From positions 1,982,001 to 2,046,000 of the forward strand of contig NC_083370.1 of NCBI RefSeq assembly GCF_029542785.1: a DNA stretch of 64,000 nucleotides, read 5' to 3'. Source of the stretch: Malassezia japonica (taxonomy: Eukaryota; Basidiomycota; Malasseziomycetes; Malasseziales; Malasseziaceae). The notes beneath the pieces were generated by a model. It searched no databases and was not told the origin of the DNA. It saw only the letters and a program-made list of their open reading frames with translations. Within the stretch, counting starts at the first letter, position 1, and the number at the start of each line of letters is the position of its first letter. Below, one piece after another: positions 1-64,000 of this stretch. Made by a program: the position numbers and the translations under genes.

Positions 1-394
1 CCTTTTCGAAGCGTTCTATGGACTGCTACGCTTCTCAGTTCCCCCCCACTGGATTGTCTGACATGGAGTACCGAGACCTATCTCGCAAGCGGCATCTAGG
101 CGATGTGCCGCCCTGAATTCTAATAGCTTCTCCACTCGATTGGTCTTACTGGACAGCTGCCACGTGTTGTACCTATCCTATATTTAGCGTGCAGCGTGCA
201 GGGTTCATTTGCAAATAATCATACTCGCGCTTAACACCGCCGTACACCGCCCTTTGGCGTTCCTATGCAGATCGCTTAAAAGATGGGTGCTTGCGACTCC
301 GTGTACCGATAAAATCATTCCGAGCGGTGCTAAGCATAACTTTCTTCCGAATGCATACGCTATAATGGGAAGAAGAATTATAGTACTAGTCTAT
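1..394. other. Intergenic region, left edge
   Basis: About 390 bases downstream of the minus-strand sugar transporter, which stops at 395. I see no conserved reading frame. A CACGTG hexamer lies at 161-166, but its target gene, if any, is outside the window. The long plus-strand reading frame that begins here is the antisense shadow of the transporter. Confidence 0.6.
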
Positions 395-2168
395 CTAGAA
401 ATCTTTGTCGCCCACGCGCAGATCACTAGCCTTGTTTTGCATATCCGGGTCTGGAAGGCCGGCAACACCGCCCACCTCCTGAACACGCGTCTCCACATCC
501 TGCTTGACACCGAGACGAGTGTCGTATCCTTCCGGAACCCACTTTGTCGAAGTCCATGCCTTGACGTTAGGGTCCAGGTACATGTCATTGGCAGCCTCGA
601 GAGTAAGGTTGTTGGTCTCGTAGAGGAAGAAGTATACAATGAGGAAGTTGGCCACATTACATCCAACAAAGATGTAGCCGTAGTAGAAATTGATGTCGCC
701 GGTGATAGGCGGGGTGAAGAACCCAATGCAGAAGTTCCAGACCCAGTTGCTCATCGTGGCCAAGGCGTATTGCTTGGTACGCGTCTGAGGAGCACAAAAC
801 TCGGCAATGGCCGACCACACACCGGGGCCCCAGGTACTAGCAAATGCGAGAATGTAGAAGCAAGCAGAACAAATCATCAGTGTGCCGATCGACTTGTTGT
901 ACCCGTCCGAGTGGGCGGGGTTCGGCGGTTCACCCGAGAGGTGGAATGCAATGGGCTTACCCACAACACCGGCCGTTGCGAAAATGATGAGCCACATCAC
1001 CATCCAGGCAGCACCAACAAGCAGACACATACGACGACCGAAACGGTCCAGAGCGTACAAGCCCCAGAAGGTAGTACCAGTGTTCACAGCACCAAGAATA
1101 ATCTGGGTAATGTACGAGTCGCTGATGCCGACCGACTGGAAAATGGTAGCACCATAGTAGAAGAAGTAGTTGGCACCGGTAAGCTGTTGTCCGGATTGAA
1201 GGAGCATACCAAGAACAGTGCGGTACAGCGTCTTGTCTTCCCAGCGGAAGCAGTCGAGCCAGCCCTTTTGCTCCACCTTCGAGTCTTCCAGCACTTCCTG
1301 CTTAATGTCGTAAAATTCAGTCAAAACATAAGGATCGTTATCTTCCACGCCACGGACCATGGCCAAAACGTGCAGCATCTCATCGTAGCGGCCACGCGAC
1401 CCGAGCCAACGCGGGCTCTCCGGGCAGAACAAGATACCCACACCCAAAATCAGCGCCCAGGCAAAGCCAAGACCAATCGGAACGCGCCATTGGGCCGACG
1501 ATGGGTTAAGACCGAGTGAAGTGGGCTGCTTTTGCCATTGAGGGTATTGAAGAGAGCCGCCGGAACTGTAGTACCGCGTACCATAGCAAGTGACATAAGA
1601 CAAAAGAATGCCAAGCGTAACAAACAGTTGGTAGGTGCCGACGAGTGCACCACGCACCTGGCGGGGCACCGTTTCGGACTGGTAAAGAGGGACAGCCGCA
1701 CTAAGCCAGCCAATTGCAATACCGACGATCAGACGGCCAATGGCAATTTGCTGCCAGGCGCTCACGGAGGACACCTGGATAATAAGACCCACGAGACAGA
1801 TTACACAACCAGTGGTAATACCAATCTTGCGGCCAAAGCGGTCGGCGACGGGCGAGCCGCACAGCGCTCCCACAATAGCACCAATGCTAAGAAGACCCAC
1901 AATGAGACCTTGGTACCAAGAATTCCATTTGAAAGGGAACGCAGCTGGGTTCGTAGGGTCAGGGTGGTATTCCGCAAAGCGGATCATAAAGTCTTCCATG
2001 AGCATGAGATCGGCAATTTGACCCGTGTCCCTGCATCGGTGTCAACAACCATCCTTCCAAGAAAATAACATACCATCCGAAAAGAAAGCCACCCATAGAG
2101 GCGAGGATCGCCACCAGGTAGGTAACGATACCCACGGGTGAACCATACACTTTGTGGCGCAGCTTCAT
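395..2168 (-). CDS. Sugar (hexose) transporter, MFS sugar-porter family
   Basis: Plasma-membrane monosaccharide transporter with 12 predicted membrane segments, 576 aa. Exon 1 is 2074-2168 and exon 2 is 395-2030; the intron 2031-2073 (43 nt) is the longest confident one in the window. Splicing restores the family motif FGWDTGQI in the first membrane segment, which fixes both the intron and the ATG at 2168. Other visible motifs are DRFGRK after segment 2, PESPRWL before the central loop and DRFGRRM in the second half. Codon use is strongly biased to C/G-ending codons, as expected of a highly expressed gene. The family includes high-affinity glucose permeases and the Rgt2/Snf3 sensors; the short C-terminal tail argues for a transporter rather than a sensor. 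Substrate is inferred from family only. Confidence 0.9.
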
Positions 2169-2944
2169 GGTGTCGCAAGTGTGGGGCTACTGTTCAGAGC
2201 TGAGCTCCGTTTTGAAAGAGCCTTCGCGCTCAGCCAGGTTCTTTCCCCGGCGCGTTTTTTTTTTGCAAAGCGCATCTGACGCGTCGAGACCCAAGTGGGG
2301 CGCGTCAGGGGATTGGTCACGAACCAAATTTTCTGCAGGTTTAATCCCATATGCCACTAGGCGCACTTTTTATTTCCAATTATTGGCCGCGACTATATAC
2401 ATTGTGGGGTACACCGCAGCCGCGCAAACGATTCCGACGCCATGCTGCGGCTGACCATCGATCTGCGAGCGTAGGCGATACGCTGATTGTGGATTACCGT
2501 CTAATTTACGTAGGATTCGTAACTAGGGCAGAGAATGTAAACGACTCTTCAGATTAGACGGGTGCCATAAAACTCGAAGCACATCCGTACGGCATAAATC
2601 AGCTCGTTTGTTGATAGGGAGTGCGCCTCCATCCTCACTCGTTTCGGGCTTAGTGCGGGACTAGAAAAGTTCGGCCAAATGATCATGCATCCCCATACTT
2701 CTCGTTCAGCGCGCAGCCCTTGTCTGACGCATGTCGATAGGCTATGTAATCTAGATGGGCTATGCTACGCAGGCCACCCTCTCAGCAGCAGCCAAGTTCT
2801 ATTCAGGCCACGATCGTTTATGTTTTCATTATAACACATTGCATTGTATCCCGTATCTACAGCCTCCCTATTTTTAAACTGTGCAAGACTATCCTGTGTG
2901 TTAGCAATGTCCGTAGAGCTTGCCAAGTTTGCTGCCCGTGTAGC
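2169..2944. promoter_or_regulatory. Long upstream region of the sugar transporter
   Basis: Among the longest gaps in an otherwise packed window, suggesting a regulated promoter for the sugar transporter to its left. On the minus strand a TATA-like stretch (complement of CTATATAC, 2393-2400) lies roughly 225 bases upstream of the ATG, and TTGGTCACGAACCAA (2313-2327) has 5-bp inverted arms. A pyrimidine tract in the coding sense lies near 2253-2265. No protein with family resemblance was recognised. Confidence 0.4.
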
Positions 2945-3476
2945 TCAGAGACGAAGGTTGTGTTTGGCTATTCTTCTTTGGTCGATCATCAATGTGATTA
3001 CAGTTTGGGGCGACACGTTGTACACATCATAGCGAAGCAGATAGACTGCCCAACAGGCAACAAACAAGGCAAGAGGGAGCAACATACCAATTCCTCTGAC
3101 CCACGTTTGAAAATATCGGTGCAGTGCCCAACCCGCTCTCGTGCGAGGCAGGGTAGCCGAAGCCAACCAGGGCAAGCGACCCAGCGGCGCTTTCGACGCA
3201 GGCCCCTCAACTTGACCTGTCGCTCAATCCCGAAGGAGAGCGGCATAAACCAAGGAAGTGACTACGCCGTCCACGCCGCTGCCCATCCCGTAGGACAGGT
3301 TTCGACTCTCGAAGACGGGAACGCGGAGCCACGGTACTAGTCGCCGGGTCCGAACTTTGTGTCTGGTGTAAGTCGGCCACCCTTCGGGCGACGTACCTTC
3401 TTGGATTATGTTCAAAGAGAACCCGAATTTTTTTCTGCGCGCCTCTTCTCCCCTCTGCTGACTCAGCAGCCTTCAT
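2945..3476 (-). other. Doubtful minus-strand reading frame with an internal TGA
   Basis: An ATG at 3476, a plausible 34-nt intron at 3363-3396 (GTACGT donor, CTTAC branch, CAG acceptor) and a second exon give a 72-aa basic peptide ending at TGA 3224-3226. The same frame continues past this TGA, open for about 90 more codons to 2945, and that part holds one convincing membrane segment (around LLPLALFVACWAVYLL). Readings: a real small membrane protein with a missed splice, a broken gene, stop readthrough, or chance. I do not recognise the product. The ATG is only 26 bases from the SF3B4 start on the other strand. Confidence 0.2.
3456..3468. promoter_or_regulatory. TGCTGACTCAGCA palindrome upstream of SF3B4
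   Basis: Perfect 13-base palindrome with a TGACTCA core, the classic site of Gcn4/Cpc1-type bZIP factors; the flanks make it identical to a Maf-type recognition element. It ends 34 bases before the SF3B4 start codon. An identical copy lies at 6972-6984. Role inferred from motif knowledge. Confidence 0.5.
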
Positions 3477-3502
3477 CGGGCGAAGCGACGCTCGCCGCGA
3501 CC

Positions 3503-4244
3503 ATGTCTCGTGAGATTGAGCGGAACCAGGACGCGACATGCTACGTCGGCAACTTGGATGACCGCGTCACTGACGAGCTGATGTGGGAGCTGATGTACCA
3601 GGCCGGCCATGTCGTCCATGTGAATATGCCCAAAGACCGCGTGTCGCAGCTGCACCAGGGCTTTGCCTTTGCCGAATTCCATACCGAGACCGACGCACAG
3701 TACGCGTGTCTTATTCTGAATGGAATCAAGCTCTTTGGCAAGCCAATTCGTGTGAATATGGCGGCCGCCGATACCAAAGAGCCGATGGACATCGGTGCGA
3801 ACCTTTTCATCGGCAACCTCGACTCGAGCGTTGACGAACGCACCCTGTATGATACCTTTAATACCTTTGGCACGATCCTCGGCACTCCCAAGGTACGTTC
3901 TACTGCTCACCCAGATCATGCGCGACCCTGCGACGGGCGAATCAAAGAACTATGGATTTGTGTCGTTCGACTCGTTTGAGGCGTCCGACGCTGCGATCGA
4001 AGCCCTGAACAACCAGTACCTTGCCAACCGTCCGATGACAGTCGACTATGCCGAAAAGAAGGACGCGCGCCACGGCGAGAAGCACGGCACCGCCGCCGAG
4101 CGCCTCGTGGCGGCGCAAGCGCGCAAGAACCAAATCCTTGGTACACTGCACGAAGCCAACGGCTCCTATGCCACCCCGACGCCTGCATGGAGCTCCGAGG
4201 TGTTTGCTGCCCCCCCCGGCCCCGGCGCGTCGCCTGCCCCGTAG
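3503..4244 (+). CDS. HSH49: Splicing factor 3b subunit 4 (SF3B4/Hsh49)
   Basis: U2 snRNP SF3b subunit that contacts pre-mRNA beside the branch site; nuclear. 239 aa from two exons (3503-3892, 3915-4244) around a 22-nt intron at 3893-3914. Two RRMs are visible: RRM1 about residues 13-90 (RNP2 CYVGNL, RNP1 QGFAFAEF) and RRM2 about 100-180 (RNP2 LFIGNL, RNP1 KNYGFVSF). The intron falls between FGTILGTPK and [11 protein letters not shown], inside RRM2, so frame and homology fix it. The short low-complexity tail ends GPGASPAP. Start chosen at the first ATG giving the family N terminus [17 protein letters not shown]. Length is close to yeast Hsh49 and far shorter than the proline-rich animal SF3B4. 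Confidence 0.95.
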
Positions 4245-4430
4245 CCTGTAGTCCCCCCCCGAGATACCCCAGGCCACGTGGCATTTACTGTGCCAAGCAG
4301 GCCCGCCAACAAGCCACGCGACGGCGGTTGCGCGCTTGCCGTCCCCCGAGCCTATTGGCGCGGTGAGTGGAACAGGAACGATCCGACTCGCGTAACGAGC
4401 GTGTTGCGTCCAGCAGACGACGCATATACT

Positions 4431-6071
4431 ATGACAGGCCGCGTCCTCGTACTCCGCGTCCTTGTCCTGAGCGCTCTGGCACTGGCGGTGCTGCCGGGTC
4501 TGGTCCTGGGCTCTGTCGGCGACCAGTCGCCCAAGTTCCAGCGGTGCGTCGCGTCATGCAAGACGGATACATGCCGGAATCATAAGCCACTTCCCTTTAC
4601 GGACGACACAATTGTGCCGTCTGACCCTCTGCCGTGGTACCTGGTCCTGACCGGCTGGACGTGCGAGACGAACTGCGAGTATCACTGCACGCATCGCATC
4701 ACGAACGAGGCGCGCAAGCGCGTACAGGACCTACGGGAGCAGATGTACGACCGCCTGAACAGCGAGCAGGCTGAGCTGCGCAGACAGCACGACCGCTGGC
4801 GCAATCAGCTCGCACAGCAGGAAGCGGGCCAGAGCCTGGACCCTGCGTGCGACGGCGACGCATATTCCGACGCGGACGGCGAGTGTGTCCCCCTCATGCT
4901 CAAGCCGCCTGCGCCCCTGCTGTCCGAGAGCGAAGTGCGACGGCAGACCGAGGAGCGCATCCACGCCGAGCTCTACTTTATGCACCCCGTCGAGAAGCAG
5001 ACGGTGCAGTTCTTTGGCAAGTGGGCGCAGCTACGTGTGCTCGGCATGCAGGAGCCCTTTTCTGTGCTCTTTTCGCTCATGAACCTCGGCGTGCAGCTCT
5101 ATGCGTACAGGTACATTCTGCTCGACCTCCTGCCAGGGACCTTTCCGCTGAAATCGACCTACCTGCGCCATGCGGTGATTGCTAGTGTCGCGTGGGGCGC
5201 GAGTGCCATTTTCCATACTCGCGATCTGTGGTGGACGGAGCGCTTTGACTACTTTATGGCTGCAGCCGTGCTCCTGTCGGGCTTCTTTTTCACGCTGTGC
5301 CGTGTCATACACGCGAAACAAGGCAGCGTACTCTACCACCGCTTGATGGTCGGGTGCATCGGCGCGTGGGTGCTGCATGTGCTGTACCTCCTCTCGCACC
5401 GGCGCCTGGACTACTCGTACAACATGACTGCGTGCCTCACGGTCGGCGTGCTGCACAACCTCTTGTGGCTCCTTGCGGCGTTTGCGCCGCGCACCGTGCA
5501 CTCCTTTGCCGTGCTCCTCGGAGGCGACGCGCAGGTGGGTGCAGTGTCGGGTAACAGCAAGCACGACGAGCACGACCACGGCCACGCCCGGAACTGGCGG
5601 ACCATTTCGCCGTCGCAGCAGCAGCAGCTCGTCCTGCTCGTCCTGGTGATGTTTTGCGCGCCCGGCCTCGAGCTCTTCGACTTTCCGCCAATTTTGCGCC
5701 TGATTGACGCGCACGCGCTGTGGCACCTCAGCACGGTCCCGATCTCTTTGTACTGGTACTACTGGCTGGCGCAGGATGCGCGCGACTGCGTCGTGACCCA
5801 CAACTGGAAGCTCGACCAGCACGCGCACGTCACCGACGTGGACGACCTCCTCGCGCGGTCACACCACAGCAAGGTGCCGGACAGCGCGTCACACCTGCCG
5901 CTCACGGTCGAACCGGCTGCAGGTGCCTCGGAAGGATCCTCCGCCTCGCCAGCGACTCCTGTCCCGCTCGACGAGGCTTGGGGACGTGCACAGAGCCTGC
6001 TGGAGCAGTGGAGTGCGTGGGGCCTGGATGCTCTGCGTGCCTTGCGTGCGATGCTCATTACGCAATCGTGA
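4431..6071 (+). CDS. PER1: GPI-anchor lipid-remodelling protein Per1 (PGAP3 family)
   Basis: ER membrane protein that removes the sn-2 acyl chain of GPI anchors during lipid remodelling. 546 aa, intronless. An N-terminal signal peptide (LVLSALALAVLPGLVLGSVGD) is followed by the cysteine-rich luminal region (CVASCKTDTC, CETNCEYHC), then about seven membrane segments. Conserved family histidines are present in SAIFHTRD and HALWHLSTV, the presumed metal-dependent hydrolase residues of the CREST superfamily. It is longer than usual for the family (about 350 aa) because of a charged stretch around residues 95-190 and an extra loop and tail. The ATG at 4431 is chosen because it starts the signal peptide. 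With PIG-U nearby, two GPI-anchor genes sit within 9 kb. Confidence 0.92.
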   Translation: MTGRVLVLRVLVLSALALAVLPGLVLGSVGDQSPKFQRCVASCKTDTCRNHKPLPFTDDTIVPSDPLPWYLVLTGWTCETNCEYHCTHRITNEARKRVQDLREQMYDRLNSEQAELRRQHDRWRNQLAQQEAGQSLDPACDGDAYSDADGECVPLMLKPPAPLLSESEVRRQTEERIHAELYFMHPVEKQTVQFFGKWAQLRVLGMQEPFSVLFSLMNLGVQLYAYRYILLDLLPGTFPLKSTYLRHAVIASVAWGASAIFHTRDLWWTERFDYFMAAAVLLSGFFFTLCRVIHAKQGSVLYHRLMVGCIGAWVLHVLYLLSHRRLDYSYNMTACLTVGVLHNLLWLLAAFAPRTVHSFAVLLGGDAQVGAVSGNSKHDEHDHGHARNWRTISPSQQQQLVLLVLVMFCAPGLELFDFPPILRLIDAHALWHLSTVPISLYWYYWLAQDARDCVVTHNWKLDQHAHVTDVDDLLARSHHSKVPDSASHLPLTVEPAAGASEGSSASPATPVPLDEAWGRAQSLLEQWSAWGLDALRALRAMLITQS

Positions 6072-6101
6072 GTAGATGCGTCTGTATACCTGTAGACTGG
6101 A

Positions 6102-6934
6102 CTACATAAAGTCGTCGTCGTCGAGCGCTTCGCCGCCGTACGCCTCCAAGTCGACCCTGCATTAGCGAAAGTACGTACGTGTTCTTGGCACTCGACGTGC
6201 CCACCTGCTTGGGCTTGTTCGTGACCGGACGCTTGGCGTTGCCGCCGGTGCGCTTCAGCTCCTGGTCGGCCTTGACCTTGTTTTCGGCGAGCTCGCGCAG
6301 CTTGGTCGAGCCCTTGCGCATGTCCACATCACGCAGACCGTTCGTGGTGAGCAGCGCAAGGAAGTGAGGGAAGAAGTTTTTGTCAAAGCCCGCACGGCCG
6401 GCCTTGGGCTTGATAAAGCTCTCGTACACCTCGTCGGCGTATTTTTCCCATTCGGCCTTGGTCGAGGGCTGCGCGCCGGCGAGGCCGCTCGACGGCACGG
6501 GCACCGAGGGCTTCGCATCATCCTTCGGCTCCGAAAGGCTCGCGTCGCCGAGGAGCGCGGCGGCATTATCAAGGTCCGACTTCATCTCGGCCTCGCGCTC
6601 GCGACGGCGGCGCTCGGCCTCGTCCACGGGTCCGTCCCAGTCCTCGAGACCAGTCTCCTCGCCAGCGACACCACGGCGATTGACCTCGGCGCCCTTGCCG
6701 AGGTTCTTCTTCGCCTTGCCGGGCTTCACGACAGGCTTCGGCGCAGGCTTGGGGGCCGGCTTAGGCTTTTCTTCCTCCTCCGCATCCCAGTCATCCTGCG
6801 TCAGGGAGGCAACGTACCGGCTCCTCCTCCTTGTCCTCGTCTTCAAAGCGGCGGCGGCCCACAGCACGGGCCACAGGCTGCACCTCTTCGTCGTTTTCTG
6901 CGTAAGATGCGCGCTACCTACCCCAGTCGCTCAT
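6102..6934 (-). CDS. HCR1: Translation initiation factor eIF3 subunit j (Hcr1)
   Basis: eIF3-associated factor acting in start-codon selection, 40S binding and ribosome recycling; cytoplasmic. 254 aa in four exons: 6922-6934 (only 13 nt), 6818-6897, 6179-6795 and 6102-6156, with introns 6898-6921 (24 nt), 6796-6817 and 6157-6178 (22 nt each). The spliced N terminus MSDWENDEEVQPVA and the C terminus ALDDDDFM are family signatures and confirm both end exons. A KPAPKPAPKP run and a charged coiled region precede the conserved core (EWEKYADEVYESFIKP, FFPHFLALLTTNGLRDV). The 24-nt intron is a multiple of three, but its retention would bring an in-frame TAG at once. It faces Per1 tail to tail, 30 bases apart. 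Confidence 0.95.
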
Positions 6935-6971
6935 ACCGAAAAAGAACGCCTATCGATGTCGTTTGGATCTT

Positions 6972-6984
6972 TGCTGACTCAGCA
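6972..6984. promoter_or_regulatory. TGCTGACTCAGCA palindrome between eIF3j and IleRS
   Basis: Same 13-base palindrome as at 3456-3468, here in the 103-bp divergent promoter of eIF3j (ATG 6934, minus) and mitochondrial IleRS (ATG 7038, plus). The TGACTCA core is the general-amino-acid-control element; aminoacyl-tRNA synthetases are known targets of Gcn4-type factors, so the placement is sensible. Confidence 0.5.
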
Positions 6985-7037
6985 TCTTCCTCGATTTCGC
7001 ACGGATGGTGTGGTGGGCGGGGCGCTGCCCGGCTAGG

Positions 7038-10000
7038 ATGCGCACGCTGTGCACGTCTGCGCGCCTCTTGGCATCGGCCAAGAAAGGAGGGGCGGAGCAT
7101 ACGTACCGCGACACGCTATGCCTGCCGCAGACAGCATTTAGCTTGCGCGCACGCGCGAGCGAACGCGAGCCCAAATTTCGGCACGCGACGACCACCGGCC
7201 TGTACCGCTGGCAGCGCGAGCACCTCGGCGAGGGAGAGCGTGAGTTTGTCTTGCACGATGGGCCGCCGTATGCAAACGGCAGCCTGCACATGGGTACGTC
7301 GCTCGGCTGACACAGGCCACGCACTGAACAAGATTCTCAAAGACTTTATTATCCGGTACCAAATCCTCCAAGGGCGCCGCGTACATTACATGCCGGGCTG
7401 GGACTGCCACGGCCTCCCGATAGAGCTCAAGGCAGTGGCCGAGGCCAAGCAGCACGGAATTCAAGAAATGACCTCGACGCAAATCCGCGAGGCCGCACGC
7501 AAGGTCGCCTACCGAGAAATGGCCGGCCAGCGCGACGCGTTCCAGGAGTTTGCCATCATGGCCGACTGGTCAGACGATTGCACCTACCGCACCATGGACT
7601 TTTCGTACGAAGTTACACAGCTCGAGCTGTTTGCACGCATGGTCGGCCAGGGGCTGATTGAGCAGCACTTTCGTCCGGTGTACTGGTCGCCCTCGTCACA
7701 CACGGCGCTGGCCGAGGCGGAAATTGAGTACGATGAGCGCCACCGCTCGCGCAGCGCCTATCTGGCATTTGGGCTGCAGCCTACAGATGCGCTGCGCGCC
7801 AAGCTGGGGACGGATGCGCCAGTTTCCCTTGCGGTGTGGACCACGACGCCGTGGTCGCTCCTCGGAAATATGGCGCTGGCTGTGTCTCCAGAGGCGCGCT
7901 ACTCGGTGGTGCGCACTCCCCAAAACCAGCACCTGATTGTCGCCAGCGAGCTGCGCGAAACGCTGCACGACATTCCGCTGGGCCTCGCCGTGAAAGGCGA
8001 GCGCGCACGCCTCGGCGACACGGAAGAAATCACGTCCTTTGACGGCACAGACCTCGTCGGGTCCACGTACACGTTTGGCCTAATGGCCCCGAACGAGACG
8101 CGCGAAATTCTCGCCGCGCCGTTTGTGACAACGACGTCGGGTACGGGTATCGTGCACATGGCCCCTGCGCACGGCCAGGAAGACTATGATCTTTGGCGCG
8201 ACTCGGGACGCCTAGCAAAGCAAGGCCTGGTGTCGCCTGTCGACGACCACGGCCGTTTTGTCCCGGAGCAAGGCCTCGGCACGACACCTGCGCTGCAGCA
8301 AGGCATTGCTCTACTCGAGGGCCAGGAAGCGCTGTATGGCGGCAACCAGGCCATTCTTGCGCTCCTGCACGAGCACGGTATGTTGCTTGGTGAGCAGCCG
8401 TACCGGCACAGCTACCCCATCGACTGGCGCACCAAGCAGCCGCTCCTGGTCCGTGCGACGGCGCAGTGGTTTGCCGACCTGTCGCATGTCGGTCCTGCTG
8501 CCCAGGCGGCGCTCGAGCCCGTGCAGTTTGTGCCGGCGACCGGCCGCAACCGCCTGCAGAGCCTTGTCGGCCGCCGCTCGGAGTGGTGCATTTCGCGGCA
8601 GCGTGCGTGGGGCGTACCGCTTCCCGTGGTGTACAATGCCGCGACGGGCGACGCGCTCCTTAGCGAGGAGAACGTGGAGCATATTCTTGCTGTCTTTCGT
8701 GAGCACGGCACGATGGACGTGTGGTGGACGCTGCCGCCCGAGACGTTTGTCGCACCCGCCTACCAAACGCCCGGCACGCAGTGGATGGTCAAGAAGGATA
8801 CGTTGGACGTGTGGTTCGACAGCGGATCCTCGTGGGCCGTCCTGCAAAATGCACTCGGCGCGACGCAGTGCTCGTCCGAACCGTGTGCCGACGTCTATCT
8901 AGAAGGCACGGACCAGCACCGCGGCTGGTTCCAGTCCTCGCTCTTGACGCGCAAATCCGCGTGCGGCGATGGGGCCGCGGCACCGTACGCCCACCTGCTC
9001 ACGCACGGCTTTGTCGTCGACGATGCGGGCCGCAAAATGTCCAAGTCGCTCGGCAACGTCGTGGTGCCGAGCACCTTTTTGCACGGCGACCAGTCGAAAG
9101 GCGTCGCTGCGCTTGGTACCGACGTGCTGCGCTGGTGGGCGGCCAAGACGGACTATACGCGCGACATTCCCATCAGCCCCCTGATCATGAAGCACGCGAG
9201 CGACGAGGTGCGCAAGCTGCGCAACACGGCGCGTTTCCTGCTTGCGAACCTTGGCGGCGTTGCGCCTGGCGTTGCGCTTCCTGCGGAGCGTACGCTGCTA
9301 GACCGGTACGTGCTGCATGAGCTGTACGTGCTGGACGAGGCATGCCGTGCGGCGTATGCCAAGTTTGACTTTGCCAAGGTCACGCGCCGCCTGAACGAGT
9401 TTGTCACTACCACGCTTTCGGCCCTGTACTTGGACGTGGCCAAAGATCCGCTGTATGCCGGCGGCGCGACGCGCCCTGCGATCCTTGCAGTGATGGACCG
9501 CATTCTGTATACCACGACCTGCATCCTTGCCCCCCTTCTCCCCCACCTCGCTGAGGACATTCACTGGTACCGTGCCGAGCACGCAGACGACCCCAAGGAA
9601 GGCGACGCGATCCCCTCCTTCTTCCAGCAGGCCTGGGCTCCGGCCGACGCCGCATGGCATGATGCGCCGCTCGCCGAGCGCATGCAGACGGTGCTGCAGC
9701 TGCGCTCAGACGTCTATGTGCTGCTGACCAAGTGCAAAGAGGAGCAGCTCTTAAAGTCTGCGCCGGAATGTGCTGTGGACCTCGTCGTGTCCCCTGAGAC
9801 GGCAGCGGTGCTCCACGAACACAACGGTACGTCGCTCGACTGACCCAGACCACCTCGCCGACCTGTTTATGGTCGCCTCGCTCGGTGTGCACACGGATCC
9901 TGCACAGGTCCCGACCGACGGCGCATGGCACCGCTCGAGTGCGACGGCGCACGGCCAAGTCTATATGCGCCCCTCGCCGCTGGAAAAGTGCCCGCGGTGC

Positions 10001-10066
10001 TGGAAGCACCAACGCGCCGAGCACGATGTGCTGTGTCCCCGTTGCGCCCACGTTGTGGCTACGTAG
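7038..10066 (+). CDS. ISM1: Isoleucyl-tRNA synthetase, mitochondrial
   Basis: Class I aminoacyl-tRNA synthetase charging mitochondrial tRNA-Ile. 994 aa; exons 7038-7293, 7316-9826 and 9849-10066, with 22-nt introns at 7294-7315 and 9827-9848. The N terminus MRTLCTSARLLASAKK is a good mitochondrial presequence and fixes the start. The first intron splits the glycine codon of the catalytic HMGH (HIGH) motif at about residues 84-87. The KMSKS loop is intact at 659-663. The editing domain includes WTTTPWSLLGN. The C-terminal zinc knuckle CPRCWKHQ...CPRCAH lies in the last exon and confirms the second intron. The stop overlaps the Abd1 stop on the other strand by 8 bases. Confidence 0.95.
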
Positions 10067-11402
10067 CTACCTTTTCAAACGCAAAACCAAGGTACAACGT
10101 ACAAACGTCCCACATGGGCGACGGCATATCCGGCGTTACGACGCCCGTGGCGGCGAGCTGAGGATCGATGACACGCATGCGTTCAAGGAGCGCGCGCAGG
10201 TTCGAGTTGGCATAGCCATCCGCGAGTACCTGGTCAAAGCGCGCCTTGTACTGGAGCTGGAGGCCATACTCACCTGCGATGGATTCAAACATGGCCCAGT
10301 CCACGACGTACTCGGGCACGTCGTCGACCGCGTCTTCCAGCCAAAAGCGGTACTTGTTCCCGAACGGCTTCTGGCCCGGCTCGAGGCGCTCTTCAAATTC
10401 AATGCGGTAGTTTTCGTTGCCGAACGACAAGGCATCCGGGTCGGGCAGTGCGTCCAGACGACCCATGAGCGTTTCGGCGTCGAGCGTGGTACCGATGAAC
10501 GTGCCCCCCACGCGGAGGTAGCGTGCGACGTTCGCCAGCATCGTCCGTGCGTGCTCCTCCGTGTCCCAGCCGTAGTGCATGCAGAACTGCAGAGAGACGG
10601 TATCAAACATCGGCTCGAGCAGCGGCAGCGGGACGACGTCCTCGAGCCGCTTCTGGAAGCAGTCGAATGTAAAGAACTCGGCGGGCCAGCGGAAGTGGCC
10701 GCTCTCGTAGCGCTCCTTCGCCTGCTGCACAGAAATTTCGGCAATATCAATCATAACCAGCATCGAAGGGTGCTGCCGAGCCCATTTTTGCAAGTCGCCA
10801 CCTTTGCCACAGCCCATATCCAGCACGCGCGCCTGATTCTTGGCGCCCGCGGCGGACTTGGCATACATTGCAATCAACGCCGACTTGATCCAGTTGTTGA
10901 AGCGCTTCAGCGGGATAATAGGGGACGACTCGCGTGCATCGCGCCCGACGTCACGGCGCTTGTTGTAGTGCTCCGCAACGGCGCCCGTGGACGGCGAGTT
11001 CGTCTCGCTGCGCTTGCGCACCACCGCCTCGCTCGGTTGCGGCGGCTCGGGAGCGGTCTGGCGAAGGGGATTCAGCGACCGTGCCTTGATCTGCGCAATC
11101 TCCTCCTCCGTGATCGGCACTAAAACGCTGTCAGCGGGTGTTTCACGATACGAGGGCTTGTACGGAAGCGACTCGGCCCCTTCGGGCACCTGGACGGGCA
11201 GCGCCGCGACGCGCTTGGCTTCTTCTTCGGCCTCGATCGCCGCCTTGATCTTGGCCTTGCGGATGGCATTCTTGCCCATCTTTGGTGTGTCGGGCGACGA
11301 AGATTTGTCCGTTGTATCCGCCATACTCGCCTCAGAAAGCGAATCCGACATGTGAGAAGCCGGCGCTTTTTGGGTATCACGCACGGGGTCGTAGCCCGGC
11401 AT
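10059..11402 (-). CDS. ABD1: mRNA cap guanine-N7 methyltransferase (Abd1)
   Basis: Methylates the 5' cap guanine of nuclear mRNA using S-adenosylmethionine. 447 aa, no intron seen. The disordered N-terminal third (to about 145) precedes the catalytic domain: VAEHYNKRR entry motif, RVLDMGCGKGGDL (SAM-binding motif I, about residue 175), FDTVSLQFCMHYGWDTE, and the terminal YLGFAFEK typical of the family. The start at 11402 (MPGYDPVRD) is the first ATG in frame and leaves 62 bases to the divergent Mak10 start. Its stop sits inside the palindrome CTACGTAG (10059-10066), which also carries the IleRS stop. Confidence 0.94.
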   Translation of the reverse strand: MPGYDPVRDTQKAPASHMSDSLSEASMADTTDKSSSPDTPKMGKNAIRKAKIKAAIEAEEEAKRVAALPVQVPEGAESLPYKPSYRETPADSVLVPITEEEIAQIKARSLNPLRQTAPEPPQPSEAVVRKRSETNSPSTGAVAEHYNKRRDVGRDARESSPIIPLKRFNNWIKSALIAMYAKSAAGAKNQARVLDMGCGKGGDLQKWARQHPSMLVMIDIAEISVQQAKERYESGHFRWPAEFFTFDCFQKRLEDVVPLPLLEPMFDTVSLQFCMHYGWDTEEHARTMLANVARYLRVGGTFIGTTLDAETLMGRLDALPDPDALSFGNENYRIEFEERLEPGQKPFGNKYRFWLEDAVDDVPEYVVDWAMFESIAGEYGLQLQYKARFDQVLADGYANSNLRALLERMRVIDPQLAATGVVTPDMPSPMWDVCTLYLGFAFEKVAT

Positions 11403-11464
11403 GGCGACGGTGAGACGCCCCCGAATGCCCGATTGCCCGATCCTCACTCGATGGCGGGGGAGAC

Positions 11465-13609
11465 ATGAAGAGGGACGGCGCGAGAGAGCACACGCCCGGC
11501 GCGACAGGCGCGTACGAGGACCGCACAGATGACTTTTGGGCGAGTGTACAGGCGCTTGGGCAGGAGCAGGTGGTATATGCGCCTGGATTTTCCTTGCAGC
11601 GGCTCATGAACGCCCTCGAGGTGATGGACCCCAACATGGACGGTGGCATGTCCTATCCCCTGCACCTTGTTGACGAAAAAGATCGCGAGGGGACTAGTAA
11701 GCCATTTGATGTACAAGATGCGCTGAGCGCAGACGAGCTGTGCTTTTTGCTCGACCGCCTCCTTGCGTGCGAGCTTGCATGGATGGAAGGCGCAGCGCTC
11801 GGACAGACTCTGTATACGTGCATCTACTACCATGAATACGTCGTGGCCGGCGTGAGCGCGTCGGACCACTGGTCGCATGCCGCACTCTCCCTGTTCCTGC
11901 TTGCGACCGCCAAGTGCTGTGCGCTTCAGTGGCACGAGCTTATGCGGCAGCACGTCTACGACGGCGAAGACTTTAATGGCGACCTGGGCAGCGTAGCGCT
12001 CCCGGATGGCGTGGAAACCAACCTAATCTTGACGCAGCTCGATGCAATGCACCGCCGCATCGCGCTCGAGGCGCCGCAGGACGCTTCGTCAATAGGCGCG
12101 CGCCTCGCGTTCCAACGCGCCTGGCTGGCGTGCCTCGCATCGCTGTGCAAAGACGTGCCGGACGGCGTGTACGCCGGAGTCCAGCTCGAGTCGTGCTTGA
12201 AGCAGTGGAAGCTCCTCAAGCCCGGCACAGAGACGCTTCCGCACTCGTCCATTGCGCCGCTGGGCGAGCCGCACCTGTGCGATGCGCCGCCTGGCGCCCT
12301 GGGCTACTTTGACGTGACGCTGAGCCGCACGTACTCGTCGCACATTCCCATGCGCCCGCTCGCTTTGCCGAGTGCCGAGCAGGTGTGGCAGCGCTGGGAC
12401 ACGATCATGCGCACCGACATGCGCTTCGTACTGCGCGTCGTCTCGAGCGACCAGGTGATGCAGTGGCTTACGTTGCTGTCGCACGCCGCGCTCGCATTCC
12501 AGACGCACCAGGTCGTGCCTTTTGCACGCTCGCTCGTACAGACGTGCATGAGCGACGGGCGCACGTCGGCAAGCGGCACACGCGACCTGGAGCACGTCGC
12601 GCTGTGCGCCATCGAGAGCCTGAGCGGCGTGGCGATGCAGGATGTCCTCGTGCGCCTCGAGTGGTTCCAGCAGCGCGAGCCGACGTCGACCATTGCGACA
12701 CGCACGCTGCGATTTGTGCAGACCTTTTCGGGGCTGCTGGTACAGCTCCTCTCTGCCTTGGCCATGAACCGGTCGCGGCAGAAGCGCATGCTCGCCAAGG
12801 CGTACAGCGCGTGGGCCGACCTTGCGGACGATGCAGCGCAGCTCGGAGGGGACATTGAACGCGCACTCACCGCCCCCCGCTTTCCTGCATCGATCCTGCG
12901 GCTGTCGGTGCACTTTTTTGCGCTCTTTCAGCAGATGCACATCCTCGGCGCGGGCTTCGATCTCGAGCTGTATGCCCCGCCCGAGCGCGGCGCGATGTAC
13001 TTTTGCCTCGCACAGACGCTGGAGGAGCAGCGCGAGGTGTGTATGTCACTTCTCACGACACTCTCTCCTACGCCGTCGTACGCACGCCCCTTGCAGCGCT
13101 GGGCGTCCCTAGCACATGCACAGTCAAAGCTCGCCCACGCCTATACCATGCTCTACCTCGGGGCGTACGGCGAGCGGGCGCTGCGCAGCGACAGCGATGC
13201 CGCCTATGCCGAGGCGGCCTTTGCACGCCGCATCAAGTGGCTGCGCCGGCCTGCGTGGTCGCCGCCCGCGTCGCTGCGTGTGTTGCACCGCAGCGAGGAT
13301 CCCCACTCGATTGCGGCGGTGTGGGCCGAGTGGATCGAATTTGCACGCATCTACCTTGCCGAGACGCCCACCGAGCACGTCGCTCGCATCCGTTCGCTCC
13401 TTGCGGCATGCGCACGCAGGGTGCACGCCGCGCAGGAGCGGCGCACGCTGGACGTATGGACGCACCTGTGCCCCCACGAGTGCGTCGCGGCCGACCAAGG
13501 CCTCGCGACGCTCTGTGCGGATCTCGATGCGTACGTTCAGGAGCATCCTGCGCTCGACAGCGTCCGCTTCGAGCCTTGTGGCCATCCGTGGTTTCCGCAG
13601 GTGATCTAG
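11465..13609 (+). CDS. MAK10: NatC N-terminal acetyltransferase auxiliary subunit (Mak10/Naa35)
   Basis: Large scaffold subunit of the NatC complex, which acetylates Met-Leu/Ile/Phe/Trp N termini on ribosomes. 714 aa, intronless, close to the usual family length. The family hallmark around LMNALEVMDPNMDGGM is at residues about 44-60, followed by CFLLDRLLACELAWMEG and QTLYTCIYYHEY. The rest is helical. Start at 11465 is the first ATG in frame. It is divergent from Abd1, and its TAG lies in the CTAG at 13606-13609 that also holds the PIG-U stop. Confidence 0.92.
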   Translation: MKRDGAREHTPGATGAYEDRTDDFWASVQALGQEQVVYAPGFSLQRLMNALEVMDPNMDGGMSYPLHLVDEKDREGTSKPFDVQDALSADELCFLLDRLLACELAWMEGAALGQTLYTCIYYHEYVVAGVSASDHWSHAALSLFLLATAKCCALQWHELMRQHVYDGEDFNGDLGSVALPDGVETNLILTQLDAMHRRIALEAPQDASSIGARLAFQRAWLACLASLCKDVPDGVYAGVQLESCLKQWKLLKPGTETLPHSSIAPLGEPHLCDAPPGALGYFDVTLSRTYSSHIPMRPLALPSAEQVWQRWDTIMRTDMRFVLRVVSSDQVMQWLTLLSHAALAFQTHQVVPFARSLVQTCMSDGRTSASGTRDLEHVALCAIESLSGVAMQDVLVRLEWFQQREPTSTIATRTLRFVQTFSGLLVQLLSALAMNRSRQKRMLAKAYSAWADLADDAAQLGGDIERALTAPRFPASILRLSVHFFALFQQMHILGAGFDLELYAPPERGAMYFCLAQTLEEQREVCMSLLTTLSPTPSYARPLQRWASLAHAQSKLAHAYTMLYLGAYGERALRSDSDAAYAEAAFARRIKWLRRPAWSPPASLRVLHRSEDPHSIAAVWAEWIEFARIYLAETPTEHVARIRSLLAACARRVHAAQERRTLDVWTHLCPHECVAADQGLATLCADLDAYVQEHPALDSVRFEPCGHPWFPQVI

Positions 13610-14989
13610 CGCTGGACTACGGTACGCCGCTGGCCCTCTTTGCCGGCGACCGGCGTGCGCTCCTTTTCCCAGCGCTCGTGCCCCCAAGCCCAGCCTGCGT
13701 CGAGGATCAGGCTGCCGATGCCGACTGCGTGCACGAGGTTGATGGCGTAGTAGAAATTGGCATTGGCCGAGCCCGCATAGAGCCACAGGTAGTGGAATGC
13801 AGGCATGAGGAGCGTCGTGTAGGCAAACAGCAAGCTCGTGACCATGGGATAGCGGAGGTCTGTGTGAGGCGCGGCACGTACAGTCCGAGAGGCGTGTCGA
13901 CGACAGGCTCCAGAGCGCCATAAAGAGCGCCGTATCGCCGACCGACGTGTAGTTTTGAAACAGGCATTGGATGCCGTACAGGATCGTGACCGCAAACAAA
14001 GGATCGCTCCTGTACTTGATCGTGACAGGGACCATATATGCCCACATGTGCAGGTTGACCACAAGCACAAAGAACGAGTGAAAGTGCTCAAACATTTGCA
14101 CGAAAAAGTACCACGCTAGGCCCGCCGACGGCGCGAGGTCGTCGAAAAGGAGGCGGCTGCCGTAAACGCTCCGCACAAACGTCCAGCTGCCGTCGCGCGA
14201 GAGGATCGCCGAGCCGACGAGGCCGGTGGCCGCAAACACGGCCATGCGCAAGAGTGTGCGGCGCATCCACTCGCTCCACGCATCGGCGCGGCGCATGCCA
14301 AACGTCGCTCGCCAGCGCCCGTGCTCGGCATAGGAATCCGCGCCGAGCAGCACCAGCGCGGGCGTAAGCATGAGCGGGTTCAGAAAGAGGAGCGTGCTCA
14401 GTGTATGCACGAGTGCGAGGCGGAGCGACGCGCCTGTGTCAGCCAAACGACGTACCGAGCACCGCAAAGAGCACAGAGAGTGCTACGAGCAAGACACGCA
14501 GCGTCGCCATCGACTTGGCGGCGCAGCACGCAATCGCGTACGGATTCATCCAGTAGCTGCGTTAGTCGTGCGACGTACCAAGCCGCAACGGCTGCGGGCG
14601 ACAGGTACTTGACGCGCCCCCCCGCGTTCTGCGCGAGACGCGACGCGACCGCCGCGAGCACAAGGCCGGTCGTGACGTCCATCGCGATCCACGTACATGC
14701 CGACCGCACCGGGTCGCTGATCAGCCTATCGAGCACCAAGAGCAGCGGCGAGTGGTGCACGGACAGCGAGGCCCACACCGCTTTCGGGTCCACCTGGAGT
14801 GTGTTGAGCAAAAACGACGCTTCGCGCACTGGGTGAGTCTTGCGACGTACGCAGCTCGATGCGGTCCATCGCCGTCGCGAGCTCGGACCGTGCGACGAGC
14901 GTCTCGCCCCACTCGCTTCCCCACGAGACGGCCACGCGCAGCGCGACGGCCACCGCGAGGCCCACGACTCCGCTAGCGCTCCTGAGCAT
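13606..14989 (-). CDS. GAB1: GPI transamidase subunit PIG-U (Gab1/Cdc91)
   Basis: Multi-pass ER subunit of the GPI transamidase that attaches GPI anchors to proteins. 431 aa from five exons (14851-14989, 14579-14828, 14456-14556, 13882-14433, 13606-13859) around four introns of exactly 22 nt (14829-14850, 14557-14578, 14434-14455, 13860-13881). Splicing restores the conserved CYWMNPYAIACCAAKS, the QMFEHFHSFF segment and AGSANANFYYAI, which together fix all junctions. The start begins a signal-anchor-like MLRSASGVVGLAVAVAL. A CACGTG lies two bases upstream of the ATG. Divergent from Mo25 with 48 bp between starts. Confidence 0.93.
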
Positions 14990-14991
14990 GG

Positions 14992-14997
14992 CACGTG
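14992..14997. promoter_or_regulatory. CACGTG element between PIG-U and Mo25
   Basis: CACGTG in the 48-bp divergent promoter, 41 bases before the Mo25 ATG and directly before the PIG-U ATG. It is a core bHLH (Cbf1/Pho4-type) site; role inferred. Confidence 0.4.
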
Positions 14998-15037
14998 GCA
15001 GTGGAGGCCAAAGCGGCGCGGCGCGTGGGGGTTCCTT

Positions 15038-16216
15038 ATGAATTTCCTGTTCAAGGCGAAGCAGCGCACGCCGCATGAGCTTGCGCGCAGCATGCGCGAG
15101 GCGATCGCGCGCCTCGGTGTCGTGCAGCTCAGCAACGGGACGCTGCACCTGAGCGAGACGGTGGGTGCCGAGACGCGCCGCAAGGTCGGCGAGGAGCTCT
15201 ACCAGAGCATCCAGCAGGCGAAGCATATCCTCTATGGCGAGGCCGGCAACGAGCCCGTGCCTGAGCTTGTGGCGCAGTTTGCGCAGGAGACATACCAGGA
15301 CCGGCTGATGCAGTACCTGCTCGTGATCCTCCCCCGGCTCGAGTTCGAGGTACGTCGCGCGTCTTACCCAGGCACGCAAGGACGTCGTGCAGATCTTTAC
15401 CGTGCTGCTGCAGCGGAGCATTGGGACACGGCTTCCGACGGTCGAGTACATCTCTTCTAACCCGTCGATTGTCCTGCTTGCGCTGCGTGGCTACGAGGAC
15501 GCGGACATTGCGCTGAATACCGGCATGATCTTGCACGAGATGCTGCAGCACGAGGCGCTCGCCAAGATCCTGCTGTACTCGGAGGAGTACGTACCGCGAC
15601 TGACGCAGCTTCTACCGTTTCCCCAATTACATTGACACGAGCTCGTTTGGCGTGTCGTGCGACGCGTTTGCCAACTTTCGCGTACGTCGCTCTGCTCACC
15701 CAGGAAGCGCTCGTGCGGCACAAGAGCGTCGCGGCCGAGTACATTGCGCAGAACTACGAGCACGTACGTCCCTTTTCTCACTCAGTTCTTTGCCATGTAC
15801 AATCACCTGCTCGACTCGACGAGCTACGTTGCAAAGCGGCAGTCGCTCAAGCTTCTCGGCGAGATGCTTGTCGACCGTGCGCACTACCAGATGATGCTGC
15901 GGTACGTGGCCGACGACGGCAACCTCAAGCGCATCATGAACCTCTTGCGCGACCGCAGCAAGAACATCCAGCTCGAGGCGTTTCACGTGTTCAAGGTCTT
16001 TGTCGCGAACCCCAAGAAGTCGCCGGGGGTCGAGGCGATCCTCCAGCGCAACCGCGCACGGCTCCTCACCTTTTTGTCCGAGTTCCAGCGAGATCGCAGC
16101 GGTATGTCGCGAAGCTTACGCAGACGAGTCCTTCATCGACGAGCGCCAATATGTGATGCAAATCATTGCGTACGTCGCCCGGCTTACCCAGCACACTCCC
16201 GGCAAAAGGGCCATAG
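15038..16216 (+). CDS. HYM1: Mo25-family scaffold protein (Hym1)
   Basis: Armadillo-like scaffold activating GCK-family kinases in the RAM/MOR morphogenesis network. 348 aa from seven exons and six introns, all 22 nt: 15350-15371, 15587-15608, 15682-15703, 15764-15785, 16102-16123 and 16170-16191. Three of the exons are 25, 46 and 60 nt. Splicing restores LEFEARKDVVQIF, SEDFYRFPNYIDTSSFGVSCDAF, AAEYIAQNYEHFF and DESFIDERQYVMQ, which match the family well. Begins MNFLFKAKQRTP, the usual MxFLF start. The last exon adds only ATLPAKGP. Its stop is 7 bases from the gamma-adaptin stop on the other strand. Confidence 0.95.
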
Positions 16217-16223
16217 CTATGTA

Positions 16224-18745
16224 CTATGCACGTTGCGTCCAGTCGACCTGCTCGCGCACCGCTTCGCCGCTCTCCGTAGTAAACGCAAGGCGGATACGCA
16301 GGCGCAGCGGGCCCGTGATCGCGCCCGTCACCTGCATCGCCTGCGTCGCCTCGGCGCCGGGGCCGATGCTCGACGAGGTGATCGGGAACATTTGCAGCTT
16401 TTGGCTCTTGGGCACCGCCGCCTGGAACGACAGGCCCGAGATGGGCTGCTGCGCGGCGAAGCGCGCCTGGAGGTGCACCTCTTGTGCCGTGCTCTTGTCC
16501 ACGCGAAAGGCGACGCGCACGCCATGGCTATTGTATGCCTCTTGCTCGGGCGGCGTCGGGGCAGCCGGCGCACTCTCGCCAAAGATGTCGAGGTCCTGCA
16601 GGGCAGAGGTCGTCTGCGCGACGCTCGCGCTGGGCTGTGGCGTGGGCGCGTCAAACAGGCCGAGAATGTCGCTCGTAGACGACTTCTGCGGCGCAGCCGC
16701 GGCGGGCGGCGCATCGCCGCCACCAAAGATGTCGGCAAGCAGCTCGTGCGTGTTTTGCTTCGGCGCCGCGGCGGGCGGCGCAGCGTCGCCGCCCGCCAGA
16801 TCGAGCAGCGCGTCCTGGTCGGCGCGCGTCGAGCCGACCGGCTTCGTCTCGCTCACTGCGCCGAGGATCGTCTGGCGGATCTCGGGAAGCGGCATCGTCT
16901 CGAGGACGCCGGCGCGGATCTCGCCCCGCTGGAGGAGCGCGCGGTACTCGATCGCGCGCTTCTGAGACTCGACGTCGACCGCGTCGCTATACTGCGCAAA
17001 GAGGCTCACGATGCGCTCCTGCTGCACACGGTCGCCAATGCGCGTGTAAAACTTGGCGAGCGCCGTCAGGACGTACTCGCGCGCCACCTCGTCGGCGTAG
17101 ATCGAGTCGAGGAGCGAGGTGAGGAGGTCAACGACGCTCTTGGCGCTCACGTCGCGGCGCGTGCCGTCGTCGTCAAACGAGCCGAGCTCCAGGAGCGTCT
17201 CGCCAAACTCGCCGAGCACCCACACCGACGCGAGCGTCTGTGAGTGCTGCGAGAGGTCGTTGTGCAGCGCAGCGTACAGGCGCTGCGTGGTATAGCCCTG
17301 GAGCTCGGGCGTGTGGCACACGAGGCGGATGAACGAGCCGAGCACCTCGTCGCGGATGTAGTTGCCCGCGACGCGGAGCACATGCAGCATCGTGTCAATG
17401 TGCCAGCGCTTGTTCGGCGCAAAGCGCTCGGCGGCGACGCACATTTGCGTCGTGAGGTTCAGCTTGAACTCAACGTCTGCGACCTCGAGGAAGGAGAGGA
17501 GCTCGCGCATGAGCGCCGTGACGTTGCTCTCGTTGATCAGCGTGTAGGTCAGTTCGAGCGCGCGCCGCCGGATCGAGATGTCCGCGTCGCGGAGACACTC
17601 GAGGATCGTCGCACGGTGGCGCTGCACGGCGTTGGTGTCGATCGAGACGACCTTGTTCAACGTGTTAAGTGCCACGTAGCGGATATTGTTGTCGCGGTTG
17701 CCAAGGAACTTGCCGAGGATGTTGATCGCCATTACACGCAGGCCAGAATCCGCCTGGATCTCGAGAATGGTCAAGACACATTCGTAGAGAATCGCGTTGC
17801 CGACATTCTTGCTTGCCTCGGTGTTGGTAGCGACCTGCGCGAGGATGTCGTTGATCGCCTCGGACACCTCTGGGCTCTCGCGCCCAAGCACACGGAGGAA
17901 CCGCAGGATCTTGGTCTGCAGGAACGGATCGGTGATCCCTGCCACGTCGTGTTCCGGTGAAAAGGAGGTCGACAAGAGGTTCTTGAGCGTCGCGACCAGC
18001 GCCGACGTCGCGCGGCGGTAGTCGGAGATCGCCGCGGGCTCCGTCTCGCAGATCTGGATGGCGAGGCTCAGCGCACAGAGCTGCACGCCGTGGCTCTTGT
18101 CGCTGAGCATCTGGAGCGAGCGCTCGCGGAAGTGGTCGACGAGGTCCGGCACCTTGCGCACGATGCGCTTGGCACACAGCGCGGCCTTCTTGCGAATGTA
18201 CGAGTTGGCGCTGCCCATCAGCTTCTCGATCTCGTTGCAGAGGTCGCGGGACATTTCCTCCGAGGCGATGTTGGCAAAGGTGCACAACGCGAGGCCCACG
18301 ACAAACATGCTCGAGTGGTTCATGTCGCTGCGTTAGCCTAGAAAACGTACTTCTTCAGCCCATTGGTCACGAGCATCAGCACCTGGGCGTTCTCGTCCAG
18401 CAAGAGCATGATGCCAAGGTAGCCGAGGCGCTTGTCCGTGAAGCGCGGCGACGCCACGAGCTTCAGGCACTCCATCTGCCCAAAGTGCGCGGGGTAGCCG
18501 AGCATGTGGATGTACAACAGCTTCGACAGGTTGTTGTACCGCAAAAACGCATCGTCGTCCTTGAACGAGGTGCGGATCGCAGCGCTCTCTTTCTGCAGCA
18601 GCGACCGCTCGTCCGCGAGGGTTTTGCACGCACGCACGCCTTTGATCAAAGCACGCAGATTGTACAGGCCTGCGCTGGCCATCAGCCCGCCGAGGCGGGG
18701 ATCCAGCGCCGCGACCTGCTGCTGCTTCTGGAAAAAGGCGGCCAT
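16224..18745 (-). CDS. APL4: AP-1 clathrin adaptor gamma subunit (gamma-adaptin)
   Basis: Large subunit of the AP-1 complex for clathrin coats at the trans-Golgi and endosomes. 832 aa; exons 18351-18745 and 16224-18327 with a 23-nt intron at 18328-18350 that joins TNGLKN to [15 protein letters not shown], the conserved adaptin motif. The helical trunk runs to about residue 560. It is followed by an Ala/Pro hinge with DIFGG and LDIFGES clathrin/accessory-type motifs, then the ear domain (about 700-832, ending [10 protein letters not shown]). [10 protein letters not shown] at 18745 is the first ATG in frame; a CACGTG lies 43 bases upstream. Confidence 0.95.
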
Positions 18746-18787
18746 CCGACAAGTCCAAGCGCTCCGCGCGCGGCGTCGTGTACCTAT

Positions 18788-18793
18788 CACGTG
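18788..18793. promoter_or_regulatory. CACGTG element upstream of gamma-adaptin
   Basis: CACGTG 43-48 bases upstream of the gamma-adaptin ATG, just before the stop of the adjacent MFS gene on the same strand. Confidence 0.4.
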
Positions 18794-18794
18794 A

Positions 18795-20788
18795 CTATCC
18801 AGGGCGGGGCGGCAGCCCCGCGAGGCTCGCGGGCGAGCGCAGGCGGACAATGAGCAGCGCGAGCGCCGCGAGGAGCTGCATGGCTGGGTGAGACGGGTGA
18901 CGTACCAACAACCACGTAGAATACGAGCGAAGGGGCGGTAGCAGCGCTTTGGCTAAAAGTAAAGGTAAACAGAAAAGGGCCCACGATCGAGCTCGAGACG
19001 GTGCTGAGCACGGCCCATGCGCCAAACAGGCGCCCTGCCTCGTTGGGGTTGCGGATCAGCGCGAGGCCGAGCGACGTGACGGCCGAGCCGACCCCGCCGC
19101 CGATCGAGGTGACAAAGATGGCGAAAAAGAAAAGCCACGCGCTCCGCGAGGTCGCTGTAATGACACAGCCACAGGCGGTGATGAGGCACGAGCCGATCGC
19201 GATACGCATCTGGGTGAGCTGGGGTACGTACGTCCATGCGCGAGTCGTGTATGAGGCGCATCAGCTTTGCGCGCTGTGCCCACTGCTGCTCGACGCGCCG
19301 GTCGCTCGCCGTCCACGGGCGAGGCGGGTTGGTGGGCACCGCGCGGCCGTCCGCGTCGAGCTCGGTCGGGACGTCGACGTGCGCCTCGATCTGCGCGTCC
19401 TGCGGCAGCGCGATCGAGGCGAGGGGGCGGTGCACGAACCGAATAAACAGGGGAATACAGACGACCAGCATCAGCATCCGCGTCAGCGCCGTAAAGCTCA
19501 TAAAGAAACCGAGCATCTCCGAGTCCCAGTTGAACACGAGCTGTACATACTGGATCTTGGTGGGCACAATGGCGATCGTGGCCGACTCGAGGAAGTAGGC
19601 AATCGACACGAGCAGCATATTAATGTCCCACGACCCCGACGGGTGCTTGCACGGGACAGAGATGTGCTCGTCCGGCGCACTGTGCTCGTCCCCAGGGACG
19701 GCCGTGTACCCCTCGTGGGCGCGCTCGGGCATGATGATGCGCAGCGAGTTGAGCGGCGCAAGCGCGGCGGTACGCAAGCGCTCGGTCCACGAGACATCCG
19801 GCGCACTCCGCTCCGCCTCTTTGTGATCCTCCTCGGCGGCACGCTGCCGCGCCTTGTTGAGGCTCTCGGGGAAAAAGGGGAGAAAGGCGACGATGCCGCC
19901 GTGCAGCACCGTCGCGATCCACAGCGTGGCGGTCACGTCGCCGGTCGCGACCGTAAGCAGGCCACCGATCGTCGGCCCAATCGCGACGCCGGCAAACAGC
20001 ACGCCCGACATGAGCGCAAAAAGACGCGCGCGCGACCCGCTCGGCGTCACGTCCGAAATGTAGCACTGGCTCATCGCGTTCACCGCCGAGTAGCCACCGA
20101 GCAGCCCCTCGATCGTCGAGCCGATCGCGAAAAAGTACACGCCAAACGGCAGCTGGTGCAGCGGCACAGTCGACGCGATGAGCACAATGACGTCCATGAC
20201 GAAAATGCCAAAAACGTTGACCATCATCATGCGCGTCCGCCCTTTGCGGTCCGACATGCGCGACCAAAAGCCCGCGGAGAACGCGCAGCCGACACCGTTG
20301 GTAATGAGCATCAGTAGCTGCAACATAGAGAGCTGGCGCTGCGCCGCCGGCGACTGGCGGCACGCTTGGGACGGGATATGCGCCTTGCCACTCGAGCTCG
20401 GGCCGCGTTCAATGCCCATCTCGTCGCATAACAGCGACAGGTACATTTCCATGCGCGGCGCCAGCAGAATACCACCCGCCAGCGCAAACACCAGCGTCAG
20501 CGGGTACAGCCACGCAGGATGCGGCCGCCGGTACCACGGCAGCGCCTGGAGCCAGGCGAGCTCGTCTGCCTCGGCAGCGTCAGGCTCGGCCGCCTCTTCC
20601 TGCTCGATCGCGTCCTGCAACAGGGGATCCGTCACTTCTGACTGATCTACCAGCGCGTAGGGACCCACGCCGCGCGACGGGAGATGCCCGCCCGCGCCCA
20701 TCGGCAAGGCCGCCGACCGCCGGCTGCTCTGCGAGGCACTGCGCTGCATGCTCTGGACAACCTCCACATCCACGTGCGGCTTTGCCAT
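18795..20788 (-). CDS. Major facilitator superfamily transporter, TCR/Tet-like, substrate unknown
   Basis: Multi-pass membrane transporter, up to 649 aa. Exons 19232-20788, 18906-19209 and 18795-18883, with 22-nt introns at 19210-19231 and 18884-18905. Features: a long soluble N terminus, [11 protein letters not shown] as the MFS signature between segments 2 and 3, [18 protein letters not shown] as the antiporter motif, and a central loop of about 100 residues between the two six-helix halves. It resembles drug:H+ antiporter-like yeast proteins such as YCR023C, but the substrate cannot be told. The farthest ATG (20788) overlaps the Upf1 start codon on the other strand by 2 bases, so ATGs at 20749 or 20701 may be the true start. 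Confidence 0.8.
20771..20776. promoter_or_regulatory. CACGTG element just upstream of Upf1
   Basis: CACGTG 11-16 bases before the Upf1 ATG. If the MFS gene starts at 20788, this element lies inside its coding sequence; if it starts at 20749 or 20701, the element lies between the two genes. Confidence 0.35.
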
Positions 20789-23576
20789 GGACGACGAGGC
20801 GCGTGCTGCAGAGGCGGCGCTCGAGCAGCGGCTGCACGAGCTGACGCTCGAAGGCGTGCAATACGACTCGGACTTGGATCCTGGCTCTGATACCGAGGCG
20901 GCCAAGCCCGAGCCGCCGTACGCGTGTGCATACTGCGGCCTGGCGGACGTGCGGAGCTGCGTGCAGTGCACGCAGTGCGACAAGTGGTTCTGCAACGGGC
21001 GCGGAAGCACTGCCGGGTCGCATATCGTGACGCACCTTGTGCGGTCGCGACACAAGGCCGTGCGCCTGCACCCCGAGTCGCCACTCGGCGATACGGTGCC
21101 GGAATGCTACTCGTGTGGCTCCAAGAACCCTTTCCTGCTCGGTTTTATCCCTGCCAAAGGCAATGCGGTCGTCGTGCTCTTGTGCCGGAATCCGTGTGCG
21201 CATGCGCCTTCATCGAAGGACATGCAGTGGGACACGGCACAGTGGTCCCCGCTTATCCAGGACCGTGCCTTTCTCCCGTGGTTTGTCGCAGTGCCCTCCA
21301 ACGATCAGGCCAAGAACGTGCGTCAAATTAGCGCGCGACAGATTAGCATGCTCGAGGACCTCTGGCGCGAGAACGAGCGTGCGACCGTGGCAGACTTGCA
21401 GACGAACCACGTCGAGGAAGCGGTCGCCAAGACACAGCAACAGTACGTGGACGCGTACGAGTACCAAAAGATCTATTCGCCGCTCATCACCATCGAGGCC
21501 GAGTACGACAAGAAGCTGCGCGAAAGCCAGGTGCAGCACGGCGTCGTGGTGCGCTGGGACACGACGCGGCCGCAGCGGCCCATTGCCTGGCTCCAGCTGC
21601 CGCAGCTCGAGAGTGGCGAGGTGCGCATCGCCGTCGGCGACGAGATCAAGCTCAAGTACCACGGCGAGCTCCATGCGCCATGGGAGTCACTGGTGCAGGT
21701 CGTTTCTGTCCCGCAGTACGCCGTGACCGAGGTGGCGGTTGAGCTACGCCGCGGCACGGGCGCTCCGACGCAGTGCACGCACAACTTTACCACCGAGTTC
21801 GTGTGGAAGGGCACGACGTTTGACCGCATGCAGCTTGCGCTGCGCTCGTTTGCAATGGAGAACAAGAGCATGAGCGGGTACATCTCACGCGTAATTCTGG
21901 GGCATCCGGTGCCGCCGAGCATGCTCAGCACCGAGTTTCCCGCGCGCTTCACCGTGCCGGGCCTGCCGGAGCTGAACCACTCGCAGGTGCAGGCGGTCAA
22001 GTCGGTGCTCTCGCGCCCGCTGAGCCTGATCCAGGGGCCTCCAGGCACCGGCAAGACGGTGACCAGTGCGACGATCGTCTACCACCTGAGCCAGATGAAC
22101 CCCGGGCCGGTGCTCGTGTGTGCGCCGTCAAACGTTGCCGTCGACCAGCTCACCGAGAAGCTGCATCAGACTGGCCTCAAGGTAGTGCGTGTGATGGCGC
22201 GCAGCCGTGAGGCGATCAGCAGCCGCGTCAGCTTCCTGTCGCTGCACGAGCAGCTCGCCAAGGCCTGCACCTCGCCGGAGCTGACCAAGCTCTCGCGGAT
22301 GAAGCAGGAGCACGGCGAGCTGAGCACGAGCGACGAGCGGCGGTACCGCTCGATGATGAAGGCGTGTGAGCGCGACATTCTCAGCGCCGCCGACGTCATT
22401 TGCACGACGTGCTCGGGGACGGGCGACGTGCGTCTTACGAATATGACCTTCCGCACGGTGCTCATCGACGAGGCGACGCAGGCGACCGAGCCCGAGTCGC
22501 TCATCCCGATCGTGCACGGGTGCAAGCAGGTGGTGCTGGTCGGCGACCACAAGCAGCTGGGCCCGGTGATTATGAACCGCAAAGCGGCACTTGCGGGTAT
22601 GAAGAACAGCCTCTTTGAGCGCCTCATCCGCCTCGGCCACCGCCCGCTGCGTCTCGAGGTGCAGTACCGCATGCACCCCTGCCTGTCCGAGTTTCCCAGC
22701 AACATGTTTTACGACGGTGCACTACAAAACGGCGTCACGGCACAGGAGCGCATCCAGCGCGGCGTCGACTACCCGTGGCCCAAGCCCAGCACACCGATGC
22801 TCTTCCGCCAGGACCTCGGGCAGGAGGAGATCTCGGGCAGTGGCACCTCGTTCCTGAACCGGACCGAGGCGTCCTCTGTGGAAAAGATGGTCACGGCGCT
22901 GCTCAAGTCGAATGTACTCCCATCGCAGATCGGTATCGTGACGCCATACGAGGGCCAGCGCAGCTACCTGCTTACACACATGCAGATGCACGGCAGCCTG
23001 CGGAAGGACCTCTACCGCGAGGTCGAGGTGGCGAGCGTCGACGCGTTCCAGGGGCGCGAGAAAGACTATATCCTCGTGAGCTGCGTCCGCAGCAGCGAAC
23101 GCCAGGGCATCGGTTTCTTGAGCGATCCCCGCCGGATGAACGTCGCGCTGACGCGTGCGCGCTACGGCCTAATCATTATCGGCAATCCCAAGGTGCTGAG
23201 CCGCAACCCCCTATGGTACTATCTCCTTGTGCACTTCAAGGAGCAGCAGCTCCTCGTCGAGGGGCCGCTCTCCAACATGCAGCCCTCGATGATCCAGTTC
23301 CCGAGTCAGCCACCTCACGTGCGCGGGCAGCGTAAGCGCCCAGCCGATCCGTCTGGCGATCGGCGCGCCCGGGCGCCTACAGATGTGCACGCGGCGTGGG
23401 GCGCCGCGGCGATCGGCGCGCCGCCACTGTCTTTCTCGAAAAGTGATCGTCTGCAGGACGATGACGCGGACCTTGAAAGCCTGCACGGCTATAAGAGCCA
23501 GGCGTCCGTTGCAGACGACGATATCTCCGAGCCGCCTACGCCCGCGGCGCACACTTCCGTAACATCATTTTTCTGA
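20787..23576 (+). CDS. UPF1: RNA helicase Upf1 (nonsense-mediated decay)
   Basis: ATP-dependent superfamily 1 helicase, the core of nonsense-mediated mRNA decay; cytoplasmic. 929 aa, intronless. The CH zinc domain begins CAYCGLADVRSCVQCTQC near residue 46. The 1B domain follows, then Walker A GPPGTGKT near 416, LIDEATQATEPE (motif II), VGDHKQLGP (III), LEVQYRMHP (IV), SVDAFQGREKDY (V) and MNVALTRARYG (VI). The C-terminal tail of about 110 residues is low complexity. The next in-frame ATG lies deep in the CH domain, so 20787 must be the start. Confidence 0.97.
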   Translation: MDDEARAAEAALEQRLHELTLEGVQYDSDLDPGSDTEAAKPEPPYACAYCGLADVRSCVQCTQCDKWFCNGRGSTAGSHIVTHLVRSRHKAVRLHPESPLGDTVPECYSCGSKNPFLLGFIPAKGNAVVVLLCRNPCAHAPSSKDMQWDTAQWSPLIQDRAFLPWFVAVPSNDQAKNVRQISARQISMLEDLWRENERATVADLQTNHVEEAVAKTQQQYVDAYEYQKIYSPLITIEAEYDKKLRESQVQHGVVVRWDTTRPQRPIAWLQLPQLESGEVRIAVGDEIKLKYHGELHAPWESLVQVVSVPQYAVTEVAVELRRGTGAPTQCTHNFTTEFVWKGTTFDRMQLALRSFAMENKSMSGYISRVILGHPVPPSMLSTEFPARFTVPGLPELNHSQVQAVKSVLSRPLSLIQGPPGTGKTVTSATIVYHLSQMNPGPVLVCAPSNVAVDQLTEKLHQTGLKVVRVMARSREAISSRVSFLSLHEQLAKACTSPELTKLSRMKQEHGELSTSDERRYRSMMKACERDILSAADVICTTCSGTGDVRLTNMTFRTVLIDEATQATEPESLIPIVHGCKQVVLVGDHKQLGPVIMNRKAALAGMKNSLFERLIRLGHRPLRLEVQYRMHPCLSEFPSNMFYDGALQNGVTAQERIQRGVDYPWPKPSTPMLFRQDLGQEEISGSGTSFLNRTEASSVEKMVTALLKSNVLPSQIGIVTPYEGQRSYLLTHMQMHGSLRKDLYREVEVASVDAFQGREKDYILVSCVRSSERQGIGFLSDPRRMNVALTRARYGLIIIGNPKVLSRNPLWYYLLVHFKEQQLLVEGPLSNMQPSMIQFPSQPPHVRGQRKRPADPSGDRRARAPTDVHAAWGAAAIGAPPLSFSKSDRLQDDDADLESLHGYKSQASVADDDISEPPTPAAHTSVTSFF

Positions 23577-23585
23577 GTTTCCCCG

Positions 23586-23591
23586 CACGTG
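23586..23591. promoter_or_regulatory. CACGTG element upstream of the acyl-CoA ligase
   Basis: CACGTG 36-41 bases before the ATG at 23627, in the 50-bp gap after Upf1. It is followed by a GGGGT-TTC-ACCCC mini-hairpin. Confidence 0.4.
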
Positions 23592-23626
23592 GGGTTTCAC
23601 CCCGCAGAATCCTCTAGACACCCACC

Positions 23627-25353
23627 ATGGCCCAAATCCTGGAATCGGACATTCCCTACGTCCCTGCGCAGACCGCGTCGGGAAAGTACGTTGTGGTGCT
23701 CACACAGCCTTTATGACTGGATTACGTGCAACTTGTCGGGCTGCAAGGACTCAGATGTCGCACAGTACCGCCTGGATGGGAAAGGTGTCACGTATGTCAC
23801 CCCACTGACACAGGCGCAAGACCATCGTAGAGATTGCCGACAAGGTCTCGTACTTTTTGCGGAACACGCTCGATATCAAGGAGGGCGAGCGTGTGGCAAT
23901 CATCTCGCCGAACTCGACGCTGTACACGGCCGTCACCCTCGGTATCCTCCGCGCGGGTCTCGTGGCCGTGCCGCTGAACCCGATCTATTCGGCGGACGAG
24001 CTGGTGCATCCCCTGAAGGATTCGGAGATTTCCGCCGCCTTTGTCTTCCCTGCCATCGTTCCGACGGTGCGTGCAGGTATTGAAAAGGCGCAGCGCTCGC
24101 TCACCCGCCCCAACGGCCAGCCGGCGATCTGGCTGATGGATGATGCGGACTCCGTGGCGGACCTCAAGACGGGCGAGCGCGACTTCCTCAAAGCGCTCAC
24201 CGACAAGACCTTCCCCACGGTGCGTGTGCGCAACTCGCAGGAGGATGTCGCATTTATCGTCTACTCGAGCGGCACGAGCGGCAAGCCCAAGGGCGTGCAG
24301 CTCACGCACGACAACCTAAAGGTCGGCACTGAGACGCTGCGCCTCGGCTCGCAGGGAGACGTGGGCGACCTGCAGGTCGCCATTGCGGTGCTGCCCATGT
24401 TCCACATCTTTGGTCTGAACCTCACGGTCCTTGGTTCGTTCCTCACTGGAATGGTCGTGGTCGTCGTGCCGCGCTTCGACATCGAGGTGTTCTGTGCGGC
24501 GATCCAAAAGTACAAGGTGACGCTCGCGCTGGTTGTGCCGCCGATGCTCCTCGGCCTCGCGCGCCACCCCGTCGTGTCCAATTACGACCTGAGCTCTCTG
24601 CGGATTGCTCTGTGTGGCGCTGCGCCGCTTTCTTCCGAGCTCGGTGACGAGGTTGAGCGCCGGCTGCCCAACCTGCACGTCACGCAGGGCTACGGCCTGA
24701 GCGAGACGTCGCCGGTCGTGACCTACTCGCTGCACCAAGACTACCGCCAGCACAAGGGCTCGTGTGGCGCGGTCGTTCCGGGCTGCCGCGTGCGTCTGGT
24801 GGACGACGACGGCAAGGATGTCGCTCACGAGCAGGGCGAGAATGGCAAGCCGGGCGAACTGTGGGTCCAGGGCGGTATCGTGATGAAAGGCTACCTGAAC
24901 AACAAGGCGGCCAATGACGAGTGCCTCACGCCCGACCACTGGTTCAAGACGGGTGACATTGCCATCTACAAAAACAAGCACCTGTACATTGTCGACCGCA
25001 AGAAGGAGCTCATCAAATACAAGGGCTTCCAGGTGCCCCCGGCTGAGCTCGAGGCGCTCATCCTGACGCACCCCGACATTGCGGACGTCGCCGTGGTCGG
25101 TGTCAATGACAAGGAACAGGCGACCGAGCTGCCGCGTGCGTACGTCGCGCCGCGCCCCAACGTCTTGAACGCCAAGACAGCGTCCGAGGAGGAGAAGCAG
25201 GCGTTTGCCAAGAAGGTCGTGGACTGGGTCGGCGAGCGCGTCGCAAACCACAAGAAACTGCGCGGCGGCGTCGTGGTCATCGAAGAGGTGCCGAAGAGCG
25301 CCTCGGGCAAGATCTTGCGCCGCTTCCTCCGCGACCGCGCGAACCCCAAGTAA
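23627..25353 (+). CDS. 4-coumarate:CoA ligase-like acyl-CoA synthetase
   Basis: Adenylate-forming enzyme that activates a carboxylic acid to its CoA thioester. 560 aa; exons 23627-23685, 23708-23791 and 23814-25353 around 22-nt introns at 23686-23707 and 23792-23813. Splicing restores SGNLYDWI and GKGVTRKTIVEIADKV. ANL-family motifs: YSSGTSGKPKGVQLTH (P-loop, about residue 197), GYGLSETSPVV, FKTGDIAIYKNKHLYIVDRKKELIKYKGFQVPP, and the catalytic lysine near the end in PKSASGKILRR. The C terminus (ANPK) is not a canonical peroxisomal signal. Medium-chain fatty acid or phenylpropanoid-like substrates are both possible. Confidence 0.9.
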
Positions 25354-25421
25354 ATAGGACGAGGCAGCGAATCCTGGCCTGTGCGCGACTCGGCCGGGAG
25401 CGGGTTGGCTCCGACCTTGGG

Positions 25422-26407
25422 ATGCGAACGGTCGTCGGACGCTGGATCGCCCCTGCCTTGCTTGCCCGACGCCCTCTTGCTTCTCGAGTGATTCCTGTAG
25501 CGCGAGTATCGATTCGGATGTCGTCTACCACAGCTGGAAGCGACGTGCTTCCCCCGCTCTTTGAACCCACGCCGGTCGAGGCGGTGACCAAAGACGCACC
25601 GTACGTGCGCACGGCCGCGTGCCTGATCATTGGCGACGAAGTGCTCAACGGCAAGACGCTGGATACCAACAGCAACAAATTGGCAAAACTGTGCTTTGAG
25701 CTCGGCATCGAAATGAAACACGTCGAGGTCATTCCGGACGACCAAGAGACGATCGCCGAGTCCGCACGGCGCCTCTCGAGCAAGTACGACTGGGTCGTTA
25801 CCAGCGGCGGCATTGGCCCGACGCCCGACGATATCACGTACGAGGCGCTTGCCAAGGCATTTGGAAACGTCGCGCTCGAGCACGACCAAGAGACGATCCG
25901 CCGCATGCAGGTGGGCACCGCGCACCGCCTTGGCACGACCAACGTCCCGGACGACGTGGTGCGTGCGCGCGAGCGCATGGCGCTTTTCCCCAAGGGCGCC
26001 GAAGTCATCTTTCCCACGCGCGAATACTGGGTGCCGGTCGTGCGCGTGAACGGCAACGTGTGCGTGCTGCCGGGCGTGCCGCGCATCTTTGAGGGGCTCC
26101 TTCTCGCATTCCAGTCCTATCTCAGGCTCGACCCTGCGATGCGCAAGCCGATTCGCTGCCTCGTCCAGGTGAACCAGCCCGAGAGCGCACTTAGTCCGGT
26201 ACGTCGCCCTACTCACCCAGCTCTTGGAACGCCTCACGCGCGACGGAAAGCAGGACGAGATTCGCGTGGGGTCTTACCCCAAGGTACGTCGCCCTCCTAA
26301 CGCAGTGGAACGCGGGCGTACACATCTCCTTGATTGGCTACGATCAAGCGACCATCGATCGCTACGTTGCGCAGGTCGTCCAAGAGACCGGCGGTCATAA
26401 GCTCTAG
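25422..26407 (+). CDS. MoCF/CinA-type domain protein, probably mitochondrial
   Basis: 313 aa; exons 25422-26198, 26221-26283 and 26306-26407, with 22-nt introns at 26199-26220 and 26284-26305. The molybdopterin-binding (MoaB/Mog, CinA N-terminal) fold is seen in CLIIGDEVLNGKTLDTNS, VVTSGGIGPTPDDITYEAL and VLPGVPRIFEG. The same domain precedes the FAD synthase domain in animal FLAD1, but no such domain follows here. The first 32 residues are Arg-rich and lack acids, like a mitochondrial presequence; MSSTTAGSDV at residue 33 is the alternative start. The reaction is unknown. Its TAG lies in a CTAG shared with the Ysc84 stop. Confidence 0.85.
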
Positions 26408-27973
26408 AGTGGCTCGGTATAGTTCGAGGGGAACCTGCGTGAGTAGTGATACGTACATGCCCGACTCGGGCTTCTCGCTGCTAAAGGCTGCGGCCAGCTC
26501 ACCGGTCCACCAGTCCGACTCGTTATCAGTTCGCTTCAGCACGCGGATAATGTCGCCACGCTTGAACGATAGGTCGCTCGGCTCCTGCGCCTCGAAGTCG
26601 TGCAGCGCAACGACCAGGTCGCCTTCGAGCAGCTCGGTCGGGAGCAAAGAAGGGGGCTGCGAGGCGGGTGCGGGGGCAGGTGCGGGGGCTGGGGGCTCCT
26701 CGTCCTCATCCTCCTCGTCCTGATCTAGATCAATTAGGGCTTTAGACCTGCGCGACTTGTACGGCGCGTACGATGCCGTACTCTCGCGGGCGAACGACGA
26801 GGTGTCGTCACTGGGGGCGTACGCACTCGGCGCACGCGCCGCAGGCTTCTCAAAAGGGTCCGCAAATGGATCGTCGGAGCCGGGCTTAGCGGTAGGCTCC
26901 CACTCGTCCTCGGGCTCCGGCCGTATCGGGCGGCGGGGGCGGCGGCTCTTGTACGGCGCGTACGAGTTCAGACCGGACGAGGGCTCGTCGGCTGCAGGCG
27001 CATCGCGCGCAAACGAGTCATACGAGTCGACCGAGGCCTGTGGGCGCGGCGCATACGACGCCCGCGACTGGCTCGGCCTATCGTACTCGCTCGAAATGCT
27101 CGTCCTCTGCAGTTGGCGATCCAGATCGTCCATGCCCGCAGTACGAGTGGGCTTGGACGACGTCGGCGGACGCGGCGCCGCGCGGCGGTTCGTCCGAGGG
27201 GCGTACGCTGCTGCGCTGCCGGGCGGTACGCTCAGCTCCGACGCCGAGTCGCTCTGCAACGATTCTGTGTCGGCCGTAGTACCGTCGCCGGTAATCTCCT
27301 CGAGGCGCGTCATCAGGGGCACGGCAAACGGCGGCGCATCGACGTCGCCTTTGAGGATCTCATCCGGCTTGATCGAGCGGCCATACACAGTCGCGTTTGC
27401 GTCAGGGCGGTCCAAAAGCGCGGTGCCTTCGATCGTCACACCGCCATAGAGGCCGCGGCTCATGCTATAGCTAAACATGGCGGCCATCTTCATATCTGCA
27501 TTCATCGCGGCGCTCGCCTCGCCGGAACGCCCAAGCGGACCGATCGCCAGAGCAAGGTTACCGCCGAGCTGCAGCGATCCGACCGACATAAAGGAGCGCA
27601 CCGCCGCGCGCGAGTTGAGCACAATCAAACAATCGACCATCTCGGCGCCGGCATTGAATCCGCCGCCGAGGCCGCCGATACCAATCGCCGTAGGAGGCGA
27701 CCAATCTGCATGAGCCAAAGCACCTACCTCCGCTCGGCAGCTTCGCGAGCACGACACCGGTGCCGGCCCGTGCACTCATCAGGAACCCGATACGGTAGAC
27801 CGTAAAGCTGTGTAAGACCCGCAACATACATCGCAATTCCCTTCGCCTTGCGCATGACGCTTGCCGGAATGACCTTATCGAGGCCTTTGACCGACCCCGG
27901 AGGGCAGAACTTGTCAAGGATCTGCGTCAGAGCCGTTGCCTACCTTCTTCGCACGGCGCACGTCCGACTCCAT
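26404..27973 (-). CDS. YSC84: SYLF and SH3 domain actin-patch protein (Ysc84/Lsb3)
   Basis: Lipid- and actin-binding endocytic protein. 493 aa from five exons: 27944-27973 (30 nt), 27830-27921, 27728-27807, 26457-27705 and 26404-26434, with four 22-nt introns (27922-27943, 27808-27829, 27706-27727, 26435-26456). The first three introns fall within the first 68 codons. Splicing restores VRRAKKILDKFC, GIAIFTVYRIGFLMSARAGTGVV and LPSGDWSPPTAIG of the SYLF domain (about 1-190). A Ser/Pro-rich middle has repeated SYAPYKSRR boxes and an acidic plus proline-alanine run. The C-terminal SH3 domain (VVALHDFEAQEPSDLSFKRGD, DWWTGE) ends MFPSNYTEPL in the last exon. The start at MESDVRRAKK is somewhat shorter than the family usual. 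Confidence 0.93.
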
Positions 27974-28000
27974 CGTGGCCAACAGGAGGATCGGGTAGGC

Positions 28001-28006
28001 CACGTG
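28001..28006. promoter_or_regulatory. CACGTG element upstream of Ysc84
   Basis: CACGTG 28-33 bases upstream of the Ysc84 ATG, inside an 8-bp palindrome CCACGTGG, in the 221-bp divergent region with Gcn2. Confidence 0.45.
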
Positions 28007-28160
28007 GCACGGATCTTCACCATGCACGTTTCATACCATAGGTCCTTGCGAAGCAGGGAGCCATAGTGTACCCCGCTTGCCGTGAAAACGACCCTAGGCC
28101 GCGCCATCCGTCTCTGAATCCGGCCGTGCGCCGCACCATGCCAAGCCGCACGGACCAAGC

Positions 28161-28166
28161 CACGTG
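28161..28166. promoter_or_regulatory. CACGTG element upstream of Gcn2
   Basis: CACGTG 29-34 bases before the Gcn2 ATG. Its spacing to the start codon matches almost exactly that of the copy serving Ysc84. Confidence 0.45.
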
Positions 28167-28194
28167 GCGACGTGGCGGAGTGCTTCCGGCGACC

Positions 28195-31100
28195 ATGGCA
28201 GGCGCGGCTCCGGTGCCTGCCCATGAGCTTGCAGAGCTCCGGCGCACCGAGCGCGAGGTTATGGCCTCAATCCTTGGTTCCGACTTTCAGGTTCTGCAGC
28301 CCAAGGCTTGGCACGGTGCCGCAGCCGCCAAGGTCGAGACCTATGAAATTGTGCTGCGGCCAGAGGACGAGTCGCAAAAAGCGCACGTAGCAGTTGTGCT
28401 GCATATTGCGCTGACGCGCACTTATCCGAATACGCATCCTACTGTGCATGTGCGTGCAAACGATGCACGTACGCGCGGCGTGCCGCCGAGCAGCCTGGAG
28501 GAGCTGGGCGAGGTGCTCCAGGGAAAGGCGCGCAGCTTGATAGGCGCCGAAATGATCTGGGAGCTCGTCAGCGTTGCCCAAGAATTCATTAGCGTGCACA
28601 ATGCAGCACCTGCGCAGGACTCGTCTACGGCCAAGCTTAGTCTGGAAGAGCGCATGCGAAAACGCGCCGAGACCGAGCAGCAGGACGAAGAACGACGCGT
28701 GCAAGAAGAACACGCGCAGCGCGCAGAAGCTGAGCAACAGCGCTCGCGTGAGCTTGCAACGCTCATCGAGAGCGAGACTCGACGTCAAAAAGCGGCGATC
28801 CGCGAAGAGCGGCGCAAGCTGCGCGACACGCCGATGGCGCCGCCGCCGCCGGTCCCGTCCGAGGCAAGCGCGAGCGTCGAGATGGAAAAGGCCGACCAGG
28901 AGGCATTTGCCTTGGCTTCGGTGCCCCTGCCCGCCTCGCCGGTGCGCCGAGGGCCGCTCCTCGAGACTTTTCCGCTGGCTCGCAGTTTTGTTGCTTTCCC
29001 TGAGCAACTTGCCGACGCCAACGAGACGCTCTGGGCACTAGACATTACGCCGATCACCGCGCCGTACTATGCCGGCGCAGCTGGGAGTCGCAAACTCGAC
29101 GATCTCGAGGCGGATTTGCACACACTGCAAAAGATCCGTGCGCCGTCTCTTGCGCCGCTCTTGGGCTTTGTACGTGCCCCGCTCCGTACGCCTGAGCTTC
29201 CGCAGGCGAGTGCTCTGTGCATTGTACGCTCTGGTGCAGGTGCGTGGCGTATGAGCCAGCTTCTCGCGCAGTGCCGCACGCTGCCGTGGCCAAGCGTGCG
29301 GTCGCACCTGCAATGCCTGCTAGATGCGCTGCATGCGCTGCATTCTGCGCAGCTGGTGCACCGCCAAGTCGCACTCGAGCACATCCTTTTGGAGCACGAG
29401 CAAGTACGCCTCTCGGGCGCCGTGTACCGCCGGCGCCTGTGGGACATGCATCGCTCGAATTCATTAAATGCGATGCGTACAGAAGAGACGCCTGCTCCCG
29501 ACCTATGGCGCTCGCCGGAAGCGATTAGCGATCCGATCAACTACTATGCGCCCCGCGACCTGTGGGACCTTGGCCGCTGTGCGTGCCAGATGCTGTTTGG
29601 AACGCACGTCATGTATACGTATGCATCGCCAGAGCAGCTCTGGGACTCGATGCAGGGCGAAGAAGTACGGGAAGCCAAGGCATTCCTGCAGCGGCTCATG
29701 CACCGCTCGCCGCAGGCTCGGGGTACCGCTGCCGAGCTGCGTACATTGCTCGACGAGACGAGTGCGTCGCAATGGCACAGCGAAGTCGAGCCGGTCTCGC
29801 CTGCACGTACCGTGGCAGCGCGTGCGATGCATCAGTCATTGCGGCCACAGCGGCCGCCCCGCCATGCTCCTCAGCCCGAGCCCATCGGTTCGTTCTGGCA
29901 GCTACGCAACGTCGCGACGCCGAGCTACCAGCCCGTGTCGCGCTATCTGAGTGACTTTGAGGAAGTGGAATTCCTTGGGAAGGGCGCGTTTGGTGTGGTG
30001 GTCAAGGCCAAGAACAAGCTTGACGGTCGCTTTTACGCTGTAAAAAAGGTGCGACTCAGCAGCTCGGCGGCCGAAGAAGAGCGGACGATGCGCGAAATCA
30101 TGACCCTTTCGCGTCTCGACCATCCTCATATCGTGCGCTATGTGACGTGCTGGATCGAAGAAACGCAAGTGCCGAGTCTCTCGGCCATCGGGCCAGAGAC
30201 CTCCTCGGAGATGGCCATGACGACGAGTCAGCAGATGGATGCGAGTGCCATTCGTGCACTGAACCGCTTTGCGCCGCATGCCGTGGGCGGCGGAGGCAGC
30301 AACCTTGACGACTTTTTGTCGACAGACAAGCAGGATATCTCGGATCTGGACTCGTACATTGAGTTTGGCAGTGTCCATGACGACTCGAATGTCGCTAGCG
30401 AAGCCAATGAGAACCGCAGCAGTGCGCTTTGGGCTAGCCGCAGCGAGTCCAACTTGTCGGACAGCAGTTCGTCGAGCGGCGCAAGCTTGGTGAGCCCGAC
30501 GCCACCCGTGCCCATGTCTTCGTCGCAGGATCGCGGCACAGGCGCGACGCGTGTGCTCTACATTCAAATGGAGTACGTCGAGAACCAGACGCTGAGTGAT
30601 GCGATCGAACGTGGTCTCTCCGTCGACGAGGCCTGGAATATTTTCCGGCAGATGCTCGAGGCGCTTGTGCACATTGCGAGCGTCGGCATCATTCACCGCG
30701 ACCTGAAGCCCAGCAATGTGCTGATGTACGGCAATGGCGATATCAAGATTGGCGACTTTGGCCTCGCTACGACCAACCTCCAGACGATCGAGACGGGGAT
30801 GCGCGAGTCGGTGTCGAGCGAGCAGAGCGGCGACGACAAAGAGCTGACGTCGGGCCTCGGCACGTTTTCGTACATTGCGCCCGAGGTACTTGCAAAACAA
30901 GGCCTTAGCACGCGGTACAACTTCAAGGTCGACATGTTTTCTCTTGGTGTGATGTTTTTCGAAATGCTCGCATCGCAGCGGTACTACAAGACGACGATGG
31001 AGCGCAATCAGCTTATTCGCGACCTTCGGCAGCCGTCCATCGAGCTCCCTGCATCTTGGGACGAGGAACAGTTTCCCGCGCAGACGCAAATCATCCGTCA

Positions 31101-33286
31101 ACTACTCAGTCATGACCCCTCGCAGCGTCCGTCCCCGATGGCGATGCTACACAGCCCCCTTCTTCCACCAAAAATGCAGGACGAGTACGTGGAAGAGCTT
31201 CTACGTCTCGCCGCAAGCCCGTCCAGCGTGCACCGTCACCAACTCATTGCATCACTCTTTTCCAAGACGACGATTGACGAAATTCGCGACTTTACCTTCG
31301 ACACGGGTGCGCAGAGTGACGAAGACGACGTGTTGGTCGGCGTCGTCTGCCAGTACCTTCGCAGTGTCTTTCAAAAACGGGGTGCCGTGCCGGTGCATCC
31401 GCCCCTTCTTTTTCCGCCAAACGACGCGCTGATTGCCGAGACAAACGTTGTGAAACTGCTCGACAAGACTGGCAATGTGGTGTTGCTTCCGTTTGACCTT
31501 ACTGTACCTTTTGCTAGGATTTGCGCGCGCAGTGGCCACCAGCGCATCAAGCGATTCGACATCGCAGATGTCTACCGCGAGAACCTCTTGGCCGGTGGCC
31601 AGCCTCGCGCGGTGCTTGCAGCGAGCTACGACATCGTGTCGCCGGACCCCGATTATGCTTCCGAGGCGGAAATGCTCGATGTCCTTGACGAGATCCTCGA
31701 CATCCCCGGCCTCGCAGGAGAGCCGTGGGAGATGGAACTTGGACACGAGACGATTGTTGACGTGCTTCTGCGACGCTTCCCCGAACGCATTCGTCCTGCA
31801 ATTGTGAGTGCGCTGCCTTTGCTACTGGTGCGCCATGCCGAGCAGCGGACTAAGCAGCAGCTCGCCCAGCTCGGTCTGACGGAAGTGCAGCTCGACGATC
31901 TTGATGCTTTGCATCTACGTGGTGACGTGCAGAGCACGACAGAGAAGCTCTTGACACTGCTTACACCGTCGGAACGCGGCGCACTCGCAGCGCCCATTGC
32001 AGCCATGCAACGCATCGCACAGCTTGCGCACCAGTTTGGCGTACGCCACAAGCTCCTTTTCATGCCACTCATTACGCATGGCCTTCAGCGGTACCAGCAT
32101 GGCACGATTTTTGCCGTGGTCAAGCATGTAAATACCAAGCACCGCGAAGTGCTGGCGGTGGGTGGCCGGTATGATCAGCTCCTGGCTCGGTTTGCTTTCC
32201 CCAGCACGTCGACCACGGCCGTCACGACGCCGCGTGCGGCCGGCGTACAGATCGCTGTGGGAAAGATTGTGGCCGCCCTGGCCAAGTACCAACAAGTGCA
32301 TGTTCCCCGGCTCATGGGACGCCCGGAAGAGGAGCGGACCCTTGGCCCATGGACGCCGAGGCGTTGCGGTACGTTGTGCTACTAACTCAGAATGTTATAT
32401 TGCAGCAAGTGGCCCTGGGTTGCTCGAATTGCGCATGCAGCTCTGTACTCTGCTATGGGCAAACGGAATCAGTGCCGATATTCAGTACGAGCACAGTGCT
32501 GGCGAATCGCTCGAAATCACGACATCCATGTGTCGTGCAGAAGGCATTTTTTTCCTGATCCTCGTGCGTGCACACAGTCCGGTGCTCAAGATCCGGGAGG
32601 TGATTCCGCGGACAGAGCACGAGGTGGTGCGCGAAGAGCTCCTGCCATTCTTGCAGGACCGCATCGCACGGCAGCGACGCATTGATCTACACACGGCGGG
32701 CGGAACACAAGCGCGGCCGAGCCTGCCCGATCTGCAAGCTCGGCCAACGACGCTTGCGACCAAAGGCTCGGCGTCGGCCTCTGCACCCGGACCGATGCGC
32801 ACGGTCCCTGCATCCGAGGTGCACGTCTCCCTCCCTCCCCGTATGGAGCGGTCGCGGCGTGAGCGCCAAACCGAGCGTCGTCTCAAGCCGGCCGCGCGGC
32901 AAGCGCTTGCGGAAAAAGCGGCGGCCGAAGCGGCGCGTCTGACCGAGGTGCTTGCGACCGGCAAAGTCCCCGTATTTGCGGTCGACCTCTCTCCGCCCCT
33001 CTTGGCCCGCTTTGCCGGTGTCGCGACCGCCTCGGACGAGGCTTTCCGTGCGCAAATGGCCGATGTGCCGCACGAGGAGCGCGAATATGTCAAGGTGCTT
33101 CGTGCGCAAATTCTGCATGCAACACGTGCGGACGAAGGCAATGCAGGCGTGGGGAATGCATCGCCCGCCTCGCCCTCGCCGCTGGCCGGGCGTGCGGACC
33201 CCATGGCATTGGCTGCTACCCCTATGCCCTATGGTCGTGTCTTGCTCTATTCCATTCGTGAAGGGCGTCTGCTCTTGACAGAATAA
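28195..33286 (+). CDS. GCN2: eIF2-alpha kinase Gcn2
   Basis: Sensor kinase that phosphorylates eIF2-alpha on uncharged tRNA. 1689 aa; exons 28195-32368 and 32391-33286 with a 22-nt intron at 32369-32390 that joins TPRRCE to CYIAASGPGLLELR. Domains: RWD (about 5-145, Gcn1 binding), charged coil (about 150-215), pseudokinase (about 270-540, HRD replaced by HRQVALEHI), active kinase from about 588 (LGKGAFGVVVKA, catalytic HRDLKPSNVL near 833, GDFGLATT, GTFSYIAPEVL) with a long Ser-rich insert, HisRS-like domain (from about 1063: PPLLFPPNDA, LPFDLTVPFARI) and a basic C-terminal domain. MAGAAPVPAHELAELRR at 28195 is chosen because it begins the RWD; upstream in-frame sequence has no family match. 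Confidence 0.95.
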
Positions 33287-33301
33287 GAGGTCCGTGCGCA
33301 C

Positions 33302-34248
33302 TTAGGCGCGGTCGGACGGATGACCGGGCGCCTGGGCCTCGTCGGTGGGCAGCGCAATGTACGGCTCCGCACTGGGTTAGTAGAGTGACATACCTAGCAT
33401 TCACGAGGGATTCCTCGCCCGTGTACAAAAAAGCGTCGTAGAGAAAGACGCCCAGGACACCGCCCGCAATCGGTGCGACGCCAGGGCCAAAGAACCAGTA
33501 CGCGTAGTCGTGCGTCCAAATCTCTGAACCGTAGCCAAGGAATGTGAGCGCGATGCGCGGGCCCAGGTCGCGGGCCGGGTTCAGCGCATAGCCCGTGTTG
33601 AAACCGAGCGCCGAGCCGATCGCTAGCACGGCAAGGAACAAGCCGATCGGGAGCGAGCCCTGCGACAGGGCCCAGTTGCCCTTGTCGCCAAACGCCATCA
33701 CGAGGAAAAGGAGCGTAGCGGTGGCGATGATCTCGGTCAAGTATGCGGTCACGAGCGAGATCAGCGGACTGGGGAACGTAAAGAACAGACCCGCTGTGGC
33801 GTGCGGACCAAGCACCGAGTGCCTTGTGCCGTCTTCAAACAGCGCAATGCTATCGTGGTACAGGTAGTAGACGACGAAGGCACCAAACGTGCAGCCCAGC
33901 ACCTGTGCGGCAATGTAGCTCGCAATCTTGTGGCGGGGAAAGCGGCGCCAGGCGGCCAGCGCGACCGTTACGGCGGGGTTCAGGTGAGCGCCCGAGATAC
34001 CACCGGCGACCCACGCACCCAGCGCGACGCCTGCCGCCCATGCGATGCGGCACGAGAGGTAGGACCCGAACGCCTCGTCGATTTCGTTCACCATGTAATG
34101 CAGCCGCACCTGGCACTCGACGCCGGCGCCGAACAAAATGATCATAAATGAGCCCCAGAATTCGCTGTGTGAGCATGGCTACCTACGCAAACTCGTCGCG
34201 CCACTCATTGCGGATCTTCGCCCAGCGGTTAGGGAATTGGCTCGGCAT
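33302..34248 (-). CDS. Aquaglyceroporin (MIP family)
   Basis: Six-helix channel for glycerol and/or water. 300 aa; exons 34187-34248, 33394-34164 and 33302-33371 with 22-nt introns at 34165-34186 and 33372-33393. Splicing gives MPSQFPNRWAKIRNEWRDEFAEFWGSFMIILFG, the usual soluble N terminus running into helix 1. The two NPA boxes are GAHLNPAVTVA (near residue 83) and GYALNPARDLGPR (near 216); the Asp after the second NPA is the glycerol-facilitator hallmark. The tail is short, unlike yeast Fps1, so a closed-gate regulatory extension is absent. Stops 15 bases from the Gcn2 stop on the other strand. Confidence 0.93.
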
Positions 34249-34290
34249 GGTCGTGGGTGGGACGTGCGCTCGGGCCATCTATGCACGTGC

Positions 34291-35487
34291 TTACCAGAGC
34301 TGCAGGTGCGCTATGGGAAGGTAGTAGCGGTCGAGCGACCAATACTTGCGCTTGACGCCGTTCCAGGTCTCTTCAGTCACGTCCGGGAAGAGCATCTTCC
34401 ACTTGGTCACCAGCCCAATCTCGCGCAGATCGAGCTCGCTGACGCGCGTGTACACCTCGTACAAAAACCGATTCGTCGCCGCGAGGCCGTGGAAGAACGA
34501 AAAGCGCGACTCGGGCCCCGACAAGACGTTCGGCAGGCACTCAAAGAACGCGCGCAGGTCCTGGTAGTCCTGCGAGTAGGTATCAAAATAGATGGCGTCA
34601 AACGTGCCGAGCTTCATTGCGATTTCGCCTTCAGGGTCGTTTTCGGGGGTGAGAAACTCTTCCCAGGTCCCTTCAAATATCTCGACGCCCTCGCGCTTGT
34701 CCCAGCCGAGCTGGCGCAGGAACGCGAGCGCGTCGGGGTGTGGCTCAATGATAACGTGGCGCCCGGGGCGGTACGTCTGGATCGCCTCGTCGACGATTCC
34801 CAGCCCAAACCCGACATTCAGCACAGAAAAGCCGGGCTCTTGGCCTTCACACAGCGCGTGTGCCGAGGCGTGCATGATCTCGTTCTCCCACTCGGCCATG
34901 ACCATGTTCTTGTCCTGATCCAGGCACCGCCACTGCCCTCGCTCGTCCTTCTCAAAGGTAAGGGGGCTCGCAAGGAACGCCTTGTTGCTCGCCTGCACCT
35001 CGTTCTGCGTGCCAGGCACGAGGGTGAGCGAAGTTCCCTGTGCATTTTCCGAGCGACGGGCATGGTCGTCTTGCTGTGCCTCGTCCTCATCTACCGTGGT
35101 ATTCGCGCGGCGCTCCAGCAGGTCCGTCAAGAACGACTGGCGCACGCCCTCTTCGAGCAGCAGCGTGTAACACGGTGTCGCGTTGCGCGACCACGCCACA
35201 TCTCCTGCAGTATGCCCCAGGTTGTCCACAGCATTCCACAGCGCACCGCACTGCAGCAGGAGCTTGACGAGCGGCGCATTGCTGTGGTCAGCAGCATAAT
35301 GCAGAGCGTCCCAGCCGAGCTCTTCGTCGGCGTACCACGCGTCTGCCGACCCGTCCCACACCTCGTTCGCCGTATCCGACGGAGACAGGAGCACCTTGCA
35401 CGTATCTAGATCGTTCGCCGCTGCGGCATGCAGCAGCTCTGCATTCCGCTGCAGCCGTGCGGCCGGCAGCGCATCTTGGTGGGCCAT
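34291..35487 (-). CDS. RMT2: Protein arginine N-methyltransferase 2 (Rmt2)
   Basis: Fungal enzyme that methylates the delta-nitrogen of arginine, classically in ribosomal protein L12. 398 aa, intronless. An N-terminal ankyrin-like part (GWDALHYAADHSNAPLVKLLLQCGA) is followed by the methyltransferase fold with SVLNVGFGLGIVDEAIQ as SAM motif I, HVIIEPHPDALAFL as motif II, and FDAIYFDTYSQDYQDL. The C terminus GVKRKYWSLDRYYLPIAHLQ is typical of the family. Divergent from the FG nucleoporin with 58 bp between the two ATGs. Confidence 0.94.
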   Translation of the reverse strand: MAHQDALPAARLQRNAELLHAAAANDLDTCKVLLSPSDTANEVWDGSADAWYADEELGWDALHYAADHSNAPLVKLLLQCGALWNAVDNLGHTAGDVAWSRNATPCYTLLLEEGVRQSFLTDLLERRANTTVDEDEAQQDDHARRSENAQGTSLTLVPGTQNEVQASNKAFLASPLTFEKDERGQWRCLDQDKNMVMAEWENEIMHASAHALCEGQEPGFSVLNVGFGLGIVDEAIQTYRPGRHVIIEPHPDALAFLRQLGWDKREGVEIFEGTWEEFLTPENDPEGEIAMKLGTFDAIYFDTYSQDYQDLRAFFECLPNVLSGPESRFSFFHGLAATNRFLYEVYTRVSELDLREIGLVTKWKMLFPDVTEETWNGVKRKYWSLDRYYLPIAHLQLW

Positions 35488-35504
35488 CGCGAGCCTTTTT
35501 TTGC

Positions 35505-35510
35505 CACGTG
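35505..35510. promoter_or_regulatory. CACGTG element between Rmt2 and the FG nucleoporin
   Basis: CACGTG in a 58-bp divergent promoter, 18 bases from the Rmt2 ATG and 36 from the nucleoporin ATG; it could serve both. Confidence 0.45.
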
Positions 35511-35545
35511 GGAAGTGCTCCGTGTTTGTCACGACGGCGATTGGG

Positions 35546-36905
35546 ATGTCGTCGCTCTTTGGGTCCAGCACGGCCGCGCCGGGCGCGAGCGCCACGCCGG
35601 CCTTTGGACGGTCCTCGTCGTTTACGTCGGGCGAGACGGCGAAGCCTTCGTTCTCGTTCGGCGGCGCGGCGCAGCCCGCGAACAATGCGGCGCCTCCCAA
35701 GCCCTTGTTCGGCACGGCGCCGAATACGAGCGCGCCCAGCACCTCGGCGACGCCCGCGCCCAGCACAGGGCTCTTTGGACAAAATACGGCACAGCCGAGC
35801 ACGACACAGCCCGCTCAGAGCACCGGGCTTTTTGGGCAGCAGAACCAGGCCAAGCCGAGTCTGTTTGGCTCGCAGCCTCAAGGCGGTCTTTTTGGCGCGT
35901 CGCAGCCCGCACAGACGTCGCAGCCCCAGGGTGGCGGGCTCTTTGGCGCGTCGCAGCCGTCGCAGCCCGCACAGACCGGTGGCCTCTTTGGCGCTGCGAC
36001 GACGCAGCCGTCGCAGCCCCAAGGTGGTCTTTTTGGCGCGTCGCAGCCCGCGCAGACGTCGCAGCCCCAGGGCGGCCTCTTTGGCGCGTCTACATCGAAT
36101 CCCGCGCAAGGCGGCCTCTTTGGCGCAAAGCCAGCGTCCCAGGGCCTCTTTGGTGCGCCTTCGACGCAGCCCCAAGGCGGCCTTTTGGGTGCGTCGCAGC
36201 CGGCGCTCTCTACGTACGTTTTCCAGCTTACCCAGATCGTCGCAGCCCACGTCTGCGCTTTTGCAGCACGGCTACTACCAGCGCGAGCGTTTTAATGAGC
36301 TTCCCGATGCGCAGCGCAACCTGCTCGAAGAGATGGACAAGTATATTCGGAGCCAGACGCAGATCAAGAACGAGCTGCGTGCGCGCGACCAAAACAGCGA
36401 GCCCCGGCGACTGCCGAGCGAGGTGCACGAGCTGAGCACGCTGCAGCAGTCGCTCTCTGCCTCGCTCGAGGCGGACGTGCTGCGTCTGCAGACGATTGCC
36501 GCGCGGGTCGAGCGCGATCGTGCGGATCATATGCAGCTGCACCAGATTGCGCAGCATGCCAAAGACAAGCTGAGCGATGGCAGCAGCTTTGTCGACTGGC
36601 TGCGCCACTTTTACGAGCGTGCAGCGGAAGAGGACGTGGCGCGTATTCACCGGTACCGTGTGACGATGGAGCAGATTGAGCGCCACCTGCTCTCGCTCGA
36701 GCAGCGCGAGCAGTTTGCCCCCCAGGTGATTGCGGAGGTGATCTATGACCAAAACGCCTCGTTCATGGGCCTCGCCGAGCAGATCGCGACGCTCCATGCG
36801 GAGATCGAGACGCTGAAGAAGGACTACGTCAAGTGGTATCAGGCGCGCTTCCAGTCGGTCCGCGATCCGTTTGCGCCCGGAGTATCGGTCGCGGAGGGTG
36901 CGTAA
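35546..36905 (+). CDS. NUP49: FG nucleoporin of the central channel (Nup49/NUP58 type)
   Basis: Part of the Nsp1-Nup57-Nup49 channel complex of the nuclear pore. 445 aa; exons 35546-36213 and 36236-36905 with a 22-nt intron at 36214-36235 lying where the FG region ends. The N-terminal half is built of GLFG repeats with spacers such as ASQPAQTSQPQGG. The second half is helical coiled coil starting LLQHGYYQRERFNELPDAQRN. The C-terminal FMGLAEQIATLHAEIETLKK matches the Nup58/Nup49 signature better than Nup54/Nup57, which is why I prefer Nup49; Nup57 is the alternative. Its stop is 16 bases from the ABC transporter stop on the other strand. Confidence 0.85.
35870..36205 (+). repeat. GLFG repeat region
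   Basis: Imperfect tandem DNA repeats encoding GLFGASQPAQTSQPQ-like units, about ten copies of GLFG within some 110 codons, in the nucleoporin gene. Near-identical stretches of 30-40 bases recur, so slippage and length variation between strains are likely. Confidence 0.75.
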
Positions 36906-36921
36906 CTAGTGTCTTTATTAG

Positions 36922-39900
36922 CTATAACTGCGCTTCAACCAGTTCAAAGTAGCGTCCGTGCTTTTGCAAAAGTTCTTCGTGACTGCCCCGCTCGACCACG
37001 ACACCGTCCTCGACAACGCAGATAATGTCCGCCCGGCGGATGGTCGAGAGGCGGTGGGCGATCGTGATCGTGGTGCAGCCTTGGCAGGCATTGTCCAGCG
37101 CGCGCTGCACGAGCACTTCCGACTCGGCATCCAGCGCAGACGTCGCCTCGTCCAGCAACAAAATCTTTGGGCGGCGCAGCAGCGCACGGGCAATGCACAC
37201 GCGCTGGCGCTGCCCACCGCTGAGGGACGACCCCTTGAGGCCAATCATGGTATCCAGTCCCTCGGGGAGCGCCATGGCAAAGTCCCAGACGCACGCCTCG
37301 CGGCATGCGCGCTCGATCTCCTCGTCCGTGACCTTGTCGGGATCCACGGCGCCGAGCAGCAGGTTCCAACGGATCGTGCCTTCGTACAGCACGGGGTCCT
37401 GCGATACATACGCCATCTCGGCACGCCACGTGTGCAGGGGGATGGTCTTGAGGTCGATGCCACCGTGGGTGATCTCGCCTTGGCACGGGTCGTAGAAGCG
37501 CTGCAACAGACTCAGCACCGACGACTTGCCGCTGCCTGAAGTGCCGCAGAATGCCACTGTCTTGTTCTCGGGGATCACCAGGTCAAGATCGCGGAGCGCA
37601 GGCATATCGGGGCGCTGGGGATAGCGTAGCTCGACGCCGCGCAGCACGATATCCCTGGGGCCCTTGGGCGGCCACTCGATCGTCGGTTCACCGCTGGCGA
37701 ATTGCGGCACGCGGTTCCACCACGTATCCACCACCTTGGTCGCATGCTTCGCACGCGCCATGTCCGGCATAAAGGTTGCGAGACGCACCGACGAAAAGAT
37801 GCCGATGAACACGCCCTCGAACACGGCAAACATGCCAAAGGACTCCAAGCGGCGCTCCATAACGAGCTTTGTGCCCCAGTAAAGCATCAGGCCAGACGTT
37901 CCATACAGGGCAAACTGCGTGTAGGCAAAGCACAACGAGCCCGAGACCAGCATCGGCATGTACGACCGCTCCAGCAAGCTTTCCTGCATCATGCGGCGCA
38001 CCGTCAGCCGCTCGCGGCCGAGCGACGAGACGGTGGGAATGGCATCGACAATTTCGGCAATGTACGACGAGGTCTTGTCGATCGGCTGCTGGATAATGTG
38101 CTCGTACTTCTCCAAGAAGATCACATTATAGAAACCGGCGACCATCAGCGAGATCAAGCCAGGGAGCGTCGTCAGCGCCATCGCCCAGCCCATCGCAAGC
38201 GCCATGATCACCGCGCCAATTAGGTTGCCAAGCGCCATGATCAGTTGAACGGCCACCACACCCGTCGCTGCACCGATGCTCGCGGCATTGCTAAAGATGG
38301 CAGAACTCAGCGCGCCGCTCCCGTTCTCTTTTTGGTCAAAAAAGGCGACCTCTTGGCGCAGGAGCGCGTGCAGCGACTTGACTTTGATGGCGTTCATCAT
38401 CTTCTCCGAAGCCAACTCGAGGAAGTAGGAAGCCAAGAAACCAACAATAATCGCACATGCGCCGACCACAATAAACCACATCGCCCACCAGTTGGACGAT
38501 TGGCGCATCTCGCGCCGGTCGGGAAAGCCAAGCGCGTCGATCGCGAAACCAGAAATCCAGCCAGAAATGGGGAAGGACGCAGCGAGTGCCACGGCTGCAA
38601 CAAGGCCGGCCAGGAACAGGAAACGCTGCTTGTACGCAATGCGGTAGAGCCGCGTGAACCCGGAGCGCTTTATGTGCGTCTCTTCCGTCGTCTCTTGCAC
38701 GACACCTTGCCCGTGGCGGCGGTCGCTTGCGCCCCAGTTGGCAGACGTCATGCCGGCACCGCGCGTGGCCAGGTCAGGATGCATGCCTGCAGGCCGAGGA
38801 CGCGACGTGGCATTCGTATCTTGTTCAGCACCAGGCGGCGGCGGCGGCGGCGCAGGCTGCCACTGGCTGCTCGAGGCACGCGTCGCCGTATCTTGCTCTT
38901 CAAAGGGCTGGTCTTCCAGAGGGAGACCAGAAGCGGTGCGGTTGTGCATTACCATAGAGTAGTACAACCCGTCCTTGCCGTTGCGCATCAGCTCTTCATG
39001 CGTGCCGTGCTCGACGACTTCGCCGTGGTTCATCGTGACAATCTGGTCGGCGTGCTGCACGGTCGACAGGCGGTGTGCGACGATAATCGTGGTCATGCCA
39101 CGCTTCTTTTGCTCTTTGCTGAGCGTGCGTTTGATGCGTTCTTCCGTGGACGTATCCAGAGCCGATGTCGCTTCGTCCAAGCAAAGAATCAGTGGCTCGC
39201 GCACAAGCGCACGAGCAATGGCAATACGCTGGCGCTGACCACCGGAAAGGTGCACGTTGCGGCCGCTCGCAAGCATAGTGTCCATGCCTTGCGGGAGCCG
39301 CTTGACAAACGACCATGCCTCGGCCTTGACCAGCGCTTCGCGCACCTTTTCGCGGATCGTCTCCGGAGAGAGCGACGCTGCGACGGGGTCCGCACTGAGA
39401 CCCATGGCGACATTTTCGGCAATCGTACCGCCAAACAGTTGGGGGTTCTGGCGCACGACGGCGATCTGCGAACGTAGCCAGCGCAAGTTCAGCTCGCGCT
39501 CGTCTACACCGGCAAACAGGACGCGGCCACCGCCTTGGATGCGTTGGCGCTCGCCTTCGACGTCGCGGTCGTTGGCCATGGTGCTGTCCTTCTCGTCGAG
39601 CTTGTCCTCCTTCTCCTTCTCCTTCTTGTCCACAATTAGGCTTGTTTCGGGCAAGTTGGAAGTCTCTGGATCGTACTCGCGCCCAAGCAGCGCCGTAATG
39701 GTCGACTTGCCGCTTCCCGATGGGCCCACAAGCGCCGTGACCTTTCCGGCAGGGAACTGGATGCACACGTCTCGCAGGCTCGCCGTGTATGGCCGCGAGG
39801 GGTAGGCAAACGTAACGTGGTCCAGCGCAAAGCTGGGCGTGTACACCGGGAGCCCTTCTGGATTCGACACGCCTTGCGGAACTCCGAGAATCTCGCCGCC

Positions 39901-41025
39901 CGTTGCGCGCACATCTACACGAGGATCGCGCTCGATCGTCGCACGCATTTTGCGCAGCGCAGCCACATTATCGATGAGGCTCTGCAGATGCGGCAGGATC
40001 ATCGCCACCGAGAACATGGCGCTGAGGTAGTTGTAGAATGCAGAAATCACACCGTCCATCTGCTCACGCCCCTTTGCAATCTGGACCGAGCCCCACCAGA
40101 AACTGATGGAGTAGAGCGCGTTGATGATGAGGTACATTGCCGCGAGGTCTCCACCCTTGACCATCGAGCGCTGGTTCACAAACCGCGCGAGCGGGGCAAT
40201 GTACAAAGTATGCATCCGGTCGACGAGCTGCTGTGTGATTTCAAAGCTCTGCACGACGCGCACGGAAGCAATCACCTGCTCGACGAATGTCGTGAGTCGG
40301 CTGTCGACGTCCAGGGCCGAGGATGTCACCATGTCACCGAGCCATCCGAGCACCGTCGTGACGAGCACAGCAAACACAAACACGCAAAGCATCACGCCAG
40401 CGACCGTCGGCGCACGCGAGAAAGCCATAATAAATCCAGCAAGCAGTGTTCCGATCGCATTCAGCAAGAAACCGAGCTTTTCGCCAAAGGCAGCACGGAT
40501 TTGAGTCACATCGCGATTGGTGCGCGATGCGATCTCACCCGGTCCGTGCAGCTCGAAGAAGGCGGGATCCTGGATGACGGCCGCAGCAAAGTACTCTTCA
40601 CGTAGATTCTGGCACAGTTCATGCGCAGCGCGAGGAAGCAGGACCATAAAGCCCCAGCTGGTAAGCATTACAAACACGCCGATCACGACACAGATCCACG
40701 CCAGTTCGTTGCTGCGACTCATCGCGTAGTTGGGATCGATATGCTGGTACTGCTTCACGGTGTGGGTCCAGTAGCCGTAGAGCAAGTCGATCGATGAAAG
40801 ACCGCCGCCCGACGACAGCGCACACAGGACACCGAGGAAGAACAACACATTGGGGTGGTTCAAAAACTGCCATGGCGAGCGTAATGGCGAAGGAACAGGG
40901 CCAGCAAACGAAAATAGATAGAGGAAACCAGGAAGTGTCGACCTATGCTTTCCAATAATCGGCTCCCGAAAAGGTGCCTCGTAGGCGGTCATCGCCGTGC
41001 TGGCACCGCGAGTCCCTTCCGACAT
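36922..41025 (-). CDS. ABCB-type full ABC transporter (MDR/Ste6-like)
   Basis: Membrane exporter with the layout TMD1-NBD1-TMD2-NBD2, 1367 aa, no intron seen. NBD1: Walker A GPSGSGKST near 433, a Lys/Glu-rich insert (KKEKEKEDKLDEKD) near 465, signature LSGGQRQR and Walker B CLDEATSALD. NBD2: Walker A GTSGSGKSS near 1158, LSGGQRQR and LLLDEATSALD, so both sites look catalytically complete. A Pro/Ser linker joins the halves. Yeast Ste6 (a-factor export) and multidrug P-glycoproteins share this build; sequence alone does not separate them, and no pheromone gene lies nearby. The ATG at 41025 is the first in frame; upstream codons open only with GTG. Confidence 0.9.
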   Translation of the reverse strand: MSEGTRGASTAMTAYEAPFREPIIGKHRSTLPGFLYLFSFAGPVPSPLRSPWQFLNHPNVLFFLGVLCALSSGGGLSSIDLLYGYWTHTVKQYQHIDPNYAMSRSNELAWICVVIGVFVMLTSWGFMVLLPRAAHELCQNLREEYFAAAVIQDPAFFELHGPGEIASRTNRDVTQIRAAFGEKLGFLLNAIGTLLAGFIMAFSRAPTVAGVMLCVFVFAVLVTTVLGWLGDMVTSSALDVDSRLTTFVEQVIASVRVVQSFEITQQLVDRMHTLYIAPLARFVNQRSMVKGGDLAAMYLIINALYSISFWWGSVQIAKGREQMDGVISAFYNYLSAMFSVAMILPHLQSLIDNVAALRKMRATIERDPRVDVRATGGEILGVPQGVSNPEGLPVYTPSFALDHVTFAYPSRPYTASLRDVCIQFPAGKVTALVGPSGSGKSTITALLGREYDPETSNLPETSLIVDKKEKEKEDKLDEKDSTMANDRDVEGERQRIQGGGRVLFAGVDERELNLRWLRSQIAVVRQNPQLFGGTIAENVAMGLSADPVAASLSPETIREKVREALVKAEAWSFVKRLPQGMDTMLASGRNVHLSGGQRQRIAIARALVREPLILCLDEATSALDTSTEERIKRTLSKEQKKRGMTTIIVAHRLSTVQHADQIVTMNHGEVVEHGTHEELMRNGKDGLYYSMVMHNRTASGLPLEDQPFEEQDTATRASSSQWQPAPPPPPPGAEQDTNATSRPRPAGMHPDLATRGAGMTSANWGASDRRHGQGVVQETTEETHIKRSGFTRLYRIAYKQRFLFLAGLVAAVALAASFPISGWISGFAIDALGFPDRREMRQSSNWWAMWFIVVGACAIIVGFLASYFLELASEKMMNAIKVKSLHALLRQEVAFFDQKENGSGALSSAIFSNAASIGAATGVVAVQLIMALGNLIGAVIMALAMGWAMALTTLPGLISLMVAGFYNVIFLEKYEHIIQQPIDKTSSYIAEIVDAIPTVSSLGRERLTVRRMMQESLLERSYMPMLVSGSLCFAYTQFALYGTSGLMLYWGTKLVMERRLESFGMFAVFEGVFIGIFSSVRLATFMPDMARAKHATKVVDTWWNRVPQFASGEPTIEWPPKGPRDIVLRGVELRYPQRPDMPALRDLDLVIPENKTVAFCGTSGSGKSSVLSLLQRFYDPCQGEITHGGIDLKTIPLHTWRAEMAYVSQDPVLYEGTIRWNLLLGAVDPDKVTDEEIERACREACVWDFAMALPEGLDTMIGLKGSSLSGGQRQRVCIARALLRRPKILLLDEATSALDAESEVLVQRALDNACQGCTTITIAHRLSTIRRADIICVVEDGVVVERGSHEELLQKHGRYFELVEAQL

Positions 41026-41108
41026 GGCATCGAAGATGGACGCCACTATGACTCCTTTACTTCTAAAAATCGTGCCATTTCCCCAATTAGCCCTATGTGG
41101 AGGCCCCC

Positions 41109-43632
41109 TTACACTGCGCCCCGAAACAAATAGGCCAATTCTTCCGCGGAAAGCCGTGACGCCTGCGCGGGGCTGCTGCCATCGAGGGCCGTGCGTGCGA
41201 GCTCGCGCTTCTTTTGCTGGAGCGCCAAAATACGCTCTTCGACGGTGCCCGAAATGGAAAGCTTGTAAATATACACGTCCTTGGCCTGCCCGAGGCGGTG
41301 CGCTCGGTCAAAAGCCTGCTCCTCAATCTGGGGATTCCACCATAGGTCGCATAGAATCACGCGGTTGCAGCAGGTCAGGTTCAGGCCCGTGCTGCCGGCC
41401 TTGAACGAAATAAGGATGACCTTGGTTGCCTCATGCGTGCGGATCTTGGTCAGGGCAAGCTCGCGTGCAGTCCGCGTCATTTTGCCGTCGTCTGGGTCAG
41501 CTGGGAAACGTACACCGCACAAACTCGATGCCCGTCTTGCTGAGGGCGCCTTCGAGCAGGTCCAAGAAAGAGGTAAACTGGCTAAAGATGATGGTCTTGT
41601 CGTGCTTGTCCTGCGCCCGGAACTCTTCGAGCAGCGCCATGGTCTTGGCAAGCTTGGTCGACGTGCGCTCCTTCCACACGATACCTCGCTTGGCCTCCTC
41701 AGCGGCTTGCGCTTGACACCCCTCACAAAGAACCGGTTCGTAGGTCTTGGGCAGCACGACCTGGCACCGCTCACAGTGTCGCGCCTGGACGGAGAGGCCG
41801 GCAAGGAGGTCGGCAAGCTCATCGTCCGGATCGGCACCCACGTCTTGTGCGGCGGCCTTGGGCGCCTCGCGCGCATCTGTTTGGGGCGCGCTCGACGTCG
41901 AGGTAATCAGCGCAGGGTGGTTGCATGCTGCGTGAGCAAGGCGACATACCTTGGCGCAGACGGAGCAGCATGACCAACATGCCCATCGCGTCCATTTTGC
42001 CATTCTTGTCCAGCACCTTTTTCATGCGGTTCTCAATGTCGCGGTAAAACTCGCGCTCATCGTCCGACGCAAACTCGGTCGTGACCACATCAACCGTGCG
42101 CCCAGGAAGCTGCAAGAGGGGCTTGCCGTCGTACTGTGCGTCTTTGGTGCGGCGCAGCATGATCGTACGCAGCACAGCACAAAGCCGCTTCATTCCGTGA
42201 CTGTGGTGCGCGGTATTGCTGGGTAAGCCAGAGCACATACTTGTTCTTTAGGGGCTCGTCAATCATCCGCCGGAAATGACTATAATCGTCAAACGGCGCC
42301 GCACGGAGAAAGTGCATCAGGCTAAAGAGCTCCATCACATTGTTCTGGAGCGGCGTGCCGGTCAAGCACCATCGTGCGGCAGCGTTCAGCGAGAGCTCAA
42401 AGCATGCCTTGCTGCTCTTGGCGCGGTAGTTTTTAATGTTTTGCGCCTCGTCTGTGTTAGTCTGGCCACGTACCGAGCACGATGCGCAGCCACTTGGCCC
42501 GAAACAGGGGCGCAGTGGCCTGCTTCTTGGCCGCAGGCGGCGCGCGCTTGAGCGGCGTGTCCGAGTCGGACGACGCGAGATCGTCTTCACTGCTATCCTC
42601 GTCCGAGTCGAGTATGATGGGTTTCTTTTTCGAGCCTTTTGACTCGATCTGGCCCAGGCTCGCCATGTACTGCGCATGCTCATTGGCAGCTGTCGCATAT
42701 GTTGTCACGACCACGTCGGCCTTCTGTAAAACTTCGGGCGTCTTGGCGCGGCCGGGGCCATGATGCACATAGACCTTGAGCTTGTGTCCGGTCTTTTCGT
42801 TCGCTTCCTTGTGCCACTGCTCGACGACAGCGAGGGGCGCAATGATGAGCGTCGTCTTGGTATTCGAAACAAACACCTGGCGCGCACGTTTTGCCAGCAT
42901 ATTGTCGACGTCGTCAGCAAACACATCGCCGTCTGGGTCCGCATCCAGGCCCGGTGCAGCGAGCTTCGTCGGCTTGCTCGTGCTTTGAAAGGGCTTTTTC
43001 CGTACGTCGGTGTCTTCGTGAAAGAGCTTATCGTTCAGATTGCCTTTTCCATCGCTCCCCTTGATCTGGTCGAGGTGACGGTGCGACATGATCAGCGCGA
43101 GCATCTGAACAGTCTTGCCCAGACCCATATCGTCAGCGAGAATGCCGCCCTTGATATCGCCACGCTCGCGCTGGCGCATCCACTCGACACCCTGGACTTG
43201 GTGGGGCAGCAGGCGACACAGCAGACCCGGGATATGCGCGCGGTCCATGTCCACATGGTCAACGACCGACACGAGGCCTGAGAGCATTTTCTGCAGCTGC
43301 TGTTCGCGTTCCTTTGCCGAGATATTGGTGCGCTCGATCGGCGTGTCGGCACGCGGTGTGCCTCCATGGCGGTCTGGGGTGCGCATACCCTTCCCCATGG
43401 GCGTGCCCAAGCCCCGGCGCGCCGACCACGGACTAAACGGCTCTGGCGTCGCTGGCGTGTATCCCAGCGGCATGGTTCGTACTTTCGGTTCCGTGCGCCA
43501 CGTGCCTCGTGACGGTTGTGGTGAGTCGGTGCGCTGAGGCGTATGAGGGCTATTTGGCTCTTGCCGCGCACCGGGCGTGGGACTGGCCAAGCCAAGCTGT
43601 TGGGCCAGCAGCCGCTGGCGCATCGCCTCCAT
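41109..43632 (-). CDS. SNF2-family DNA-dependent ATPase (Rad5/Rad16/Uls1 group)
   Basis: DNA translocase/remodeller, 811 aa from five exons (42474-43632, 42241-42451, 41950-42218, 41514-41927, 41109-41491) with four 22-nt introns: 42452-42473, 42219-42240, 41928-41949 and 41492-41513. Motifs: [14 protein letters not shown] (Walker A, about 166), [11 protein letters not shown] (motif II, restored by splicing), [37 protein letters not shown] and [11 protein letters not shown]. Between the two helicase lobes is a CERC...CEGC zinc-ribbon-like pair rather than a clear RING finger, so ubiquitin-ligase activity is doubtful. The substrate process (repair, SUMO-targeted removal or other) is not decidable. 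Confidence 0.9.
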
Positions 43633-43656
43633 TTTACAGAACAACACAAGTGGAGG

Positions 43657-45059
43657 TTATGAGCTACGGGGCAGATGGTTGCTGCGGTCTGCTGCGGTCC
43701 GTGCGCGCTTCGTGCGCGCAGGCGATGTGCATGCATCCAGCTCGTGACTGGGCTCACTCTTGATTTGCGGACTAGGCTGCGTCGTTGTATCATCGAGTGG
43801 CAACGTGGTGCGCAGGGCTCCTTTGGTGTCCTCTTCGTGCTTCCAGGGTGTGTATCCTTCTTCTTTGAGAGAATCGCTTCCGGATTCAGTAGGCATGCTC
43901 GATCCTTCCACGCATACCTCGTCTTTGATTTCGGGCTTGGCATGCGTGGTTTCGGGCTCGTAGGCCGAAAAGGAGCGCAGGTCTGCGTAAAACAACACCT
44001 GCGTGAGTAGAGCAACGTACCGAGTGCGCCCATCCTGCGCGGGCGCCCCAAATCGCACGCAGCCTGTCGGCGACGTCTTCATAGCGCTTGGAGCGGATGC
44101 CGTACCACCGCTCGGCAAATTGGAATACGTGGCGGTCGACGGGAATGCTCTCGGCCTGGTCGAGCGACATGAGTAGGATACAGTCGGCGACTTTGGGGCC
44201 GATGCCCGCGAACTGCGTGAGCGCCTCGCGGGCCTCGTAGTAGGGGAGCGAGCGCAGGGACAAGAGGTAGGCATAGACGGCCTCGTCGACTTTTTCGTCG
44301 CTCGCGCCGTCGGGCAGCGCCGCACGCGCTTGGTCGCAGAGCATCTGCGCCGTCTTGGCAATATACTTGGCCCGGTACCCAAACCCAAGCGTACGGAGCT
44401 TGCCCTCGACCTCGGGCGCTGCAAGGCACGTCGGCGGGGGAAAGGGGTGGTAAGCTAGTGTGCACTTTTCGTCCACAGGCTCCTCCAGCTCCGAGACGTC
44501 AAGCGTGTGGCACAGCCGCGTGCCGGGGGGATAAGTCTCGACATGCTGGAGCGGCGAAAAGTGCTCGCACAGCTTGTGCACCATCTGGCTGATGCGGGGA
44601 ATATTGTTATTGGAGCTGCAGATAAAGCTGGGTGAGTTAGACGACGTACGCGCACATGCACTCCCACGGATCCTGCCGCAGGATGTTCGCGCCGGCGAAC
44701 CGCTTTGCGTGCTTGGCAAAGACTGGATCTTTTTCGCACCACTCCGCGTACCATTCGGACGTCGGTGCCTCCAGACTCAGATAGTCTTGTAGCCAAATGG
44801 CCGTCGGCTCGCGCGGCGAGTACCCTTCTGGAAAGACGGAGCGGTAGTACAGGCAATTCGACGCACGGTCATGCTGCAAAAAGACGACGCGGTCGCGCAG
44901 GCACAAGGACCATTCGAGGCGCCGAGGTTCGTACTCGGTCGCTGGAAGTAGCACCTTGCGCCACCGAAACGCCTGGCCACACTGGTGGGCGATTGTCAGC
45001 GGCAGCACGATCGGGCACGCTTGGGCCAGCCGCAGGACTTGGTAGCCTTTCGGCGCCAT
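43657..45059 (-). CDS. OGG1: 8-oxoguanine DNA glycosylase/lyase (Ogg1)
   Basis: Base-excision repair enzyme removing 8-oxoguanine. 452 aa; exons 44650-45059, 44021-44627 and 43657-43998 with 22-nt introns at 44628-44649 and 43999-44020. The splice joining WECMCA to FICSSNNNIPRI restores a family signature. In the helix-hairpin-helix (QFAGIGPKVADCILLMSLDQ) the catalytic lysine is K282 and the conserved aspartate D301 in IPVDRH, 19 apart as in human K249/D268. A C-terminal extension of about 120 residues is acidic then basic (TKRARTAA), perhaps nuclear targeting. Divergent from Gle1 with 38 bp between starts. Confidence 0.95.
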
Positions 45060-45103
45060 CGTGGCAGATCGGGCACCCGATCGGGCTTGCAACCACGATG
45101 GCG
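45054..45103. promoter_or_regulatory. Palindromic divergent promoter of Ogg1 and Gle1
   Basis: Perfect 11-base inverted arms CGCCATCGTGG (45054-45064) and CCACGATGGCG (45093-45103) each contain one gene's start codon. A second inverted pair GATCGGG/CCCGATC (45067-45082) sits in the middle. Both genes therefore start in the identical context CCACGATGGCG. Confidence 0.6.
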
Positions 45104-46832
45104 ACCGCGGCCGGGCGTGTGCCGCGCCCTGACCGTGTCGACGCGCCACGAATGGCGGCCCTCAAACCGCGGCGGCCAACAGGTCGCTACGTGTACGAGT
45201 CGTCTTCGGACGAAGACAGCGACGCGGACCCTGTGACATGGCGCACCGCGCCGCTTTCCCCTCCGGTGCCCGGACTGGAGAGCAGCGACGAAGAGGAGGA
45301 TGCGCACGGGCACGACCTCTCTGACGTGCGCCTTGCTAATGAGCTCGATCCGTGGGACCGATGGGAGGCTGCGTGCCAACGTAAAGCATGGGTACGTCGC
45401 TTGACTAACGCAGCGCCCTGCCTGGCAACGAGGATCAACACCGATGCGCGGCGCGACGCCCCACCGCTCCGGCGGCGACCAGAGCGTGCATGAGGTCACG
45501 GATCTCCTCTCCCATTTCCAGCTGCAGCAGAAAGAGGTGGAACGCAAAGAGCGCGAGGCGTTTGACCAGCGCAACGCGAGTCTCTGGGAAGGCATCGAGG
45601 AAGCGATCCGCGGCGCCGAGAAGCGTGCTGCACACGAGGCCGAGCAGCTTGCCAACGCGCGGCGCCGTCAAGAGCAGGCCGAGGCAGAAGCAAAGAAAGC
45701 GCGCACGGCCGAGCTGCGTCGGATCGAAGAGGAGAAAAAGGCCGCCGAGGAAGAAAAGAAGCGCACCGCCGCCAAAGAGGCCGAGCTCGCGGCGCTGGCG
45801 CAGAAGGAAGGCGTGTACAATACGATGCGCGGCGGCGAGCGTGTCGGTCCTGTTGCTGCGAAAGAAATGAAGCACTGGCAGGCCGAGATGAAGACGATCA
45901 AGGACGAAATTCTCCCAGCGATCGCTGCCAACCCCGCATGGCGCAAGCAGTGCTTTGCGGCGAAGCGCGCCATCACTCCCAAGATTGGGCAGCTGACAAA
46001 CGCGCGCGACGAGATTGCGCGCATCACCAAGGCGATTGCTGCCGTGCTGCACGAGGCGCAGCAAGCGCCGGAAGAAGGCGCACGACGCTACCTGTACTAC
46101 TGGACACTCAACCACCTTGCCAAGTGCCTTATCCGGCAGGCCGAACAGGAGGTCGCCGCCCGCCAGGAAACCGCATACCCCCTCGCCCGCACGGTCCTGG
46201 GCCTGCTCCTCCTTGGCCATCGCGCGTTGGGCGACGTGCTAATGGCGCGCTTGGTCAAAAAGTGTCCCTATGTTCTCGGCACGCTGCCCGAGCGCGACGG
46301 CGTGGACGAGCGCGCCTACCGCAAGATGCTCGGCTTCAAGATCGACGCCGAAGAGACCGCGCACATGTACACGTCGCGAATGAGCGGCATTTGTGCGTTG
46401 TACTTTGCCTGTCTCCAGACGTCGCTCTCGTCGGTCGCCGCGTGCAGCGGCCTGGCGCCGGGTTGCGACCTGAAACAGGCGGCCGAGCATGTGCCGAGCG
46501 TCTTTCAGCCGAGCCGTCTGTGGACGTGGCAGGTGCGTGCGACGACGCCGCCGTATGCACAACAGCCCATGTTGCCTACTCTCTGGTGTACCTTTTTGGA
46601 GGTAGCAGGCACCGCGACCGGCGAGCGGTACGGCCGCCAGGCGCACAAGCTATGGGCCATGGTGCTGGAGCACGGTGTGCTACAGAACAAGCTCGGACCG
46701 GCCGACGTCCAGGGCGACGCACAGCGCGATGCGCTGCGCGCTGCGCGTGTACGCCTCCAGCTCATCCTCGAGTCCTGGCAAAAAACCAAATCGCTGGCCG
46801 AACATGCTTCGCCAGGGCGCGAAATGGAGTAG
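45098..46832 (+). CDS. GLE1: mRNA export factor Gle1
   Basis: Nuclear-pore-associated activator of the DEAD-box ATPase Dbp5, with inositol hexakisphosphate. 570 aa; exons 45098-45391 and 45414-46832 with a 22-nt intron at 45392-45413. The acidic Ser-rich N terminus is followed by a long coiled coil (about 125-225, ERKEREAFDQRN to the KKAAEEEKKR run) and the GLE1 helical domain (ARRYLYYWTLNHLAKCLIRQAEQEV, GDVLMARLVKKCPYVLG, MSGICALYFACLQT, HKLWAMVLEHG). The start shares a mirror-image context with Ogg1. Its stop is 8 bases from the next minus-strand stop. Confidence 0.94.
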
Positions 46833-46840
46833 TGTACATA

Positions 46841-49093
46841 CTAGACAGCAAAGCCGTATGCGACCTTGTCGCGTGCAGACACAAGCAGCGACGTGGGGCG
46901 CCCGCCCTGGCCAGGCTCCTGCTCGCGCGGCCAAGTACTTTTCTCGGCACGGGGGGAGGCGTGCCGCACAGCACTGCCGGAGCGCTCGAGACGGGGGGAT
47001 CCATAGCGCACAATGCTCCGACGGCTATCCCAATGGCGGAGCTTGGACTCGGGGGAGAATTCAAACGCGCCAGGCATCTGCACCATGCCCCACGACTGGC
47101 TCAGCGACGGCGTGCGGGTTACGGGTGTTTCCAGCAACGTGTCTTGTGCGTCAGGCGTACTAAGCACCGAGCCCGCCATCATCGGCGTGGCGTACGCATC
47201 GCGTGGCGTGCCGTGCGACATCACACTTGGCGGGACGCTCTCCACGACGCTCGCATCGGGGAGGGGGGGAAGCTCCGTCTGCGGAGGCGGCTGGATCGGT
47301 GGCAAGGGCGCAGAGGTGCGCCGCATGCTAATCGAGCCACGCGCACGCCAGCGGTATGCACCATGCATCGACGTAGAGCGTGGTACAGGCAGGGGCGCAG
47401 ACGCGCTCGTGCGGTCGCCCGCTTCTTCAGACAGGGTGAGAATGTGTGCAGGAAGGAACGGCGGCGCAATGCCACGTTGGGCGCCGATCGGCGGCGGCGC
47501 AGGGGGCATGCTCCAGTGCCGCGTCGCAATGTGTGGCGACACGGAAGGGAAGCGTGGCGTAGGAGGGAGAGGCGCAGGTGCCACTGGGACCGACGGCTCG
47601 ACGTCGACGTCGGCAGGACGCACATTGTGCTGCGGCCACGCCACACCATCGGCGGCCGGCGACGCCATGGCCGCGCCATAAGCACTCGCATCGTCGGCGC
47701 CAGGGATCGAGGGCTCATTGTGGAGCGGCTTTGCCAGGGCAATGGCCGGTGCGGGGCGCATGTCGGACGCCGAGGTATCGTACAATTTGGCATACAGCGA
47801 CGAGGCCGACGTGTCGTGCGGCACTTGGAACGCAGGGAGCGAATATGAGGTCGGTAGCGAATGCGTCGTGGGAGCCTCAGTGGGAGCCTCGGCAGCCTCA
47901 TTGGCGTACCAAGGCAAGTACACTTGCGCGGTAGGGTGCGACAAGGATTGCTGCGGCATGTCATCCTGTGACACGGCCGGCTGCGGCGCATCGTTTTGGG
48001 GCATGTGCTGCTGCGACGCGTCGTGCTCAGGAATATACTGCTTCGACATGTCCTGCTGCGACGCATCCTGCTGCTGCCAACTGTATTGCTGCACATCGTA
48101 CTGCGCCGTGTCTTGCTGCTCGGCGCCGTTCGCCGAGGAGAACACATCCGCAGGTGCCAGCGTGTCGTACGTATGCCACATCCCGGCACTGGAGCCGACC
48201 CAAGGCACAGACGGATGCTGTCCTTGCGCGACTGCATCGCATGGGTCTTTGGCCGACGTATCCGCCTCGGATGCTCCTTCCGAGCCATATGCGAATGAAT
48301 CGTACGCAGTCGTTCCATTCGGTATACTGTTCACGTCAGGTACCTGTGCATCATACGTAGGCTGCTCGTATGTAGGCTGCTCGTACGTAGGCTGCTCGTA
48401 CGTAGGCTGCTCGTACGTAGGCTGCTCGTACGCGGGCTGCTCGTACGCGGGCTGTGAACCATACGTGGACTGCACTCCGTTCGCAGGCTCCGCTCTGTAC
48501 GCGAGTTGCTCACCATATGCAGGCTGCACCCACGACGGAGCAGGCGCCGCGTTCCAGCGCTTCTCCGTGCCTTGGGTGTGTCCAGCACTGCCTGACGCGG
48601 TAGAACGCGCAAAGTCGCGTACGTTTGCTGCGCTATAGTCGACCGCTTGGCTCGGATTTGGTGCGCTCCGCTCGCCCAACACAACGTGCTGCTGGATGTA
48701 CTGCGGCGCACCTTTGCGCTCGCTTGCATCGCTGGGAACGACCGGCGGCATCGAGAAGCGCGCCGAGCGCCGGTTCCGGAGCATCCGGGGCGGCTCACTG
48801 CTGTCACGGCGGAACAGGTCAGCAATCCAGCTGCGCCGTGCGCGCGACTTGCGCGTGTCCACGGCGCCTGCGTCGTGAGCACTGTGCGCCTGCGCGTTGT
48901 GTTGGTGCGGGGCAGCGAGGTCGGTATCTTCGCGCATTTCGTGCGTCGGAACGAGCTTGGGGCGCGCCATGGCAAACATGCTCTCGTCCCATTCTGTTTC
49001 AATCGTATGTGTGGGCGCTGCGCCCGGCGCATGATAGCGCGCGAGCGCTGCGACCCAGCTCGTGTCCCCCACCTCGGTGGGGTTCATCGCCAT
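46841..49093 (-). CDS. Low-complexity protein of unknown function with YEQPT repeats
   Basis: 750 aa, intronless; I do not recognise a family. The N terminus (MAMNPTEVGDTSWVAALARY) and a basic patch KSRARRSWIADLFRR near residue 85 look most conserved-like. The middle is Gln/Tyr/Ala/Pro-rich with a tandem YEQPT repeat (about 213-247) and a looser QQD/H-M-PQ repeat. The C-terminal third has short Arg/Ser boxes such as RRSIVRYGSPRLERSGS, suggestive of phosphorylation sites. No signal peptide or membrane segment is seen, so it is probably a disordered cytoplasmic or cortical protein. A CACGTG lies 20 bases before the ATG. The intact frame over 2.2 kb and purposeful repeats argue that it is a real gene. 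Confidence 0.75.
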   Translation of the reverse strand: MAMNPTEVGDTSWVAALARYHAPGAAPTHTIETEWDESMFAMARPKLVPTHEMREDTDLAAPHQHNAQAHSAHDAGAVDTRKSRARRSWIADLFRRDSSEPPRMLRNRRSARFSMPPVVPSDASERKGAPQYIQQHVVLGERSAPNPSQAVDYSAANVRDFARSTASGSAGHTQGTEKRWNAAPAPSWVQPAYGEQLAYRAEPANGVQSTYGSQPAYEQPAYEQPTYEQPTYEQPTYEQPTYEQPTYDAQVPDVNSIPNGTTAYDSFAYGSEGASEADTSAKDPCDAVAQGQHPSVPWVGSSAGMWHTYDTLAPADVFSSANGAEQQDTAQYDVQQYSWQQQDASQQDMSKQYIPEHDASQQHMPQNDAPQPAVSQDDMPQQSLSHPTAQVYLPWYANEAAEAPTEAPTTHSLPTSYSLPAFQVPHDTSASSLYAKLYDTSASDMRPAPAIALAKPLHNEPSIPGADDASAYGAAMASPAADGVAWPQHNVRPADVDVEPSVPVAPAPLPPTPRFPSVSPHIATRHWSMPPAPPPIGAQRGIAPPFLPAHILTLSEEAGDRTSASAPLPVPRSTSMHGAYRWRARGSISMRRTSAPLPPIQPPPQTELPPLPDASVVESVPPSVMSHGTPRDAYATPMMAGSVLSTPDAQDTLLETPVTRTPSLSQSWGMVQMPGAFEFSPESKLRHWDSRRSIVRYGSPRLERSGSAVRHASPRAEKSTWPREQEPGQGGRPTSLLVSARDKVAYGFAV
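48354..48458 (-). repeat. 15-bp tandem repeat (seven units)
   Basis: Units of 15 bases starting at 48354, 48369, 48384, 48399, 48414, 48429 and 48444, differing at one to three positions, the last unit partial. On the coding strand each encodes YEQPT or YEQPA. The three middle units (48384-48428) are identical, a sign of recent expansion. Confidence 0.9.
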
Positions 49094-49112
49094 GGGGCAG
49101 GGTGCTTATTTC

Positions 49113-49118
49113 CACGTG
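49113..49118. promoter_or_regulatory. CACGTG element upstream of the YEQPT-repeat gene
   Basis: CACGTG 20-25 bases upstream of the ATG at 49093, in the 49-bp gap to the Axl2-like gene. Confidence 0.4.
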
Positions 49119-49142
49119 GGGTCGACAACTATGGCGCAGGAA

Positions 49143-52100
49143 CTAAGGTTCGCGGGGCTGGGCGGCAGGGAGTACCGTCAATAGGATACGCGCCACAAGG
49201 AGCGGTGCCGAGGCAGTCGCCGGGTCTGGCCGCTCCTGTCCACTCTCCTGTAGGATCTGGTGTCCGTTCTCCAGCAGGATGTGAATCGGGAGCTGCATCG
49301 GCAGGCGGTGCTCCTCCGCAAAGCTCGGTGGGACTGTGCCCGTCAGCTCCTGCTGCTCGGCATCCCACGAGAGCCACGAGAGCCACGAAGGCCACTTCTC
49401 GTGCAGGTCGGGGCGCGAGGGAGCAAAGAGTTGGGGGAGGTAGCGAGCAGAGGACCGGGCACCTGCTTGGTCCAAGAGGTGGTGGGGAATGGAGACTTGC
49501 GAGCTCATTAGCGGGAGCGAGATCGCCTCGTCAGGGCGGCAGCTCATGAGCTGCAGGCGCGGAGGCTTGGCACGCGAGAAGGAGACCGAGCGCGACTGCG
49601 CCATTTGGATCGAGGCCATCGTCGAGGAGCGCGGGGGGGCGGCTGCCGGCGGCGAGGGCGCCTTGTTCGGGCGCACTGTCGTGTCCTCGGCAGGTGTCTC
49701 TTCCGCGGCAGCAGGGACCGGCACGACGGGTGCACGAGGCTCGGCCTCCTTAGGCTGCTCATGGGCGTTTGCAGACGAGATGGCGCTCGTGCGGCGCGAC
49801 TCGGCATCGCTCTCGCTGCCGAACATCATCTGTGCAATCGCGCCTTCGGTGCCACGGAACTCCTCCGCATTGTTGCTCGAACCTTCCGAGGGTTGCATGG
49901 AGGTGGGGCGCGCGTTGGGGGTCTGGCCAAGGACCGTGCCGTAGGGGTATTGGTTCCCAGCAAAGGGATCGACGGCAGGGTCGTTGTCCGCATCGTCAAA
50001 CATGCCCGTGAGCTCCTGCGGCTCGACAGCCTGGCTGCCGGGCCGCACCTTGGACGTGCCTTCCTCGAGGCGCGCTTGGTGCTGCGGCACAAAGCGGGCC
50101 TGCGCGTCCAGCGGCTGCGTCGGCGAGCCGGGGAGCCTGGGGGCATGGCCGAGCGACGAGGCGCGGTCCAGGCTGCCAAACGGCATGCCGGACGCAAGGG
50201 GCGACATGATACCCCCGGCGTTCACCGGCGAGAGCTGCGGCGTGCCTGTCGTAGGCAGCGGCGACAACATGCCGCCCGTCACGACAGGGCCGAGCTGGGG
50301 GGCGGTCGCGCTGCTCGCCAGCGCGCGGCGCTCCTGCTCAGGGTCGGGGATCGTAGGCGAAAAGAGGCCGAATTGCTGCCACGGCGCAAACTGCTCGAGC
50401 GCAGCGTCCGGCGGCGAGCGCACGTACGCATCCGCGGCACTGAGCGGCATCGCATGCGTCGTGCTGCTGCGCACGGGGCTCATCGGGCCATCATCCTGCA
50501 CCAAGTCGTCCCAGCCAGGCTCCATCGGCGACGGCGACAAGGTCGACGTGGCCGACGTCGGCGCGGGGTCTTGCACGGGCTTGTCCATCGTAAGCGTCTC
50601 GAGCGCGGGCTGCGTGGGCTGCGCAGGCTCGGAAGGCACCGTGCGCACCGAGATCGAGCCAGGCAACGCCTGCGCAGGCACGGGCGCAGACTTCTCTGCA
50701 GCCTCGGACGCAGGCGCAGGCTCCTTGGCAGGCACAGGCGCAGACTCGGCAATCGCCTCGTCTTCCTGCACTTGCTCCTCAGGCTTGGGCTCGGCCACCG
50801 TCTCCGACGCCGAAGGCTGCGTGACAATCGTCATATGGTCCTGGGGATAGGCTGCCTCGTCGACAGGGCCCAGGTACGAGATCGACTCATCGCCATCGTC
50901 GAGACGCACCCAGTTCTGCGACGCAACACGCGGCGCAGGTCCGGTGCGGGTGCCAAAAGCCTCGGCACCAAGCGCGGCAGCCGAGACGCGGCGGGTATCG
51001 TTGGACAGCGGCGCAGGGCCGTGCTCGTGCGACGACTCAGTCTGGCGCGTGCGTGCCGTGAACATCTCCGACGACATGCCGTCGGAAGAATGCACATCCT
51101 GCGACTCGGGCGCCGCCGAGCGGCCTTGGCTCACCTCCGATAGGGGCCGAGGGGCATCCGCAACCGAGCCCGAGACGTGGCGCAGTCGCGGCGCCTCGCC
51201 TGCGGCCGGGATCTCGCTGCGGTTCGCCGTCTGGTCACGCTCGCCGTACCACAGGTCGTCCTCCCAGCTTGCACGCTCATGAGGCAGCGCCGCCGAGGTA
51301 CCCTTGTCCTGGACAGGCTTGATGTCCTCGGCCTCGTCTGGCGTCGTCGCGTCTTCGACCGTGGTAGCTGCAGGCGCGCTCGACTTGATGGCCGCCTCCT
51401 CGTCCTGAACTTTGCCGCCGCCAAAGATCTGCGAGAGAATGGTGGGCTTGCGGGGCTCTTCAACATCTTCCTCCTTCTCCTCTTCTTGCTCCTCCTCCTC
51501 TGCCTCGCGCTCCTTTGCGATGTCCTTCTCCGACTTCTTGCTCACGCCGAGACCAGCGAGGCCCGTCGCTGCGGCGAGGCCACCGAGGATGCCCCCCATC
51601 GCGGTAGATGACCGCTTGGGTTCAGACTCAGGCTGTGCAGGGGTCGCTGTCGCATTCTCGTCCGTGCCTTCCTGCGTCTCGGGCGCAGAAGAAAAGTGGC
51701 CGTCCGACTCTCCTTGTGGAGGCGAATGCATGTCGATCGACGTAAACGGCGCATCGGGGAGCGCCGCTTGGGACTTGGTGCGAGGCCAGGAGCGACCGAG
51801 ATCGGCGCGCGTCGCTGGCTGCGCTGGCTTGTCGGATTGCGTCGAGGTCCGTGCGTTGCGTGCCGCACCGGGCGCCATTTGCGTCCATACAGGAGGCGTC
51901 CAGTGAGATTGGGCCAGGAAAGGCGTGGGATTCATCTCCTCGTCCGCCCGCTGCCACTGAGGACTCGAGGGGACCTCGGCATTGGTTGCCGGGCCGGACG
52001 GAGCGGTAGAGCGCTGGCCGGCCGACGCACCGCTCGTGCGATCACCAGCCTTGTGCGCCGCGAATCCGGCGGCCAAGCCAGCACCGACACCGGCGGTACC

Positions 52101-53873
52101 CGCAGCTGGGGCAGTCCAGTTTGTCGAAGAGTACGTGTTTGGCTCGCGCTCGGGCACGGGGTGAATATCCTCGTACGGGCGCTCCGACTGGGGAATGTAG
52201 GGCGAAACGGCATTCGCAGGCATCTCTTCCGCCTCGGCAGGCGCAGCGGGCTCCTCCTTCTCTTCCGTCTCGGCTATAGCCGGGGCCGTGGCCGCTTCCT
52301 CAGACACCGGAGCCTGGCGACGGCGGCGTTTGTAGCAGCAAAAGTAGAAAAGCGTACCGGCGATCGCAGCAAGGAGTGCAGCACCCAGGATCGAACCAGC
52401 AATCGCACCCTTCTCACCCGGCGATAGGCCGTCGCCTGCACCAGGCGCCGTCTCGGGGTGGGATCCATTGCGCACAAAAAGCGTAAAGGACGAAACCGAG
52501 TCGGGAACCGGGGCGTTCGGTACAGGGTTCGCTGCCGACACCTGGACGTTGAGCTGCTGCTCACTGTCTGGTGCAGTACCAGAGATCTTCTTTGTCTCGT
52601 CGTCGTAGTGCAGCCACGATGGTGCAGCGCGGCGCAGGTTGTGGTGCGCAATGCGACCGTTGACAAAGCGAATGGACCGCTTAGAAAGGTCGCTGCCAAA
52701 GTCAACGCTTGCCTTGGTCTTGGTATCGCGGAGGAGCTTGTCGATACGCACTTCGAACTCTTTGCCGGTGGACACGGTGGCATTCGGCAATGTCTCTGCG
52801 TTGAAGGGCGAAGGGTATACGTCCATCGTCACATTGTAGTCCATCGGCGTCGAACCATCGTGCGTGATTTGCAGGGGGATAATCGTCTGCGTGTAGTTGG
52901 TGTTTTTTGTCTCGAACGGCGCCTTGCCCGTGATGTTGTGCGAGGTGGAATCGTACGAGATCCAGTCGGGCACATTGTTCGCCGCTTGGATCTCGAACTG
53001 TCCGCCACGAGCAGGCTTACCATCGACTAGGAGCGTCGATGTGTTGAGCGCGTCCACACCGTACGAGAACGGCTGCCCTTCGGTCACATTAAAAACGGTC
53101 GGACCGGCTGTCGAGTTGCTGGTGATGATGCCGCCGGCAACGTAAATGGTAAAGTTGCTCGAGGGGCCACCCGTGTTGGGCCGGTTCGAGCCAAAGAGAA
53201 TCACGTCAAAATAGGTCCCATTTGGGCCAGGGTTCGTAGGCGCAATACCCGAGTAGGTCATCTCCTCCTCGTTAAACACAAGCCAGCTTGGAAGCGGCTT
53301 GGCGCCGGCCAAGTAGGTCGAGTAGTGGACATGGTCGTCCTGCGGCAAGACAAACGTATCGCCGTCGAAGCCGATACTGAACGACCATCCAAGGGGAAGA
53401 TGCAAAACCTTGTTTGGCATCATATTTCCTTGGCCCATAGATGCAGCCTTGGGAAGCTGGTCCTGCAGAGACGTCTTCAGCGTGGGCGCAGGCGCAGCAA
53501 TGGTCACCAAGTCAAAAGCAGACGACGCCTTCTTACTCTTGCTACCGCCCTCGCTCGCAGTAATGGTAACATGCGATGTTTGGTCGCCCGACCCACTCTT
53601 GCTGGGGTTACCGGTAATCCGGCCCGATTTGGAATCAATCTTGGCCCAGCTGGGGAGGCCATCTGCGGAGAATGTAAGGCTTCCGCTGTCTGAGGAAAAG
53701 GTATCCTTCAAAAACTGCCAGTCATATGCTTGGCTGACATGCGCGAGCGGGGGGTACTGGTCGGCAAGCTGCGTGCCAACAGTGACGTCGGCGAATACAG
53801 GCGAGGCTTGGAATGCCGCTGCCAGCAGCAGCAACCAAGCCATGCGCTTGTTTAAAGCGGTAGAAATAAGCAT
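49143..53873 (-). CDS. Axl2-like cadherin-domain membrane protein
   Basis: Single-pass type I plasma-membrane protein, 1576 aa, intronless. Signal peptide about 1-29 (MAWLLLLAAAFQASPVFA; start at 53873 or at Met11). The ectodomain (30-480) has repeated CADG-type domains marked by PSWAKID...SGRITGNP, PSWLVFNEEEMTYSG, PDWISYDSTSHNITG and PSWLHYDDETKKISG, with many N-glycosylation sites. The membrane segment near 487-512 (GSILGAALLAAIAGTLFYFCC) is followed by KRRRR and a very long, Ser/Pro/Glu-rich cytoplasmic tail of over 1000 residues with an acidic coiled stretch. Axl2 family proteins mark axial bud sites and polarity. The C-terminal 150 residues (PSWLSWLSWDAEQQELTG) look like another cadherin-type unit, odd after a long tail. 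Confidence 0.85.
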   Translation of the reverse strand: MLISTALNKRMAWLLLLAAAFQASPVFADVTVGTQLADQYPPLAHVSQAYDWQFLKDTFSSDSGSLTFSADGLPSWAKIDSKSGRITGNPSKSGSGDQTSHVTITASEGGSKSKKASSAFDLVTIAAPAPTLKTSLQDQLPKAASMGQGNMMPNKVLHLPLGWSFSIGFDGDTFVLPQDDHVHYSTYLAGAKPLPSWLVFNEEEMTYSGIAPTNPGPNGTYFDVILFGSNRPNTGGPSSNFTIYVAGGIITSNSTAGPTVFNVTEGQPFSYGVDALNTSTLLVDGKPARGGQFEIQAANNVPDWISYDSTSHNITGKAPFETKNTNYTQTIIPLQITHDGSTPMDYNVTMDVYPSPFNAETLPNATVSTGKEFEVRIDKLLRDTKTKASVDFGSDLSKRSIRFVNGRIAHHNLRRAAPSWLHYDDETKKISGTAPDSEQQLNVQVSAANPVPNAPVPDSVSSFTLFVRNGSHPETAPGAGDGLSPGEKGAIAGSILGAALLAAIAGTLFYFCCYKRRRRQAPVSEEAATAPAIAETEEKEEPAAPAEAEEMPANAVSPYIPQSERPYEDIHPVPEREPNTYSSTNWTAPAAGTAGVGAGLAAGFAAHKAGDRTSGASAGQRSTAPSGPATNAEVPSSPQWQRADEEMNPTPFLAQSHWTPPVWTQMAPGAARNARTSTQSDKPAQPATRADLGRSWPRTKSQAALPDAPFTSIDMHSPPQGESDGHFSSAPETQEGTDENATATPAQPESEPKRSSTAMGGILGGLAAATGLAGLGVSKKSEKDIAKEREAEEEEQEEEKEEDVEEPRKPTILSQIFGGGKVQDEEAAIKSSAPAATTVEDATTPDEAEDIKPVQDKGTSAALPHERASWEDDLWYGERDQTANRSEIPAAGEAPRLRHVSGSVADAPRPLSEVSQGRSAAPESQDVHSSDGMSSEMFTARTRQTESSHEHGPAPLSNDTRRVSAAALGAEAFGTRTGPAPRVASQNWVRLDDGDESISYLGPVDEAAYPQDHMTIVTQPSASETVAEPKPEEQVQEDEAIAESAPVPAKEPAPASEAAEKSAPVPAQALPGSISVRTVPSEPAQPTQPALETLTMDKPVQDPAPTSATSTLSPSPMEPGWDDLVQDDGPMSPVRSSTTHAMPLSAADAYVRSPPDAALEQFAPWQQFGLFSPTIPDPEQERRALASSATAPQLGPVVTGGMLSPLPTTGTPQLSPVNAGGIMSPLASGMPFGSLDRASSLGHAPRLPGSPTQPLDAQARFVPQHQARLEEGTSKVRPGSQAVEPQELTGMFDDADNDPAVDPFAGNQYPYGTVLGQTPNARPTSMQPSEGSSNNAEEFRGTEGAIAQMMFGSESDAESRRTSAISSANAHEQPKEAEPRAPVVPVPAAAEETPAEDTTVRPNKAPSPPAAAPPRSSTMASIQMAQSRSVSFSRAKPPRLQLMSCRPDEAISLPLMSSQVSIPHHLLDQAGARSSARYLPQLFAPSRPDLHEKWPSWLSWLSWDAEQQELTGTVPPSFAEEHRLPMQLPIHILLENGHQILQESGQERPDPATASAPLLVARILLTVLPAAQPREP

Positions 53874-54764
53874 AAGCGGATGTTAGTCAACGAAGTGAAA
53901 TGCGCCGACTGCTTAGAGAATCTGTGCTAGGCGCAATGAAGCACGCTGCGATAGTAGCAAAGCGATGCGCTCAATGGCACCAACAGAAGCACGACTTTCA
54001 GCGATTCGTACGCAGAAACACTGCAAAGAACAGGTCAAGGTCCAGCCTTAACGGTGGTCAGTGAAGAGAATTGAGCTGCTTGTCGCGCACCGCGCACGGA
54101 GCCAACACTAGAATATGTTCCAATACGCCGCAACAGGTGCCCGTACATCTTTTGTCGTAGTCGAAATACGAACGACTCCATTATTGTGCGCCCCGATTAG
54201 CAGGTGCGGCCGCCGATTCGCGGAATATCATGGGCGTAGATTATCTATGGACACAAATACACACAAAGGCTTGACACGCGCGGAAGATGTTGAGGCAGAC
54301 CCTACGCGCGTGTGGAGGGCTCCAGGACGCCCTTGGGCTCACGGCTAGAGAGGCAGACGAGTAGGCTATGGCGCGCAGGTCGTAGTAATCAAGACGAGAA
54401 AAAGGAAAGATGGTTCGAACCTATGTTACGGAATCTACGTACGAGCTGTGGCAATGTAGTTGAAGCCAGGTTCTAGAGTCCATCGCAGCAAAAGTTGCGA
54501 GACTCGTAGCTATTACTGGTCGTGTGGCCTACGACTACTACAAGCCCTAAACCGACAAGTGCTGAGGAAATGCTTTGCTGAACAGGGCGTAGTTCTACTG
54601 CTTTCTAGCAGCGTCTGCCTGGTCAATCCATGATATTCGCATAAGCGCGCCTCTTGAGCGCATACCGACCTAATAGGCTTCATGTATCTCCGCCAACACG
54701 TCGCGTGGCCCTCCGCTTGCAACGAGTTTGGACGTGCGCGTCGGGATCGTGACGCACCGATACA
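53874..54764. promoter_or_regulatory. Divergent intergenic region, Axl2-like/Bet3
   Basis: About 890 bases with lower GC than its neighbours, between two divergent genes. I found no conserved reading frame, tRNA or repeat. A GGTTCGAACC at 54412-54421 looks like a tRNA B box but lacks the rest of a tRNA. Probably regulatory sequence for the Axl2-like gene. Confidence 0.4.
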
Positions 54765-55502
54765 ATGGCGTCCGCAAAGCAATACAAGACGCTGGGCGAG
54801 GACCTATGGAGACAAAACACAGACAAGGTCGTACGTGCGGCTTACTGACACAGAATTCCGAGCTGTTTACCCTCACTTATGGCGCGCTCGTCGTCCAGCT
54901 AATCAAAGACTATGAAGATTACGAACAGGTGAACATTCAACTGGAGAAAATGTAGGTCACTGGCCTGGACTGACGCACAGGGGCTACAATATTGGGACAC
55001 GCCTCATCGAAGACTTCCTTGCGCGGAGTAACTTGCCGCGGTGCACGGATATGCGGGACGTCGCAGAAGCTGTCAGCAAGGTCGGTTTCAAGATGTTCCT
55101 CAACATTGTCCCGACAGTCACCTTTGGTCAAGGTGGCTCAACGGCCCCCGGCCAAAGTGCAGAGGCCAACCCCGGTACGCCTCAGGCGAGCGCGCCGCCG
55201 CCCGCATCCGATGCTGCTGCCCCTGGCTCCAAAGAGTTCTCGCTCATCCTGGCGGAGAACCCTCTGGCGGAGTTTGTTGAGCTTCCTCCCGAGGTTCTTC
55301 GTGGTGGGCTGTGGTACTCGAATGTGTTGGCCGGTGTGCTGCGTGGTGCCCTAGAGATGGTACGTTCTGATTCTTACCCCAGGTCCAAATCCAGACGCAA
55401 GTGACGTTTGAGTCCGACACACTGCGCGGCGATGAAACGACCGAGCTCCGCGTGAGGCTCATCCGCTACTTGGATGAGGAGGCTCCTCCCGCTGACGACT
55501 AG
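54765..55502 (+). CDS. BET3: TRAPP complex subunit Bet3 (TRAPPC3)
   Basis: Core TRAPP subunit, part of the Rab (Ypt1) exchange factor tethering ER-to-Golgi vesicles. 220 aa; exons 54765-54830, 54854-54951, 54981-55359 and 55383-55502 with introns of 23, 29 and 23 nt, all longer than the window's 22-nt norm. Splicing restores LGEDLWRQNTDKV, NSELFTLTYGALVVQL, QLEKMGYNIGTRLIEDFLAR and GALEMVQIQTQVTF. An Ala/Pro/Gly-rich insert (about 125-155) enlarges the protein beyond the usual 180-190 aa. The conserved palmitoyl-pocket cysteine of animal TRAPPC3 lies near the exon 3 start in other species; I did not identify it with certainty here. Confidence 0.94.
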
Positions 55503-55572
55503 ACCTATAGCTGTCGGTTGGCAAATACGTAGAAAATAGCAAAGCGGCACAGTCTTATGTCCTATGATCAAC

Positions 55573-57252
55573 TTACTCGTTGGAGGGGTAGATGTACTTA
55601 GTCGGGTCGAGCATCGACTCCTTGATCGTGCGAGGCGACACGAAGCGGAAGAAGATGTTCATCGAGCCGGCCTTGTCGTTGGTACCCGAGGCGCGAGCAC
55701 CACCGAAGGGCTGCTGACCCACAACGGCACCAGTGCACTTGTCGTTGTAGTACATCATACCCGAGGCATTGCGCAGCAAGTTGCTCATGTGCACCAGGGC
55801 GTGGCGGTCCGACGAGAAGATGGAGCCGGTAAGGGCGTACTCGGTGGTCGAGTCGACCAGAGCGCAAGTCTCGTCGAGCTGGTCGTCGTCGTAGGCGTAG
55901 ACGGTGATGACCGGGCCGAAGATCTCCTTGACCATGGTCACCGACTGGGGGTCCTTGGTCTCGATGATGGTCGGCTGGATGTAGTAACCGGTCGAGTCGT
56001 CACCCTCACCGCCGACCAGAACCTCGCCGCCCTGGTCCTTGGCCTCCTTGATCAGACCCATGATCTTGTCGAAGGAGTGCTTGGCAATGACGGGGCCGAC
56101 GAAATGCTTGAACTCGTTCACGGGGCCCATGCTAATGCTCCTGGTAGCGCTAACCAGCTTCTCCTTCAGGCCACCCTCCCAGAGCGACTTGGGGACATAC
56201 AGGCGGGAAAGAGCACTGCACTTTTGGCCCTGGTATTCAAAGGCAGCACGGATGCACTGCGTCACCACCACATCGGGGTTGGCCGACTTGTGGATCATGT
56301 GGAAGTTCTTGCCACCAGTCTCACCAACAATGCGGGGGTAGCCGCGGTACTTGTCGAGGTTCGCCGAGATCTTCTTCCACAGCGAACGGAAGACGTAGGT
56401 CGAGCCCGTGAAGTGCAGGCTAGTGAACTCGCGGTGATCGATCGCAGTGCCGACGATCGTCTCGGCGTCACCAGGGACGAACTGGATAACACCAGCAGGC
56501 ACACCGGCCTCGCGCAGGATCTGGTACACGATGTAGTTGGAGTAGATCGCCATGGGCGAGGGCTTCCAAACCACGACGTTACCGACCAGGGCAGGGGTCA
56601 TGACCAGATTGCCAGCAATGGCCGTGAAGTTGAAGGGCGACACGGCAAGCACGAAGCCCTCGAGGGGACGGTACTCGGTACGGTTCCACACACCAGGGGC
56701 GTTGCGAGGGGGCTGGATCTGATACATGTCGTCGATGTACTTGGTGCCAAAACGCAGGAAGTCACAGATCTCCGCACCAGCGTCGATCTCAGCCTGCCAC
56801 ACGTTCTTGCCCTGGCCCACCATGGTGGCGGCCAGAAGCTTGTAGCGGTACTTGTGCGCAATCAGGTCAGCAGCCTTGAGACCGATGGCAGCGCGCTCGC
56901 TCCAGGGGAGGTTCGCCCAAGTCTCCTTGGCCTTGAGCGCGCCCTGAATAGCGGTGTCGACCATCGCCTGGTCGGCCTCGTGGTACACACAGAGGGTCTG
57001 GGCGTGGTTACCGGGGTTGACTTGCTTGTTGGTCTTGCCCGTCTTGACCTCCTTGCCGTCAATGACAAGGGGGACCTCGATGGGGCCGGCAGCGATCAGC
57101 TCATCGACAGCCTTCTGCAGCTCGGCACGGTCGACCGAGTTGGGCTCAAAGTTGCGCTGGAGTCAGTCAAGAATTTAACATACCATAGGCTCATTGAGGA
57201 TCTCAGGGAGCTTAAACTCACCCAGAGTGGGAACAGTAGTAGAAACGGTCAT
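55573..57252 (-). CDS. PUT2: Delta-1-pyrroline-5-carboxylate dehydrogenase (Put2)
   Basis: NAD-dependent mitochondrial enzyme converting P5C/glutamate semialdehyde to glutamate in proline catabolism. 550 aa; exons 57184-57252 and 55573-57156 with a 27-nt intron at 57157-57183. The intron is a multiple of three, but retention gives TAA at the third intron codon. Motifs: SPFNFTAIAGNLVMTPAL, FTGSTYVF, the catalytic cysteine in QGQKCSALSRLYV, and QQPFGGARASGTNDKAG. The N terminus (MTVSTTVPTLGEFKLPEIL) is not a classical presequence. Codon bias is strong, as for the sugar transporter, suggesting high expression. Confidence 0.95.
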
Positions 57253-57639
57253 GGTTGGGATGGGTTGGAAGCTGATCCCTTGCCACGCAAGTTTTTCGAA
57301 TCCCTGCTGGCCCCATCGGCCAATGTTCGAAATTTTTAGTCATTTTACCCGGTGACCTCCACGTTTCGAAGCCTGCGTGTGGCTCAGCTGTTGGGGAAAA
57401 ATATCAAACATGCAAAGCAGAAGAAATTAGGGCTGGGGTTCTACATGTGATGGCTAGAGATACATTGGTGTGCTCTCGCATTGTCCAAAACGAATATTGT
57501 TGTGACAAAGAAAGAAAGGCTTGAGATATGCGTGCTAGAAAAGCATCAGATCTGTAATGCGGCAAAGCTGTACAAGGATGCCGAAGCAATCATGCAAACA
57601 TTGTCGTAGTGTCCAGAACTTATTACTGTTCAACAACAT
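57253..57639. promoter_or_regulatory. Put2 upstream region with three TTCGAA palindromes
   Basis: 387 bases between the Put2 start and the stop of the Nrg1-like gene, both on the minus strand. TTCGAA occurs at 57295-57300, 57326-57331 and 57365-57370. The rest is AT-richer and carries no convincing gene. Confidence 0.45.
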
Positions 57640-59637
57640 TTAAGAAAGTCGAGAAAGGGGAGGCAAAATGAGTGCCTCATCGTCCTGGCCTTTTGAGCCA
57701 CCACTCCATGCAGAACTGGGCTGCTCAGTGAGCGTCCTGCCTTGGTCTGCATGCCGGTTCATCATAAACTCGTTGCCAGGCACAGGGCCAGGGGCTTGTG
57801 TAGAAAAGGAAGGCGTTCCGGCGCCAAGAGAGTATTTCGACAGGGAATGTGAGCTCTCAGAACGTGGCATCTCCAAGGCAAGCATAGAAGGCATACTGCC
57901 GCTCTTGCGTATCCGGAAAGCAGAAGGTCGAGCATGCATTGCGTAACTCTGATCAGCCGCCGGACGGGGAGGCATTTTACGAGAGGCCAGCTTTGCGAGG
58001 TCAGAACGATCATTAATAACAAATGATGAGCTCCGCTCTACCTCCGCTCCCGAAAGAGGGTAGGCAGTAGAACGGCCAAAGTCAAATGTTTGGCTGGTGG
58101 ACAGGACGGGGGGCGGGGGCTTACTGTCCACGGGAGACGTGGACTGTGCCGCACGCTGAGGGGATCGCGCAATCGAGGGCGTCGCCGCGGATGGTGTACG
58201 AGATCCTGGAAGCCTGTAGGTCGTACCAGGATCACTTGTGAGGCGCTTGCGCTCGTTCTGGCTCGGCCACATCATGCGAACTCTGTAGGAATCATCGTCG
58301 TGCGGGTACTGGGCGTACCGAGACGTCAATGGGCCTGGAGCACCCACACTCTCGCTAAGGTAGGGCCAAGACCGGCTGTCTTTGGTCATACCAGGGCGCG
58401 CAAAGGGTGTCCCATAGGGGGGGTACATGCGCGACGACCCAAATGCCGGTCCATTCTGCGAAGAACCGGCTCCGTACAGACGATCCGCATCACTGCGGGA
58501 CGGAGAAGTATTCATGGTCGCCTCGGTCGTGTGGGAGCGCATCTTCTTGTACCCATTCCAGCCCATAGGTGCATAAGCACGTGGTGCGTAATCGTCATCC
58601 ACCGTCTTGGCGGACATCACAGGCTCGGCCGCAGGCTCTTCAGGAACGACTAGGACCGGCTTAGAAGGGTCAGCGTAGGCCCCGTTGCTTGTAGTATCAA
58701 AAGCAGCAGCAGTCGATCCTGAGTTAGCGCGTGCCATCGACGAAGCCGGATAGGCCGCCATGGGTCGCACAGTCACACTAGTCGCAGGAGCAGGGCGAGT
58801 CACCCGAGTGTCAATAGGGGCTGTGGTAGGGTGCTCCGGCGTAGCAAGCGTGATTGCCGCGCGTGCTTGCTTGTCCACTTCATTTGCATCAGCAATCTCT
58901 GCAACAGTTTGAGCGCTCGATTTCCCACGCGATTTCTTTCCGCCCTTGGAAGAAATGATATGCGTACGGTAGTGTTGTAAACTGTTGTCATAGCGTGAGA
59001 ATTGCGCGTTGCAACCGGGATACGAGCAGCGGTAAGGCTTCTCGCCCGTGTGAATGCGGCTGTGCCGCGAGGAGTGGCCACTCGTCGAAAACGTTTTGTC
59101 GCATCCGGGGAATGGGCAAGGGTATCGCTTTTTCCCTCCCACGCTGATACCGTTTCGAGAGTCTTTCGACTGCCCATCCTTACGTGGCTTTTGCAGTAGA
59201 GAGTCCTGGGTTGACTCAGAGGAGCTCTCTTGGCTGTTCGTCGCCGAGACGTTAGCGCCGGTATTGTTGGTGGTGGCATCGCCACCATCCTGAGTCTTCC
59301 CGTCACTTTGGGAGTCACCCGGGCTCAGACTCGTACTGCCCGTACTGCTGCGGGCTTGCTGCTCAGAGTCATCTTTGCTTGACGGGTCACTCGTCCGATC
59401 CGATTCGGGCGACTTTGTACTAACAGGTTCCTCCTGCATGGGGGCGGTGCCGGTGGGCAACTGAGGCGCTGCTGCACCCTCCCCGTCCACAGAAGTATTG
59501 TTAGAGTGTTCTTGGCCGCCCTGACCAAGCTTGCCTTGGCTCGGAGCGTTGGCAAAATGGTCTGTGGCGGGTGCATGGGATAGGTTCCCTTGCACCGCAG
59601 AGCCTGCTGTCTGAGCAGATGGCCCGCCTAGATGCAT
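57640..59637 (-). CDS. C2H2 zinc-finger repressor, Nrg1-like
   Basis: Nuclear DNA-binding protein, 665 aa, intronless as read. Two adjacent C2H2 fingers at about residues 175-235: [21 protein letters not shown] then [25 protein letters not shown]. The linker HTGEKPY and the SGHxxRH and RxDNxLQHYRTH helices match fungal Nrg1/Nrg2 glucose repressors better than CreA/Mig1. A KKSRGKSS basic patch follows. The rest is Ser/Pro-rich and disordered, with potential phosphosites and a C terminus ILPPLSRLS. The start at 59637 (MHLGGPSAQ) is the first ATG after an in-frame stop, but no family landmark confirms it and an upstream exon is possible. The about 1.1-kb upstream region fits a regulated regulator. 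Confidence 0.85.
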
Positions 59638-60716
59638 ATTAGGCAATACGCAAAGGAGGTCTTCTGTATCAAAAGTGTCGTGGCGAGTCCCTGACCTGTA
59701 CTCCCAATGGTGGGGCAGTGAGCACTGTATCTGGAACTCGCTAGCAAGTGGTCAAGACAAGGACTATCACAGTCCTTAAAATGTCAGCTTAGCAGCGGCA
59801 AGTAGTGATACTACTCTAAAGGTTAATATCCCGTCCCGCCGGCTGGCTTGTCTGGAGTGTATTGACAAAGACAGGGGAGCGAGACAGATATACGAGTGTT
59901 TGATGACCTGAACTATAACCCCCGTCCCTGGGTACACTAACGCAACCCTAGGACGTCACTTCCAATCGAATGCGCTTAGGGTCTTTCTCCCGCGAAGGCC
60001 ACTTCTTTCCGTTTTAATGACGTTGCTTGGCTTTCAAACGAAGATGTGCCGGGGGCACTCGCATAACATTCCATCATCGCGCTTCTGCCCCTGAACTAGA
60101 ACCTTTTTTTCGCCGCTGGGCAGGCACAGTGACGTATACAGTTTGCACACTTGCATTGGAGATATCCTTTCAACGAGCCTATCACTGTAGCAAAAATACC
60201 ATTTGGTGAGCCCGCATTGCCCTATCCAACCCCTCATATCGGGAAGACATAAAATCTGAGCAATCACTGAGCGACAGTGACGTCATTTAGCATATATGTA
60301 TAGCGACCTTGCCGGTGTGAGCAGGCTGGCGGGAAATTGCCGGGCGGTTGGCCTGGGGCGGGCCGTACAGATTGGCCTTTCTTTGTTAAGGCCGCCAATC
60401 GTCTGATACTTCGAGATGGCTAGCTATCTCGTAGGCGTTGCCTCCCTGTTTTCACGCGTTGGATAATTAAGCACGCTTGACGCCCGCATAGTGTGGTTGG
60501 ACAGTATCGCAAGATCTTGTTACGCCGACGGAGCTACAATGAGCGAGGATGCAAAAGCAGGGTCTCGGGCGCTAGGGTTGAGCAAGCATGCAAAAGCAGG
60601 GTCCAGGCGTTAAGGCGGGCGTTCCAATCTATACTTCCGAGGGATATTGCCTATTCGCTATAGGACAGTAGAATATAGATTAGTGTAATTCAACCACAAG
60701 GTCGCTTGAGTTGTCC
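59638..60716. promoter_or_regulatory. Long intergenic region upstream of the Nrg1-like gene
   Basis: About 1.08 kb with no recognisable gene. It contains a diverged direct repeat at 60541-60603 and an AT-rich stretch near 60660-60700. Short reading frames on both strands have no family resemblance. Confidence 0.4.
60541..60603. repeat. Direct repeat, 24-bp units 39 bases apart
   Basis: Units at 60541-60564 and 60580-60603 match at 22 of 24 positions and share the 16-mer ATGCAAAAGCAGGGTC. Noncoding as far as I can see; possibly a double transcription-factor site. Confidence 0.7.
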
Positions 60717-63476
60717 CTAAGATGCGGTACTCGCTGCGCCAGAAGGCTGCGGGGTTGGCGATGGATTATCTCCCGATCGCAAGTTGAATTGGTCCAACGA
60801 GCGTTCTCTCTTCATCGCTTCGCGGCGCGCCTTCTTTTCTCGTTTTTCACGCTTGGTCACTTTGCGACTGTGTGGGAAAGGACCAGCCGCACTCGGTGCA
60901 CCAAGGTTAGCTGAGCTTCCATTCCTTCCGCTGTGCTTGACAGGCATCAGCATGGGAGACACTAAAAAGTTGCCTCCCACCACGGTATGATCGCCAATGT
61001 TGGCCGGTTTCTGCTCCGAGTTGCTAGCCCCTGCAGTTGGCATCCAGGCCAAACTCGAGTCTAACGGAGACCGTGCGCTAGGCGAACCATGGGGAACAGC
61101 AGAGTCTGCTAGCGTGCGATTCAATGGCGAGACCATATTCTGCGGGTCATTCAAGTTTGGAGAGGCACGTCGGAATGGTGTCTGCTCCTTGGCTTGTAGC
61201 AACGCATTACTTCTGGCAGGCGGAGTGATCGCATTAGAAAGGAACTGGCGCTTGCTCGAAGGGTAGGGGTGTGTCAGCAGGAACGTGCCAGTGGGACGTT
61301 GATGGTTCGCATACACATTTGACATTGGGGGAGAAACAGCAGCACTTGACTGTTTCTGGGAGTCGCGGAAAGCGCCCATAGGGATTCGGTTCCAACGCGC
61401 AAACGCATTGTAGTTCAATCCAGGACCGCGGCCAGCATGTCCTCGCCCAAGGTCACTCTGTCGCTTCGACCGGCTGCGCGACTTATTCTCTGATGGTTTA
61501 CCAGACCATGAACTCTGTTCACCATCGCTGCCAGATTCACTTGAAGCCTCCTCCCAGATGAGGTTTTCATCCAGGACATCCCCTAGGTCCATCGTATTGT
61601 CCAGTTTGGGCGACCCAGGCTCAGGCGATGAATCCGGATTCCGGCCCTGATCAGGTTGTACAGCGAATTGACTCATGCCGCCGAAAGAAGGGCTGTAGTA
61701 ATGACTTGGAAGACTTCTCTTGCGCTTAAATCGCGAAGGAGCGCTCAGTGCATGCTCTAGAGAGTCCTCAAACATCCCTGGCTTTGAAGTCGGGCGCTTC
61801 TTGCCAAAGCCACGCTGCAGCACCATCTGCGAACTGAAAGGAGACGGCGCACGGTGTGACCCATCAATCACTGCGCGATGGACAGACTTGGAAAAGGCCG
61901 GAATGAACTGGCCCATCTCCGGCTTGGTAAAGCCAGGGGTAACTGGCTCATGTTTACATGGGGACTCTCTCGCGCCAGCTTCATCACCACCTGCCTCTCC
62001 TGTCGAAGCAGTTGAAGTCGTCCGTTTGGCATAATCGGCGTCGTCCTCCGCATCCGAACTCTCCGAATCAGCATCAGCCACAGAGAGCACGTTCGACAGC
62101 GAGCTTGGGGCTCTAGAACCAGAAGCCGCGGTCGGTCCAGGGAGGCTAGGAGCGGGCGACAAGACGCGGGGAGACGACATGCGAGACCGGGCTGCGATTT
62201 CGCGAGCACGCCTAGCATTACGGCCACCCCGTGGAGCAATAGAACCAATCAAAAGACGGGGGTAGGGCATATCTTCATCGGGGAGCTCGTCGGTCGTATC
62301 ACCATCGTCTCCAGTATCCATGCCTTGGGTATCAGCGTCGGAAAGAACGACATCATTGAACTGAGATTTGTTCAACCCGTTATCTAAGCGAGGCATGAGT
62401 TGTTGTTCGTACTCGCCCATGTCATCACTAGAAATGTCCTCGTCGCTCTCTCCTGCAAATTCGAACTCGCCGTCAGAGCCAAACACCGCTTCGCCGTCAC
62501 CTGCACGGGCGTAGATCAAGCGGCCATCCAAATCTTCAATGACAAGAAGAGGAATAGCACTTCGCAAAGAGCCATCTTCATCTTCATCAGTCGCTGGTTC
62601 ATCACCGTCTCCCTCGTCGTCGTGGCGGTCGCGTGTTTTGCCGAAGTGTGCAATCAAAGGCGCAGAAAGAGACGCGTTGCTGATGGTAGAGCTGCTGTCC
62701 GAAACACTCTCAGTGTCTTCATCGGTAGTCAACATCTCGTCATCGTCATCGTCGTGGACTTGTGCTTCATCCATTTCGTCAGAAGAGTCAAAAAAGTCAG
62801 AAAAGGACGGCTCTGGGGAGGTAGCAAACCCACGCTGTGGTTTGAACATTTCATTTTCAATCACGGCATCGCCATAATTTGTCCTGGAGGGCGACAGAGT
62901 ATTCCAGAACTCGTCGTCTTCTTCGAAGTTGTGCTCTTTTTCCGTATCAAAGGCATCCGTACGGTTGCCATAGTCCAGCGCCTCGTCCGAGTTGGACGAG
63001 CCCGGTCGGTCGTACTTAGATTTCTTGCGGCTGATCGCATCGTCAATAATGTATTGCTCTTCTTTTTCCAAGTGGGCCTCGTCGCTTGAGCCGTCCGAAC
63101 CAAGAAGAGACTCGCTTTCAGCCGCAGCCTCGATTTGCTTGGCCATGTCCGAGTCGTCGGAGTCAGAAAGGTTATTCAATGCATCTTCATCGGTAGATAG
63201 GTAATCGTCCAAGTCCACGACTTCTCCGAGATCCGTGCCAGCTTCACTGAGAGCATGGTCATCGTCGTTTTCTTGAGAGTCCTCCTGTGTAGGAGTCAAT
63301 TCTGTATTGGTGTTTGTTGTCTCTAGTTGGATTGGAGACGATGCATGGCTGCTGCCATGAGCTGGCGATGACGCCAGCTGATTAGGAGGGTATGCCACTT
63401 GCATTCCCTGGTCCGCAGTCACAATAGATTGCTGCGCAAAAGCTCGGATCTGCAATGGAGTCCGTGGTAAGTACAT
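60717..63476 (-). CDS. Acidic nuclear-type protein of unknown function
   Basis: 919 aa if started at 63476. The N-terminal half is strongly acidic (many D/E/S runs such as DDDDDEMLTTDEDTE), contains an ordered-looking AIPLLVIEDLDGRLIYARAGDGEAVF element near residue 310, and is followed by RGGRNARRAREIAARSR. The second half is Ser/Pro-rich and basic, ending with the highly basic KVTKREKREKKARREAMKRER. The architecture recalls fungal Ifh1/Crf1-type ribosomal-gene coactivators, but I cannot assert homology. The start is uncertain: the sequence just after this ATG ends in a plausible splice acceptor (CAG at 63450-63452), which would move the start to Met at 63404. No signal or membrane segment is seen. 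Confidence 0.65.
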   Translation of the reverse strand: MYLPRTPLQIRAFAQQSIVTADQGMQVAYPPNQLASSPAHGSSHASSPIQLETTNTNTELTPTQEDSQENDDDHALSEAGTDLGEVVDLDDYLSTDEDALNNLSDSDDSDMAKQIEAAAESESLLGSDGSSDEAHLEKEEQYIIDDAISRKKSKYDRPGSSNSDEALDYGNRTDAFDTEKEHNFEEDDEFWNTLSPSRTNYGDAVIENEMFKPQRGFATSPEPSFSDFFDSSDEMDEAQVHDDDDDEMLTTDEDTESVSDSSSTISNASLSAPLIAHFGKTRDRHDDEGDGDEPATDEDEDGSLRSAIPLLVIEDLDGRLIYARAGDGEAVFGSDGEFEFAGESDEDISSDDMGEYEQQLMPRLDNGLNKSQFNDVVLSDADTQGMDTGDDGDTTDELPDEDMPYPRLLIGSIAPRGGRNARRAREIAARSRMSSPRVLSPAPSLPGPTAASGSRAPSSLSNVLSVADADSESSDAEDDADYAKRTTSTASTGEAGGDEAGARESPCKHEPVTPGFTKPEMGQFIPAFSKSVHRAVIDGSHRAPSPFSSQMVLQRGFGKKRPTSKPGMFEDSLEHALSAPSRFKRKRSLPSHYYSPSFGGMSQFAVQPDQGRNPDSSPEPGSPKLDNTMDLGDVLDENLIWEEASSESGSDGEQSSWSGKPSENKSRSRSKRQSDLGRGHAGRGPGLNYNAFARWNRIPMGAFRDSQKQSSAAVSPPMSNVYANHQRPTGTFLLTHPYPSSKRQFLSNAITPPARSNALLQAKEQTPFRRASPNLNDPQNMVSPLNRTLADSAVPHGSPSARSPLDSSLAWMPTAGASNSEQKPANIGDHTVVGGNFLVSPMLMPVKHSGRNGSSANLGAPSAAGPFPHSRKVTKREKREKKARREAMKRERSLDQFNLRSGDNPSPTPQPSGAASTAS

Positions 63477-63550
63477 TGCTCCAGTGACCACTAGTGTTGA
63501 ACTTACCTAGTAGATAGGATCCAAGCAAACACAAAATACGTAGCGCTCAC

Positions 63551-64000
63551 TTAAAGTGGTGCCACAATATGCCCCAGCTCAGGGTCTTGACCAGTACTTG
63601 TGTAGGGGCGATACGCCGGTTTGACAGTGTTGGGGAGCTCGCTGAATAGAGCGAGAGGAATGATATTGGTTGCTGAAGCGTGGAAACTTGTATTCAAACG
63701 GATATCCATGGTCTGAAAGTAAACGCGTGTTAGTGACGAGTTCATTACGCTGCCGTCCGGTTTGCGGCAGTTTGGGCACGTACTTTAATGGTCCGAACAC
63801 GCTGGGTGTACGCAGAAGTCAACACCAATGAAGACCTTGCGTTTTTACTCAAAGTCCGCTCAATCAAAGAGAGCACAACGACAAGTAATTTACTTGGAAA
63901 GCGCACTCGAAACGGGCAAGAGCAGAGAGGTGTTCCAGCACTATCGTACCAATGTTGCCGGGCGCTCGTGCACTTTTTTCCCTGCTTGACTAAACCGACA
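63551..64000 (-). CDS. 3' part of an unidentified gene, truncated by the window edge
   Basis: The last exon (63551-63712, 54 codons) encodes TMDIRLNTSFHASATN... ending GHIVAPL and TAA. It is preceded by a 71-nt intron at 63713-63783 with GTACGT donor, CTAAC branch and TTTCAG acceptor. The upstream frame (..YTQRVRTIK) is open to about 63950, but its own splice structure is unclear. This intron is three times the window norm and, unlike the short ones, has a pyrimidine tract. I do not recognise the protein. Confidence 0.5.

Follow-up and report, generated by a model that had tools for sequence, protein, structure and literature searches.

Human splicing needs a minimum distance between donor and branch point, published as 46 nt (PMC11291888) or, from the geometry of the B complex, ~52 nt (PMC6692369). 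In Mikrocytos mackini, 217 of 224 introns are reported as 16 nt long and the rest as 17 nt, all with a conserved sequence, for which the authors proposed a functional minimum combined with a deletion bias (PMC10245619). In chlorarachniophyte nucleomorphs, splicing efficiency reportedly falls for introns of 21–27 nt (PMC10245619; PMC5014332). Malassezia genes have “very short introns” according to a review (PMC7426719). For M. restricta, the annotation set the minimum intron length to 20, later to 15 (PMC6473144), and an average of 37.2 and a median of 30 nt are given (PMC9241646). M. globosa introns averaged 79 nt in one annotation (PMC4634964). The passages on Malassezia introns in this cited literature describe no 22-nt mode, no wall at 22 nt and no fixed branch position, and none of them concerns M. 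japonica introns.

Malassezia japonica is a skin yeast. In the window, the 64-kb stretch of its genome analyzed here, we found 35 sites of the strict 22-nt motif GTRNGT-N7-CTNAY-N-YAG, 16 on the forward and 19 on the reverse strand. The donor block was mostly GTACGT and the acceptor block CTNAY-N-CAG. Allowing other spacers, for total lengths of 18–30 nt, gave besides these only two sites of 23 nt and one of 24 nt, and 20 first-order Markov sequences used as a control had a mean of 0.0 strict matches at 22 nt. The class of exactly 22-nt introns proposed by the initial annotation extends through the 8.43-Mb genome, with 3,112 strict matches (1,579 + 1,533) vs 9 (8 + 1) for the reversed pattern. 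A purpose-built gene finder added window introns of 23 nt (55360..55382), 29 nt (54952..54980) and 27 nt (57157..57183). By itself it recognized 33 window introns, 27 of them 22 nt long, and missed the six-intron HYM1 gene. The combined list had 41 introns: 35 of 22 nt, three of 23 nt, and one each of 24, 27 and 29 nt. From an earlier count of 43 introns, 36 of them 22 nt, we recovered 35 of the 22-mers, but not the 36th, nor a 43-nt intron; three of the 41 introns fall past position 54853, where that count ended. The motif agrees with the proposed branch A at base 17. It leaves three bases between the branch A and the AG, and no polypyrimidine tract was present there, nor is there space for one, as had been claimed.

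On the forward strand, a strict-motif 22-nt intron (3893..3914) lies in an SF3B4/HSH49-type gene (3503–4244), whose spliced protein scored 273.7 bits to SF3B4. Motif, gene finder and frame agreed on 22-nt introns in an isoleucyl-tRNA synthetase-like gene (7038–10066; introns 7294..7315 and 9827..9848), an AMP-ligase-like gene (23627–25353; 23686..23707 and 23792..23813), a GCN2-like kinase gene (28195–33286; 32369..32390), these three named from sequence, and a gene at 25518–26407 (26199..26220 and 26284..26305). HYM1/MO25 had six 22-nt introns. The first five (15350..15371, 15587..15608, 15682..15703, 15764..15785 and 16102..16123) were supported by the strict motif, the alignment and the NCBI protein. 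The sixth (16170..16191), a few codons upstream of the stop, had the motif and is spliced in the NCBI protein, despite a frame score of −12.4. The intron at 36214..36235 (22 nt; motif, frame) connects the FG-repeat and coiled-coil parts of a single gene. In GLE1 (45098–46832), motif and gene finder gave a 22-nt intron at 45392..45413, and the spliced protein resembled M. brasiliensis GLE1 with 97% covered. BET3 (54765–55502) had a first intron of 23 nt (54831..54853; motif, gene finder, alignment); its second and third are the added 29-nt and 23-nt introns (gene finder, alignment).

On the reverse strand, the eIF3j gene (6102–6934) had two introns of 22 nt (6157..6178 and 6796..6817) and one of 24 nt (6898..6921), each supported by motif, gene finder and the Pfam eIF3_subunit domain, which covers the entire spliced protein. 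Motif, gene finder and frame supported 22-nt introns in a membrane-protein gene within 13606–15451 (13860..13881, 14434..14455, 14557..14578 and 14829..14850), a transporter-like gene (18795–20788; 18884..18905), an SH3-domain gene (27706..27727 and 27808..27829), an aquaporin-family gene (33302–34248; 33372..33393) and an OGG1-type gene (43657–45059; 43999..44020). Both motif and gene finder also gave further 22-nt introns: a putative second one in the transporter-like gene (19210..19231; frame score −1.5), one in the aquaporin-family gene (34165..34186), where Pfam MIP crosses the junction, one separating OGG_N from the HhH-GPD domain in the OGG1-type gene (44628..44649), and four in an SNF2-type helicase gene (41109–43473; 41492..41513, 41928..41949, 42219..42240 and 42452..42473), where domains cross the junctions. 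Directly upstream of the SH3-domain gene stop, the frame test (−31.6) and the gene finder were against a 22-nt intron at 26435..26456 that has the motif; splicing extends the SH3_1 match from profile position 38 to 47 (of 48). Longer introns were found in an adaptin-like gene (16224–18745; 23 nt, 18328..18350; motif, gene finder) and an aldehyde-dehydrogenase-like gene (55573–57252; the 27-nt intron, gene finder), both named from sequence.

Except at 16170, 26435 and 19210, the coding frame called for splicing at the strict window sites (32 of 35). At 124 of 146 tested sites the reading frame was retained after removal of 22 nt; at control offsets the unspliced frame ran on instead (91/143, 92/145, 100/145 and 97/145). 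Alignments of the conserved genes HYM1/MO25, BET3 and SF3B4 kept their frames after intron removal. Splicing the six HYM1/MO25 introns gave a protein identical to a stretch within an NCBI M. japonica record, and the HYM1 gene model is correct there; the spliced BET3 query gave no M. japonica record among the 120 matches listed. We also ran a free-length gene finder on 114 kb chosen without regard to motif hits. There, 22-nt introns made up 12 of 46 with GT..AG ends vs 3/41, 0/39 and 3/50 with three decoy pairs, and 8 of 43 with CT..AC, the antisense of GT..AG. Frame retention and homology thus bear out the initial view that these introns are real. Judged by reading frame, by homology and by a single NCBI protein, the 22-mers behave as U2-type spliceosomal introns.

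The length distribution was one-sided. Lengths of 15–21 nt gave five motif matches vs five for the reversed pattern, i.e., the control level, with 0/5 at 21 nt, and none of 61 matches with a GTAAGT donor was shorter than 22 nt. Above the edge there were 227 introns of 23 nt (vs 1 reversed), followed by a tail that reached 34 nt and more. Among the first 100 matches listed, 81 were 22 nt and 19 longer; extrapolating from these 19 would give 9 at 22 nt, which puts the spike at roughly ninefold the tail-based expectation. The combinations of spacer and A-to-G distance were (7,5) in 149 cases, (8,5) in 13 and (7,6) in 11, with one (7,5) in the reversed sequence. Both the donor-to-branch spacing, which is 16 nt in the 22-nt introns, and the branch-to-AG spacing had a lower edge. 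A single length below ~25 nt dominates, its lower edge is sharp and, by motif, the branch position is fixed. The splicing machinery of M. japonica appears, from these motif counts, to be at a sharp lower length limit, with most introns 22 nt long and hardly any shorter.

The 22-nt introns had an inner spacer consensus (G at +8, C at +9) lacking in the 23-nt introns; G at +8 was found in 61 of 105 vs 21 of 100, respectively (p 5e-8). Spacer pairs with at most one mismatch numbered 131 in the 22-nt introns, vs 69 predicted by independent columns, and none of 100 first-order shuffles matched this similarity. Under a second-order null the excess shrank, and the value was reached in 7/100 and 1/100 shuffles. 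The consensus could partly reflect differences in base composition.

From the spliceosome, we detected U2 snRNA (123.1 bits), with the branch-pairing segment GTAGTA, U6 snRNA (80.8 bits), with the donor-pairing segment ACAGAGA, and a U2AF65-type protein. The donor +4 C stands unpaired opposite an A. No match to the Rfam U1 model was found, and the controls likewise gave none. The N-termini of Isy1 and Cwc25 align to known structures from residue 1, without the diverged active-site parts proposed for Stentor only. The comparison covered U2, U6, U2AF65, Isy1 and Cwc25; by sequence, these five components look ordinary.

The most probable reading (roughly 80%) is that M. japonica introns are U2-type spliceosomal introns sitting at a hard minimum length. 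Each consists of two fixed blocks, donor and acceptor, separated by a spacer of at least 7 nt; base 17 is therefore the predicted branch A, with the final G five bases further on. Deletions would shorten an intron up to the point where donor-bound U1 or U6 collides with branch-bound U2; below 16 nt from donor to branch the spliceosome could no longer assemble, and shorter alleles would therefore be lost. Since a wall with steady deletion would not by itself yield a ninefold spike, a preference for exactly 22 nt has to be assumed in addition, for which the inner consensus particular to the 22-nt introns is a further reason. Their spacer may be co-adapted to fit the tightest geometry. Such introns would be too small for the long helices that U6 forms with the 5′SS and U2 with the branch, and for the 15-nm gap seen in the human B complex; the early complexes of M. 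japonica should therefore be more compact. It is plausible that donor and branch are bound as one unit. We suggest only tentatively that the early complexes handle them as one uninterrupted 16-nt unit and lack the extended U6/5′SS and U2/branch helices known from the B complex, and that the exact-22-nt introns are a separate class, with their own spacer element and a +4C donor, recognized best in the tightest register despite ordinary-looking snRNA segments and branching factors.

A rigid donor-branch complex that measures exactly 16 nt, disfavoring both shorter and longer introns, would make 22 nt an optimum and not an edge. The spike and the spacer consensus restricted to 22-nt introns point in this direction, as does the roughly twofold higher splicing frequency reported for 16-nt over 17-nt introns in Mikrocytos (PMC10245619), but the 23-nt introns and the upward tail have no mirror below 22 nt, which makes this reading rather doubtful. 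The measuring constraint proposed in the initial annotation holds insofar as the geometry is constrained, but not as a symmetric ruler. Likewise, “near the physical limit for a U2-type spliceosome” was too strong in general, given introns of 15–16 nt in Stentor (PMC9505925) and 16–17 nt in Mikrocytos (PMC10245619); 22 nt looks like the limit within M. japonica.

Spread of a recent template or introner-like element, with length inherited and not selected, would explain the excess of spacer similarity over independent columns and first-order shuffles. This origin is unlikely: the excess is small under the second-order null, upstream exons end in AG in just 14%, and a sharp lower edge would not be predicted. 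Both hallmarks of introner-like elements, near-identical copies (145 of 146 intron sequences were distinct) and target-site duplications (of 1–4 bases), were lacking. Selection through translation, where an unspliced 22-mer (3n+1) shifts the frame and the mRNA is destroyed, fits a length not divisible by three. It is very improbable, given introns of 23 and 24 nt, no in-frame stop bias at branch base 16 or donor +4 in the relevant phases (p 0.71 and 0.76), and even phases (42, 43 and 38 of 123). The case for splicing rests on DNA and protein sequence, which would leave room for sequencing artefacts, or for insertions handled by frameshifting or non-spliceosomal RNA splicing. We regard these as extremely improbable, since the donor, branch and acceptor motif is fixed on both strands and far exceeds its reversed control, the coding frame resumes after the 22-mers, the public HYM1 protein is spliced at six of six sites, and the genome has U2 and U6.

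If M. japonica introns are at a hard minimum, the closeness of donor- and branch-bound snRNPs would become a single-nucleotide threshold, testable in a yeast. Human splicing fails below ~46 nt from donor to branch, whereas M. japonica, by motif count, appears to splice ~3,100 times at 16 nt and hardly below. The ordinary Isy1 and Cwc25 argue against a general requirement for the altered forms suggested in connection with the tiny Stentor introns. Any gene finder whose minimum intron length exceeds 22 nt will disrupt many M. japonica genes.

The donor-branch spacing of M. japonica is about one third of the published human need (46–52 nt). Published intron lengths vary within the genus, with M. 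globosa averaging 79 nt in one annotation (PMC4634964). Mikrocytos shares the near-invariant length and conserved intron sequence (PMC10245619), but in this intracellular symbiont the spliceosome is strongly reduced and introns number only 224, whereas M. japonica is a yeast with ~3,100 that retains U2AF65-, Isy1- and Cwc25-type proteins. Stentor coeruleus is similar in its near-uniform 15–16 nt, a branch A nearly always at position 10 or 11, and conserved U2/U6 pairing segments; its introns are shorter, without a strong branch consensus, and conservation is reportedly lost in the N-terminus of Isy1 and in the N-terminal plug of Cwc25 (PMC9505925), whereas in M. japonica both proteins align from residue 1. 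Chlorarachniophyte nucleomorph introns have a similarly narrow length range of 18–21 nt (PMC10245619; PMC5014332), but their host is a relict algal nucleus. The type B introns of Trichomonas vaginalis are also short and uniform (~25 nt, shortest 23), but there are only twenty-four, mostly T-filled (PMC12316389). Short Malassezia introns and uniform introns of 15–21 nt in other eukaryotes are thus already published; new here is the shape of the distribution, with a wall below 22 nt, a spike at 22 nt and an upward tail.

The motif GTRNGT-N7-CTNAY-N-YAG, which spans 22 nt and places the branch A at base 17, had 35 sites in the window by pattern search. The window is positions 1982001–2046000 of contig C1 (2,114,519 bases). 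The initial annotation had counted 43 introns of all lengths taken together; our own list has 41. Genome-wide (8,433,779 bases on nine contigs; an earlier M. japonica draft is given as 8.3 Mb with 4,715 genes in the available part of PMC4634964), the motif occurred at 1,579 + 1,533 sites, and the reversed-pattern control at 8 + 1. A tRNA scan and an Rfam scan of the window had no matches.

With GTACGT and CTNAY-N-CAG fixed and the length free between 15 and 45 nt, the genome gave 2,551 matches (reversed 22). Lengths of 15–21 nt had five (17, 17, 18, 19 and 20 nt), as many as the reversed pattern, and 23 nt had 227 (reversed 1). The lengths were tallied for the first 100 listed of the 2,551, all from the + strand of one contig and limited to GTACGT..CAG introns with a branch-to-G distance of 5: 81 were 22 nt long, lengths of 23–28 nt had 6, 3, 4, 3, 1 and 1, and one was 34 nt. 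Extrapolated from the 19 introns longer than 22 nt, a geometric fit gave 9 at 22 nt, where 81 were seen. The counts and the tail fit therefore show a sharp lower wall below 22 nt and, in addition, a specific excess at exactly that length. With the same acceptor pattern, GTAAGT donors had 61 matches (reversed 8) vs the 2,551 for GTACGT, the fourth donor base being mostly C; the GTAAGT matches respected the same wall.

Protein comparisons support excision of these segments. Removing six 22-nt introns from the HYM1/MO25 gene (15350–16191, + strand) gave a protein that aligned with MO25-family structures over residues 14–320 (322.5 bits) with one single-residue gap, and that was contained letter for letter, 100% identical over its full length, in 'Hym1p [Malassezia japonica]'. 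Spliced SF3B4 scored 273.7 bits. Pfam domains crossed the intron junctions in the spliced eIF3j, aquaporin-type and SNF2-type proteins, and one junction of an OGG1-type protein fell between its two domains. In an SH3 gene, the SH3_1 profile was reached to position 47 of 48 if spliced, and to 38 if the intron was retained. The GLE1 model (45098–46832), built with a 22-nt intron, had 570 aa and matched M. brasiliensis GLE1 over 97%; the sole 100% match among the matches listed was a 462-aa frame without the N-terminal part. BET3 (54765–55502) carried introns of 23, 29 and 23 nt, none of 22 nt, and their removal gave 201.7 bits against Bet3. Because no M. japonica record was among the 120 matches listed for the spliced protein, BET3 may be absent from the public M. 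japonica gene set, or wrongly spliced in it.

The reading frame was followed in a 264-kb DNA set, at 146 sites with enough flank. The coding frame ran on across the excised 22 nt at 124 of them; at four offsets taken as controls, it was the unspliced frame that ran on, at 91/143, 92/145, 100/145 and 97/145. Two 22-nt introns lie a few codons ahead of the stop (16170–16191, + strand; 26435–26456, − strand), where the frame test fails. The set included 20 fetched stretches of 10 kb, 15 of them picked for already listed motif matches, so local proportions are biased to 22 nt; whole-genome pattern counts were used for the totals, for the wall and for the number of 23-nt introns. Our own gene finder, knowing GT..AG only and allowing lengths of 10 to 150, placed 126 introns in the 264 kb, 35 of 22 nt, 6 of 23 nt and 8 shorter than 22 nt. 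Beyond 22 and 23 nt no length occurred more than five times, and these scattered lengths are partly noise. With a donor bonus, it placed 178 introns; 114 of these measured up to 45 nt and had a branch motif close to their end, and of the 114, 80 were 22 nt, 18 were 23 nt and none was shorter. In 114 kb unselected for matches, GT..AG put 12 of 46 introns at 22 nt, three decoy end pairs 3/41, 0/39 and 3/50, and CT..AC, the antisense of GT..AG, 8/43.

The lower edge was present in both internal spacings, the spacer from donor hexamer to branch motif (D) and the distance from branch A to last G (E). The (D,E) counts were 149 for (7,5), 13 for (8,5), 11 for (7,6) and 5 for (9,5); shorter spacings were rare (D=6/E=5, 1; D=7/E=4, 2; D=7/E=3, 1), and reversed sequence gave 1 at (7,5). 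Longer introns stretch on the donor side: in 10 of 11 gene-finder introns of 27–36 nt with a branch motif, the last motif lay 5–7 bases from the end.

Composition differed between the two main length classes. We compared the spacers of 105 GTACGT..CAG introns of 22 nt with those of 100 listed of the 227 introns of 23 nt. The former had G at +8 at 0.58 and C at +9 at 0.66; in the latter G was at 0.21 at +8 (Fisher p 5e-8) and, counted in the branch register, at 0.14 (p 3e-11). T at A-5 was higher in 23-nt introns (0.47 vs 0.32, p 0.045), and in either class 73% had a purine at A-4, in line with pairing to U2. The likeness among 22-nt spacers exceeded independent and first-order column predictions, and was only marginal over a second-order null. 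Of the 146 sites, 79% had C at donor +4 and 1% had A, exon -1 was G in 46%, and the remaining flanking positions carried little information. On a separate stretch, L026, longer introns of ~34–50 nt with GTAAGT or GTGAGT donors seemed, by eye, to be present at ~280–420 (−) and 2440–2490 (+), in genes that we take to resemble those for TCTP and ribosomal protein uL1. A different class of donor may serve genes with high expression.

Several explanations for the fixed length and the unusual donor were rejected. Stop codons as the cause of the length were rejected, phase bias being absent. A donor-branch hairpin was rejected: pairing was not in excess at any of seven position pairs, and three folded 22-mers did no better than shuffles. 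Recent spread of a template was not supported. An altered U6 or U2 offsetting the +4C donor was rejected, as both snRNAs were ordinary, U6 carrying ACAGAGA and U2 GTAGTA. The Rfam U1 model had no match, and its controls were silent as well. Loss of METTL16 was rejected, since a PF05971 gene exists (142.4 bits), presumably METTL16, a name given partly from sequence features of its frame. Donor +4 is mostly C despite a METTL16-type gene and an ordinary U6 ACAGAGA; in the available part of a study tying METTL16 to this position, nearly all the switches described are A/U ones, and they are in Saccharomycotina (PMC10581693). Loss of U2AF65 was likewise rejected. Its homologue had U2AF 65 kDa as top structure matches, and its best single piece scored 224.4 bits, short of the 310.3 at which TIGR01642 sets its cut-off; another piece lies close by. 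This protein (genome contig C9, 362333–363724) is retained though the introns are too tight for a pyrimidine tract.

In human B complexes, according to the text available, the U6/5'SS helix takes 17 nt and the U2/branch helix 14 nt, which together with a gap of 15 nm comes to ~52 nt (PMC6692369), and the smallest productive donor-branch distance given in the accessible part of PMC11291888 is 46 nt. Helices of that length cannot both form here, because 16 nt are available. The most economical reading is that in M. japonica both helices would be short and the complexes compact; deletions may have pushed most introns onto the 22-nt wall, and introns of exactly 22 nt may be tuned to it. The available part of a report on Stentor describes the N-terminus of Isy1 and the N-terminal plug of Cwc25 as non-conserved (PMC9505925), whereas in M. 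japonica both proteins align to known structures from residue 1, the Cwc25 alignment having biased composition past the N-terminus. Short Malassezia introns and uniform tiny introns elsewhere are already published. In the literature searched, with partial coverage, no report on Malassezia gave a mode or a wall at 22 nt; within that coverage, the wall, the fixed branch position and the spacer specific to the 22-nt class had not been described for M. japonica, and this case has unusually clean statistics.
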